Shown here one piece after another: positions 1 through 44,726 of a stretch of 44,726 nucleotides of DNA. The stretch is taken from positions 1 through 44,726 of the forward strand of contig CAJCIP010000097.1 in assembly GCA_903970445.1 (NCBI GenBank), read 5' to 3'. Source of the stretch: Verrucomicrobia bacterium Tous-C9LFEB (GTDB taxonomy: Bacteria > Acidobacteriota > Terriglobia > Terriglobales > Acidobacteriaceae). Positions within the stretch are counted from its first letter, which is position 1. Every line of letters begins with the position of its first letter. Position numbers and translations under genes: made by a program. The notes beneath the pieces are model-generated. The model was not told where the DNA came from. It made no database searches and saw nothing but the letters and a program-made list of their open reading frames with translations.

Positions 1-451
1 CCTTCGAGTCATCTTCTTTCTTGATGATGCTGATACCGCCATTCCGTTCAAGAATTGCGTAATCAATCTGCTCGAAACTGCGAACCCCATTTAGCCGCGC
101 CGATGCCATAACATCTTCCGGTGCGAGCCGCATGCCGCGAAGCACGTCTTCTTGCCAGACGCCGCGTTTGACCAGAACTAGTGGTGTTCCATCCAGCCAT
201 TCGCCGAATCTTGGCACGCGAAGCTTGAGCCATGATGTGGTCCTGTGCATGGCCGCAACTGCGAGCACGGCGCATGTGCAGTTCACGACAGACCTATCGT
301 TTCCCACTGTGGACAAGATGATGACCCCGCCCACAAGAAAAACCAGTACGAACTCGAAAAGCGTCATCTGCGCACCGGGTCTACGGACGAGGACACGCAC
401 GATTCCGGTTAGAAAGATGTACCCCAGAACGGCATGAACAATGGTCGCCAT
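1..451 (-). CDS. DUF421 (YetF-like) membrane protein, C-terminus cut by window edge
   Basis: The visible 150 residues begin with a hydrophobic segment (AVLGYIFLTGIVRVLV), then RRPGAQMTLFEFVLVFLVGG, a second hydrophobic stretch, and the soluble domain with LDGTPLVLVKRG, LAPEDVM and an ILERNGGISII ending typical of DUF421. The order matches the other DUF421 gene in this operon (995-1633). The start is the ATG at 451-449, whose A is also the last base of the upstream gene's TGA stop, so translation is probably coupled. The reading frame is still open at base 1, so only a short C-terminal tail should be missing. DUF421 proteins are small inner-membrane proteins with a cytoplasmic alpha/beta domain. 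YetF is a spore-protein relative in Bacillus, but the molecular role is unknown. Family assignment is confident, function is not. Confidence 0.85.
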   Translation of the reverse strand, partial: MATIVHAVLGYIFLTGIVRVLVRRPGAQMTLFEFVLVFLVGGVIILSTVGNDRSVVNCTCAVLAVAAMHRTTSWLKLRVPRFGEWLDGTPLVLVKRGVWQEDVLRGMRLAPEDVMASARLNGVRSFEQIDYAILERNGGISIIKKEDDSK

Positions 452-993
452 CAGGGAACCACCACGACGTGCGCCCCAACAGACTTTTTGCCGGGTACTT
501 GCAATGAAAATTCGCGGTAGCCGGGAAAGGATGGTTCTAAAGCGATCTGCACATCCGCGTCGCTTCCACTCGCGGCGAAGGAATATGTGATTCCTCCATC
601 GCCGATGATAGATCGCTCCGGTTGTGGAGCGATGCGCTGCGCGCCCAGTTGTTTCACGATCGAGTTGCTCACGAACAACTGAGCGGAACCATTCACGATA
701 CTTTCCGGTAAGAACCGAATGGTCATGATGGAAGGCGTGCTCGCACGTTCCACCCGCTCATAATTCACGGCAATCCCGCTGTCGGGTTCCAACAATCGCG
801 CCTTCGCAAACCAGCCGCGACCGAAGAACCCTAGCACGTCGGCAATCAGGATCAGGGCGAAGAGGCTCCAGATGAGCCGCTCCAGCTTCCACCAGCGCTC
901 TTGAAACTCAAGGTCTTCGCCCACCGCGACCGCATTGTCGACCTTGGGTACTTCATCTCCGCTTATGGGATTGGTCAGCGATTGCTTTTCCAC
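451..993 (-). CDS. Single-pass membrane protein of unknown function between two DUF421 genes
   Basis: This is a 180-residue protein starting with GTG at 993-991, one base after the TAA stop of the upstream DUF421 gene. It has a charged N-terminal part of about 37 residues, one membrane segment (around residues 39-57, LIWSLFALILIADVLGFFG) and an exported domain of about 120 residues rich in beta-strand-forming sequence (SIMTIRFLPESIV, ITYSFAAS, REFSLQVPGK). No cysteine pair or catalytic motif is visible. Its 3' end overlaps the next DUF421 gene by one base. The close packing suggests that the three products work together, perhaps as one membrane complex, but that is inference. I do not recognise the family. 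Confidence 0.75.
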   Translation of the reverse strand: MEKQSLTNPISGDEVPKVDNAVAVGEDLEFQERWWKLERLIWSLFALILIADVLGFFGRGWFAKARLLEPDSGIAVNYERVERASTPSIMTIRFLPESIVNGSAQLFVSNSIVKQLGAQRIAPQPERSIIGDGGITYSFAASGSDADVQIALEPSFPGYREFSLQVPGKKSVGAHVVVVP

Positions 994-994
994 G

Positions 995-1633
995 TTATTC
1001 CTCTTTCTTCGGGATCAAACTAATCTCACCGTTCCGTTCGAGAATCGCCGTGTCGATATCCGCGGGGGTCCGAAGACCCTGATCTCGGGCAGTGGCCATC
1101 ACATCTTCCGGTGCGATCCGTTCCCGCTTCATTGTGCGGCTTCGCCACGCACCACCTTCGAGCAGAATCAAAGGTGTGCCATCCAGCAGTCGCGCTGTCC
1201 GTGATGACTTCGCCCGGAGCCAGACCAAGAAGTAGTGGCCGCATGCGATGGTGATGATCTGACAGACGGCGTTCGAGAGCGATACTTCATTGCCCACCAC
1301 ACCGGTGAGGGTAAGGCCACCAAGAAAAAAGATGAGGACGAACTCAAACGGCGTGAGCTGTTTACCCGGCCGCCTGCCTACGACTCGAACAATGAAGACG
1401 AGGAAGAAGTAGCCGAAAAGAGCACGTAGCACAGTTGCCAAAGCCAAAGGGGAGTTCTCCTGAACCCGCCGTGCGTGGGTGTATGGTCGTACTTCCTCGT
1501 CAGATGCGCTTTCCGCAACTTTGGTGCTAAGAGGTCCTGAACCGCCTTCATCAACATGCCAGCTACTTCCTTGTTTGGAAGCACCGCCAGTGCTGTCTAG
1601 CATGTCCCTTATCGCGCCGTGCAGATACTGCAT
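995..1633 (-). CDS. DUF421 (YetF-like) membrane protein with N-terminal extension
   Basis: The C-terminal 150 residues are a full DUF421 protein: a first membrane segment (ALFGYFFLVFIVRVV), GRRPGKQLTPFEFVLIFFLGG, a second and third hydrophobic segment, LDGTPLILLEGG, APEDVM and TAILERNGEISLI. Before this lies an unusual polar extension of roughly 60 residues. The start is uncertain: the frame is open from a TTG at 1750, and ATG codons occur at 1633 and 1603. I chose 1633, with low confidence, because it gives a compact helix-forming N-terminus. No convincing SD precedes any of them. This is the first gene of a three-gene operon in which a one-pass membrane protein separates two DUF421 paralogues. 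The function is unknown. Confidence 0.8.
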   Translation of the reverse strand: MQYLHGAIRDMLDSTGGASKQGSSWHVDEGGSGPLSTKVAESASDEEVRPYTHARRVQENSPLALATVLRALFGYFFLVFIVRVVGRRPGKQLTPFEFVLIFFLGGLTLTGVVGNEVSLSNAVCQIITIACGHYFLVWLRAKSSRTARLLDGTPLILLEGGAWRSRTMKRERIAPEDVMATARDQGLRTPADIDTAILERNGEISLIPKKEE

Positions 1634-1876
1634 CTCAGCAAGTGCGGAGCTCGAAGCCTCTTCCAGCTGGTAGCCGCGACGAGAAATTGTCCTGATCTTA
1701 TCCGGACGTACTTGATGCGGGCTACCGCGAAGAAGGAGCAGCAATGGCAAACATCACTGTTACCGAAAGCCAAAATCCACCCGCGATCACTTGGAACACT
1801 CATCTGTAATCCCCACCCCAAACATGCTGCAAAGCACATCCGGGAGGACTAGCCCGGCTGCCATAAAGGAAACTTT

Positions 1877-2569
1877 GTGATTGTTCCTGTCACCGATGAA
1901 AAAACATGGGTTGGTCAACTTGTCGGCCTGCCCACATTCAATCTGGGTACTACTCCGATGGTGGTGATTTCTCCGCATCCCGATGATGAAACGCTCGCTG
2001 CTGGCGGCTTGATTGCAGCCCATAGCGATCGTGGACGCGACGTTCTCGTGATTGCCGTCACCGACGGCGAGAATGCCTATCAAGAGAACGCCGGGCTTCG
2101 CGAGCTTCGTGCGCAGGAGCAGGAAGAAGCGGTTCAGATTCTTGGCAAGGGCCGCGTCAGTATCGTGAGGCTTCGGCTGGAAGACAGTGGTCTGCACAAA
2201 GATGTACAGGGCTTGGAGCGCGCACTCGAGCCTCATGTCTCTCACGGAACTCACGTCATCGCACCGTGGACCGGCGACTATCACCCGGACCACGAGACCT
2301 GTGGACAAGCTGCTCTCGAGGTAGCGAAGCGAGCAGGCGCCAGATTGAGCTGGTGTTTCTTTTGGACGTGGCATCGCGGAACGCCCGACCAGCTCCATAA
2401 CTTAGATCTACATCAGTTTCGCTTGAACACAGGCCTTCAACAGCGAAAGCGCGATGCCCTTGCATGTCATCGCTCACAGCTTGAACAGGCAAACGGCGAG
2501 CCGATCCTCCCAGAGAGCCTGCTCGCACCAGCCCGTCGCGGCTTCGAGGTCTTTGCATCGGCATGCTGA
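1877..2569 (+). CDS. PIG-L/LmbE-family N-deacetylase
   Basis: This 230-residue protein carries the PIG-L zinc motifs: PHPDDETLAAGG near residue 34 (the HPDD box supplying zinc ligands and the catalytic Asp) and HPDHETCG near residue 137 (the third ligand). PIG-L enzymes remove N-acetyl groups from GlcNAc-type sugars, for example in mycothiol, bacillithiol and GPI synthesis. The start is the GTG at 1877, supported by AAGGA at 1866-1870. It is the first gene of a four-gene operon and overlaps the methyltransferase gene by 7 bases. To my knowledge single proteins fusing these two activities are annotated in other bacteria, which supports a shared substrate. A bacillithiol role (BshB) is possible because bshC lies elsewhere in the window, but the neighbours argue for a different, glycan-like substrate. 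Confidence 0.9.
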   Translation: MIVPVTDEKTWVGQLVGLPTFNLGTTPMVVISPHPDDETLAAGGLIAAHSDRGRDVLVIAVTDGENAYQENAGLRELRAQEQEEAVQILGKGRVSIVRLRLEDSGLHKDVQGLERALEPHVSHGTHVIAPWTGDYHPDHETCGQAALEVAKRAGARLSWCFFWTWHRGTPDQLHNLDLHQFRLNTGLQQRKRDALACHRSQLEQANGEPILPESLLAPARRGFEVFASAC

Positions 2570-3138
2570 GCGAAACGAGTGAAGAGTTTTTCGATGCGAT
2601 GTATCGGGAATCTCCTGACCCCTGGGGATTTGCCACGGATGCCTATGAGCAATCCCGCTACAGTGCGATCATGGCCAGTCTCGGAACCAGGCAGTTCCAG
2701 TTGGCGGTTGAGCCAGGATGTTCCGTTGGTGCACTCACAGAGCGGCTGGCGGATGTCTGTGATCGTGTAGAAGCCTTCGATATCTCAGCCACCGCGGTGA
2801 CGCAGGCGCAGGCCCGATGTGCAACAAAGCAAAATGTTCACATCCAGCATGCAAAGTTCGATGGCAGCATACCCCATGGATGCGACCTCCTGTTGCTGTG
2901 TGAAATTGGCTACTACTTCACGCAACAGCAGCTTCTCGATATGGCAGGCAGAGCCCTTTGCACACTTGAACCGGGTGCCACGGTGCTTGCTTGTCATTGG
3001 CTCGGAACTTCCAAGGACCACATTCTTACCGGGGATCAGGTGCACGACACTCTTCGCCAACTCCCAGATTTGAAGCACGAACACGATGAACGGCATGAAA
3101 ACTTCCGCTTGGATCGCTGGCGCAAAATAGGAGCATAA
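2563..3138 (+). CDS. NodS-like SAM-dependent methyltransferase
   Basis: This 191-residue class I methyltransferase has a clear SAM-binding motif I (AVEPGCSVGALTERLA, about residues 45-61), an acidic end of strand 2 (VEAFDIS) and a motif near DLLLLCEIGYYF (about residue 110). The order and wording resemble NodS, the N-methyltransferase that acts on the deacetylated glucosamine end of rhizobial Nod factors. The ATG at 2563 lies inside the end of the deacetylase gene (7-base overlap), a strong sign of translational coupling. The following gene starts directly after its TAA. A chemical link is plausible: deacetylation exposes an amine and a NodS-type enzyme methylates it. The NodS relationship is recognised by motif only, and the true substrate is unknown. 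Confidence 0.88.
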   Translation: MLSETSEEFFDAMYRESPDPWGFATDAYEQSRYSAIMASLGTRQFQLAVEPGCSVGALTERLADVCDRVEAFDISATAVTQAQARCATKQNVHIQHAKFDGSIPHGCDLLLLCEIGYYFTQQQLLDMAGRALCTLEPGATVLACHWLGTSKDHILTGDQVHDTLRQLPDLKHEHDERHENFRLDRWRKIGA

Positions 3139-3855
3139 GTGGTGGGGCCCAGAATCAGTCATATTGCAACGCTAATTCCCGCGCGTGATGAAGAGCATTT
3201 GCTGCCGGGCTGTATCGCCTCCGTATTACGGGCACAGCAAGCGGTGCCTGCCAGCGTGACCTGCGACATCATTGTGGCGGTGGATTCATCAACGGATCGG
3301 ACCTATGACATCGCAAGCCGAATGCTAGGGAACAGGGGCCTTGTGCTCACAACCAACGTGGGAAGTGTGGGTACATCGCGTGCGCTCGCCGCAGAGGCCG
3401 CGCTCAGCCGGTACACCGGGCCACGCTCGAATTGCTGGCTTGCCAACACGGATGCCGACTGCAAGGTTCCGGAACGTTGGCTTCTGGATCAACTTTTGCT
3501 TGCGGCTAATGGAACGCAAGCCATCGCAGGCATCGTCGATGTCCTCGACTTCACCGAACATCATGAGGGAGTGGCGAAACGCTTCCGTGAAACTTATCTC
3601 ATTCATCCGGACGGCACGCACCCACATGTACACGGCGCGAATATGGGAATGCGAGCCGATACCTATCTTAAAGCAGGGGGATGGGCCGATCTGCAGACTG
3701 CCGAGGACCACGATCTATGGAACCGGCTGTCTCACGGCGGATGCCGCCGCCAATCGGTAGCGAAGTTAAAAGTACTGACGAGCGGGCGCCGCGTAGGCCG
3801 CGCCCCGAGCGGCTTTGCTGATGCCCTTGCTGCGCACAATGAGGCTTTCACGTGA
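3139..3855 (+). CDS. Family 2 (GT-A) glycosyltransferase
   Basis: This 238-residue protein has a GT-A fold signature: TLIPARDEEHLLPGCIASV at the N-terminus, IIVAVDSSTDRT for nucleotide binding (about residues 34-46), the metal-binding NTDADC (about residue 104) and an AEDHDLW acceptor/catalytic segment (about residue 193). No membrane segment is visible, so it is probably cytosolic or peripheral. The start is a GTG that follows the methyltransferase stop codon without a gap, and the end overlaps the next start in a GTGA arrangement. It is shorter than processive synthases, so it more likely transfers a single sugar to a small acceptor. The donor and acceptor cannot be told from sequence. Confidence 0.9.
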   Translation: MVGPRISHIATLIPARDEEHLLPGCIASVLRAQQAVPASVTCDIIVAVDSSTDRTYDIASRMLGNRGLVLTTNVGSVGTSRALAAEAALSRYTGPRSNCWLANTDADCKVPERWLLDQLLLAANGTQAIAGIVDVLDFTEHHEGVAKRFRETYLIHPDGTHPHVHGANMGMRADTYLKAGGWADLQTAEDHDLWNRLSHGGCRRQSVAKLKVLTSGRRVGRAPSGFADALAAHNEAFT

Positions 3856-4781
3856 CAAATGACGAGCTGCAGCAGCGCTTTCGAGAAGTTTGCAAAGAAG
3901 AGCTGCCTTTGCCTGGACATGGAGAGACAGCAAGACGACATTTCCGCCTATTGAAGATAGGGCGGGAAGATTTATCTCTGGCTCGCCTTGCAGAAGCGCA
4001 CTTCGATGCTGTAGCCATTCTGGCAGAAGCTGGACGCATACCGGAGCCTGGCGCGACCTACGGCGTTTGGGCCTCGGAGCGGCCCGGCTTTCACCTGACT
4101 CTCACGACGCAAGGTGATGAAGTGCTCGTGAACGGTACCAAGATGTTCTGCAGCGGAGCCAGCATCATCGACAGGGCTCTGGTGACAGTCGAAGCTTCCG
4201 AACCAATCCTGCTGGACATAGATTTGCATAGCAATCAGAATGCCCTCGACATTGATTCCTCAGCGTGGAAACCGAAGGCCTTCGCACTAACGAACACTGC
4301 GACCGTTGCGTTTCGTGAAGCCCGTGTTCCGAGGGACCGCGCGGTAGGTGGTCCGGGTTGGTACCTCAGCCGCCCGGGCTTCTGGCATGGTGCGATCGGC
4401 CCGGCGTCATGCTGGGCTGGCGGGGCACTCGGCCTGCTTGATTACGTTCAATCGCAAACGCGAAACGACCCCCATACTCTGGCGCATAAAGGCGCGATGG
4501 AAGCCGCAGCATGGACCATGCGAGCGGCGCTTGAAGCATCTGGGAATGAAATCGATGGAGACCCGGGGAATGCTGCTGCCGCACACGCGCGAGCGCTCAT
4601 CGTGCGGCATGTCATCGAGCAAAGATGCACGGAGATACTTGACCGATTCGGCCGCGCCTATGGCCCGCATCCCTTTGCCTTTGTAGATGAAACGTCGCTC
4701 AGGTGCGAGGAGTTGAAGATCTATCTGCGTCAGTGTCACGCAGAACGCGATCTCGCTGTGCTTGGCGCCCTGTCTAAATGA
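3852..4781 (+). CDS. Short acyl-CoA dehydrogenase-family protein
   Basis: This 309-residue protein looks like a reduced acyl-CoA dehydrogenase. The middle domain is recognisable (YGVWASERPGFHLTL, VNGTKMFCSGASIID near residue 95, then a beta segment ending TVAFREARVPRDRAVG), followed by the helical C-terminal domain (GPASCWAGGALGLLDYV; FGRAYGPHPFAF). Typical family members have about 380 residues; the missing part is mostly the N-terminal helical domain. Start is a GTG overlapping the glycosyltransferase stop by 4 bases. Such FAD proteins desaturate or oxidise acyl thioesters, though some act on amines or other small molecules. I could not place the catalytic Glu, so activity on acyl-CoA is not certain. 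It closes the four-gene operon. Confidence 0.85.
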   Translation: MTNDELQQRFREVCKEELPLPGHGETARRHFRLLKIGREDLSLARLAEAHFDAVAILAEAGRIPEPGATYGVWASERPGFHLTLTTQGDEVLVNGTKMFCSGASIIDRALVTVEASEPILLDIDLHSNQNALDIDSSAWKPKAFALTNTATVAFREARVPRDRAVGGPGWYLSRPGFWHGAIGPASCWAGGALGLLDYVQSQTRNDPHTLAHKGAMEAAAWTMRAALEASGNEIDGDPGNAAAAHARALIVRHVIEQRCTEILDRFGRAYGPHPFAFVDETSLRCEELKIYLRQCHAERDLAVLGALSK

Positions 4782-4866
4782 ACAAGCACCGTGCGAGAAA
4801 AGAGCAAGGATAGTCAAGCAGTCCAGTCTCGGGCTGGTGGCGATGCGTAGACAGCGAGTCTTGCCG

Positions 4867-4872
4867 TATAAA
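4867..4872 (+). promoter_or_regulatory. -10-like TATAAA, candidate leaderless start of the M14 peptidase gene
   Basis: TATAAA lies 5 nt before the ATG at 4878 and no SD is present. A normal -10 to transcription-start distance would place the mRNA start at or next to the ATG. I see no good -35 at 16-18 bp upstream. Confidence 0.45.
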
Positions 4873-4877
4873 ACAGT

Positions 4878-7800
4878 ATGCCCTTCAAATGGTCTGGCCT
4901 TGTTGTCTGCCTGCTTGCGTCAAGCTGTGCGTTTTCGCAAACGCTGAACCACAACTTCGATCGCGATCCATCGCAATTGGTCGATGCTGGCTATACGGCT
5001 GCGATCGCGAAGTACACGACAGATCCCGCATTCCTATCTCCGCTGGTGAACTACCTTCCCGCTTCGAGCACAGTACCAACGCCGAAAGCTGTGCTCGGCG
5101 ATGTGGCCGGCGCGCCTGACATGTTGCCGTATGCGGAAGATGTGTATCGCTACTTTCGGCTGCTTGCGGAGAAGTCACCGCGCGTCCAGGTCACATCCAT
5201 CGGTAAGTCCGAAGAAGGTCGTGAGATGATTGCAGCGGCCATCGCGGACGAATCACTGCTTAAGACGGTCAAGGAAAACGATGCAAGGCTTGCGCAGCTC
5301 AGTGATCCGCGCCTCATTGGGATGAATGATGAGAAGGCGCAGGCGCTGCTCCAGGCAAGCGTTCCGGTCTACTACATCACTGGTACGATCCACTCGCCGG
5401 AAACTGGTGCGCCGACGGCCCTCATGGAGCTGGCTTACAGGCTCGCGGTGGATGACTCGCCCTACATCCAGTACATCCGCAAGCACATGATCGTGCTCAT
5501 TACGCCTGTCGTCGAAGTCGACGGCCGTGACCGCATGGTTGATATCTACAAGTGGCACAAAGCTCATCCCGGCTTGCAGTACCCCCGGCTTCTCTACTGG
5601 GGACACTATGTTGCGCACGACAACAATCGTGACGCCATGGGCATGACGCTTGCGCTCACCAACAATGTGCTAAACACCTATCTCGGCTGGCATGCACAGG
5701 TGCTGCACGATCTGCATGAGTCTGTACCTTTTCTCTATGACAACACTGTCGGGGATGGCCCGTATAACGCCTGGATCGACCCGTTGCTCTCCGACGAATG
5801 GGCTGAGTTGGGTTGGAACAACGTCGCACAGATGCAGGGCTTTGGAATGCCGGGCGTCTTTACACACGGCGACTTTGATACCTGGAGTCCCGGCTATTTG
5901 ATGTTCCTGGCCGGCATGCACAACGGCATCAGCCGCCTCTATGAGACGTTCGGGAACGGAGGTGCTGACACAGAGAAGCGAATCCTGCAGCCGGAAGAAT
6001 ATTCGCGAACCTGGTACCGGCAGAACCCACCTTACCCTGTCGTTACGTGGTCGCAGCGTGACAACAACAACTACGAAGAGAGCGCGCTGCTCAGCACTCT
6101 TTCGTACTTTGCAAACCATGGCCGACACTTTCTTGAGAACTACTACACGAAGAGCAAGCGCAGCATTTTGAAGCCCTCTGTAGAAGGGCCGGCGGCCTAC
6201 GTTCTGCCAGCGAATGAAGCAGAAGGCAACCGTCAGGCGCAACTGATCGAAGTGCTGCAGCGGCAACACGTAGAGATCAGCCGTCTCAACGAAGCTGCTT
6301 CGTTCACATTGCCGGTAAAGCATAAAGCTGACGATGACTCGCCGTCCAAGCCGAAAACCAAAACAGGCATGGATGCGGAAGTAAAACCGCAAGAAGAAAA
6401 GTTCCCCGTAGGCAGCCTTGTTATCCGCATGGATCAACCGTATGCCCGTGCGGCAGATGCCTTACTGGACAAACAATACTGGGCGCCAAACGATCCACAA
6501 AAAACGCCCTATGACGACACCGGCTGGAGCTTCAGTCAACTCTTCAACCTCAAGGTCGTTCGAGTTACAGATGCAGATTTTCTCAAGCATAAGATGACAT
6601 TGATCACCCCAGGCTCGGATCCTGGTTTGGCGGAAGGCTTGCACGGCAAAGGTTCGTTCTTCGCCATCGCAAATACAGGCCAGAGCTCCCTTCTTCCTTT
6701 GATCTTCGCAATGAAGGACGCGCACTTCAGCATTGCGGATGCGAGCTTCGCTGCGGATGGCAAGCAGTTTGCTCCTGGAACGCTTCTGGGGAGTGGAGCG
6801 TCCGAGAGCGACATGGATAGCATTCTCAAGAAGCTTCAACTCAGTGCTGTGCGCCTCGGCTCTGCACCAGCCGTGAAGAGCCACCCTGTCACTCGGCCGA
6901 GGATCGCATTCATGCATACCTGGTTGAGTACGCAGACGGAAGGTTGGTGGCGCTATGCCTTTGACCATGCCGGCATTCCTTACAACTACATCAGCACACA
7001 GACCGTGGCGGCAAGTAACGCGCTGCGTTCGAAATACGATGTCATCGTTTTTGCGCCCGTCGGCTACGCACGTAGTTCGGACATCCTCAACGGCATGCCG
7101 CTGTATGGGAATCCGCTGCCGTGGCAAAAAACCGATCTTACTCCGAATCTAGGGCTCGACTCAACAGCAGATATGCGTCCTGGCCTTGGAAGTTCTGGCC
7201 TGGAGCATCTACAAGCGTTCGTGCAGGACGGCGGACTCTTGATCACCAGCGAGGATACGGCGCGCTTTGCAATCGACATGGGCCTCGCCCCCGGCGTGAG
7301 CGTAACGCTACCCGGAAGTGCCCGTGTCGTTGGCACAGTCCTCAACACGGTGTTTGTGCAGCCGCAAAATGCTATCGCGTATGGCTATAGCAAGGGCACC
7401 GCTGTCATGAGCGCCGACGGTATGTCATTTCAAGTAAGCAATACAACCCGCGGTGGCTCGGGGCGGCGCAAGAGTCCTGAAACCGAGAGACCAACAGGGC
7501 GCGGAACCATCGGTGACGAGGACATCGTGGAAGGACGGAAAGCTGTTGAACCGGTCTCGCTTCCAAGCCCGAAGCCCTGGCAACCGGACCCGCTGAATGA
7601 GGAGCAGATGCGAAATAACCCGTACATCCTCCCAGAGTCTGCGCGTCCTGATGTGATCCTTCGTTTCGCCGATGGCAAAGATCTTCTAGGTTCCGGCCTG
7701 CTCGACAACTCAGGTTCAGTCGCGGAGCACGCAGTTGTTGTGGATGCCCATCTCGGCACGGGTAATGTATTGCTTTTCGCCTGTAATCCTGTTTATCGAG

Positions 7801-7883
7801 GCGAAACGATCGGGAGCTATCCGATGGTGTTCAACGCGATCATGAACTTTGATCACCTGCAGCATGCGGCGATCGCAAAGTAG
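4878..7883 (+). CDS. Secreted M14-family zinc carboxypeptidase-like protein
   Basis: This 1,001-residue protein starts with a signal peptide (hydrophobic core about residues 6-18, CLLASSCAFSQ) and so is exported. The M14 metallopeptidase domain is clear: GKSEEGREM (about 109-117), zinc motif HSPE at His172 and Glu175, HDNNRD at 247-252 (substrate-binding Asn-Arg) and a third ligand within HDLHES near 277-280. The second half (about 560-1,000) has no motif that I know but contains a Rossmann-like or glutamine-amidotransferase-like section (DVIVFAPVGYARSSDIL; LQAFVQDGGLLITSE) and a proline- and charge-rich linker near 860-900. Large M14 proteins of this layout are frequent in Acidobacteria and Bacteroidetes and are thought to digest extracellular peptides. 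It stands alone and converges on exonuclease III with a 16 bp gap. Confidence 0.92.
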   Translation: MPFKWSGLVVCLLASSCAFSQTLNHNFDRDPSQLVDAGYTAAIAKYTTDPAFLSPLVNYLPASSTVPTPKAVLGDVAGAPDMLPYAEDVYRYFRLLAEKSPRVQVTSIGKSEEGREMIAAAIADESLLKTVKENDARLAQLSDPRLIGMNDEKAQALLQASVPVYYITGTIHSPETGAPTALMELAYRLAVDDSPYIQYIRKHMIVLITPVVEVDGRDRMVDIYKWHKAHPGLQYPRLLYWGHYVAHDNNRDAMGMTLALTNNVLNTYLGWHAQVLHDLHESVPFLYDNTVGDGPYNAWIDPLLSDEWAELGWNNVAQMQGFGMPGVFTHGDFDTWSPGYLMFLAGMHNGISRLYETFGNGGADTEKRILQPEEYSRTWYRQNPPYPVVTWSQRDNNNYEESALLSTLSYFANHGRHFLENYYTKSKRSILKPSVEGPAAYVLPANEAEGNRQAQLIEVLQRQHVEISRLNEAASFTLPVKHKADDDSPSKPKTKTGMDAEVKPQEEKFPVGSLVIRMDQPYARAADALLDKQYWAPNDPQKTPYDDTGWSFSQLFNLKVVRVTDADFLKHKMTLITPGSDPGLAEGLHGKGSFFAIANTGQSSLLPLIFAMKDAHFSIADASFAADGKQFAPGTLLGSGASESDMDSILKKLQLSAVRLGSAPAVKSHPVTRPRIAFMHTWLSTQTEGWWRYAFDHAGIPYNYISTQTVAASNALRSKYDVIVFAPVGYARSSDILNGMPLYGNPLPWQKTDLTPNLGLDSTADMRPGLGSSGLEHLQAFVQDGGLLITSEDTARFAIDMGLAPGVSVTLPGSARVVGTVLNTVFVQPQNAIAYGYSKGTAVMSADGMSFQVSNTTRGGSGRRKSPETERPTGRGTIGDEDIVEGRKAVEPVSLPSPKPWQPDPLNEEQMRNNPYILPESARPDVILRFADGKDLLGSGLLDNSGSVAEHAVVVDAHLGTGNVLLFACNPVYRGETIGSYPMVFNAIMNFDHLQHAAIAK

Positions 7884-7899
7884 CCGTCAGCAGACGCAT

Positions 7900-8664
7900 T
7901 TACGATAGTTCCAGGATGATCGGTGCGTGATCCGACGGGCGCTGTTGGGAGCGCGGCGTCTTGTCGATCGCACAGCTTTGCAGCCGGGACGCGAGCGATG
8001 GCGACAACAGAAAGTGATCAATTCGTATGCCCCGGTTTGTTTCGAACGCATTGCGAAAGTAGTCCCAATAGGTAAACTGACCCGTTTCATTCGGGTGCAA
8101 GAAACGAAATGCATCTTTGTAACCCAAGCCGAGCATGGCTCTGTATCGCTCCCGTGGCTCTGGCTGAAACAGCGCATCACGCATCCATGATGCAGGCTTG
8201 TGGCAGTCGATGTCCTCCGGAATGACATTGAAGTCGCCTCCTATGACGGTCGGCACACCATCGTTCAGCCAAGAGGTTAGCTGTAGGCTAAGCCGGTCCA
8301 TCCAAGCGAGCTTGTAATCGAACTTCGGCGTGCCGACAGGATTGCCGTTGGGCAGGTAAATGTTGACGACCCGCAGGCTTTCGATAGTTGTTTCGAGAAA
8401 TCTGGCGTGACTATCCTCCTCATCTCCGGCAAGCGTTATGTTTATTGTTTCGATGGAGTGCCGCGAGAGTGTCGCCACGCCGTTGTAGGTTTTCTGTGTC
8501 ACAGCCGCGCTGCTGTACCCGATGGCTTCAAACGCTTCAGCTGGAAAGTCCGTTGTTTTTAGTTCCTGCAACAAAAGAACATCAGGATTGTGCTCCTTCA
8601 ACCAGCTAGTCACCAGGTCCAAGCGCGCTTTGATGGAGTTCACGTTCCAGCTTGCAATCTTCAT
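7900..8664 (-). CDS. xth: Exodeoxyribonuclease III (AP endonuclease)
   Basis: This is a 254-residue full-length member of the ExoIII/APE1 family. Motifs in order: MKIASWNVNSIKARL at the N-terminus, LLLQELK with the metal-binding Glu near residue 34, YNGVATLSR, IGGDFNVIPEDID near residue 142 with the catalytic Asp/Asn, and SDHAPIILEL at the C-terminus with the catalytic His. It cuts DNA at abasic sites and degrades 3' ends in base-excision repair. GGGAG 7 nt upstream of the ATG at 8664 supports the start. It is a single gene with a long upstream region shared with the divergent NHL/Ig gene. Confidence 0.96.
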   Translation of the reverse strand: MKIASWNVNSIKARLDLVTSWLKEHNPDVLLLQELKTTDFPAEAFEAIGYSSAAVTQKTYNGVATLSRHSIETINITLAGDEEDSHARFLETTIESLRVVNIYLPNGNPVGTPKFDYKLAWMDRLSLQLTSWLNDGVPTVIGGDFNVIPEDIDCHKPASWMRDALFQPEPRERYRAMLGLGYKDAFRFLHPNETGQFTYWDYFRNAFETNRGIRIDHFLLSPSLASRLQSCAIDKTPRSQQRPSDHAPIILELS

Positions 8665-9014
8665 GTATTTCTCCCTGGCAACAAACTTCCGAAGTCATCT
8701 AGATCCAAGGAACTCAAGTCGTCTAGTACTTCCGTGTCATAGCAGAACGATCTCCGAGAATCGATATGCAGCGTTGACCTGTAGTCACGTGGCATAACTA
8801 TTGGGTCATCAATATGTTGGCATGTAAGAGGCCTCGCGCGGCCGCGTCTTTGGTCACCTTACTCCAGTGCAGAACCTTACAACTTTCGCAGAAGAGGTCA
8901 CCGCACGGTGGAGTAGTAACGGCTTGATGGTTACGTTACGGTCATCTTCGGAGACCGATCACCTTGGGCTTTTCCTCGCGCATTTCCCTAAATCACTCAC
9001 GCTCCTCTGCCTCT
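8665..9014. other. 350 bp divergent intergenic region
   Basis: This region separates xth (-) from the giant NHL/Ig gene (+). It holds a direct repeat near the xth end (8692-8726) and a poor promoter-like pair, TTGACC at 8774-8779 with only weak -10 candidates (TAACTA or ACTATT) near 8795-8802. GGTCACC occurs twice (about 8851 and 8898). No ORF with believable codon use and no RNA gene was seen. Confidence 0.4.
8692..8726. repeat. Direct repeat AAGTC(A/G)TCTAG upstream of xth
   Basis: AAGTCATCTAG at 8692-8702 is followed by AAGTCGTCTAG at 8716-8726, so 10 of 11 bases match and the copies start 24 bp apart. The pair lies 28-62 bp upstream of the xth start codon, a position where a repressor or activator could bind. 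Functional meaning is inferred only. Confidence 0.4.
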
Positions 9015-12000
9015 ATGCAAAACCGGGCACACTCATTGCTCGGCACGGTTCTGCTGTTCACCGCGCTCTTTTTTGCAGTGCGGATGGAAGCGCAGAGTGC
9101 GACCGTATTTCCATCTCCCGTAGTTGTCGGCAGCCAATCGGTTGCTCTTCCGGTTGTGGTCCAAATTACGTCTGCGGGAACTGCGGGTAGCGTGCAGGCG
9201 GTTACGCAAGGCACGGCGAATCTCGATTTCGCCTTGGCGACGGGTACGGTTTGCGCGGCTGGTACACAGTACAACGTAGGGGATCTCTGCACGGCCAACG
9301 TTATCTTCTCACCGAAGTACCCAGGGCTGCGTAGCGGTGCGATCCAAGTGTTGGACGGCAACGGAGCGCTTCTAGGCACCGCCTTTGTTTCTGGTGTTGG
9401 TAAGGGTGGCTTGGGAGTTCTGAATTCTGGATCGATCCAAACTTCCGCAGGCAGCAGCGCATACCTTTATCGCAACGATGGCATGCCTGCGCAACAGGCT
9501 CAGATCTTTCTACCGCTCGACACGGTCGTAGATACCGCGGGCAATTACTACATCTCTGATTCTGGTAACTACCGTGTCCGCCGCGTTGCTGCCGGCACGA
9601 CAATCATTTCTACGGTTGCGGGTAATGGACTGGAAGGGTACTCAGGCGATGGTGGATTGGCCACCCAGGCCAGAGTCGGCGGCCCATCGGGCCTGGCTCT
9701 AGATGGTGCTGGAAATCTCTTTTTCGTCGATAGCCCCAACCACTGCGTTCGACGGGTCGACGCCATCTCCGGACAGATCACGACGGTAGCTGGCACTCCC
9801 CAACATAGCGGCTACACGGGAGACAACGGTCCCGCACTGTCGGCGACGCTGAACGCGCCGAACGGGTTGGCGATAGATGCCAGCGGAAACCTGTTCATCG
9901 GCGATACCGGTAACAACGCTGTTCGCGAGGTGACGGCGAGCAATGGCTACATCAAGACGATCGCCGGTACAGGCGTAGCTTCTTACAACGGCGATAACAA
10001 GTCTGCCACGACAGCTACTCTAAATTCGCCATGGGGCGTAGCGCTCGGCCTCGACGGAAGCGTATACATCGCCGACCTGAACAATCATCGCATCCGTAAG
10101 GTCAGCGCGCTGGGAATCATCACCACCGTCGCAGGCACAGGTGCTGAAGGCTTCTCAGGCGACAAGGGCCCTGCTACTTCTGCTGCGCTCAATGCCCCCG
10201 CAGGCGTTGCGCTTGATCCTGCGAGCAACCTCTATATTTCAGATTCGGGCAACTACCGGGTCCGCAAGGTGTACGCGAACACCGGTGTAATCGTCACGTA
10301 CGTTGGCACAGGTGACAGCGGCAGCAAGGGCGACGGCGGTCTGGCTCTCGATGCGAGCCTGTACACGCCCTACGGTCTTCATCTCGATCAATGGGGCAAC
10401 CTGTACATCGCTGAATTTTTTCAGAACCACATCCGCCTGGTGAATGCTCTGCAGGTGCAGTTGAAATACCCCACGATGAAGGTTGGAAAGCTTTCGGATC
10501 CGCAAGCAGAAGGATTTGAGAACGACGGTAATGGCGACCTGAATATCACTGCACCAGGACTCGCCAACGCTGCTCTTGATGCAGCCACCACAACCTGCAA
10601 TGCGGGTTCAACACTTACGTCGTCTAACGCCTGCAACTTCGGTGTTGAATTCGCCCCAAAGCAAGTTGGCCCCGCTATCCAGGGACTCGTCACAGCCAAC
10701 TCAGACGCAGCCAACAGCCCCGCGCTCATTCAGCTCGTGGGCGAGGTCCTTGATGTAGAGCCGACATCCGTCTCGCTTACATCGAGCGAAAATCCGAGCA
10801 TGGTGGGTGACGCCGTCACTTTTACAGGCACCGTTACCAGCGCGGATACATCCCGCGGTGGGACCATCACCTTTACTGCCGATGGCAATAATCTTTGCCT
10901 GAACGTGGCGATCAACGGCAACGGCATCGCCACCTGCACGATCAGCACGCTCTCACTCGGCAAGCATGACATTGTCGCCAACTACTCGGGTGATCCCAAC
11001 AATGCCTCTGCTGTTTCTCCGAACCTGACACAGACAGTGTTGCAATCCGTAGCTCTCGTTCTGGGTGCATCACCGAACCCGGCCACGGTGTTGCAAAACG
11101 TGACACTGACCCTCAAGGCAAACGCTACCAGCGGCACACCGACAGGCGCCATTTCCTTCTACGACGGCTCGACCGTTCTGGCAGCGGTGAATCTTGACGG
11201 CAGTGGTCAAGCGCAGTTTTCTACGACAACGCTTGCCGCGGGCGCACATTCGCTCACCGCAAAATACGCGGGTGACGCCACCGACGCACCGGGCATATCG
11301 AATACAGTAAGTGAGCAGATTCAGCGCGGCTCGACCACCACCACGCTTGCAACCAGCAACGCGACAGTACCGGTCGGCACAACGATCACGTTCACTGCAA
11401 ACGTAAGCAGCGCCATCGGTCTTACGCCAAGCGGCAATGTCGTCTTCAAAGACGGCGCGGCAACCATCGGGACCGCGGCCTTATCGAGTGGAGTGGCCGT
11501 GTTGAACATCTCGACGCTCGCACCCGGCACACACAGCATCGTGGCGGCCTATGGCGGCGACGCGAACGACGACGTCAGTGGCTCGCCCGGCCTCACTGAG
11601 ACCGTGCAGCAGCTAGGTACGACGACGACACTCACGTCCGACGCAAATCCTGCAAACGCAGGCGCGTCAGTTCACTTCACCGCAAAGGTTGCGATCGTCG
11701 CGAGTGCGACTCCTGATGGCCCAATCACCGGCTCGGTCACCTTTGTCGACGGCACCACAAATCTGGGTACCGTCGCAGTCGATGCCAATGGAAACGCTGT
11801 CCTCACCGTGAGCAATCTTGCCGTCGGCGCGCACGCCCTCGTCGCAAGCTATGGAGGTAACACAAACTACGCCACGAGCTCGTCCGCGCCGTTCAGCGAA
11901 ACTGTGCAACAGACGACAACAACAACCTCACTCAGCTCGAGCAACTTGAATTCGCTTGCGGGCAAGCCGGTCACCTTCACGGCCACTGTCTCCAGCACAA

Positions 12001-14426
12001 CCGGCGGCATCCCAACGAACTCGGTCAGCTTCCGCGAGGGAACGACGGTTCTGGGACAGGGCAGTCTGAACGCGCAGGGTGTCGCTTCCTTCATGACCAG
12101 CACTCTTTCGGTTGGAACGCACAACATCATCGCGGTCTACATGGGTGACAACAATTACGCCACAAGTTCGTCGACACCGATCGCTCAGGTCGTCTCGCTA
12201 GCCACCCCCGGCCTCACCCTGTCTGGGCCTGCAGCACCGGTTGATGCCGGACTGACAGTCACGATGACGGCAGCATTGTCCAGCAATGGTGTAGCACCGA
12301 ACGGCGCACTCACGTTGAAAGAAGGTGCCACCGTCATCGGCACACAGAACGTGACGAACGTCGGCACTTTCACCTTTAGCACAGCAACCCTTTCTATTGG
12401 AACGCATTCGATCCTCGTTAGCTATGCTGGTGACGCCAACAATGCACCTGCAACCTCGAACAACATCACAGTCGTGGTGCAGCAGGCCCAGTCGACAACA
12501 ACGCTGACGAGCAGCCTCAATCCGGCAGTCCTTGGCCAGAACGTTACCTTCACGGCAACGGTCACCAGCGACGGCCCGAACATCACCGGTTCCGTGACCT
12601 TCATGGATGGAGCGAACTCACTCGGGTCGACTCCTGTAACCAACGGTGTTGCGACTTTCTCCACGACCATGTTGACTTTCGGCCAGCATGCCATCACTGC
12701 GGTGTATGGCGGAGACACGAACCACGCGACCTCTTCGTCTTCGGTACTAAATCAGGCGGTTGTGCAAAGCGCCAACGCAGCACTGATCTCGAGCGCGAAT
12801 CCTTCTGTCACAGGCAACAGCGTCGTCTTCACCGCGAAAGTTACAGGTGTAGGAACGCTTGTCCCAACAGGTAAGGTAACGTTCATTGACGGAGCCAATC
12901 CAGTAGCTGTTTCTGACCTCGACGCGACTGGTAGCGCAACATATACAACATCCACGCTGGCGGTCGGCTCGCACAACATGGGGCTCGCCTACGGCGGTGA
13001 TACAAACTACGCCAAGACCACCGCGGCGATGACCGAAACAATCACGGGCGCAAACACCAACATCGCCCTCACCGCGAGTGCGAATCCTGCCGTCTATGGA
13101 TCGGCGGTGACTCTTACAGCGAAGATAAGCAGCAACGGCGGTGTGGCTACCGGTCCAGTCACCTTCACAGCGAATGGGACTGCGGTTGGAACCGGCACAC
13201 TGGATGCGACGGGTACGGCAACGTTCACGACCTCGAAGCTGCAAGCAGGAACACAGAGCATCGTAGCGACATACGCGGGCGACGGAAAGGCCGGAGCTTC
13301 CGCGTCCGTGCCGTTGAGCCTGCAGGTCGAGCAGGTCACAAGTGTAACGGTGCTTTCCAGCAGCAATCCAAGCTTGACGCTTAGCTCGATCACGTTCACG
13401 GCTGCGGTAGCGAACGCGGGTGCGACGCAACCGACCGGCAGCATAACCTTTACAGACGGCACAACCAACCTCGGCACGGCAAGCCTCGATACGACAGGGC
13501 ACGCCAGTGTCACCGTTCCGCAGATGACCGCGGGCAACCACTCCATCGTGGCCAGCTACACGGGAGATGTTGCTGATTTCTCCAGCGTCGCTGCAGCCCT
13601 ACCGCAAGGCGTGACGTTGCGGCCGACGACGACCGCACTAAGCGCAACGTCAACTGATCCGAACAATCCACTGACCGTCACTTTGATCGGTGTTGTTCAC
13701 TGGAGTGGCAATGCGACAGCGCCTCGGGGTAAGGTGACGTTCAAGACCTCCAGCAACACCCTGGGCAGCGGAATCATCGATGCTTCCGGCGTGGCGACAC
13801 TGACGATCACGCTCAACACGCAGACAGAATCGATTGTGGCGTCATACAGCGGTGACGACTCCTATGCGTCCTCCGACTCGTTGGCGACAGACATCTCCGG
13901 TGGCGCGGCGACGCAGTTCACCATCGCGATCGATCCTTCGAACGCAACGCTGCAAAGCAAACAGCGTACAACGGTGAACCTCACGCTATCGTCGATCAAG
14001 GGCTTCACGGACATGATGCAGTTCGGCTGTCTCGGTCTGCCGTATGCCGCGACGTGCACCTTCAGCAAGGTGCAGGGAACTCTGCCGGCGGATGGCACGA
14101 TGACTGTGCAGGTCATTGTAGATACAGGCGATCCGCTCGGTTCCGGTGAGAAGACGACGGCCAGCAACAAGACAACGAGCACCGTGGTCTTCGCGTTCCT
14201 TCCGCTTGGTCTGCTGGCCGGCTTCGCTCTCCGTCGCCGTAAGCGTACCCTTCCAGGATTGCTGCTTCTGCTCATCGGTGTTGCAGCAACGGCTGGCATC
14301 ACAGGGTGCTCCGGTTTGCAGACCAACGGCACGCCTGCCGGGAGCTATAGCTTCAAGATTTCAGCCTCCGGTCAGGGAACGGGCGCAACCAAGGCTGCGG
14401 TCATGAACCTGACAGTCACCCAGTGA
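9015..14426 (+). CDS. Giant secreted NHL-propeller / Ig-like repeat protein
   Basis: This 1,803-residue protein begins at the ATG at 9015, which places a signal peptide directly at the N-terminus (LLGTVLLFTALFFA, ending MEAQS). An in-frame TTG at 8964 would bury it. After a short beta domain come about six NHL repeats (nt about 9500-10440; units such as GNLFIGDTGNNAVREV and IITTVAGTG) that should form a beta-propeller. Next is a HYDIN/choice-of-anchor-like domain (to about 10750) and eleven Ig-like repeats of about 95 residues (GSVTFVDG..., YGGDTNYA). The C-terminus is odd: two hydrophobic segments around RRRKR (LPLGLLAGFAL; LLLLLIGVAATAGI), then GCSG and about 45 beta-type residues. It is probably a surface adhesin or matrix protein. 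The next gene begins 8 bases later, so the pair is likely one operon. Confidence 0.9.
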   Translation: MQNRAHSLLGTVLLFTALFFAVRMEAQSATVFPSPVVVGSQSVALPVVVQITSAGTAGSVQAVTQGTANLDFALATGTVCAAGTQYNVGDLCTANVIFSPKYPGLRSGAIQVLDGNGALLGTAFVSGVGKGGLGVLNSGSIQTSAGSSAYLYRNDGMPAQQAQIFLPLDTVVDTAGNYYISDSGNYRVRRVAAGTTIISTVAGNGLEGYSGDGGLATQARVGGPSGLALDGAGNLFFVDSPNHCVRRVDAISGQITTVAGTPQHSGYTGDNGPALSATLNAPNGLAIDASGNLFIGDTGNNAVREVTASNGYIKTIAGTGVASYNGDNKSATTATLNSPWGVALGLDGSVYIADLNNHRIRKVSALGIITTVAGTGAEGFSGDKGPATSAALNAPAGVALDPASNLYISDSGNYRVRKVYANTGVIVTYVGTGDSGSKGDGGLALDASLYTPYGLHLDQWGNLYIAEFFQNHIRLVNALQVQLKYPTMKVGKLSDPQAEGFENDGNGDLNITAPGLANAALDAATTTCNAGSTLTSSNACNFGVEFAPKQVGPAIQGLVTANSDAANSPALIQLVGEVLDVEPTSVSLTSSENPSMVGDAVTFTGTVTSADTSRGGTITFTADGNNLCLNVAINGNGIATCTISTLSLGKHDIVANYSGDPNNASAVSPNLTQTVLQSVALVLGASPNPATVLQNVTLTLKANATSGTPTGAISFYDGSTVLAAVNLDGSGQAQFSTTTLAAGAHSLTAKYAGDATDAPGISNTVSEQIQRGSTTTTLATSNATVPVGTTITFTANVSSAIGLTPSGNVVFKDGAATIGTAALSSGVAVLNISTLAPGTHSIVAAYGGDANDDVSGSPGLTETVQQLGTTTTLTSDANPANAGASVHFTAKVAIVASATPDGPITGSVTFVDGTTNLGTVAVDANGNAVLTVSNLAVGAHALVASYGGNTNYATSSSAPFSETVQQTTTTTSLSSSNLNSLAGKPVTFTATVSSTTGGIPTNSVSFREGTTVLGQGSLNAQGVASFMTSTLSVGTHNIIAVYMGDNNYATSSSTPIAQVVSLATPGLTLSGPAAPVDAGLTVTMTAALSSNGVAPNGALTLKEGATVIGTQNVTNVGTFTFSTATLSIGTHSILVSYAGDANNAPATSNNITVVVQQAQSTTTLTSSLNPAVLGQNVTFTATVTSDGPNITGSVTFMDGANSLGSTPVTNGVATFSTTMLTFGQHAITAVYGGDTNHATSSSSVLNQAVVQSANAALISSANPSVTGNSVVFTAKVTGVGTLVPTGKVTFIDGANPVAVSDLDATGSATYTTSTLAVGSHNMGLAYGGDTNYAKTTAAMTETITGANTNIALTASANPAVYGSAVTLTAKISSNGGVATGPVTFTANGTAVGTGTLDATGTATFTTSKLQAGTQSIVATYAGDGKAGASASVPLSLQVEQVTSVTVLSSSNPSLTLSSITFTAAVANAGATQPTGSITFTDGTTNLGTASLDTTGHASVTVPQMTAGNHSIVASYTGDVADFSSVAAALPQGVTLRPTTTALSATSTDPNNPLTVTLIGVVHWSGNATAPRGKVTFKTSSNTLGSGIIDASGVATLTITLNTQTESIVASYSGDDSYASSDSLATDISGGAATQFTIAIDPSNATLQSKQRTTVNLTLSSIKGFTDMMQFGCLGLPYAATCTFSKVQGTLPADGTMTVQVIVDTGDPLGSGEKTTASNKTTSTVVFAFLPLGLLAGFALRRRKRTLPGLLLLLIGVAATAGITGCSGLQTNGTPAGSYSFKISASGQGTGATKAAVMNLTVTQ
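10757..13905 (+). repeat. Eleven tandem Ig-like domain coding repeats (~285 bp period)
   Basis: Units begin near 10757, 11043, 11328, 11614, 11913, 12201, 12486, 12768, 13049, 13334 and 13621. Each encodes a start like TTTLTSSxNPA, a central GSVTFxDG and an end like GxHSIVASYGGDxNYA. The protein repeat is clear but the DNA is well diverged, so this is an old array and not a recent tandem amplification. Confidence 0.85.
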
Positions 14427-14434
14427 GGAGAAAC

Positions 14435-15025
14435 ATGAAAACAACAGCGCAGTTCCTGTTTACAGGCGCTGTTCTGCTGGCCGGTCTGACCGCTTCGCCC
14501 AAGGCGCGCGGTCAGGCACAAGCCGCAGCAACTGGGCCAGGTAGTTACCTTGCGGTAGGTGGAACGGGTTCCATCTTCCAGGAAGACTACGGCAAGCAGC
14601 ACATCGTGGGGCCCGGCGCATTCGTTGACCTGAACCCCACCTGGCGCTACGGCGTTGAAGCCGAAGCTCGCTTCTTGCGCTACAACACCGATGAGCAGGT
14701 CACCGAAGACAATTACCTCATCGGGCCACGCATAGCGGTCAGGCCGGGTCCGATTCGGCCTTACGTGAAGTTAATGGTTGGTGCAGGGCACATCGTGCTT
14801 CCGTTCAATTATGCGGAAGGTACGTTTTTCACAATGGCTCCTGGCGGTGGCGTGGAGTATCTCGTCGGCGACCGGCTTGCGGTCCGCGTGGTGGACTTCG
14901 AATACCAGCTCTGGCAGAACTTTCCGTATGGTGCGCTCCGCCCATATGGCTTGAGTGCTGGCATCAGCTTCCGCATCAACGACCTTTCGCGCTATCCGAA
15001 GTACGCACGCCGCTTCCGGCGGTAA
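14435..15025 (+). CDS. Small outer-membrane beta-barrel protein
   Basis: The 196-residue product starts with a signal peptide (FLFTGAVLLAGLTA, ending near ARGQAQ) and continues with short amphipathic strands typical of an eight-strand barrel (SYLAVGGTGSIF, YGVEAEARFLRY, IRPYVKLMVGAGHI, RLAVRVVDFEYQLW, LSAGISFRI). The start is the ATG at 14435, supported by GAGGAG at 14425-14430. An in-frame GTG at 14423 lies inside the previous gene and would remove the SD from use. The SD overlaps the stop codon of the NHL/Ig gene, so the barrel is probably made from the same mRNA. It may help present or anchor the giant protein, which is inference. It resembles acidobacterial outer-membrane beta-barrel domain proteins of unknown role. 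Confidence 0.82.
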   Translation: MKTTAQFLFTGAVLLAGLTASPKARGQAQAAATGPGSYLAVGGTGSIFQEDYGKQHIVGPGAFVDLNPTWRYGVEAEARFLRYNTDEQVTEDNYLIGPRIAVRPGPIRPYVKLMVGAGHIVLPFNYAEGTFFTMAPGGGVEYLVGDRLAVRVVDFEYQLWQNFPYGALRPYGLSAGISFRINDLSRYPKYARRFRR

Positions 15026-15080
15026 CATCCTCGATCACCGGCTAAGACGGACATCAGCCAAGACTCCCCCTACCAGACCC

Positions 15081-15095
15081 CGAACGCTAAGTTCG
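15081..15095. terminator. Weak hairpin after the barrel protein gene
   Basis: CGAAC and GTTCG form a perfect 5 bp stem with a 5-base loop, flanked by CCC and CGGG that could extend it imperfectly. No T-run follows, so a terminator role is doubtful. Confidence 0.25.
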
Positions 15096-15266
15096 CCTCG
15101 GGCGCAAAGGAACGCAACGATCCTGTGGCGAAGCATTGCGACCGTACCGCTCATAGCGTTCGCATGTCACGCCATAGCAACGGCGAGTTGGCTCTTCCAT
15201 CGTTTGTCCTCCTCGTCCTTCACTTGCCCGATCTTCCCGCTCTACCATCCATCGCCCTCATTTCTT

Positions 15267-15272
15267 TACAAT
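15267..15272 (+). promoter_or_regulatory. -10-like TACAAT, candidate leaderless start of the CysJ-like gene
   Basis: TACAAT ends 9 nt before the ATG at 15282, and the intervening bases contain no SD. Transcription starting about 8 nt after the -10 would give a leaderless mRNA. The same hexamer is found before three other genes here. Confidence 0.55.
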
Positions 15273-15281
15273 GTTTAGATA

Positions 15282-16466
15282 ATGAGTGATTCATCGGTGG
15301 CGACCCCGCCTACCCCCACAAAGCCGCACGCAACCAAGTACACGCGCAATCAGCCCTACATCTCCCGAGTTCTGACAAACGACCGGCTTACCGGGCCTGA
15401 GTCGGAAAAAGAGACGCTTCATATTGAGCTGGATCTCGAAGATGGAATGATCTATACGCCCGGCGACGCCGTAGGCATTATTCCTACCAACCGCGAACAG
15501 CAGGTGGAAGAGAATCTGTCCGCACTTGGGTTCAATGGCACCGAACGCGTCCTGGACCACTACAAAGTTGAGATTTCTCTGCACGAAGCACTTACTACGC
15601 GTCTTGGGATCGGCAAGCTCGCACGTGGCAGTCTCAATCAGTACGCGAAGCTCTTTGGGGAAAATGTTCCTGAAGGCCTCAAGAAGCTGCAAGGGCAGGA
15701 GAACAAGGCAATCGCCGAGGAATACGTTTGGGGTCGCGAGTTCGTCGACTTGGTAAAAGAGTTTCCTGGTGCAGTGACTGATCCGCAGCAGCTTTTCAAC
15801 GTGCTGCAGCGCCTGACGCCGCGGATGTATTCCATCGCAAGCAGCCAGGCCGCGCACCCAAACGAGGTGCACACAACAGTCCGCGTGGTTCGCTACAACG
15901 CACATGGCGCCGAGCGCCAGGGCGTGTGCTCCGGCCACATGGGCGAACGCGCTCCGGTCGATGCTTCTTTGCCGATCTTCTTGCACGAAAACAATGCGTT
16001 CCGTCTGCCGGAAGACACTGACGCACCGGTCATTATGATCGGTCCCGGCACAGGCATTGCGCCTTTCCGTGCGTTCCTCGAGCATCGACAGGCGCTCGGC
16101 GAGAAAGGCCCGATGTGGCTCTTCTTCGGTGAGCAGCGTCGCGTGTCAGATTTTCTGTACGAGCAGCAATTCGCTCGCATGCAAGCCGAAGGCGTACTTA
16201 CCAAGTTGGACACCGCATTTTCTCGCGATCAGGGCAAGAAGGTGTACGTCCAGGACCGGATGCAAGAGAATGCTTCCGAGCTATACGACTGGCTCGAACG
16301 CGGCGCTTACTTTTACGTCTGCGGCGATGCCAGCCGCATGGCAAAGGATGTGGAAACGGCGCTGCTTGACGTCATAGCCAGGGGTTCGAACGGCACGCTG
16401 GAGCACGCGAGCGAATATCTCGCTGCGATGAAGAAGGCCAAGCGGTACCAGCGCGACGTCTACTAG
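15282..16466 (+). CDS. CysJ-like NADPH flavoprotein reductase without flavodoxin domain
   Basis: This 394-residue protein has the FAD- and NADP-binding halves of sulfite reductase alpha subunit / cytochrome P450 reductase. It starts with LTGPESEKETLHIELDLE and YTPGDAVGIIP, then the helical connecting domain, the FAD motif RMYSIASS (about residue 185), GVCSGHMGE, the pyrophosphate motif GPGTGIAPFRAFLEHR (about 251-266), FFGEQRR, FSRDQGKKVYVQ, YVCGDASRMAKDV and a C-terminal aromatic residue (RDVY). Full CysJ has an N-terminal FMN flavodoxin domain of about 200 residues, which is absent. It therefore should pass electrons from NADPH through FAD to a separate FMN or iron-sulfur partner, possibly sulfite reductase. 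No partner gene lies next to it. Confidence 0.9.
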   Translation: MSDSSVATPPTPTKPHATKYTRNQPYISRVLTNDRLTGPESEKETLHIELDLEDGMIYTPGDAVGIIPTNREQQVEENLSALGFNGTERVLDHYKVEISLHEALTTRLGIGKLARGSLNQYAKLFGENVPEGLKKLQGQENKAIAEEYVWGREFVDLVKEFPGAVTDPQQLFNVLQRLTPRMYSIASSQAAHPNEVHTTVRVVRYNAHGAERQGVCSGHMGERAPVDASLPIFLHENNAFRLPEDTDAPVIMIGPGTGIAPFRAFLEHRQALGEKGPMWLFFGEQRRVSDFLYEQQFARMQAEGVLTKLDTAFSRDQGKKVYVQDRMQENASELYDWLERGAYFYVCGDASRMAKDVETALLDVIARGSNGTLEHASEYLAAMKKAKRYQRDVY

Positions 16467-16683
16467 AACTTGGGTGTTCAACCCCGAACTCCTAACGCAG
16501 TGTCGATCCGAAGCTTGTCTCGTTTGCCGGTTGCTTTCCGCCTTACTTCCTGGGCGGTGCAGCCGTCAGGCTACAAGGAAGAAAACGCGCTTTGACGATG
16601 ACGAAGGACCTAGACCTCTAAGCGCGCAAATGCTTAGGCCGCATGCGACCCACAGCCGAGAACGATCTCATCGTGGACACCTT

Positions 16684-18030
16684 CTAGGCTAACGAGCGAA
16701 GGCGTGCGACGGCAGTAGGAATGATCTCGAGGACTCGATCGATTTCTGCCGGCGTTGTGAATCTCGTTAAAGACAGGCGCAGACTGCTGCGTGCTTCCAT
16801 GGGTGTCAGACCCATTGCGAGAAGGACATGTGACGGTTCTGTCGCACCGGACATACAAGCGGCACCGAAGCTGGCAGCAATGCCATGCAGATCCAACGCG
16901 ATGAGAAGCGCTTCAGCGTCGACACCGCTAAAGCGAATATTGGTGGTGTTCGGAACACGCGGCACTTGGCACGCATTGATGTAGGCATTGGGGATTGTGG
17001 CGAGAAGGCCTTGCTCCAGGCGGTCGCGAAGTACCTGGAGCGTGCGTGGGTTGCTGCTTGCTGATTCGAAGTTCACTCGCTCGCGCTTGGCGCTTGCTTC
17101 GGCAAAGACGGAGATCCTTCGACTGCGCGCATCCGGCGCTTGCTCAGGATGAAGGCTTGATGCGTGTTCGGTTGAGACGACAGATTCGTGAGGGTGGACT
17201 TCGGTCGAGACCGCTGACGTGACAAGATTGGCTGTGTTCACAGTGCAGAGCCAGGTATTCGCTAGGTCAGCGGCTTTGCCAAGCGCGACGATGCCTGGGA
17301 CGTTCTCTGTTCCGGCGCGGCGCTGGCGCTCGTGTGGGCCTCCGTAGAAGAGCGGCGCGAGTGTCACACCCTTGCGGACGAACAAAACTCCGGTACCCTG
17401 AGGTGCATACATCTTGTGACCGGAGATCGTGAGCAGGTTGACGTTTGTTAGCTCGCCCGAAAGATCGAGAAGCACTTTGCCGGCCCCCTGCACGGCGTCG
17501 GTGTGCAGAAGCACGTGATGCTGCTCGGCGATACGCGCGATGTCGCCTATCGGCTGAATCGCGCCTGTTTCGTTGTTCGCGAGCATGATGGAAACGAGCT
17601 TTGTGTGCGGCTTCAGTGCAGCTTCGACTGTTGCCGGGTCGATGACTCCGTCGCGCGTGGGCGCAACGTACGTGACCTCAACGCCACGGCGCTCCAGAGC
17701 TTCAGCGGCATAGAGGACGGCATGATGCTCGATGCGAGAGGTGATGAGGTGGGCCTGCTCTTTGCGATCCAGGAACGGCTGAAGAATGCCGGAAAGCGCA
17801 AGGTTGTTTCCTTCGGTACCGCCTGAGGTAAAAACGATCTCTTTCGGTGTGCAAGTGAGCAAAGCGGCGACAGAAGCTCGCGCGTGCTCTACCGCCGAGC
17901 GTGTGCGCTGACCGGACTGATGCGCAGAACTGGGATTGCCAAAACTATCCGACCAGAACGGGTACATGGCTTCGATAACCTTCGGGAGCACCGGCGTTGT
18001 GGCGTTCGCGTCGAGGTAGATGCGCTGCAT
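16684..18030 (-). CDS. Cysteine desulfurase (NifS/IscS type) with in-frame insert
   Basis: This PLP enzyme takes sulfur from cysteine for iron-sulfur clusters and thio-modifications. Landmarks are YLDANATTP at the N-terminus, FTSGGTEGNN (about 67-76), HTDAVQ, the PLP lysine in SGHKMYAP (Lys206), RRAGTENVPGIVALGKAA (238-254) and the catalytic loop FGAACMSGATEPSHVL (Cys392). The protein has 448 residues from ATG 18030, about 67 more than the family norm. The excess lies between LANTW (256-260) and PRTLQVLRDRL (328 on) and has a composition unlike the rest, with Ser, Glu, Arg and His in a low-complexity mix. The frame is open upstream to 18267, but homology begins at 18030, and a TACAAT 6 nt upstream supports that start. 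Confidence 0.92.
   Translation of the reverse strand: MQRIYLDANATTPVLPKVIEAMYPFWSDSFGNPSSAHQSGQRTRSAVEHARASVAALLTCTPKEIVFTSGGTEGNNLALSGILQPFLDRKEQAHLITSRIEHHAVLYAAEALERRGVEVTYVAPTRDGVIDPATVEAALKPHTKLVSIMLANNETGAIQPIGDIARIAEQHHVLLHTDAVQGAGKVLLDLSGELTNVNLLTISGHKMYAPQGTGVLFVRKGVTLAPLFYGGPHERQRRAGTENVPGIVALGKAADLANTWLCTVNTANLVTSAVSTEVHPHESVVSTEHASSLHPEQAPDARSRRISVFAEASAKRERVNFESASSNPRTLQVLRDRLEQGLLATIPNAYINACQVPRVPNTTNIRFSGVDAEALLIALDLHGIAASFGAACMSGATEPSHVLLAMGLTPMEARSSLRLSLTRFTTPAEIDRVLEIIPTAVARLRSLA
17050..17250 (-). repeat. Repeat-like 201 bp insert inside the cysteine desulfurase gene
   Basis: The segment codes residues 261-327, which have no place in the NifS fold. Its core at 17111-17155 on the + strand begins GAGATCCTTCGACTG and ends GCTCAGGATGAAGG, with ATCCT and AGGAT as inverted ends and a GC-rich centre. 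That wording matches, from memory, the short dispersed palindromic repeats seen between genes in Acidobacteria and other phyla. Here one is read through in frame. Repeat identity needs a genome search. Confidence 0.55.
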
Positions 18031-18036
18031 AAATTC

Positions 18037-18042
18037 ATTGTA
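18037..18042 (-). promoter_or_regulatory. -10-like TACAAT, candidate leaderless start of cysteine desulfurase
   Basis: On the minus strand TACAAT is followed by 6 bases and the ATG at 18030. No SD is present. It picks out exactly the start codon expected from family alignment, which supports both calls. Confidence 0.55.
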
Positions 18043-18133
18043 GGTCGCTTGCGATAATGATTCCTGCGGCGTGACACGCATCTGATTTGTTAGGCTGGTC
18101 ACGCTTTTAGAAACTGAATTTCCGAGGTGAGTG

Positions 18134-18727
18134 ATGCGTTTACGAATTTTTGCTGTGTTAGTAGTTGGTCTCATCTGTAGTGCAGCAGTGGGGCAGATGA
18201 AGCACTGCGGCATGGCGATGGTGCCTGCCGGTGAACGTATGGCGACGCCGGCCGCGGCGCTAAACAAGATGCTCAGCCTTTATGAAGAAGAGCTGACAGG
18301 CGTGGTGAAGGCGATGCCCGCTGACAAGTTCAACTTCGCGCCTAACGCCGCTACCTTTGCGCCTGGTTCCACAGAGAAATTTGACGGTGTGCGCACGTTT
18401 GCGCAGCAGGTGCAGCACCTCACGCAGGGCAATTACTTCTTCTTCATGAATGTGACGAGCGTGAAGCCGGACATTGATATGAAGACGGTCGGCAGCATGA
18501 CGAGTAAGGAAGAGCTGGTGAAGGCGCTGGCTGGGTCGTTTGTTTACGCGCACGAAGCTGTGGATACGATTACGCCTGGCAATGCCTTTGTGCTGATTAA
18601 AGGCGTCGATGGGATGGACACGCGCGCGACCGTCGCGGCATTCGCTGTCGCACACGGTTTCGATCATTACGGGCAGATGGTCGAGTATCTCCGCATGAAT
18701 GGCGTTGTACCGCCCGGAAGCAAGTAG
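18134..18727 (+). CDS. Secreted DinB-like protein
   Basis: This 197-residue protein has a signal peptide (MRLRIFAVLVVGLICSAAVGQ) followed by a DinB-type four-helix bundle: LNKMLSLYEEELTGVVKAMP, VRTFAQQVQHLTQGNYFF with the first metal-ligand His, and AFAVAHGFDHYGQMVEYLRMNG, which carries the C-terminal His pair. DinB-superfamily proteins bind a divalent metal, and some are thiol-dependent S-transferases using bacillithiol or mycothiol. The presence of bshC elsewhere makes a bacillithiol link possible but unproven. Export is unusual for thiol transferases, although acidobacterial genomes carry several exported DinB proteins. GAGGTGA at 18124-18130 is the SD. It is divergent from cysteine desulfurase with a 103 bp gap. 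Confidence 0.82.
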   Translation: MRLRIFAVLVVGLICSAAVGQMKHCGMAMVPAGERMATPAAALNKMLSLYEEELTGVVKAMPADKFNFAPNAATFAPGSTEKFDGVRTFAQQVQHLTQGNYFFFMNVTSVKPDIDMKTVGSMTSKEELVKALAGSFVYAHEAVDTITPGNAFVLIKGVDGMDTRATVAAFAVAHGFDHYGQMVEYLRMNGVVPPGSK

Positions 18728-18751
18728 CCGGCTAAGGCAAGGGACACTACA

Positions 18752-18776
18752 GGCAACGCATTGCGAGTGCATTGCC
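18752..18776. terminator. Imperfect hairpin between convergent DinB-like and citrate synthase genes
   Basis: GGCAA, a mismatch and GCA pair with TGC, a mismatch and TTGCC around a 7-base loop. No T-run follows on either strand. The position between two converging genes fits a bidirectional terminator. Confidence 0.3.
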
Positions 18777-18872
18777 ATGCTTAGCGGGTAAGGTCACTGA
18801 AAGGGCAGGACTTTCCATCGCGGACCGCATCGGGTGCGCTTGCCATCCGATTCCACGGAGAAGGAATTTCGC

Positions 18873-20009
18873 CTACTTACGATCAGTGATTGGAATGTAT
18901 GGGGCAGGGTAAGCTGGCCCGGTGTACTCTGCGCGTGGGCGAATGAGCCGATTGTCGTCGTGCTGCTCGATGACATGGGCGCACCAGCCGGAGATGCGGC
19001 TCAAGGCGAAGATCGGCGTGAAAAGATCGATGTCGATGCCAAGCGTGGTGTAGGTGCTTGCTGAGTAGAAATCGACGTTCGCGTTTAGCTTCTTTTCCTG
19101 CTTGACGAAGAGCTCGATCTTGCGCGACATCTCATACCACTTCGGATTGGCGTCCTTGCCGAGGTCTTCGGACATGCGGCGCAGGTGCGTCGCGCGAGGA
19201 TCTTCTGTGGTGTACACGCGGTGTCCGAAACCTGAGATTTTTTGCTTCGTCGCTAACATGTTGCGTACGAAGTCGACCGGGTCCTCACCGGTCTTTTCGA
19301 TGTTGTAGAGCATGTGCATTACGGCTTCATTCGCTCCGCCGTGCAGAGGTCCTTTGAGTGCGCCGATCGCGCCAGTAATGGCGGAGTGCATGTCGGATAG
19401 TGTCGCCGCGATTACTCGTGCAGCAAAGGTGCTGGCATTCAACTCGTGGTCAGCGTGCAGGACGAGTGCGACATCGAGAGCTTTTGTCGCAGTGTCGGAT
19501 GGGCACCCACCATTGAGCATCCAGAGGAAGTTTGCTGCATGTGAAAGCGATGGGTCGGCCTGAACGACTTCCTTGCCTTTGCGGATGCGGTCGAAGACAG
19601 CGACGATCATTGGGATTTGTGACGTAAGTCGGAACGACTTGCGCATGTTTGCTTCGTGAGAGTCAGAGCGCTCGTCTTCGTCGTAAAGCGAGAGCAGAGA
19701 GACGGTCGTGCGTAACACTTCCATCGGTGACGCGGTTTTTGGAAGTCTGTGCAGGAATGAGACGACATCGTCCGAAAGCACGCGCGCGGCAGCCAAGTGG
19801 CTCGTGAAAGTAGCTAGATCGCCGCTTGTTGGCAGCGCGCCATTCCAGAGCAGATAAGTTGTTTCTTCGAACGTGGACTTCTGCGCGAGCTCATGAATGT
19901 CGATACCGCGATACGAGAGGATGCCTTTAGCCCCATCGATGAAGCAGATCGACGACTCATTGGCGACGACGTCCTGGAGGCCCTTGGGTGCTGCAACTGT
20001 AGAAGACAT
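18873..20009 (-). CDS. gltA: Citrate synthase
   Basis: This 378-residue protein condenses acetyl-CoA with oxaloacetate in the TCA cycle or, as some relatives do, propionyl-CoA in the methylcitrate cycle. Key parts are ICFIDGAKGILSYRGIDIHELA near the N-terminus, LHADHELNAS with a substrate-binding His (about 185), GPLHGGANE with the catalytic His (about 222), GFGHRVY (about 261) and VDFYSAS with the catalytic Asp (about 316). The length fits the short dimeric form common in Gram-positives and Acidobacteria, not the larger E. coli hexamer. GGAG 5 nt before the ATG is an acceptable SD. It lies 71 bp downstream of the ThiO-like gene on the same strand. Citrate versus 2-methylcitrate preference cannot be told by eye. 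Confidence 0.94.
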   Translation of the reverse strand: MSSTVAAPKGLQDVVANESSICFIDGAKGILSYRGIDIHELAQKSTFEETTYLLWNGALPTSGDLATFTSHLAAARVLSDDVVSFLHRLPKTASPMEVLRTTVSLLSLYDEDERSDSHEANMRKSFRLTSQIPMIVAVFDRIRKGKEVVQADPSLSHAANFLWMLNGGCPSDTATKALDVALVLHADHELNASTFAARVIAATLSDMHSAITGAIGALKGPLHGGANEAVMHMLYNIEKTGEDPVDFVRNMLATKQKISGFGHRVYTTEDPRATHLRRMSEDLGKDANPKWYEMSRKIELFVKQEKKLNANVDFYSASTYTTLGIDIDLFTPIFALSRISGWCAHVIEQHDDNRLIRPRAEYTGPAYPAPYIPITDRK

Positions 20010-20080
20010 GCGTACTCCGGAAGAAACAGTAGCATCGATTATGGAAGATGCTGAAAACGCTTGTCACGGTGCGGGTGCGT

Positions 20081-21049
20081 TTATCGACTAGGTTGTGCGG
20101 TTCGTTGCTGATAGCGTGTGGCTCGGAAGGGCGCGATGTCGATCCGCGGTTGGCGGCCTTCGATCAGGTCGGCTATGACTTTTGCTGTACCTGGCGCGAG
20201 CAGGATCCCGTTGCGGAAGTGCCCTGTCGCGACAAGTTCGCGCTCGTTGACGCGGGCTAGAGTCGGAAGATTATCAGGCGTGCCGGGCCTCAGGCCTGCC
20301 CAGGCTTCCACGATAGGAGCGTCTGAGAGGAAGCGAAGGTCGCCTGTGAGATCGGCGGCTGCTGCTCTGAGTTGAACTAAATGTTCCGCGTGCGTGGTAA
20401 GGTCGAAGCCGACGTCTTCGACAGTCGCGCCGATAAGAGCGGTGCCTGCCTGCGGGCCTTGGGTGCGAGGAACGATGTAGACGTGCTCGGCGCGATGGAC
20501 CTCGGTGAGAGTGGAAGCCCGAGGTAGCTCTACGCGCAACATTTGGCCTTTGCGTGGAGAGACGTTGTAGTGTTTGGCCCATGCTCCAGTGGTCCAAACG
20601 ACTTGCGCCCTCGTTGGTAGAACTTCGACTTGTTCGTGTTCACGAATGTCGATAGACAGAGCCTTTGCCGCCGCCAGTAAGGCGGGCGCGAGCTGGCGGG
20701 GGTCAATGGAAGACTCGACTAGTCGTGTGCCGACACCACGCGCGTCATACTGGTTGGTGATTCTCGTCTGATAAGGAACTGGCATCCCGCCGAGCCGCTC
20801 TATTCGTTGCAGAAATTCCGTATAGACACTAACGCTGAATTGCGCCAATTCCTGAAGGTCCGGCGGATTGTACGGATCGTGCACGGCGAGCATGCCAGCA
20901 GCGGCGCCCGATGCGTGAGAAAGTGCCGTATCCCGGTCTACAACCGTGACTCGTGCTCCACGTGCGTCAAGTTCCAGAGCGAGGGAAAGTCCTATAATCC
21001 CGGCACCGATGATAAGTATTTCGGCTTGCGGCAGCGCGGGAGAGCTCAT
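20081..21049 (-). CDS. thiO: FAD-dependent amino-acid oxidase, glycine oxidase ThiO-like
   Basis: The product has an N-terminal dinucleotide-binding motif (ILIIGAGIIGLSLALELDARGARVTVVDRD), the DAO-family segment SGAAAGMLAVHDPYNPP, and C-terminal motifs EAWAGLRPGTPDNLPTLA and GHFRNGILLAPGTAKVIADLI that close the FAD site. ThiO oxidises glycine to the imine used for the thiazole ring of thiamine. The motifs fit glycine oxidase best among D-amino-acid oxidases, but no thi genes are adjacent, so another amine substrate is possible. Two start codons lie close together (21055 and 21049). I chose 21049 because TAAAAT ends 9 nt before it and no SD exists. Confidence 0.85.
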   Translation of the reverse strand: MSSPALPQAEILIIGAGIIGLSLALELDARGARVTVVDRDTALSHASGAAAGMLAVHDPYNPPDLQELAQFSVSVYTEFLQRIERLGGMPVPYQTRITNQYDARGVGTRLVESSIDPRQLAPALLAAAKALSIDIREHEQVEVLPTRAQVVWTTGAWAKHYNVSPRKGQMLRVELPRASTLTEVHRAEHVYIVPRTQGPQAGTALIGATVEDVGFDLTTHAEHLVQLRAAAADLTGDLRFLSDAPIVEAWAGLRPGTPDNLPTLARVNERELVATGHFRNGILLAPGTAKVIADLIEGRQPRIDIAPFRATRYQQRTAQPSR

Positions 21050-21058
21050 TGGCATCCC

Positions 21059-21064
21059 ATTTTA
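21059..21064 (-). promoter_or_regulatory. -10-like TAAAAT, candidate leaderless start of thiO
   Basis: TAAAAT is 9 nt before the ATG at 21049 and only 3 nt before the alternative at 21055. CACTAAAA is repeated 22 bp upstream, and no -35 consensus is visible. Confidence 0.45.
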
Positions 21065-21194
21065 GTGCGTTCTGACGCAAGTTTTAGTGGTTCAGTTGGA
21101 CCGATATCGGGCACCATCTCGTCTAAGGAAATAACGAGTGGTCGGGCCCTGTCGTTTGCCTTCTGATTCAACCTCACATGCAAGGAGAAAAGGC

Positions 21195-22049
21195 ATGGCC
21201 GAAAACAATGAATACGTAGTTCAACCGAAGGCACCCGGTTGGCTAATTGGTGTTGCAGTCGCGGGTCTCGTGCTCGCGCTTGGAGCACTCGCGTGGAGCC
21301 TTGGTTTGCAAAACCACTACACCGCATCGCAGGCTTCGTACCAGAAGGATTTGGCGGCTGCCAACCAGCGCAACGCGGATCTTGATCAGAAGCTTGAGGA
21401 AACCAATGACCGCATGAAAGCACAAGCAGAAACGCTTGGGCAGAGTGTGGGTTTGACGCAAAAGCAGCTTGAGGATAAGTCGAACCAGCTGCTCGCCGCA
21501 CAGCGTTCTACTTCGGCCGCAACTGCCCGCCTAGCCAAGGAGCAAGCCGCGACTGCGAAGCAGGTCGGCGACGTGCAGACCGACGTTTCCTCTGTGAAGA
21601 CAGACGTTGGTGGCGTGAAGACAGACGTTGCGACAACACAAGCTGATCTCGCCCAGACAAAGTCACAGCTCACGCGAGTGGTAGGCGACCAAGGTGTGAT
21701 GAGTGGGCTGATCGCGACCAACCACGACGAGTTCCTGGAACTGAAGCGTCGGGGCGAACGAAACTATTACGAGTTCACGCTGCACAAGGGTCAAGAGCCT
21801 CAGAATGTAGGCACCATCAAGGTTGGACTGAAGAAAGTCGATCAAAAGCGGTCCAAGTTCACGCTGCTGGTAAATGCAGATGACAAAAGCATCGAAAAGA
21901 AGGACAAGAACCTCGATGAGCCTGTGCAGTTTTATTCCGGTAAGACACCAGCTCTGTTCGAGATCGTGGTCAATAACATAAGCAAGAATGAAGTGCAGGG
22001 CTACCTGAGCACTCCGAAGAGCGCTCCTGCACCGCTAGCAGTTCCTTAG
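21195..22049 (+). CDS. Membrane-anchored coiled-coil protein of unknown function
   Basis: This 284-residue protein starts at ATG 21195, supported by AAGGAG at 21182-21187. It has a short cytoplasmic tail, one membrane helix (about residues 16-37, LIGVAVAGLVLALGALAW), then a long coiled coil (about 45-175) rich in Ala, Gln, Lys and Asp. In the coil the heptad-like VKTDVGG unit repeats (DVSSVKTDVGGVKTDV). The last 100 residues form a compact domain (NYYEFTLHKGQEPQNVGTIKVGLKKVD ... VQGYLSTPK) that I do not recognise. The layout resembles a periplasmic spacer or tether, with the end domain holding something away from the membrane. It is monocistronic and is followed by a good terminator. Confidence 0.8.
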   Translation: MAENNEYVVQPKAPGWLIGVAVAGLVLALGALAWSLGLQNHYTASQASYQKDLAAANQRNADLDQKLEETNDRMKAQAETLGQSVGLTQKQLEDKSNQLLAAQRSTSAATARLAKEQAATAKQVGDVQTDVSSVKTDVGGVKTDVATTQADLAQTKSQLTRVVGDQGVMSGLIATNHDEFLELKRRGERNYYEFTLHKGQEPQNVGTIKVGLKKVDQKRSKFTLLVNADDKSIEKKDKNLDEPVQFYSGKTPALFEIVVNNISKNEVQGYLSTPKSAPAPLAVP

Positions 22050-22068
22050 TTGCGTCGAGCTTCCATCG

Positions 22069-22097
22069 AAAAGGCCATGCTAAACGCGTGGCCTTTT
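22069..22097. terminator. Rho-independent terminator between converging genes
   Basis: AAAAGGCCA (22069-22077) and TGGCCTTTT (22089-22097) form a perfect 9 bp stem with an 11-base loop. The T-run on the + strand and the matching run on the - strand make it bidirectional. It lies 20 bp after the coiled-coil gene and 26 bp beyond the end of the minus-strand neighbour. Confidence 0.85.
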
Positions 22098-22122
22098 CTC
22101 TCTCTTGAGACTGCAGCATAGC

Positions 22123-22704
22123 CTACGGCAGCGCCCCTGTCTGTGCAGGCTGGTTGTGCATTTCAACGGACACACTGGCGGACTTCTTGCTCTTCCAGGC
22201 GTTTTCGTCAAGGCCGGGGAACTGCAGGATGAACTGCCCTTCCAGACTCGTATGAGGGGCTATCTCATCGCCGAAGCCGAGCGGGTGTGGGAGCATTGGT
22301 GTGAGCGCGGGGAAGATGCTCTCGAGGCGATCCACGTCGTGCCGCTGAACGATGCTGCCGTCTGGTGAAGATCCATCGCCGGCCGTGAGTGTGGCGTTCG
22401 CACCGTCGATCGATACAGGAAAGCGGAACTTGTTTTCAACGTGCACGGTGACGACGACATACAGATCGCTTTCCGTCGATGCTGCGGCGCCGCTGATGAC
22501 GTTCATGCCGTGGCCTTTGCGCGTGGCTGCCGCGAATTGTGCCGTGGGTGCGAAGATCCTGGTGTTGGTCACGGTGACCTTGGCGGTGTCGCGTGGAATG
22601 AAATAAAAAAGCGCACCAACGGCCACTGCAAGAATTGCTATCGCAAGGATAACCGAGGTGAGCGGGCTGCGTTCCGGCGGCGGTGCGAGTTGAAGGTCCG
22701 ACAT
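22123..22704 (-). CDS. Membrane-anchored exported protein of unknown function
   Basis: This 193-residue protein has a proline-rich cytoplasmic tail (LAPPPERS), one membrane helix (about residues 15-35, VILAIAILAVAVGALFYF) and an exported beta-rich domain (KVTVTNTRIFAPTAQF; DLYVVVTVHVENKF; LEGQFILQFPGLDE). The exported part resembles DUF4352-like or FixG-like Ig folds, with a conserved-looking segment on response to a fixed protein surface, but I cannot assign a family. The frame is open to 22764, but the ATG at 22704 gives a proper N-terminus, and TATTCT lies 6 nt upstream. It follows polX by 34 bp on the same strand. Confidence 0.7.
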   Translation of the reverse strand: MSDLQLAPPPERSPLTSVILAIAILAVAVGALFYFIPRDTAKVTVTNTRIFAPTAQFAAATRKGHGMNVISGAAASTESDLYVVVTVHVENKFRFPVSIDGANATLTAGDGSSPDGSIVQRHDVDRLESIFPALTPMLPHPLGFGDEIAPHTSLEGQFILQFPGLDENAWKSKKSASVSVEMHNQPAQTGALP

Positions 22705-22710
22705 GGAGGA

Positions 22711-22716
22711 AGAATA
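22711..22716 (-). promoter_or_regulatory. -10-like TATTCT before the 22704 start
   Basis: TATTCT is 6 nt before the ATG with no SD between. It lies in the 34 bp gap after polX, so it would be an internal promoter of that transcription unit. Confidence 0.35.
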
Positions 22717-22738
22717 CCGCTCCGCTGGATGAAATGTC

Positions 22739-24577
22739 TTACGGGCGAGCGCGCAGGGCGGCAAGAAATTGTTCGACTGGCAAGGTGTTCAAGACATCCT
22801 GAGGCGTAAGCCAGGCGCGGCGCAGTTGCACGATGCCGTGGTCGATGAGGTCAAGCTCGTCAATTGAATGGGCATCTGTGTTTGCGGAAATCTTGCAGCC
22901 TTGTTCCTTTGCAAGCCGAAGGTTGAGATCATTTAGATCTGATCGCGCAGGTGCCGAATTGTGCTCTACGGCAATGCCGAGCTTGGCAGCGACGGGAAGT
23001 AGTTGGGCAAGGTCAACTTTGTACGGGTCGCGCTTGAGCACCTTGCGGCCGGTGGGGTGGCCGAGAATGTGGACGTAAGGGTTCTCGCAGGCGCGGAGGA
23101 TGCGCGCGGTGATTTCGTCGCTGGTTTGATTAAAGCCGGAGTGCACGCTGGCCACAACAATATCGAGTTGAGCGAGAGTTTCGTTCTCAAGGTCGATTGC
23201 TCCATCGAGCAGGATATCGACCTCGATCCCGGCAAGGACCCGAAAGGGAACTATTGGTTTTTCCGCAGCGGGCTCGTTGTTGCGTAGCTGCCATTCGTAG
23301 CGCTCCCACTGAGGACCGCGGCCTGCGGAAAACTCCTCGGCGAGTTCATTGGAAACGGCGCGAATGCGGGCAGCGTGAGCAAGCGTGCGCATGTCGTCCA
23401 TGCCGTTGGTCATGGCGAGGTTCTTCGAGTGATCGGTGATCGCGATGTATTCAAGGCCACGGCTGATGGCCGCTTCAGCCATCTCTCGGATGGAGTTGGA
23501 GCCGTCGGACTCGAAGGTGTGCATGTGCACATCGCCACGAATGTCGCCACGCACGATCAGGTGCGGCAGCGTGTGTCTGGCGGCGGCTTCGAGCTCGCCG
23601 CAGTTTTCGCGAAGCTCCGGTGGGATGTAGTCGAGGTCGAGCGCATTGTAGATTTCCTGCTCGGTAGCGGCTGCGACGATGGTGTTGTCTTCCAGGCGGA
23701 GGAGCGCGTATTCGCTGAGTGTGAGGCCGCGCTTGATTGCACGCTGCCGCAGTGCGACGTTGTGATGCTTCGAGCCGGTGAAGTATTGCAGTGCAGCGCC
23801 ATAGCTGGCACGCGGAAGAAGGCGCACGTCTACCTGCAGGTTGTTACGCATAGTGAAGCTGACTTTGTTCTGACCCTTGGCGAGCAGTTTATCGATGAGC
23901 GGAAGGGAGGCGACGTGCTCGACGGCGGCGCTGACGACATCAGGCTCGCAAGCAGGACCAGTGACAAGGAGATCGAGGTCGCCGACACTCTCTTTGCCAC
24001 GCCGTAACGAGCCCGCTGGTGTGATGGTTTCAATACCAGGAAGCTGCCGGATGAGTTCGGAAATGCGTTCCGCGTGATCGCGCGCGACATCGATCCGAAA
24101 GCGCGAGACATTCTTGCGGTGGTCTTCGATGCCCTTGAGTAGCTTGTCCGTAAACTTTTGGCCCATGCGGGGAAGCGTGAGCAGATCCCCGCGTCTGGCA
24201 GCCGCTTCGAGCTCGTCGATGTTGGAGACGTTAAGAGCCGAGAAGAGCATCGCCACAGTCTTTGGTCCCATGCCCGGCAAGCGAAGCATCTCCAGCATGG
24301 TGGGCCGGTAACGGGTGAGTAGTTCGTCGCGCAGCGGGATCGAGCCGGTTGCGACGATGTCTCGTATATTTGCGGCCATGCCTTTGCCGATGCCTGGAAT
24401 GTTGAGCAGGGCTTTCGGGTCCGCTTCGGGAGCAGTGAGCGTTTCCAGCTGCACCGTTTGTTGCTCGACTGCTTCTGCAGCGCGACGGTATGAGCGCACA
24501 CGGAACGGGTCTGCGGAGTCGATTTCAAGGAGCGCGGCGGTTTCATCGAGCATCCGCGCGATTGCGATGTTGTCCAT
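22739..24577 (-). CDS. polX: DNA polymerase X family protein with PHP domain
   Basis: This 612-residue protein is a bacterial PolX. The N-terminal part has the 8-kDa-like helical domain and helix-hairpin-helix elements (LLNIPGIGKGMAANI; LRLPGMGPKTVAML). The polymerase palm follows with GSLRRGKESVGDLDLLV near residue 190, which carries catalytic aspartates. The C-terminal PHP domain (about 340-600) has HMHTFESDG, DHSKN, EHNSAPAR and NTDAHSID metal motifs and usually gives 3'-5' exonuclease activity. PolX fills short gaps in base-excision and end-joining repair. No SD is clear before the ATG at 24577. It lies 54 bp after the Nudix gene on the same strand, which suggests a nucleotide/DNA maintenance operon. 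Confidence 0.94.
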   Translation of the reverse strand: MDNIAIARMLDETAALLEIDSADPFRVRSYRRAAEAVEQQTVQLETLTAPEADPKALLNIPGIGKGMAANIRDIVATGSIPLRDELLTRYRPTMLEMLRLPGMGPKTVAMLFSALNVSNIDELEAAARRGDLLTLPRMGQKFTDKLLKGIEDHRKNVSRFRIDVARDHAERISELIRQLPGIETITPAGSLRRGKESVGDLDLLVTGPACEPDVVSAAVEHVASLPLIDKLLAKGQNKVSFTMRNNLQVDVRLLPRASYGAALQYFTGSKHHNVALRQRAIKRGLTLSEYALLRLEDNTIVAAATEQEIYNALDLDYIPPELRENCGELEAAARHTLPHLIVRGDIRGDVHMHTFESDGSNSIREMAEAAISRGLEYIAITDHSKNLAMTNGMDDMRTLAHAARIRAVSNELAEEFSAGRGPQWERYEWQLRNNEPAAEKPIVPFRVLAGIEVDILLDGAIDLENETLAQLDIVVASVHSGFNQTSDEITARILRACENPYVHILGHPTGRKVLKRDPYKVDLAQLLPVAAKLGIAVEHNSAPARSDLNDLNLRLAKEQGCKISANTDAHSIDELDLIDHGIVQLRRAWLTPQDVLNTLPVEQFLAALRARP

Positions 24578-24631
24578 AAGTAGTAAGACGCAGGTGAGGT
24601 CCAGGCGATGTTGGTGTAAATAGCAGCGATG

Positions 24632-25273
24632 CTACTTCGCGGTGTGCATAGAGGCGTAGAAGAGCACGCCGATCAGCGTCTTGCCGTCCTGAATTTTGCC
24701 CGCGTGGATCATGCTGAGCACTTTAGAAAGCGGGGTCATGAAGAGCTCGATGCGCTCGTCTTCTTCCGGCGTGGCTTCGCCAAGGGTGAGGTCTTCTGCG
24801 ATGAGGATGTTCATTGCTTCCGAAACGAAGCCCGGACTGGCGAAGTAGCGCACGTGCTTCGACCAGCGCTTGGCGCGGTACCCAGTCTCTTCGATGAGCT
24901 CCCGCTTGCCGGCAGGGATGAGCTTCTCGCCGGGTTCGATGCGGCCCGCGGGGAGTTCGAGGAGAAAGCCCTCGGCGGCGTGGCGATATTGCCGGATGAG
25001 CAGGATACCGGGATCGGCGGCGTTTGTAGCGGTGTCGACGGCGAGGACAACGACGGAGCCGTTGTGCCGAACGACGTCGCGCATGGCAATGACGTTGCCT
25101 GGTTCCACGACCCTGTCCGTCGTGACCCAGAAGACCGGGCCTTTGTAGGAAGTTTTCGAAGAGAGCACCTTCGCTTTGCCGGTGAGCTTCTTCGGAGCTT
25201 TCTTGACAGGCGGTTCGGTCGGCTTCGCGTCGGGTGTAGTGTTTTTTGTCGGAGTTTTCTTTGTCTTCGCCAT
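24632..25273 (-). CDS. Nudix hydrolase, ADP-ribose pyrophosphatase-like
   Basis: This 213-residue protein carries a complete Nudix box, GRIEPGEKLIPAGKRELIEETG (consensus G-x5-E-x7-RE-x2-EE-x-G, about residues 118-139). ILLIRQYRHAAEG and the LELPAGRIEPGE approach are typical of ADP-ribose pyrophosphatases. The N-terminus is a 45-residue Lys/Pro/Thr-rich tail (AKTKKTPTKNTTP) that looks disordered and is atypical. Start is ATG 25273. An upstream in-frame start at 25315 would only lengthen it with unrelated residues, and TACCGT lies 6 nt before 25273. It cleaves nucleoside diphosphates linked to another group, probably ADP-ribose. It precedes polX and is divergent from bshC. Confidence 0.9.
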   Translation of the reverse strand: MAKTKKTPTKNTTPDAKPTEPPVKKAPKKLTGKAKVLSSKTSYKGPVFWVTTDRVVEPGNVIAMRDVVRHNGSVVVLAVDTATNAADPGILLIRQYRHAAEGFLLELPAGRIEPGEKLIPAGKRELIEETGYRAKRWSKHVRYFASPGFVSEAMNILIAEDLTLGEATPEEDERIELFMTPLSKVLSMIHAGKIQDGKTLIGVLFYASMHTAK

Positions 25274-25279
25274 GACCGT

Positions 25280-25285
25280 ACGGTA
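25280..25285 (-). promoter_or_regulatory. -10-like TACCGT in a palindrome before the Nudix gene
   Basis: TACCGT ends 6 nt before the ATG at 25273 without an SD. It overlaps a perfect 10 bp palindrome ACCGTACGGT (25275-25284), which could be an operator. Confidence 0.3.
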
Positions 25286-25379
25286 CACGATGAGGAAGTG
25301 TAGCCGGGTGAACACTTTGGTGAATCAGCGACCCACCCAGTGCATCCAAAGAGGTTCAGGATGAGACACTAAGACCGCC

Positions 25380-27029
25380 ATGGAAACCGAGTGCTATCCC
25401 ATTTCGTTAGTGCCCGGAACGACCGCTCTATTTCGCGATTTCGCGGAGAGTGATGCTGCCGCGGACACTGCGAAGCTGCGCCAGTGGTATCCATCCAATC
25501 CATTTTCCATGGCGTGGGCGAAGGACGCGCCAACACTCGTACTAGAACATCGCGAACTGCTTGCAGACGCACTGCGGAAAGAAGTTGAAAGCTTTGGCGG
25601 TAATAAGCTAGCACTTGCAAATGTAGAGAAGCTTCGCGCCGGAGCCGCTGCCGTCGTCTCTGGCCAACAGGTCGGCTTGTTTGGCGGACCTCTGCTAACG
25701 CTGCTTAAGGCGGCGACGGCGGTTCGCAAGGCGCAGGACGCGACAAAGGTGAGCGGACGCGAGCATGTGCCGGTGTTCTGGCTGGCCAGCGAGGACCACG
25801 ATCTTGCCGAGGTCGATCAGGTCTCATTGCTCAGCAAAATGTCTGTCGAGACGCTCCGGCTTGGTCTACGTACAGAGCGACCGGTTCCGGTTGGCGGCAT
25901 TGCTTTGGATGGAGCCACAGAAGATGGTCGCAGACGGGTCCAAGATGTACTGGATCAGGCAAGCGAGCTGCTTGGATGGGCTCCGGTCTGCGATCTGCTG
26001 CGCGAGTGTTATGCGCCCGGGAAAACGCTGGCGCAGTCTTTCGGGACATTGCTGACGAAGGTTTTCGCGGAGCAGGGTCTGGTCGTAATGGATGCTGCCT
26101 CGCGAGAATTTCACAAGCTTGGTGCAACGACGTTACGCTCCGCGATAACAGATGCCGACGCGCTGGAACACGCGCTTCTGGTTCGGTCTGACGAACTTGT
26201 GAAGGCTGGTTATCACGCACAGGTTCTGGTTGCGCCGAGTCACTCGCTTCTCTTTCTGCTAGATGGTGAGAGTAGGGCAAGGCTGCCGCTGCGGCGGTCT
26301 ACCGAGGGTGCATGGAAAGCGGGATCGCGCGTATACCAGACGAACGAGCTGCTGACGATCCTCGACGCTGACCCTGAACGGCTGAGCCCGAATGCGCTGC
26401 TGCGACCTGTGTTCCAGGACACTATCCTGCCGACTGCGGCGTACATTGGTGGCCCCGCGGAGATTGCGTACTTCGCCCAGTCGGCTGTGTTGTATGAGCA
26501 GATATTGGGTCGGGTGACTCCGGTTCTTCCACGGCTTTCGGCGACGCTGGTCGATTCTACGAGCGCTAAGACCTTGTCGTCCCATGAACTGCAGGTCTCG
26601 CAGGTATGGGAAGCGAAGACCGTTGATCAATTGGCACTACGGCTGGGTGCGCGTGCGATGCCTCTTGAAAGCAAGCGCAAGCTGGCTGCTGTTGGGAACG
26701 CAATGGACTCGGAACTGACTGCGTTGACGGACTACATGACGGCGATGAGTGAGGAGCTTGGGCGTGCGGCAGGCGTGAGCGCGAGCAAGATGCGCTACCA
26801 GATGAATCGCCTTCGCAGAATGTCGGCCAACTTCGAGCTGCAAAAGGAAGCCTCGCTGCGCAAGCACGCGACTGCCATCATGCTCACGCTCTTTCCGGAC
26901 AGCCATCTCCAGGAGCGGCTGCTCGGCGGCATTTTGTTTCTAGCGCGCTATGGAGAAGGCTTGCCGGAGCTTCTGGTGCAACATGCTGGACAGGAGTGCC
27001 CTGGGCATCGCGTCATCTATCTCCAGTGA
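25380..27029 (+). CDS. bshC: Bacillithiol biosynthesis cysteine-adding enzyme BshC
   Basis: This 549-residue protein matches BshC, which adds cysteine to GlcN-malate in the last step of bacillithiol synthesis. Landmarks: AAAVVSGQQVGLFGGPLLTLLKAATAV (about 87-113), VPVFWLASEDHDLAEVD (about 129-145), LPTAAYIGGPAEIAYFAQ (about 350-367) and a C-terminal coiled coil before GGILFLARYGEGLP. The length is usual for the family (about 530-545). BshA and BshB are not here, although a PIG-L protein of the BshB superfamily is at 1877. Bacillithiol is the low-molecular-weight thiol of Firmicutes, Bacteroidetes, Deinococcus and Acidobacteria, so the gene fits the inferred host. No SD or -10-like hexamer was found at the start. 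Confidence 0.93.
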   Translation: METECYPISLVPGTTALFRDFAESDAAADTAKLRQWYPSNPFSMAWAKDAPTLVLEHRELLADALRKEVESFGGNKLALANVEKLRAGAAAVVSGQQVGLFGGPLLTLLKAATAVRKAQDATKVSGREHVPVFWLASEDHDLAEVDQVSLLSKMSVETLRLGLRTERPVPVGGIALDGATEDGRRRVQDVLDQASELLGWAPVCDLLRECYAPGKTLAQSFGTLLTKVFAEQGLVVMDAASREFHKLGATTLRSAITDADALEHALLVRSDELVKAGYHAQVLVAPSHSLLFLLDGESRARLPLRRSTEGAWKAGSRVYQTNELLTILDADPERLSPNALLRPVFQDTILPTAAYIGGPAEIAYFAQSAVLYEQILGRVTPVLPRLSATLVDSTSAKTLSSHELQVSQVWEAKTVDQLALRLGARAMPLESKRKLAAVGNAMDSELTALTDYMTAMSEELGRAAGVSASKMRYQMNRLRRMSANFELQKEASLRKHATAIMLTLFPDSHLQERLLGGILFLARYGEGLPELLVQHAGQECPGHRVIYLQ

Positions 27030-27087
27030 AGCGTGCGGAACAAATGGCCCACGAGCCGCGTATCTTTTGAGTGAAGAGGTCCATGTT

Positions 27088-27315
27088 ATGCACCTTCTAT
27101 TCGCGTTGTTGCTGATTCCGTTTGGAGCCATTCATTTTCTGCCGACGATCATCGCGGCTCTTCGTCGCGGACGCAGCCTTGTCGGCATCTTTCTGCTCAA
27201 TCTGTTCCTGGGATGGACGGTGATCGGATGGATCATCGCGCTGATCTGGGCACTGACAAACGAGCGTGAATATATGTATATGTACCCGCCACAGCAGACA
27301 TATCGACGCTACTAG
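27088..27315 (+). CDS. Superinfection-immunity-like small membrane protein
   Basis: This 75-residue protein consists of two membrane helices: HLLFALLLIPFGAIHFLPTIIAAL and, after RRGRS, VGIFLLNLFLGWTVIGWIIALIWAL. FLPTIIA, the basic loop and FLGWTVIGWIIALIWAL are hallmarks of the T4 Imm-like family (superinfection immunity protein, PF14373). Phage T4 Imm blocks DNA injection by related phages, but chromosomal members are widespread and mostly unstudied. The start is ATG 27088 with AAGAGGT at 27074-27080. No phage genes are nearby, so this is more likely a resident gene than a prophage remnant. The Tyr-rich tail (YMYMYPPQQTYRRY) is unusual. Confidence 0.8.
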   Translation: MHLLFALLLIPFGAIHFLPTIIAALRRGRSLVGIFLLNLFLGWTVIGWIIALIWALTNEREYMYMYPPQQTYRRY

Positions 27316-27396
27316 TCTGAGATGCAAACAGCGGAGCGCGCGCATTGGCGTGTTGGCTAGTCATCAGGCTCTAAAATTCTATTGAGGTAGTTTGTG

Positions 27397-27705
27397 ATGG
27401 GACTGAGTGACGAGCCGTTTGATGTGACGTGTCCAGATTGCCATGGCGTGTTGAAGATCGATCCGATAACACGTGCCGTCATCTCGCATGCATCTGCTCC
27501 ACGTAAGAAGACCTTTGAAGATTTTGGTGCCGCGGCCCTCGCTTTGAAGGAGCAGGATGCGCGGCGCGATTCACTCTTTGCGCAGTCGGTGCAAGCGGAA
27601 AAGAACAAAGACGATCTAATGGCAAAGAAGTTTGCTGAAGCAGTGAAGAAGGCGAAAGAGTCACCGCTGAACGAGAAGCCGTTGCGAGACTTTGATCTCG
27701 ATTAG
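27397..27705 (+). CDS. Small hypothetical protein with one CxxC
   Basis: This 102-residue soluble protein begins SDEPFDVTCPDCHGVLKID with a single CPDC pair near residue 13, which could be half of a zinc ribbon. The rest is Lys/Ala/Glu-rich helix (LKEQDARRDSLFAQSVQAEKNKDD) and ends KPLRDFDLD. ATG 27397 is supported by GAGGT at 27384-27388. A GTG directly before it is also possible. It lies between the immunity-like gene and the ABC-F gene on the same strand. I do not recognise a function, but similar small zinc-ribbon plus helix proteins exist in acidobacterial genomes. Confidence 0.7.
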   Translation: MGLSDEPFDVTCPDCHGVLKIDPITRAVISHASAPRKKTFEDFGAAALALKEQDARRDSLFAQSVQAEKNKDDLMAKKFAEAVKKAKESPLNEKPLRDFDLD

Positions 27706-27726
27706 TTCTCTTCTACCGCGCAAACG

Positions 27727-27732
27727 TAAACT
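27727..27732 (+). promoter_or_regulatory. -10-like TAAACT before the ABC-F gene
   Basis: TAAACT ends 8 nt before the ATG at 27741 and no convincing SD is present. Confidence 0.35.
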
Positions 27733-27740
27733 AGCTGAGT

Positions 27741-29534
27741 ATGCCTCCAATTTTGAATGCACAAGGCGTGTCGAAGCGCTCCGGTGCGACTCCGCTTTTT
27801 GAGAAGATTTCGTTTGCTGTGAATGAAGGCGACCGCATTGGCTTGATCGGTCCGAACGGAGCGGGCAAGTCAACGCTGCTAGCTGTGCTTGCCGATGAGG
27901 TTGAGCCCGACAGCGGTGAGCTTGTGGCTCGCAAGTTCGCTCGCGTCGCCTACGTCAAGCAGGTGTCAGAGTTCGATGCGAACGACACCGTGCGTAGCGT
28001 TGTGGAAGCTTCATTGCAGCGTGCGCGTGTGCCAGCGGAAGAGCATGAGCAGGCCCTGCGCGTCGCATTGGGTCGCGCGGGCTTTGAAGAGATGAGTGCG
28101 AAGGCTGTGAGTCTTAGCGGCGGATGGCGCAAACGGCTAGCGATTGCGGAAGCGATCGTCACCAAGCCGGACGTGCTGTTGCTGGACGAGCCTACGAACC
28201 ATCTCGATGTGGACGGTATCGAGTGGCTGGAAGGTCTGCTGAAAGCCGCTAGCTTCGCCTGCGTCGTCGTGACCCACGATCGTTACTTCCTGGAGAACGT
28301 TGCGAAAGAAGTCGTCGAGTTAAGTCGAGCCTACGCGGAAGGTATTCTGCGGGTGCGCGGAAGTTATTCAAAATTCCTAGAGGGTCGCGAGGCCTACATG
28401 GAGTCGCAAACGCGAATGCAGGAAGGCCTCCGCAACCGGGTGCGCACAGAGGTCGAATGGCTGAGACGCGGACCAAAGGCGCGCGCTACGAAGGCGAAGG
28501 CGCGCATCGACACGGCGCACGCGATGATTGACAAACTTGCTGAAGTCGATGCGAGAACAAGGACGTCATCTGCCGAGCTGAGCTTCGATGCGACAGACCG
28601 GCAAACGAAGCGGCTGATCGAGATGGAAAGCGTTTCGGTCATGCTTGGTGGTCGCGACATTGTCAGCAATCTAAACTTCGGACTAACCAATGGCATGAGG
28701 CTTGGTCTGGTTGGCCCAAACGGCAGCGGCAAGACCACGATGCTGCGGGCCATGACGGGAGAGCTTCCTGTCAGTGCAGGCACGGTTAAGCGAGCCGCAT
28801 CGCTGCGCCTGGTTTACTTCAGCCAGATGCGCGAGATTGACGAGAAACTTACGCTGCGGCGAGCGCTAGCACCGGACTCTGACGCTGTGGTTTATCAAGA
28901 CCGCGTTGTGCATGTAGCGAGTTACGCGGCAAAGTTTCTTTTCAGCGGGGATCTACTGAATCAGCCGATGGAGCGGCTTAGCGGCGGCGAACGTGCGCGT
29001 GTGCTGATTGCACGGCTGATGCTTCAACCAGCCGACGTTCTGATTCTCGATGAGCCAACAAATGACCTGGATATTCCTACGTTGGAGATACTTGAAGAAG
29101 CGCTGCTTGAGTTTTCGGGAGCGCTGGTGCTGGTGACCCATGACCGCTACATGCTGGACCGCGTCACAAACACGGTGCTGGGTCTGGATGGAAGCGGTAC
29201 AGCAGCGGTCTTCGCGGACTACTCACAATGGGAAGAATGGAAGAATCGCGGCGTTGGTAAAAGTAAAGAGAGCTTGCAGAATCTCGCTGGGAGTGTGCCA
29301 GCCGTTTCTAAGAAGAAGCTTTCTTATTTAGAGCAACGTGAGTTCGACGGCATTGAAGGGCGGATTGAGGCAGCTGACGTGCGGCTGGCGAAAGCTAAGA
29401 CACAGGTCGAGAGCCCTTCAGTCGCAAATGATGCGGCAGCTTTGACTGCTGCTCTGTCTGAGATAGAAAGCGCCCAGGATGAACATGACATGCTGATGGA
29501 ACGTTGGGTGGAGCTTTCGGAGAAGCTGGCTTAG
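27741..29534 (+). CDS. uup: ABC-F family ATPase, Uup-like
   Basis: This 597-residue soluble protein has two ATP-binding cassettes and no membrane part. Cassette 1: Walker A GPNGAGKST (about 37-45), signature LSGGWRKR, Walker B VLLLDEPTNHLD. A charged linker follows (LRNRVRTEVEWLRRGPKARATKAKARID, the arm typical of ABC-F). Cassette 2: GPNGSGKTT, LSGGERARVLIARL, VLILDEPTNDLD. The C-terminal coiled coil (LSYLEQREFDGIEGRIEAADV on) is the DNA-binding tail of Uup, which affects ribosomes and transposon excision. ABC-F proteins act on ribosomes as translation factors or antibiotic protectors. The tail makes Uup the best match, and resistance-type ABC-F is less likely. Confidence 0.9.
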   Translation: MPPILNAQGVSKRSGATPLFEKISFAVNEGDRIGLIGPNGAGKSTLLAVLADEVEPDSGELVARKFARVAYVKQVSEFDANDTVRSVVEASLQRARVPAEEHEQALRVALGRAGFEEMSAKAVSLSGGWRKRLAIAEAIVTKPDVLLLDEPTNHLDVDGIEWLEGLLKAASFACVVVTHDRYFLENVAKEVVELSRAYAEGILRVRGSYSKFLEGREAYMESQTRMQEGLRNRVRTEVEWLRRGPKARATKAKARIDTAHAMIDKLAEVDARTRTSSAELSFDATDRQTKRLIEMESVSVMLGGRDIVSNLNFGLTNGMRLGLVGPNGSGKTTMLRAMTGELPVSAGTVKRAASLRLVYFSQMREIDEKLTLRRALAPDSDAVVYQDRVVHVASYAAKFLFSGDLLNQPMERLSGGERARVLIARLMLQPADVLILDEPTNDLDIPTLEILEEALLEFSGALVLVTHDRYMLDRVTNTVLGLDGSGTAAVFADYSQWEEWKNRGVGKSKESLQNLAGSVPAVSKKKLSYLEQREFDGIEGRIEAADVRLAKAKTQVESPSVANDAAALTAALSEIESAQDEHDMLMERWVELSEKLA

Positions 29535-29551
29535 CGGCTGTACTAAGACAG

Positions 29552-29585
29552 AAGAGGTAGAGCGCGTGACGCTCCCACCCCTCTT
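29552..29585. terminator. Hairpin between converging ABC-F and AT-hook genes
   Basis: GAGCG/CGCTC (29560-29564 and 29570-29574) form an inner stem, and AAGAGG/CCTCTT (29552-29557 and 29580-29585) an outer one, with unequal bulges. There is no proper T-run, so the strength is uncertain. Confidence 0.35.
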
Positions 29586-29598
29586 GCCGCAGCAAAAT

Positions 29599-29895
29599 CT
29601 ACTTGGCTGCTTGCTTCCGGCGCTCTGCCCAGCGACGTTTCATCGCATCTGCGATGCGCTTGCGGCCTTCCGGGGACAGAACACGTTTACTCTTTTTTGC
29701 TGTGCTGTTCTTGGCTGCACTGCTCGGTGCGTTGGATGCGGTGACAACATTCTTACTCCCTTTGGGGCGCCCACGACGACCCTTTGTTGGAGCAGAAGTA
29801 GAGGTGGAGCTATCCCCACCAAGTAGAGCCGCGCGAATATGCTGCAGCCGTGCGATCTCGATGTCGAGTTCTGACACGATCCGATGTACGTCCAT
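29599..29895 (-). CDS. Small AT-hook-like basic protein
   Basis: This 98-residue protein starts with a helical section (VHRIVSELDIEIARLQHIRAALLGG), then GRRGRPKGSK, a classic AT-hook core (RGRPKG) that binds the minor groove of AT-rich DNA. A Ser/Ala/Lys-rich linker and a basic C-terminal helix follow (LSPEGRKRIADAMKRRWAERRKQAAK). The charge and layout suggest a small nucleoid-associated or regulatory protein, comparable to short acidobacterial proteins of unknown role. CTGGAGA 6 nt before the ATG is a good SD. It is divergent from lnt and convergent with the ABC-F gene. Confidence 0.75.
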   Translation of the reverse strand: MDVHRIVSELDIEIARLQHIRAALLGGDSSTSTSAPTKGRRGRPKGSKNVVTASNAPSSAAKNSTAKKSKRVLSPEGRKRIADAMKRRWAERRKQAAK

Positions 29896-30056
29896 TGATG
29901 TCTCCAGTAGTAAGTAGTAACTCTTTTACGCGGCCCGATGCTTGACTAAGGGCCCAGTGACCAGCTTAGACTAAGTTGCTCCTAGGATGTCTTGCGCGGG
30001 TGCTTCGTTGTGTAACAGATCTTCGTTACCTTCGTAGTTAGGCGTGGGCAGAATGC

Positions 30057-30062
30057 TAGACT
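30057..30062 (+). promoter_or_regulatory. -10-like TAGACT before lnt
   Basis: TAGACT ends 8 nt before the ATG at 30071. The same hexamer lies 9 nt before the SpoU methyltransferase start at 34215. No SD precedes 30071. Confidence 0.35.
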
Positions 30063-30070
30063 TGGACGCG

Positions 30071-31624
30071 ATGCGCTCCATTCCTCTGCGTTCGTGGACG
30101 CTGGTTGCTTTATCCGCACTGCTCCAACTAGTTCCTTTTCCGATTGCCGGACCGGTGCCCCTTTGGCGCAGATACGTCTGCTGGTTCTGCCTCGCTCCGC
30201 TGTTCTGGGTGGTACTGGATCAGAAGCAAGAGATTACCGTTCGCCAAGCAGCCATCCTGGGGTACATGGCCGGTGTTCTCTGGTACCTGGGTAATTGCTA
30301 CTGGATCTACCAAACTATGCATTTCTACGGGCAAATTCCGAAGCCCGGCGCTTTCGGGATCCTCCTTCTATTTTCCTTGTATCTCGGCTTGTATGGCTGC
30401 TTGTTCGCGACAGCGGCACGATATGTCACTCTTCGCTTTTCTCGCGGAGTGGCTATTTATCTGCTGCCATTTCTTTGGGTTGCGGTGGAACTCGCGCGTG
30501 CGAGGATCACGGGTTTCCCGTGGGACCTCCTGGGTTACACACAAATTGACAGCGCGGTGCTCACAAAGTTAGCGCCATTTGCTGGAGTGATGGGAATCTC
30601 GTTCGTCATCGCCTGCGTGAATCTACTTTGGCTTTTGCCTCTGCGAGCGTCGCGGCGGTTTGTAGGTCCGACAGCTGCTGTAGTTATTGTTTTCGCAGCC
30701 TCCATTCCAATGGCTCCCTCCAAAATAATGCCGACGGCGACCGCAGTGCTTCTGCAGGAGAATCTGAGTGTGGGTGGTGAGGCAAAAAGGATAGTGGAAT
30801 CACGTGCTCAGATGGTTGCTTCGTTCCAGCAACTGAGTCTGCGTTCAAGCATGGAGCCGGGCGACTCCGCGCATCAGCCGCAGATCATTGTCTGGCCGGA
30901 GGCGCCGGCTGATTTCTTTGACGCTGACGCGTCTTTCCGCTCCGCTCTAGGCTCCGTTGCGAAACAGGCGAACGCGCCTGTGATTGCGGACTCTATTTCC
31001 GTTGCGCCAACGGATGACCTGAATCAGCCGCACCTCTATAACACCGCTAGCTTCTTTGCTCCCAGCGGTGAACACGCCGGAAGCTACTACAAAATGCACC
31101 TCGTTCCCTTCGGCGAATACACGCCTTTTAAACAGCTATTCTTCTTTGCTGGCCATCTGTTGGACAACGTTGGCCCCTTTGTTCCAGGCACTGTTCGGCA
31201 GTTGTTCGTTACGGGCGGACATCGCTATGGTGTGTTCATTTGTTATGAGTCGATCTTCGGCGACGAAATTCGTCTGTTCACGAAACAGGGCGCAGACGTG
31301 CTTGTGAATATTTCCGACGATGGATGGTATGGCGACACAAGCGCACCGTGGGAGCACCTCGATATGGTGCGCATGCGGGCGATCGAGAATTCCCGTTGGA
31401 TATTGCGGGCGACGAATACAGGCGTGACGGCAGTAATCGATCCCCAGGGCCAGCTGACGGCTCAGATGCCGAGACACGTGCGTGGTTCGATGGCAGCGTC
31501 ATTCGACTACCGGAGCAATCTAACGTTCTACACCAAACACGGCGACTGGTTTGCCTGGATGTGCACGGCCCTGTGCACTGGTGTCCTGCTTGTTGGAGTG
31601 AACAGAAGGCGGGCAGTAAACTAG
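30071..31624 (+). CDS. lnt: Apolipoprotein N-acyltransferase
   Basis: Lnt adds the third acyl chain to lipoproteins at the outer face of the inner membrane. The protein (517 residues from ATG 30071) has about six N-terminal membrane helices, the nitrilase-like domain with WPEAPADF (catalytic Glu), KMHLVPFGEYTPF (catalytic Lys), FICYESIFGDEIR (catalytic Cys) and a final membrane helix (WMCTALCTGVLLVGV). The frame is open from GTG 30044, with ATG 30053 also possible. I prefer 30071 because it places the first membrane helix at once after RSIPLRSW and has a -10-like hexamer at the leaderless distance. prfB starts 4 bases after its stop, so both are in one operon. The substrate is lipoproteins such as the one at 39907. 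Confidence 0.93.
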   Translation: MRSIPLRSWTLVALSALLQLVPFPIAGPVPLWRRYVCWFCLAPLFWVVLDQKQEITVRQAAILGYMAGVLWYLGNCYWIYQTMHFYGQIPKPGAFGILLLFSLYLGLYGCLFATAARYVTLRFSRGVAIYLLPFLWVAVELARARITGFPWDLLGYTQIDSAVLTKLAPFAGVMGISFVIACVNLLWLLPLRASRRFVGPTAAVVIVFAASIPMAPSKIMPTATAVLLQENLSVGGEAKRIVESRAQMVASFQQLSLRSSMEPGDSAHQPQIIVWPEAPADFFDADASFRSALGSVAKQANAPVIADSISVAPTDDLNQPHLYNTASFFAPSGEHAGSYYKMHLVPFGEYTPFKQLFFFAGHLLDNVGPFVPGTVRQLFVTGGHRYGVFICYESIFGDEIRLFTKQGADVLVNISDDGWYGDTSAPWEHLDMVRMRAIENSRWILRATNTGVTAVIDPQGQLTAQMPRHVRGSMAASFDYRSNLTFYTKHGDWFAWMCTALCTGVLLVGVNRRRAVN

Positions 31625-31628
31625 AGGT

Positions 31629-32760
31629 ATGTTGACCGATTTGGAATTTGCTTACTCCCCGGTGCGCGAGAAGGTGCGTGACCTGCGGGAGTATCTTTGA
31701 CTCTTCCCGCCTGAAGAAAGAATTAGCTGTCGTAGAGGACAAAATTTCCGACCCGTCGGTGTGGTCGGACGCGGCCAAGTCGCAGCCGCTGATGCGGGAG
31801 CGAAAGCGGCTGGAAGAACAGCTTGGTTATGACAACGAACTAGCCCGCCGTATCAGCGACGTCGATGCTTACTTCGATCTTATGCGCGAGGGCGAAGGTT
31901 CGATCGAGCCTGAGCTCAAGAATGAAATTGAGAGTCTCGCTGGTTACACAGAAAAGCTGGAAACCAAGACGATGCTGTCGGAGGACAATGATGCGCTGAA
32001 TGCGATCGTGACGGTACATCCGGGCGCCGGCGGAACGGAAAGTCAGGATTGGGCGGAGATGCTCATGCGTATGTATCTGCGCTGGGCAGAGCGGCAGGGT
32101 TATAAGACGGAAATCAATGAGCTGCAGGATGGTGATGAAGCTGGCATCAAGTCGGCGACCTTTACGATTACAGGCGAGTACGCCTTCGGCCAGTTAGCTG
32201 GCGAAACGGGTGTGCATCGGCTGGTGCGAATCTCTCCTTTCGACCAGGCGAAGAGGCGTCACACGAGCTTCGCAAGCGTCTTTGTTTCTCCCGAGATCGA
32301 CGACTCCATCGTGATCGACATCAAGCCGGATGATCTTCGTATCGATACCTATCGCTCCGGTGGTAAGGGTGGGCAACACGTCAACACCACCGACTCTGCG
32401 GTGCGCATTACGCATCTGCCAACGGGGCTCGTTGCAGGGTGCCAGAACGAGCGTTCGCAGCACAAGAACAAAGAGAAGGCGATGAAGATGTTGCGATCTC
32501 GCCTGTATGAATATGAGCTGGACAAAAAGAAGGCAATCAGCCGAAAGCTCGAAGATTCAAAACTGGAGATCAACTTCGGGTCGCAGATTCGGAGCTATGT
32601 GCTACAGCCGTACCGCATCGCTAAGGACTTGCGTACACGCGTGGAAGTAGGCGAAGTGGACCGTGTATTGGATGGTGACCTCGAGCCGTTCATACGCGGA
32701 TATTTGAAGATGCGGCGTGAGGGCGGCGTGCCTGCGGCCGTAGTCGACGACGAAGAGTAG
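31629..32760 (+). CDS. prfB: Peptide chain release factor 2, with programmed +1 frameshift
   Basis: RF2 ends translation at UGA and UAA. The true start is ATG 31629 (AGAGG just upstream). The first 23 codons end REYL and meet an in-frame TGA at 31698-31700. Skipping T31698 gives a +1 shift into the main frame (DSSRLKKELAVVEDKISDP) to the stop at 32760. The product has about 376 residues. Motifs in the main frame are the recognition element SPFDQAKRRHTSF, the RF2 tripeptide SPF, and the catalytic GGQ in SGGKGGQHVNTTDSAVRI. A simple ORF call from 31648 or later gives a wrong N-terminus. It is co-transcribed with lnt. Confidence 0.95.
31687..31701 (+). promoter_or_regulatory. RF2 autoregulatory frameshift site
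   Basis: GGGAG (31687-31691) acts as an internal SD, followed by TAT, the slippery CTT and the stop TGA with C as the next base. The spacing is the same as in E. coli (SD, 3 nt, CTT TGA C). When RF2 is scarce, the ribosome slips +1 at CTT and full RF2 is made. Confidence 0.93.
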
Positions 32761-33441
32761 TCAGTCGGATTTGCCTTCGAGCCAGCGATGCAACCAGCTT
32801 ACGTGCAGATCAAGCGCGAGCGCCGTATAGCTAAGCTCTTCGTGCGTCATGCGCTGGGCCGCGTCCAGGCTGTCGATGTGACCAATCTGCGCGCGTGGGG
32901 ACGTGTACACGTCAAGTCCAGCGCGCCGGCAGAGCAGCGCTATTCGGAAGAGATGTGTTCCATCGCTGACAACAACAATGTGCTTGAAGTTGCGTGAGGC
33001 CGCGATGTTTGCGAGGCGTTGCACCTGTTGCTCGGTATCCACGGAGTTGGTTTCCGCGATGATGTTTTTGAGCGGTACGCCATTGGCCAGCAAGTAGTCG
33101 CGACCAACGCCGCCCTCTGTTTTGCCTGAGTCTCTATCGGAGCCTCCGCCTAGTGTGATGACGAACGGAGCGATGTTTCGGTGGTACAGCGACACTGCTT
33201 TATCGAGACGAGCGTGCAGCACGGGCGACGGGCGGCCACCGTATTCGGCAGCGCCGAAGACCGCGATAGCATCGGCCGTCTGTGCGTTATCGATGGCCGC
33301 TGTTGAGTAGATCTCGTGATGAACCCACGTGAACCAGACCGCAGCAAGCAGAACTGCGGTAAGAACACACGACCACAGGAGTCGCGAGAGGAATCCCAAC
33401 TCGTGTCTTGATCCTTTGTTTTGCTTGGCAGCCGAAGCCAT
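32761..33441 (-). CDS. YdcF/DUF218-family membrane-anchored protein
   Basis: This 226-residue protein has one N-terminal membrane helix (about 21-42, RLLWSCVLTAVLLAAVWFTW) and an exported DUF218 domain: ADAIAVFGAAEYGGRPSPVLHARLDKAV (about 60-87), FVITLGGGSDRD (about 93-104), VGRDYLLANGVPLKNIIAETNSVDT and IVVVSDGTHLFRIALLCRRAG. Members (YdcF, SanA, ElyC) are linked to envelope and peptidoglycan or lipid-carrier homeostasis, and YdcF binds SAM. Its stop lies directly against the prfB stop, so the two genes converge without spacer. tsaC lies 45 bp upstream on the same strand, so they may share an mRNA. Confidence 0.88.
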   Translation of the reverse strand: MASAAKQNKGSRHELGFLSRLLWSCVLTAVLLAAVWFTWVHHEIYSTAAIDNAQTADAIAVFGAAEYGGRPSPVLHARLDKAVSLYHRNIAPFVITLGGGSDRDSGKTEGGVGRDYLLANGVPLKNIIAETNSVDTEQQVQRLANIAASRNFKHIVVVSDGTHLFRIALLCRRAGLDVYTSPRAQIGHIDSLDAAQRMTHEELSYTALALDLHVSWLHRWLEGKSD

Positions 33442-33486
33442 GGAAGTAACTAGTATGACGCGACCGTGGCTGAGAATCCAGGAGAC

Positions 33487-34134
33487 TTAGGAACGCTGCA
33501 GGGCAAGAGCGATTTCATGAGTCGGAATGGCGCCTTCGCGCAGGATCATCCACGAGTTTGCACCGCCGCTCAAATCGACGATGGTTGTAGCCATGGAGCG
33601 CGCGGTCGGGCCACCATCCACGATCAAAGGCAGCTTGTCGCCGAACTGGTCGCGCACGCATCCGGCGTACGTACACTCTGCCTCGCCACGAAGATTGGCA
33701 GAGGTCGCCGTAATCGGCAAGCCGAGTTCCGCGACGACTGCGCGACAGATAGGTGCCTCCGGCACCCGTAGAGCTACGTTGCCGGTGTTCGCTGTCACGC
33801 GCAGCGGTAGTTTGCTGCCGGCCTTCACGATGATGGTGAGCGGACCTGGCCAAAAACGCTCAGCGAGACGGTCAAATCCTGTATCAATGTTGCGCGCGAC
33901 TTCGTATGCCTGAGGTGTGTCGGAAATGAGAAGGGACAACGGCTTGTGGCGCGCGCGGGACTTCAAATCGTAGATTCGATCCACTGCGCGAAGGTTGACC
34001 GGGTCAACGGCGAGCCCATAGAACGTGTCGGTCGGAAGAGCGACTACATCTCCGCTCTGCAGGGCAGCAACCACGAGTGCAATGAGGTGCGGCTCGGGCT
34101 CGTCTGGGTGAATGCGAAGGACTTCTGCGTTCAA
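33487..34134 (-). CDS. tsaC: L-threonylcarbamoyladenylate synthase (YrdC/Sua5 type)
   Basis: This 215-residue YrdC-domain protein makes threonylcarbamoyl-AMP for the t6A modification of ANN-decoding tRNAs. VVALPTDTFYGLAVD (about 30-44), YDLKSRARHKPLSLLI (KxR..KPL phosphate-binding motif), FWPGPLTIIV, ANTGNVALRVP and ITATSANLRGE are all present. The extra C-terminal Sua5 domain is absent (Sua5 has about 340 residues), so it is the short TsaC form. The start is a TTG at 34134, supported by GAGG 8 nt upstream. It is divergent from the SpoU methyltransferase gene. Confidence 0.93.
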   Translation of the reverse strand: MNAEVLRIHPDEPEPHLIALVVAALQSGDVVALPTDTFYGLAVDPVNLRAVDRIYDLKSRARHKPLSLLISDTPQAYEVARNIDTGFDRLAERFWPGPLTIIVKAGSKLPLRVTANTGNVALRVPEAPICRAVVAELGLPITATSANLRGEAECTYAGCVRDQFGDKLPLIVDGGPTARSMATTIVDLSGGANSWMILREGAIPTHEIALALQRS

Positions 34135-34199
34135 AAGGCGATCCTCAGATATTCGACTTTACAGCATGTGCCGCGCGCGTGGGCTCGCGCTGCCGCGAG

Positions 34200-34205
34200 T
34201 AGACT
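34200..34205 (+). promoter_or_regulatory. -10-like TAGACT before the SpoU methyltransferase
   Basis: TAGACT ends 9 nt before the ATG at 34215 and no SD is visible in between. Confidence 0.4.
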
Positions 34206-34214
34206 TGTGAAGCA

Positions 34215-35045
34215 ATGGACCTCGGAACGGTCATCACAAGCAAAAGCAATGCTCGCGTGAAGGAACTGCGTGCTTCCTTCAATGGGAAAGCGGCAGGAGC
34301 GGGCGAACTGCTGGGCCTCGAGGGCGAGACGCTGCTGCTTGAAGCTTATCGTTCTGGCCTGATGTTCGAGACGATCTACGTTCGCGAGGGTCAAGAGTCG
34401 CTGCTTGTGTCTGGCCCGCTGCATGGGCTGCTGGCAAAGAGCCGCGTGGTGCTTCGCGAGGACGTGTTTGCGAGCGCGGTGGATACGTCCTCGCCGCAGG
34501 GTGTGGCGGCAACGTGGGCGATCACGGAACCAAAGCAGGTAGAAGAAATGCGAGGGCTCGTGCTGGTCCTCGAAAACCTGCAAGACCCTGGAAACCTTGG
34601 CACGCTGCTTCGTTCTGCCGAGGCGTTCGGCGTGGAGCAGGTGATGGTCACGCCGGACACCGTGAGTCAATGGAATCCCAAGACTCTTCGAGCGTCGGCG
34701 GGTTCGGCGTTTCGCATGCCGGTGCTGCGCGCGTCGATGAAGGATGTCGGTAACAAGCTTCGAGAGGCAAAGGTGAAGGTCTTTGCGGCGGTCGTTGAAA
34801 AAGCGCATTCGGTCACTCCGATGGACGCTGACCTAGATACCTTGTGCGCCGTGCTGATCGGCAACGAGGGAGCGGGTCTTTCGGCGGAGGCGCTCGAGCT
34901 TGCGGAGCAGCAGATTCGTATTCCATGCGCCGTTGAGTCGCTCAACGCAGCCGTGGCTGCATCCACGCTGATGTATGAAGCGATGCGGCAGAGGTTTGCT
35001 GGTGCAGGAAGCGGTGAGTTCAAGAAGCGAGTGCTCGGAGCATGA
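34215..35045 (+). CDS. TrmH/SpoU-family RNA 2'-O-methyltransferase
   Basis: This 276-residue protein has an N-terminal substrate-binding domain (ITSKSNARVKELRA; GLEGETLLLEAY) and a C-terminal SPOUT methyltransferase domain with the three motifs: VLENLQDPGNLGTLLRSAEAFGVEQV (about 115-140), LIGNEGAGLSAEAL (about 217-230) and RIPCAVESLNAAVAASTLMYEA (about 237-258). It methylates a ribose of 23S rRNA or tRNA (RlmB-like, or TsnR/AviRb type). The precise target nucleotide cannot be told. The stop overlaps the rarA start in an ATGA, so the two are translated together. Confidence 0.9.
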   Translation: MDLGTVITSKSNARVKELRASFNGKAAGAGELLGLEGETLLLEAYRSGLMFETIYVREGQESLLVSGPLHGLLAKSRVVLREDVFASAVDTSSPQGVAATWAITEPKQVEEMRGLVLVLENLQDPGNLGTLLRSAEAFGVEQVMVTPDTVSQWNPKTLRASAGSAFRMPVLRASMKDVGNKLREAKVKVFAAVVEKAHSVTPMDADLDTLCAVLIGNEGAGLSAEALELAEQQIRIPCAVESLNAAVAASTLMYEAMRQRFAGAGSGEFKKRVLGA

Positions 35046-36403
35046 GCCTGTTCGATACAGGGGTGCCTGCAGAAGACGCCACTTCGCGGATTCATACGCC
35101 GCTCGCCGAGAGAATGCGCCCGCGGTCGCTCGATGAGTTCTTCGGCCAGCAACATCTGCTTGGAACAGGAAAGTCGTTGCGTGTGCAGATCGAAAATGAT
35201 GATGCGGCGTCGCTGCTGTTTTGGGGACCGCCGGGAGTGGGCAAGACCACGCTGGCGAAGATCATTGCGCGCGAAACAAGCGCGAGCTTCATCGAGTTTT
35301 CTGCTGTGCTCTCAGGGATCAAAGAGATCAAGCAGGTCATGGTCGAGGCTGAGAAGGCCGCGACGTATGGTTCGCGCACTATTTTGTTCATTGATGAGAT
35401 ACATCGCTTCAACAAGGCTCAGCAAGACGCGTTCTTGCCGTATGTGGAGCGCGGAACGATCCGGCTGATTGGTGCAACGACAGAGAATCCATCGTTCGAG
35501 ATCAACGCAGCGCTGCTCTCGCGCTGCCGCGTGTATACGCTGCGAGCGCTCAATCAAGATGATGTCATCGCACTGTTGCAGCGAGCGCTCACGGACGCGG
35601 AACGCGGCCTCGGCGCGATGCAGTTGAGTGCTGACGGCAGCGCACTGGAAGCGATGGCTTCTTACTCGAGCGGAGACGCTCGCACTGCGCTCAATGCGTT
35701 GGAAGTGGCGGCTAAATTAGCAGCCGGGCGCGGAGAGAATAATCTCACGCGCGAGCTCGCGAGCGAAGCATTGCAGCAGCGTGTGCTGTTGTACGACAAG
35801 AATGGCGAGCAGCACTATGATCTAATCTCTGCTCTCCACAAGAGCGTGCGGAACTCCGATGCCGATGCTTCGCTGTACTGGCTTGGCCGCATGCTGCAGG
35901 CAGGCGAAGATCCAATGTTTGTTGCTCGCCGCGTCGTGCGCATGGCGGTAGAGGACATAGGGCTTGCGGCTCCTGAGGCGCTGAATCTTTGCCTTAGCGC
36001 GCGGGACGCGATGCACTTTCTAGGCTCCCCGGAAGGAGAGCTGGCGATTGCTCAGGCTGTCGTCTATCTCGCGCTCGCGCCAAAGTCGAACGCTGTGTAC
36101 ACCGCGTACAGCGCGGTGCTGGCGGACATCGAATCACGCCCTGCTGAGCCGGTTCCGCTGCACTTGCGCAACGCGCCGACCAAGCTGATGAGAGAGCTCG
36201 ACTACGGCAAGGACTATCAGTACGCGCACGATGTCGAAGGCAAAGTGTCCGCGATGGAATGTTTGCCGGCTTCGCTTGCCGAGCGGAAGTATTACCAGCC
36301 TACGGGTGAGGGCAGAGAACGGTTGCTGGCGCAACGCATGGACGAAATCGCCGCCCTGAAGAAGCAGCGGCAAGGGGATGATGCTTACGGTGCAAAGCAG
36401 TAA
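35042..36403 (+). CDS. rarA: Replication-associated recombination protein A (AAA+ ATPase)
   Basis: This 453-residue MgsA/WRNIP1-family ATPase works at stalled replication forks. Evidence: LAERMRPRSLDEFFGQQHLLG, Walker A GPPGVGKTTLAK (about 61-72), Walker B ILFIDEIHRFNKAQQDAFLPYVE (about 113-135), ATTENPSFEINAALLSRCRVY (sensor and arginine finger), and the C-terminal tetramerisation domain LHLRNAPTKLMRELDYGKDYQYAHD. The start ATG overlaps the methyltransferase stop by 4 bases. The stop directly abuts the stop of the converging redoxin gene. The length is normal. Confidence 0.95.
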   Translation: MSLFDTGVPAEDATSRIHTPLAERMRPRSLDEFFGQQHLLGTGKSLRVQIENDDAASLLFWGPPGVGKTTLAKIIARETSASFIEFSAVLSGIKEIKQVMVEAEKAATYGSRTILFIDEIHRFNKAQQDAFLPYVERGTIRLIGATTENPSFEINAALLSRCRVYTLRALNQDDVIALLQRALTDAERGLGAMQLSADGSALEAMASYSSGDARTALNALEVAAKLAAGRGENNLTRELASEALQQRVLLYDKNGEQHYDLISALHKSVRNSDADASLYWLGRMLQAGEDPMFVARRVVRMAVEDIGLAAPEALNLCLSARDAMHFLGSPEGELAIAQAVVYLALAPKSNAVYTAYSAVLADIESRPAEPVPLHLRNAPTKLMRELDYGKDYQYAHDVEGKVSAMECLPASLAERKYYQPTGEGRERLLAQRMDEIAALKKQRQGDDAYGAKQ

Positions 36404-37015
36404 TTAGTCGCCGTACTTTACGGAGCAACCGTAGCTTTTGGTGACAGGAGTTGAGACTGGCCTGCCCGCCATTGCTTCGGCAAGCGCTTCACTCACATAA
36501 TTCTTCGCGCCCTTTAGGCTTGCAGGGTCAGGCGATGGCTGATCGTCCAAAGCACCTTCGTAGACAAGCTTGCCATCAGGAGCAATGACGAACATGTGCG
36601 GCGTGGTCTTTGCGCCGTAGAGGCGACCGATGCTGCCGCTGGGGTCGAGGATCGCAGCTGACGGCGACGCATGCATCTTGCTGAGGTAGGCATTCTCTTC
36701 CGTGGGCGAAACGTACCCCTGCTGTCCGGGCGCCGAGGAGATTACGCTGAGCCAGATCACTCCTTTGCTTGTCCACTCCTTTTGTAGGCGCTCCATGTTG
36801 CCGCTTTCGTAGTGTTTCTTCTCGTAGGGGCAGCCCTGGTTGGCCCACTCCAGGACGACGAATTTGCCGCGGTACTGATCCAGACTCTGCGTCTTGCCGT
36901 TGGAGTCCTGACCCTTGAAGTCTGGCGCCGCTTCGCCCGGTTTCACGGCAGCACATGCAGGAAGAATGAGCAAGATTGCGGCAGCCGAACTGATTGCTAC
37001 ATTGCGAAGGTTCAT
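36404..37015 (-). CDS. Exported redoxin (peroxiredoxin-like PRX_like1 type)
   Basis: This 203-residue protein has a signal peptide (LRNVAISSAAAILLILPACAAV) and a thioredoxin fold. VKPGEAAPDFKGQDSNGKTQSLDQYRGKFVVLEWANQGCPYEKKHYES is the AhpC/TSA-like start with a single active-site Cys (GCPY) in place of CxxC. C-terminally, TTPHMFVIAPDGKLVYEGALDDQP and the GCSVKY end match the PRX_like1 subfamily, which often ends GCSIKW. It is probably a periplasmic peroxidase or disulfide-handling protein. LPACA could also be read as a lipobox. Start ATG 37015 has AGGAG about 8 nt upstream. It lies 79 bp downstream of the DsbD-like reductase, which may supply its electrons. Confidence 0.87.
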   Translation of the reverse strand: MNLRNVAISSAAAILLILPACAAVKPGEAAPDFKGQDSNGKTQSLDQYRGKFVVLEWANQGCPYEKKHYESGNMERLQKEWTSKGVIWLSVISSAPGQQGYVSPTEENAYLSKMHASPSAAILDPSGSIGRLYGAKTTPHMFVIAPDGKLVYEGALDDQPSPDPASLKGAKNYVSEALAEAMAGRPVSTPVTKSYGCSVKYGD

Positions 37016-37094
37016 GAGTTTTCTCCTGTGCTGCAGAATATGACGCGAAACAAGAGGTTCGCGTCGACGAGGTGGTTTCGAAAGTCGCAACGCC

Positions 37095-39215
37095 CTAGTT
37101 CTTTGGGGAATCTTTCTGGATCGCTTGTAACACCGTGTCCTTCGTTAGCAGCTCGGGTAGGACGTCGGCGGTTGATTTCTCGCCTGCCGGATAGATGACA
37201 TAGGTTGGTACGCCGCTTCTACCAACGGAGGCAAGTTCCTGCGTGATTGCCGGATCGTACTGCGTCCAGTCGGCCTTGAGCAGGACGAAGTCCTTCGTGA
37301 TGAAGGTTGACTCGATTTCAGCGGAGTGCAGAACTGCACGTTCGTTCACCTGGCAGCTTAGGCACCATGCGGCGGTGAAATCGATGAAGACAGGCTTGCC
37401 GGACGCACGTGCGGCTTCAAAGCTCGCTGCGGTATAGGGCTGCCACTGTGTCTTCGCTGCTCGAACACGGATCAACGGGAGAGCGACAGCGAAGATGATC
37501 AGCAGGGTAGCGACGATGCCTGCGGTCAGGCGGGCGGGCCAGCGTCCAAGCACCCATCCTGCAATGGCAAGCACGAGGAAGCAAATAAGGAGCGAGACCA
37601 TGCGGTCGACGCCGTCGTTGCCATAGAGACGTGCGTAGACCCACACGAGCCAGATGGCGGTGGCGAAGAGCGGCACGGCTGTGAGCTGCTTCAGCACCTC
37701 CATCCACGCGCCGGGTTTGGGGAGGATGCTTGTCCATTGTGGATTGAGTGTGAGCAGGAGATAGGGCAGGGCGAGGCCGAGAGCTAGTGCGGTGAATACG
37801 AGGAAGGTGAGAATGACCGGCTGCGCCAGAGCAAAGCCAACGGCCGCGCCCATAAACGGGCCCATACATGGCGTAGCAACGACGGTCGCGAGGATTCCCG
37901 TGAAGAAACTTCCAGCGTAGCCTTGCTTGTTGGCGAGACTGCCTCCGGCGCTGGTGAGTGAGAGGCCGAGCTCAAACTGCCCGGCAAGCGAGAGGCCAAG
38001 GAAGAAGAGGAACGCGGCGAGGACAGCGACAAATCCGGGAGATTGGAGCTGGAAGCCCCACCCAAGCTGTCTGCCGCCCGCTCGGAGTGCAAGGAGCACC
38101 GCAACGACAGCCCAGAACGAGACGATGATGCCGAGCGTGTAGATGAGTCCGTGGAGTCGCTGGCGCTTCTGCTGCTCGCCTGAAGAATGGACGAGCGCGA
38201 GACCTTTCAGAAATAGCACAGGGAAAACGCAGGGCATCAAGTTGAGGATGATGCCGCCAAAGAACGCGAGTGTCAGCGCGCTAATCAGCGTGAGGCCTTT
38301 GGTTTCGCTTCCAGGAGCCGGTTTCACCTGTACGGGTGCTGGAGGAACCTGGCCTGGTGTGACGCTTGCAGTGAGTTCGTAGTTCTCCCCTCCGCCGAGC
38401 TCGACGAGGCCATGAAGTGACTTTGGCAGAGCGGTGGAATCGGAAGCACGTTGCAGCCAAACGCGCACACCGTCAGCTTGAGGCTGAACCGCCTGATCTG
38501 ATGCATTCTCGATCTGCTCGCCGTCGAAGGGGTAGAACTCAACGTCCTCTTCGCGGCCTCCGGTTCGCACGGTGAGCAGGATCTGCTTGGCATCACCGAT
38601 AGCGGTGGCACTCATGTTTGCGGGCAACGGCTTGGGGATGCTTGTGATTCCCTGGCCCAGCGCTCCAATCACGGGCGGGGCAGGCACAGGGCCGTTCACG
38701 ACGTCGATATCGATGCCAAGATGCGCTTTGCCGGGCAGGCAGGTGTCAGCGCACACCAGCCATGAAACGTGCGCATCCAGATGGGCTTTACCCGGCTTTG
38801 TGTTGGGTGCGGCGGTCAGCTCGACGGGGAACGCCACCTGGTCTTCGTAGCCGTAATCCATGAGCGGGCCGAGTGGCAGACGCTGCGGCGGCGGGAACTG
38901 CATTGGCGCGGCGGTAATACCTGCCGGTAGAGTCCACTTGATCTTCGGTGGCTCGCCGGAATCGCCTGCGTTGATCCAGTACACGTGCCAGTGCTCTTCG
39001 ATGGTGAGCACCAGGCCCGCCTGGAGGTGTCCACCTGCGGATATCTGAGGACCGAGGGTGGTGAGTTCTGCCGTCAGGTGTTGCGCCTTCACCGGCCCTG
39101 GGCCGCCGTCGCCGACCTCTACTATCTGGGCGCGCGCGGGAACGCCAGCGAGGAGCAGCGTGCAGGCTAGGGCGTAGCAGAGGCTCGAAATGCGAGAAAG
39201 GCGTTGCTGCGTCAT
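37095..39215 (-). CDS. dsbD: DsbD-family thiol:disulfide interchange protein
   Basis: This 706-residue protein (from ATG 39215) passes electrons from cytosolic thioredoxin across the membrane. It has a signal peptide (ISSLCYALACTLLLAG, ending PARAQ), an N-terminal periplasmic DsbC/D-like domain with WLVCADTCLPG, about eight membrane helices (ISALTLAFFGGIILNLMPCVFPVL; TGILATVVATPCMGPFMGAAVG with the two redox cysteines) and a C-terminal thioredoxin domain with FTAAWCLSCQVNE (CLSC). The open frame extends to 39278. I chose 39215 because it begins the signal peptide and TACAAT lies 7 nt before it. An AG-rich stretch at 39292-39297 could argue for 39278. Pairs with the redoxin. Confidence 0.92.
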   Translation of the reverse strand: MTQQRLSRISSLCYALACTLLLAGVPARAQIVEVGDGGPGPVKAQHLTAELTTLGPQISAGGHLQAGLVLTIEEHWHVYWINAGDSGEPPKIKWTLPAGITAAPMQFPPPQRLPLGPLMDYGYEDQVAFPVELTAAPNTKPGKAHLDAHVSWLVCADTCLPGKAHLGIDIDVVNGPVPAPPVIGALGQGITSIPKPLPANMSATAIGDAKQILLTVRTGGREEDVEFYPFDGEQIENASDQAVQPQADGVRVWLQRASDSTALPKSLHGLVELGGGENYELTASVTPGQVPPAPVQVKPAPGSETKGLTLISALTLAFFGGIILNLMPCVFPVLFLKGLALVHSSGEQQKRQRLHGLIYTLGIIVSFWAVVAVLLALRAGGRQLGWGFQLQSPGFVAVLAAFLFFLGLSLAGQFELGLSLTSAGGSLANKQGYAGSFFTGILATVVATPCMGPFMGAAVGFALAQPVILTFLVFTALALGLALPYLLLTLNPQWTSILPKPGAWMEVLKQLTAVPLFATAIWLVWVYARLYGNDGVDRMVSLLICFLVLAIAGWVLGRWPARLTAGIVATLLIIFAVALPLIRVRAAKTQWQPYTAASFEAARASGKPVFIDFTAAWCLSCQVNERAVLHSAEIESTFITKDFVLLKADWTQYDPAITQELASVGRSGVPTYVIYPAGEKSTADVLPELLTKDTVLQAIQKDSPKN

Positions 39216-39222
39216 CGGTTTC

Positions 39223-39228
39223 ATTGTA
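39223..39228 (-). promoter_or_regulatory. -10-like TACAAT, candidate leaderless start of the DsbD gene
   Basis: TACAAT is followed by 7 bases and then ATG 39215, which directly starts a good signal peptide. No SD is found for this codon. Confidence 0.55.
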
Positions 39229-39376
39229 GAAGTGGCAAGCCGCATCCTGCTTTCTGTGTTCTTCAATGCCATCTTCATCTCGCTACACCCCCCTCCCGTA
39301 CTTAGGTCCTAAAGTCTTGAGCGGATTGGGTTTAGGTTCGTGCTAAGTCCAAAGTTTGCACCATAGAAACACGAAA

Positions 39377-39394
39377 GCCCGGCCGGAGCCGGGC
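39377..39394 (-). terminator. Rho-independent-like hairpin after the CoA-binding gene
   Basis: GCCCGGC and GCCGGGC make a perfect 7 bp stem with a 4-base loop. On the minus strand it is followed by TTTCGTGTTT. It lies 35 bp after the end of the CoA-binding gene and upstream of dsbD, so it would insulate the two. Confidence 0.7.
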
Positions 39395-39428
39395 GACTTT
39401 CTCTACTGATCTTAGTCTATCGCGCGTG

Positions 39429-39854
39429 TCAAGCGAGGGCGAAGCCAAGCCGCTGGTGCTCGATGAGGATGCAACGATCCATGACAACGCGGATGCCGGC
39501 GCTTTCCGCACGTTCTGCCGCGGGCAGGCTCACGATGCCAAGCTGCACCCATATGTTCTTGAGGTGCAGCGAGATCATTTCTTCCACGATGGCCGGGACC
39601 GCTTTGGGCAGGCGAAAGACGTTGACAACATCCGGCTTCATCGGCAGGTCAGCGAGTGACGGGTATGCGCGTTCGCCGAGGACAGAGTCGACCACGGGGT
39701 TCACCGGCAGGATTCGGAAGCCGTGCTGCTGCATGTAGGCAGAGACGGAGTAGCTGGCCTTTGCCGGGTTGTCGGAAAGGCCAACAACGGCTAACGTCCG
39801 TGGCTCTCGCTGCGTCCCTCCGAGCATGTCCAGAATGACATTCGATTCGTTCAA
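39429..39854 (-). CDS. CoA-binding (YccU-like) protein
   Basis: This 141-residue protein has a Rossmann CoA-binding fold: TLAVVGLSDNPAKASYSVSAYMQQHG, RILPVNPVVDSVLGERAYPSLADLP, VDVVNVFR-type strand (DVVNVFRLPKAVPAIVEEMI), IWVQLGIV and VVMDRCILIEHQRLG. These match YccU/YbgS-like CoA-binding proteins, about 137 residues long, of unknown cellular role. The frame is open to 40010. I chose TTG 39854 because it gives the family length and has GGGGG 7 nt upstream. ATG 39908 is possible but would overlap the start of the divergent lipoprotein gene. Confidence 0.88.
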   Translation of the reverse strand: MNESNVILDMLGGTQREPRTLAVVGLSDNPAKASYSVSAYMQQHGFRILPVNPVVDSVLGERAYPSLADLPMKPDVVNVFRLPKAVPAIVEEMISLHLKNIWVQLGIVSLPAAERAESAGIRVVMDRCILIEHQRLGFALA

Positions 39855-39872
39855 GGCGCACCCCCGCTCATT

Positions 39873-39878
39873 TACAAT
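39873..39878 (+). promoter_or_regulatory. -10-like TACAAT upstream of the lipoprotein gene
   Basis: TACAAT lies 28 nt before ATG 39907, too far for leaderless translation. It is therefore an ordinary promoter candidate with a short leader. Confidence 0.4.
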
Positions 39879-39906
39879 CAGACGCAGAACATTCGCAAAA
39901 AGCGGC

Positions 39907-41421
39907 ATGTTGTGGGGAAGACGTTTGCCTGAAGCAGTGAAGCAAGAAGCAGCAAAGTTGGTTTGGCGGAAGTGCTCTTTCGCATTAGCGGCAGGCCTGG
40001 TGGTTGCCATGGCAGGTGGATGCGGTCAGCAGTACCGGCCTGTCGTGAGCGCGATCAATCCGGTGGGGCCTGCGGGGCAGCCGGTTAAGTATGCGGTCGC
40101 CGTTTCGAACCCGGGCACGAACATTCCGGGTCTGGTCACGTTTGTTGATTTTTCCGGCGACACGATCTTGTCGACCCCAAACATTCTGACGACACCCGGA
40201 TATTTCACGACGAACGCTTCCGGTTCCGAAGGGTATGTCGTCAATGCGTCGGGTTCGTTTGACAACTTCCCGCTAGGTAATCCTACGACCCTGATTACAA
40301 GCAATATCGGCCAGACAACACTGGCTTCCGGGGCCGGCCCGGTGAGCATCTCTGCATTTTCGCTTTCCGGATCTGCAGCGTCTGTGTTTGTTCCAGAAAT
40401 TAACCTTTCCCGCATCGCTGCACTACAGAACTCCGGCTCCGTTTCGTTGACCCAGGAGCTTGCTGTTGGAGCGAACCCGACGTTTGTGGTAGGAAACGAC
40501 GGCACGCGCCGGGCATATGCCATTTCGCAGGGGACGGGCGGTGGAAATGGACAAGTTGCGTCGATTGAAGGATCGCCGCTTTCGATTTCGGCAACGATTC
40601 CAGTGGGCAGCATACCTGTCTACGGAGTGATGACTCCGGATGACAACCGCGCCTTCATTCTGAACAAGGGTTCGGGAACGGTGTCGGTGATCAATGTGCC
40701 GAACAACAGCCTTGACGTGAACATGCCCGTCATTCCCGCAACCGGCATGTTGGGTGTGAACCCCGTGTGGGCTGATCTTTCGCCGCGGACAACCTCCGTC
40801 GCCGGCAATCAGGAATTGGTTGTCTTGAATGCGGGAAACGGAACTGCGCCGGGCACGGTGAGCGTCATCAGCATTCCTCTCTGCAATGCGACAGCGCAGC
40901 CCACAAACCCCAATTGCAGTTCGACCAACCCGGTGGATGCAACCGGTTTCGGCACCGTGCTTGGCTCCATCACAGTGGGTATCAGTCCGACGATGGTGTC
41001 GATTCTGCAGGACGGCAGCCGGGCCTACGTGGTGAATCAGCTCGACTACGATCCACTTGGTATTCACCACTGCGGTGCCGGTGAGGGCTCCGTCAGCGTG
41101 GTCAATTTAGTGACCCTGCAGGTGTCTTCTACGATCTGCGGGATCTCGACGCCGGCGGGAACCATTGATGTGAATTCAAGCCCGACGCTGGTGTACGGCC
41201 ACCCAAACACGGTTTCGGCAACCATCGGCCAGCCGACGGGCAAGGTCTACATCACGTCGGCTGATAGCCGCTACATGACCGTTCTTCGTACCGACGAAGA
41301 CATCGTACAGACGCACATTGCGCTGCAGGGTCTAGGTGTCCAACTGCCGGTGGCACCGACGGGCGGAGCTACCGTGCCTGTGCTTCCGCAGACACCGGGT
41401 GTGCTGGTCACCGCGCCGTAG
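39907..41421 (+). CDS. YVTN-type beta-propeller lipoprotein
   Basis: This 504-residue protein from ATG 39907 has an N-terminal signal (CSFALAAGLVVAMAGGCGQ) with a lipobox-like AGGC, which makes it a likely lipoprotein processed by Lgt, LspA and Lnt. An Ig-like domain follows (VSAINPVGPAGQPVKYAVAVSNPG), then repeated propeller blades (RAFILNKGSGTVSVINVPNNS; SRAYVVNQLDYDP; GKVYITSADSRYMTVLRTDED). Such YVTN/SurA-like propellers are common surface proteins in Acidobacteria, probably binding partner proteins or sugars. The 20-residue stretch before the hydrophobic core is longer than usual, so a later start is possible. No SD is clear. The frame upstream to 39769 is antisense to the CoA-binding gene and is not supported. 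Confidence 0.83.
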   Translation: MLWGRRLPEAVKQEAAKLVWRKCSFALAAGLVVAMAGGCGQQYRPVVSAINPVGPAGQPVKYAVAVSNPGTNIPGLVTFVDFSGDTILSTPNILTTPGYFTTNASGSEGYVVNASGSFDNFPLGNPTTLITSNIGQTTLASGAGPVSISAFSLSGSAASVFVPEINLSRIAALQNSGSVSLTQELAVGANPTFVVGNDGTRRAYAISQGTGGGNGQVASIEGSPLSISATIPVGSIPVYGVMTPDDNRAFILNKGSGTVSVINVPNNSLDVNMPVIPATGMLGVNPVWADLSPRTTSVAGNQELVVLNAGNGTAPGTVSVISIPLCNATAQPTNPNCSSTNPVDATGFGTVLGSITVGISPTMVSILQDGSRAYVVNQLDYDPLGIHHCGAGEGSVSVVNLVTLQVSSTICGISTPAGTIDVNSSPTLVYGHPNTVSATIGQPTGKVYITSADSRYMTVLRTDEDIVQTHIALQGLGVQLPVAPTGGATVPVLPQTPGVLVTAP

Positions 41422-41630
41422 GAGCGGCTTCCGTTTTGGCGCTCAGACCTGGGCTGTGGCCTAGCATCGTATGAGCCGGCCTTTAGCCGTAAGTGCGGCA
41501 CGCCTGCTGCATGTTGTGGCGCTTCGCCAAACAGCAGATCCTCCCGTTGCGCGGAAGGATGACAAGCCAAATAGAACTGGCATCCGCAACGAGAGACCAG
41601 ACCCTCAGGCCCTGACTTGCGGAGCGCGGT
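41422..41630. other. Intergenic region between converging genes
   Basis: About 210 bp with no believable ORF. No strong terminator hairpin was found by eye. Confidence 0.3.
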
Positions 41631-42452
41631 TTATGCGCCGGTCATGATGATGGGTAGAGTTGGCTGCTTGGCTCCTGCTTCATCTTCGATGGTGACGCCG
41701 AAGCCCGATGCTGCAATGCCTTTAGGAAGGTTTGGCATGAGCACATTGGCATTGCCGCTGGCGTCCGGTTTGAACAGGCCTGCGGCGATCGGTTCGTGGC
41801 CGTTCGCAGGAATTAACCAGAGCTCATAGGTTTTATAGGCCTGGAGCGGCTGTAGATTGGAAGCAAAGAACACTAAAGCGCCCGTATCGGCGCGATAGGC
41901 GGCGTGAGCTTCCGGAGTCTTCTGAGCTTCAGTGGCTGATGCCAGGTGAATGCCAACCTGTTTCGCGCGAGAGTCGGTGAGTGTCTGCAGTACGTCCTGC
42001 GCACGGGCGGATTGCCCTATTTGCCGCTGCTGTGCTTCCAGCAGGTTGTCACTATGCTGGCGCTCTGCGAACTGCAACACGGCAACCGCGGCCATGCCAG
42101 CAGCAACGGCCCACCCTGCCCACTGGATGACGCGTGAACGCCGGGTGGGGACCAGGTGGATGTCGCTATTGCTAAAATTCTGACCTGCGGCAGCCGCGCC
42201 ATGACGTGCTGTCATCTGCTTCTTATCAAGAGCGATGCGGCGAAGCAGGCGTTCGCGGCCATAGGCGGGTGGTGTGTGCTGTTCGACTCCCCAGGCGTAG
42301 GCGGCGAGGTCACCTTGCAGCCGACCCAGCTCATCGCGGCACTCGGGGCAGTCCGCGAGATGTTTTTGAGCTTGCGGCAACTCGGCTTCCGGCAGAAACT
42401 GCAGCGCCAGCAGGATCAGATCATCGGTGGTGATGTGAGTGTCAGTGCTCAT
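41631..42452 (-). CDS. RskA-like anti-sigma factor
   Basis: This 273-residue protein begins with a zinc anti-sigma domain (KHLADCPECRDEL, the H-x3-C-x2-C motif at about residues 31-38), then one membrane helix (about 111-127, WAGWAVAAGMAAVAVLQF) and an exported RskA C-terminal domain (YELWLIPANGHEPIAAGLFKPDASG; VTIEDEAGAKQPTLPIIMTGA). It should hold the ECF sigma factor at the membrane until an outside signal triggers its cleavage. The start ATG overlaps the sigma stop in an ATGA, so both are made in fixed ratio. The GxAxSxE-type end matches RskA proteins from Actinobacteria and Acidobacteria. Confidence 0.92.
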   Translation of the reverse strand: MSTDTHITTDDLILLALQFLPEAELPQAQKHLADCPECRDELGRLQGDLAAYAWGVEQHTPPAYGRERLLRRIALDKKQMTARHGAAAAGQNFSNSDIHLVPTRRSRVIQWAGWAVAAGMAAVAVLQFAERQHSDNLLEAQQRQIGQSARAQDVLQTLTDSRAKQVGIHLASATEAQKTPEAHAAYRADTGALVFFASNLQPLQAYKTYELWLIPANGHEPIAAGLFKPDASGNANVLMPNLPKGIAASGFGVTIEDEAGAKQPTLPIIMTGA

Positions 42453-43018
42453 GCCCGGAATGCCTTTCTCAGCGTGCTCAGCGCGCTGCGGATGCGTGTC
42501 TTTACGGTGCCCAAGGGATCGCCTGTCATTTCGGCGATCTCCGAGTGTGTTAAACCATCAAAAAACGCCATTTCGAGCGTTTTTCGCTGTTCGAGAGGAA
42601 GTGTTGCAATGATGCCGCGTGCCTGCTCGGCCATCAAGTTCCTCTCCGTTTCCTTCGACAGGTCACAGTTTGAAGGAAGTGACATCTCCTCCGCCTGATC
42701 TGTCGGTTTCTTACGGCGCAGCGAATCAATCGAACGGTTTCGCGAGACTACCGCCAGCCATCCGCCCAGACTTCCTTTGGTAGCTAGAAATCCACCCGGG
42801 CTGCGCCAGATTTGGAGAAAGACCTCTTGCAGAATGTCCTCCGCCGCTGACGCGTCGCGCAGTACCCGCAACGAAACCGAATACACCACCTTGGAATAAC
42901 GGTCGTACAACAAGGCCATCGCTGCATCGTCGCCACGACTAACGCGAGCTAACAGATCCGTGTCGCTCTCCAGGGCCTCGAATGCCGGGCCGTTCGGTAC
43001 AACGTCCTTTCTATCCAT
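42449..43018 (-). CDS. ECF RNA polymerase sigma factor (SigK-like)
   Basis: This 189-residue sigma factor has region 2 (LLYDRYSKVVYSVSLRVLRDASAAEDILQEVFLQIW and WLAVVSRNRSIDSLRR, about 37-103) and region 4 (LPLEQRKTLEMAFFDGLTHSEIAEMTG and GTVKTRIRSALSTLRK, about 140-185), with no region 3 or 1.1. The pairing with an RskA-type anti-sigma puts it in the SigK/SigL-like ECF group. GGAAG 7 nt before the ATG at 43018 supports the start. Upstream at 43065-43095 there are three GTGA repeats with a 12 bp period that may be part of its control region. The regulon cannot be read from this window. Confidence 0.94.
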   Translation of the reverse strand: MDRKDVVPNGPAFEALESDTDLLARVSRGDDAAMALLYDRYSKVVYSVSLRVLRDASAAEDILQEVFLQIWRSPGGFLATKGSLGGWLAVVSRNRSIDSLRRKKPTDQAEEMSLPSNCDLSKETERNLMAEQARGIIATLPLEQRKTLEMAFFDGLTHSEIAEMTGDPLGTVKTRIRSALSTLRKAFRA

Positions 43019-43064
43019 AGAACGCTTCCAGACCGGAAACAGATTGCCCCGAATTAGCTTGAAC

Positions 43065-43095
43065 GTGATTCATTTAGTGACCCGCTGCGTGACCC
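43065..43095. promoter_or_regulatory. Three phased GTGA repeats between ECF sigma and tlyA
   Basis: GTGATTC at 43065, GTGACCC at 43077 and GTGACCC at 43089 are exactly 12 bp apart. They lie 47-77 bp upstream of the sigma start, a fitting place for an operator. The binding factor is unknown. Confidence 0.45.
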
Positions 43096-43169
43096 ACAGT
43101 GTACGGCAAATACATTACCTCCGTGCGGGGGCGACATTTACTCTGACGATGGCGAGAAGGTATCAGACC

Positions 43170-43934
43170 GTGAAGCTCAGGCTCGACAAATTGCTTGTAG
43201 AACGAGGCCTCGTCGCCTCGCGAGAGCGCGCTCAGGCGCTGATACTTGCCGGGCGAGTGCTTGTGGACGAGCAGCGGATGGAAAAGCCAGGCACGGCGAT
43301 CCCGGAAGAATCATCGGTTCGGTTGCTGGGCGAGGAATTGCGCTATGTCAGCCGCGGCGGACTGAAGCTGGAGCACGCGCTTACGGTGTGGAAGATCGAT
43401 GTTCAGGAGGCCCACTGCGCCGACATCGGGGCATCAACGGGGGGCTTCACAGATTGCATGCTCCAGCACGGAGCCAGGAGCGTGTTGGCGGTGGACACGG
43501 GCTATGGGCAGATCGCGCATAAGCTGCGAGTCGACTCGCGGGTGACGCTCATGGAGCGTACGAATGCGAGGCTGTTGGCGCCTGGTTCGTTGGCAGCGAT
43601 GGCCGCCGGGAGTGTCTCGTTCTTCTGTATGGACGTAAGCTTTATTTCCGCGACACTCGTCCTTTCCGCTGTCATCGCAGGTCTTTCTGCTCCAGGCGAA
43701 CACTGGCAAGGTGATGCCGTTGTGCTGATCAAGCCGCAGTTCGAGGCCGGACGAGAGAACATTGGCAAGGGCGGCATCGTGCGAGATCCCGCGGCCCGGC
43801 AATTCGCTGTGGATCGTGTCGTCGATGCCGTGAAGGTGCTCAAGGGTGATGTGGTTGAAGTGATGGATTCGCCCATCCTTGGCATGGAAGGTAACCGCGA
43901 ATACCTTACGCACGTGAGATTCGGGCCAAGGTAG
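43170..43934 (+). CDS. tlyA: TlyA-family rRNA 2'-O-methyltransferase / hemolysin A homologue
   Basis: This 254-residue protein has an N-terminal S4 RNA-binding domain (LRLDKLLVERGLVASRERAQALILAGRVLVD) and an FtsJ-like Rossmann methyltransferase domain: ADIGASTGGFTDCMLQHGA (about 81-99), VLAVDTGYGQIA, MDVSFISATLVL, LIKPQFEAGRENIGKGGIV. TlyA methylates riboses of 16S and 23S rRNA in Mycobacterium. The hemolysin name is historical. I chose GTG 43170, because AGAAGG lies 9 nt upstream and the family starts close to KxRLDKLL. ATG 43149 would add seven residues. nadK starts 14 bp after its stop, a common neighbour pair. Confidence 0.92.
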   Translation: MKLRLDKLLVERGLVASRERAQALILAGRVLVDEQRMEKPGTAIPEESSVRLLGEELRYVSRGGLKLEHALTVWKIDVQEAHCADIGASTGGFTDCMLQHGARSVLAVDTGYGQIAHKLRVDSRVTLMERTNARLLAPGSLAAMAAGSVSFFCMDVSFISATLVLSAVIAGLSAPGEHWQGDAVVLIKPQFEAGRENIGKGGIVRDPAARQFAVDRVVDAVKVLKGDVVEVMDSPILGMEGNREYLTHVRFGPR

Positions 43935-43935
43935 T

Positions 43936-43941
43936 TACAAT
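43936..43941 (+). promoter_or_regulatory. -10-like TACAAT, candidate leaderless start of nadK
   Basis: TACAAT starts two bases after the tlyA stop and ends 7 nt before the nadK ATG. No SD precedes the ATG. If used, nadK has its own promoter inside the operon. Confidence 0.5.
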
Positions 43942-43948
43942 CCAACAC

Positions 43949-44726
43949 ATGCCAAAGGCCGCGATTATTTCCAAGCCGCTCAAGCGGGAGCTGCGGCAGA
44001 TTCTGCTCGATTTAGTGACGTGGCTTGAGACGCATGGCTTTGAGGCGCTGCTCGACCCTGACACGGCGAATTATCTCGATCGCCCGGCAGATGCGCTGGA
44101 ACGCCGTGAGATGGCCGCGCAGGATCCAGCGATCGTGATTTCATTGGGCGGTGATGGGACACTGCTTTCTGCCGCTAGAGCCTTTGCGAAGACTGACATT
44201 CCGATCCTCGGGGTGAATCTGGGCTGGCTCGGATTCCTGACGGAGATTCCCCTGGCGGAAATGTATGACGCGCTCGAGGCATGGCTGGCGGGAAAAGGAA
44301 TCATTGATTCGCGCAGCCTGATGTGTGCGGAACTTTTCCGAAACGGCAAGTGCTTTCGCCACTGGGATGCGCTGAACGACGTGGTGCTGGCCAAGGGAGC
44401 GATCGCGCGGATGGGTGAGTTCACCGTTGCGCTGGATGGCCAGTTTGTCGCGAAGTTCCGGGCGGATGGCGTGATCGTATCGACGCCGACTGGTTCCACG
44501 GCGTACACGCTGGCGGCAAACGGGCCAATTCTGATGCCGAGCGTGGACGCCATGGTGCTGACGGCGATCTGTCCGCACCTGCTTACCATCCGCCCGATTG
44601 TGTTCCCAGGTAGTTCCGAGATCAGCGTGGAAGTGGATGTTGTGCCCCACGAGACCTATCTGACGGTGGACGGCCAGGAGGCGGTGGAGCTGCTGTTGGG
44701 TGACCGTATTGTGTGTAAGCGATCGG
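43949..44726 (+). CDS. nadK: NAD kinase, 3' end cut by window edge
   Basis: The 259 visible residues run from ATG 43949 with no stop before the window ends. The family is secure: VISLGGDGTLLSAARAF (about 64-80, the GGDG ATP/NAD site), GVNLGWLGFLTE, LNDVVLAKG (the NE/ND motif), FRADGVIVSTPTGSTAYTLAANGPI (about 168-192) and a beta-strand C-terminal region (TIRPIVFPGSSEISVEV; TYLTVDGQE). The enzyme phosphorylates NAD to NADP using ATP or polyphosphate. Typical proteins have 280-300 residues, so about 25-40 residues lie outside. It is missed by simple ORF callers because it lacks a stop. Confidence 0.96.
   Translation, partial: MPKAAIISKPLKRELRQILLDLVTWLETHGFEALLDPDTANYLDRPADALERREMAAQDPAIVISLGGDGTLLSAARAFAKTDIPILGVNLGWLGFLTEIPLAEMYDALEAWLAGKGIIDSRSLMCAELFRNGKCFRHWDALNDVVLAKGAIARMGEFTVALDGQFVAKFRADGVIVSTPTGSTAYTLAANGPILMPSVDAMVLTAICPHLLTIRPIVFPGSSEISVEVDVVPHETYLTVDGQEAVELLLGDRIVCKRS

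Follow-up and report, generated by a model that had tools for sequence, protein, structure and literature searches.

Eleven genes in a 44,726-nt contig of an Acidobacteriaceae genome begin 5 to 9 nt downstream of a hexamer resembling a promoter -10 element and are very probably transcribed as leaderless or near-leaderless mRNAs, the -10 element setting the start of transcription at the start codon itself or at most about 4 nt from it. The window, by which we mean the whole of this contig (positions 1 to 44,726), is a complete contig of a 3.68-Mb draft genome close to Granulicella, with a G+C content of 57%. Neither an Rfam scan of the window at gathering scores nor a tRNA search of it returned a match, and no 16S rRNA gene was found in the draft genome; the 16S loci of 6 of 10 relatives show a CCTCC tail, the other four giving no pattern match on the given strand, the only one scanned.

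On re-reading the sequence, all 11 hexamers lie at the positions and before the starts given in the original prediction. Four are TACAAT: at 15267..15272 (+), before an FAD/NAD-binding oxidoreductase (Pfam) starting at 15282 (gap 9 nt, first T at -15); at 18037..18042 (-), before a cysteine desulfurase (aminotransferase class V) starting at 18030 (6 nt, -12); at 39223..39228 (-), before a protein starting at 39215 and named DsbD-like in that prediction (7 nt, -13); and at 43936..43941 (+), before an NAD kinase that starts at 43949 and reaches the contig end at 44726 (7 nt, -13). TAGACT occurs twice, at 30057..30062 (+) before apolipoprotein N-acyltransferase (Lnt; start 30071, 8 nt, -14) and at 34200..34205 (+) before a SpoU rRNA methylase (start 34215, 9 nt, -15). 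The remaining hexamers are TAAAAT at 21059..21064 (-) before an FAD-dependent oxidoreductase of the DAO family (start 21049, 9 nt, -15), with an additional ATG at 21055 between hexamer and start; TATTCT at 22711..22716 (-) before a protein that matches no Pfam family at E 1e-6 (start 22704, 6 nt, -12); TACCGT at 25280..25285 (-) before a NUDIX protein (start 25273, 6 nt, -12); TAAACT at 27727..27732 (+) before an ABC-ATPase (start 27741, 8 nt, -14); and TATAAA at 4867..4872 (+) before an M14-type carboxypeptidase (PF00246; start 4878, 5 nt, -11), which is not a TANNNT because it ends in A. These genes had been described as lacking a Shine-Dalgarno (SD) site, and 10 of the 11 starts indeed have no SD core (GGAG, AGGA or GAGG) in the preceding 22 nt; the exception, 22704, has GGAG at -19, 5' of its hexamer, and at the usual distance an SD core is missing from all 11.

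Four TACAAT hexamers had been judged unlikely by chance, and the judgment holds as a post hoc one: TACAAT occurs twice in the 36,740 positions lying upstream of 668 genes, so that about 0.01 would be expected in a 5-position window at the 38 genes counted in the original prediction (binomial P(>=4) ~4e-10). Four of the eight copies of TACAAT in the window (both strands) stand at these starts. TANNNT is found at 10 of the 38 genes against 1.4 expected (P ~1e-6); these P values, too, are post hoc because motif and search window were chosen after the data had been seen, and the fair test is therefore provided by genes outside the window. Of the 637 genes there, 55 have a TANNNT whose first T falls at -14 to -12 (background 15.0), and 4 have TACAAT at -15 to -12 (background 0.1). 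Over the whole genome, the count called for by the original prediction yields a peak at -14 to -12, comprising 59 of the 668 genes where 15.9 would be expected. SD-less genes hold this peak (51/447 vs 10.4; genes with an SD, 8/221 vs 5.5), and it recurs in two further Acidobacteriaceae sets, a congener, G007 (29/296 vs 8.8), and 80 related loci (117/1070 vs 29.1); E. coli, handled alike, has none (4/215 vs 11.1). Genes with fewer than 80 nt upstream, containing N or with identical upstream sequence were left out of the counts. The signal exceeded all of its controls, which were motifs at decoy distances, motifs with permuted letters and E. coli. The decoy-corrected excess amounts to 6.8-10.3% of genes; the matrix used for it was trained on the 80 loci together with G007 and is thus independent of this genome, not of G007. 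General A/T richness was ruled out as a source by position and by the permuted motifs: ATNNNT, TTNNNA and AANNNT have no peak there, and TNANNT stays at 17 per 1000 at -14 and -12, compared with 24-34 for TANNNT.

As expected, genes with this signal (TA-led genes) head transcription units: in the three sets pooled, a same-strand gene lies within 20 nt upstream of 8 of 182 TA-led genes versus 116 of 759 SD genes (P 3e-5), a result that holds in the pool and not in G007 alone (4/24 vs 10/124). In the same pool, TTG start codons are rarer among TA-led genes (2/182 vs 108/1852, Fisher P 0.003).

The hexamers are also retained among orthologs. Rows were dropped if they fell under an identity floor set for each gene, aligned only past residue 40, had too little upstream DNA, were identical or came from the genome of the window itself; for ten of the genes, a near -10 (TANNNT at -16 to -11) then precedes 173 of 251 ortholog rows, and 86 of the 259 rows of all 11 genes lack one. 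At -15 to -11, 160 of the 259 rows have TANNNT, whereas the background counts for windows of equal size sum to about 14.5, a comparison that does not amount to 259 independent trials because the rows are related. A near -10 is present in every row for the ABC-ATPase (16/16, 4 with an SD-like tetramer in addition) and Lnt (22/22), and in 25/26 for 15282, 21/23 for NAD kinase (mostly TACACT), 18/22 for the DsbD-like protein (largely TTCTACAAT or CTCTACAAT), 9/11 for 22704, 15/23 for 21049 (SD alone in 3, neither in 5), 14/23 for SpoU (neither signal in 9), 7/15 for the cysteine desulfurase and 26/70 for NUDIX (SD in 23, neither in 21); carboxypeptidase orthologs have TANNNT in 0/8 and TATA[AT]A at -13 to -11 in 6/8. 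Since an SD-like tetramer (-16 to -6) accompanies the near -10 in 23 of those 173 rows, 15282 accounting for 11, some leaders may be short and not absent. In alignments of ten genes (4878 left out; hexamer columns 1, 2 and 6 fixed by selection of the rows), upstream conservation spans about 9 nt on average: mean column identity is 0.60, 0.75 and 0.86 at the three hexamer positions free of that selection, 0.46-0.51 at -3 to -1 before the hexamer and 0.24-0.31 from -45 to -7.

No -35 element had been evident at the few sites inspected for the original prediction, and identity in the -35 region is at background on average in the 10 alignable gene families. TTG showed no enrichment or peak in the -35 region of 182 pooled genes, and a TTGACA-like -35 some 17 bp upstream of the -10, as in sigma-70 promoters, was not found. 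A scan for -35/-10 pairs with spacers of 16-18 gave 0 among TA-led genes; among the remaining genes it gave 3, 1 and 2 for the respective sets. It is without power because it produces no peak in E. coli either. Odd single-gene columns occur near -35, for example with identities of 0.42 and 0.50 at -20 and -19 for 22704 (9 rows). The Lnt hexamer has TGC directly 5', an extended -10, and its orthologs conserve TGN (identity 0.91 at positions -3 and -2 relative to the hexamer). In the pool, TGn precedes 23 of 182 hexamers against 10.9 expected, and G is enriched two bases before the hexamer (0.45 vs 0.27); T three bases before is not (0.19 vs 0.22), leaving the extended -10 unsupported as a general rule. 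The G is not special to leaderless genes, since the -10-like sites of other genes share its enrichment (0.49 in this genome, 0.56 in G007).

These observations are best read as leaderless or near-leaderless mRNA, and the original claim of probable leaderless mRNAs draws support from ortholog conservation and from a genome-wide peak that neither SD genes nor E. coli show. From the position, abundance and conservation of the hexamers, the absence of SD sites and the absence of -35 conservation, we infer both the transcription start and leaderless translation. Each hexamer would be a promoter -10 lying so near its gene that RNA polymerase begins at the codon or no more than about 4 nt away; an SD site would then not fit into the mRNA, leaving the ribosome to recognise the 5'-terminal AUG or GUG directly. 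Promoters in this lineage would read TANA[C/A]T, frequently with a G two bases earlier and without a recognisable -35, and any of the genes may have an additional promoter upstream.

How close transcription begins to the codon bears on a variant nested within this reading, in which the -10 is real but many genes start a few bases upstream, giving mini-leaders of 2-8 nt and leaderless-like initiation. The usual spacing from -10 to transcription start is 6-7 nt, and the pooled peak of the first T at -12 (37) and -13 (24), with only 3 at -11, would by this spacing put the start at the codon. However, SD-less first genes also include 14 at -15 and 8 at -16, the hexamer of 15282 orthologs lies at -15 in 14 and at -16 in 8 of 26 rows, their commonest state, and that of NAD kinase orthologs lies at -15 in 12 of 23. 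We consider mini-leaders in a large share of these genes unlikely, if worth keeping in mind; because a hexamer at -15 or -16 (as in 15282, 34215 and the orthologs of 43949) would leave a leader of 3-4 nt, near-leaderless is the safer wording.

Ordinary promoters with normal leaders would result if some true starts lay elsewhere in the gene. Gene starts were computed by a motif-blind caller, which agreed with the listed annotated starts in 29 of 39 calls on one E. coli stretch. It reproduced 7 of the 11 predicted starts and preferred 15297, 18081 and 30053 for three others, scoring the predicted starts 0.9-1.8 nats lower; the start at 43949, in the gene that runs off the contig, was uncalled. 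Ortholog starts are scattered for 21049 (offset 0 in 2/23 rows) and 25273 (12/70), but the start coincides with the aligned first residue in 16/16 rows for 27741, 22/22 for 30071, 23/23 for 43949, 21/23 for 34215 and 13/15 for 18030, which makes misplaced starts a very improbable explanation.

Translational enhancers that are AU-rich or bind S1 are discussed for bacteria with few SD sites, Bacteroidetes among them, and the hexamer might be such an element (an S1 site or unstructured AU enhancer) within a longer leader. Genes without an SD would suit such a role, but the signal is a spaced TANNNT for which permuted motifs are weak or flat, prefers C at position 5 (0.52-0.55) and is missing from SD genes, and we think this highly implausible. 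Chance, reader bias or TA from the stop codons of upstream genes, for which one could cite the free choice of hexamers and the inclusion of 4878 outside TANNNT, retains almost no probability given the excess outside the window, the ortholog conservation, the lack of signal in E. coli and the equal enrichment of TA[CT]NNT (32 vs 8.6) and TA[AG]NNT (27 vs 7.4).

Two families bear on how leaders change. Among the cysteine desulfurase orthologs, the 8 without a near -10 have an SD, and 7 of these have TA[CG]AAT at -30 to -27; in this family and in NUDIX, relatives have a similar -10 some 9-25 nt further upstream with an SD in between, suggesting that leaders are gained or lost by small indels (the strict patterns for the far -10 were defined after inspection of the rows). 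NUDIX leader states cluster on a BshC tree, drawn from the midpoint and with 31 of 81 rows without a label. One of the two NUDIX state changes is in Terracidiphilus (L093), where the hexamer looks unrelated by eye. A broader proposal, which we put forward tentatively and with slightly more doubt than belief, is that in Acidobacteriaceae a cassette of about 18 nt, built from some 3 nt, the TANA[C/A]T hexamer, a discriminator of 6-9 nt and ATG, with no need of a -35, might be the entire promoter and the entire translation start for roughly one gene in ten, its variant inherited gene by gene (for example TGNTAGACT, Lnt) and interconverting with SD-led initiation by an indel of 9-25 nt between -10 and ATG, as in the cases seen. 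Leaders would then fall into two length classes, one of 0-4 nt and one of about 14 nt or longer, and lengths in between would be avoided.

Leaderless messages are an established bacterial strategy, and mycobacterial leaderless promoters are not known to carry a -35. The comparative evidence goes beyond motif counts in suggesting that, in a soil phylum, certain genes inherit leaderless initiation as a trait. Gene-calling programs that do not model leaderless starts can misplace them, as with the 3 of 11 moved here. NUDIX and cysteine desulfurase, in which both states occur and the -10 is similar, provide natural pairs in which to study leader gain and loss and their effects on translation. A literature search, judged mostly by titles and the openings of abstracts, found no 5'-end map for Acidobacteria, and the part of PMC10783764 consulted has nothing on leaderless genes in this phylum. 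Such genes were already predicted there: according to the portion of Zheng 2011 (PMC3160421) drawn on here, TANNNT about 12 bp before start codons exceeded shuffled expectation and was interpreted as leaderless, with the signal in 3/3 Acidobacteria genomes (mean 13.3% of genes, 9.7-19.4) and with Actinobacteria and Deinococcus as groups rich in leaderless genes. Relative to the TA-led genes described in that portion, the motif is the same, and 10 of the 11 sites here have the first T at -15 to -12 (4878 does not); 10 of 11 likewise have no SD, the eleventh having its SD core upstream of the hexamer. Our decoy-corrected excess of 6.8-10.3% compares with their 9.7-19.4% for Acidobacteria, and we add a Granulicella-like genome and its relatives, footprints in orthologs, a test of whether the -35 region is conserved, and examples of changed leaders. 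With extended -10 (TGn) promoters, those described here share the missing -35 and the enriched G, but T three bases before is not enriched. With the leaderless promoters of Actinobacteria and Deinococcus, as far as that portion describes them, they share a TANNNT-type -10 adjoining the start codon, but they belong to another phylum, at 57% G+C, and read TANA[C/A]T with C preferred at position 5.

Each of the 11 -10-like hexamers that the original prediction placed at the head of leaderless mRNAs was found at its start, 5-9 nt ahead of the codon, and the claim that these starts are free of a Shine-Dalgarno (SD) sequence also holds, with an SD core between hexamer and codon in 0/11. The pattern TANNNT fits 10 of the 11, the exception being TATAAA at 4878 (M14-type carboxypeptidase), and a motif-blind gene caller ranked 3 of these 11 starts second. 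The window spans all 44,726 bases of contig C97 in a draft genome of 133 contigs and 3.68 Mb, and among the best 80 of 382 loci, the BshC nearest to its own is that of Granulicella mallensis (72%).

We counted the motif in a sample of ~26% of the genome, calling genes by a three-periodic Markov model without any upstream motif. The first T of TANNNT falls at each position from -30 to -15 in 4-13 per 1000 genes, rising to 24 at -14, 30 at -13 and 34 at -12. The genome-wide peak expected of leaderless genes is thus present: TANNNT occurs at -14 to -12 in 59 of 668 genes, against a background of 15.9 (sd 3.7) from windows of the same width placed from about -60 to -19. The corresponding figures are 51/447 (background 10.4) for SD-less genes, 8/221 (5.5) for genes with an SD, 55/637 (15.0) for genes outside the window, 29/296 (8.8) for the congener genome G007 and 117/1070 (29.1) for 80 related loci, and the same treatment of E. 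coli K-12 yielded no excess at these positions (4/215 vs 11.1). Scoring by a weight matrix derived from G007 and the 80 loci, with decoy distances as control and at three thresholds and three start tolerances, puts the excess at 6.8-10.3% of genes in this genome, at 6.9-9.2% in G007 (which is not independent of the training set), and at zero or less in E. coli. Gene starts were computed, the caller agreeing with annotation for 29/39 in one E. coli stretch.

The element is also conserved in position. Among 259 orthologs of the 11 genes, with starts chosen as closest to the aligned position and without regard to motif, 160 carry TANNNT at -15 to -11, where background windows of the same width sum to about 14.5. 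Widening this to -16 to -11, the motif precedes orthologs of the genes at 15282 (oxidoreductase, 25/26), 18030 (cysteine desulfurase, 7/15), 21049 (DAO family, 15/23), 22704 (no Pfam family, 9/11), 25273 (NUDIX, 26/70), 27741 (ABC-ATPase, 16/16), 30071 (Lnt, 22/22), 34215 (SpoU, 14/23), 39215 (DsbD-like, 18/22), 43949 (NAD kinase, 21/23) and 4878 (0/8); it is missing from 86/259, and 23 of the 173 with a near -10 also have an SD-like tetramer. The odd member at 4878 is conserved as well, in a form ending in A: TATA[AT]A lies at -13 to -11 in 6/8 orthologs and in at most one in the other windows tested. Several orthologs of 15282 (window 15267-15282) resemble TACAATAAAAGGAACATG, in which an SD-like AAGGA separates the -10 from ATG and would fall at the 5' end expected for the mRNA or 5' of it. 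Another contig of this draft genome (G000:C48:31101-31661) holds a second, partial NAD kinase copy, 86% identical to that at 43949 over residues 73-259; either it is a paralog or, possibly, the contig has strayed in from a related strain.

That no -35 is evident was borne out in two ways. In hexamer-aligned upstream DNA of 10 genes, mean identity is random except for ~3 nt 5' of the hexamer and shows nothing over the -35 region, a few single columns being higher in single genes; and TTG does not peak at the -35 distance among 182 pooled SD-less motif genes. In these 182 the hexamer has the consensus TANA[C/A]T, with A at 0.58 in position 4 and C at 0.52 and A at 0.30 in position 5, and a G is enriched two bases 5' (0.45 vs 0.27), as it also is 5' of -10-like sites in other genes of this genome and G007. 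Their start codons are ATG (146), GTG (34) and TTG (2); TTG starts 108/1852 of the remaining genes. Across the 979 first genes that lack an SD, TANA[AC]T occurs 3, 37, 24, 14, 14 and 8 times at -11, -12, -13, -14, -15 and -16, respectively, and the genes with a hexamer at -15 or -16 probably have a leader of 3-4 nt. Across 528 SD first genes, it occurs 7 times at -15 to -11, 3 at -25 to -16, 33 at -40 to -26 and 23 over the 30 positions -70 to -41. This spacing points to two classes of leader, one close to zero and one of about 14-28 nt, but the SD counts are small.

Some orthologs appear to have changed leader while keeping the promoter. Cysteine desulfurase has an SD and no near -10 in 8/15 orthologs, 7 of which carry TAGAAT or TACAAT 5' of the SD at -30 to -27 (0 in an equally long control stretch); in the orthologs predicted to be leaderless the hexamer is mostly at -12. 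For the NUDIX gene, members of the Granulicella/Edaphobacter/Terriglobus clade have a TGATACCGTAG-like sequence, a few nt and ATG or, as in the window, GTGTACCGTACGGTC 5' of ATG, and relatives such as L079 retain GGTACCGTAGG followed by an SD leader. Among the 23 NUDIX orthologs that have an SD but lack a near -10, a TACCGT-like hexamer lies at -37 to -21 in 12 (control 0) and the other 11 have not kept it; 21/70 have neither near -10 nor SD. The far hexamers of both genes correspond to a shift of about 9-25 nt. Mapped for labelled sequences only on a BshC tree of 81, the leader states require 2 changes for NUDIX (50 labelled; shuffled mean 16.8), 4 for cysteine desulfurase (15 labelled) and 3 for the 21049 family (18 labelled), in which 0/3 SD orthologs have a shifted -10.

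At window 21049-21064, TAAAAT is followed by two ATGs six bases apart, and in many distant orthologs the start codon lies another 15 nt downstream and the hexamer at -12 or -13, which makes 21049 a candidate start. The 10-bp palindrome ACCGTACGGT (window 25275-25284) overlaps the NUDIX -10, is mostly kept in some close relatives (e.g., L031 and L033) and not in others, and may represent an operator or have arisen by chance. L052, a public contig whose title names Rhodanobacteraceae (Pseudomonadota), is placed with Granulicella by the BshC tree and has a NUDIX promoter of the same, apparently leaderless kind; it is probably mislabelled or mis-binned.

The titles and abstracts of a part of the literature yielded no report of mapped leaderless mRNA in Acidobacteria. 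In the portion of Zheng et al. (2011, PMC3160421) available to us, we found neither the footprint lacking a -35 nor leader changes with the promoter kept. That portion does place TANNNT about 12 bp before the starts of leaderless genes and gives a leaderless signal in 3/3 Acidobacteria genomes, at 9.7-19.4% of genes, so that promoters of this kind were already known from the phylum.
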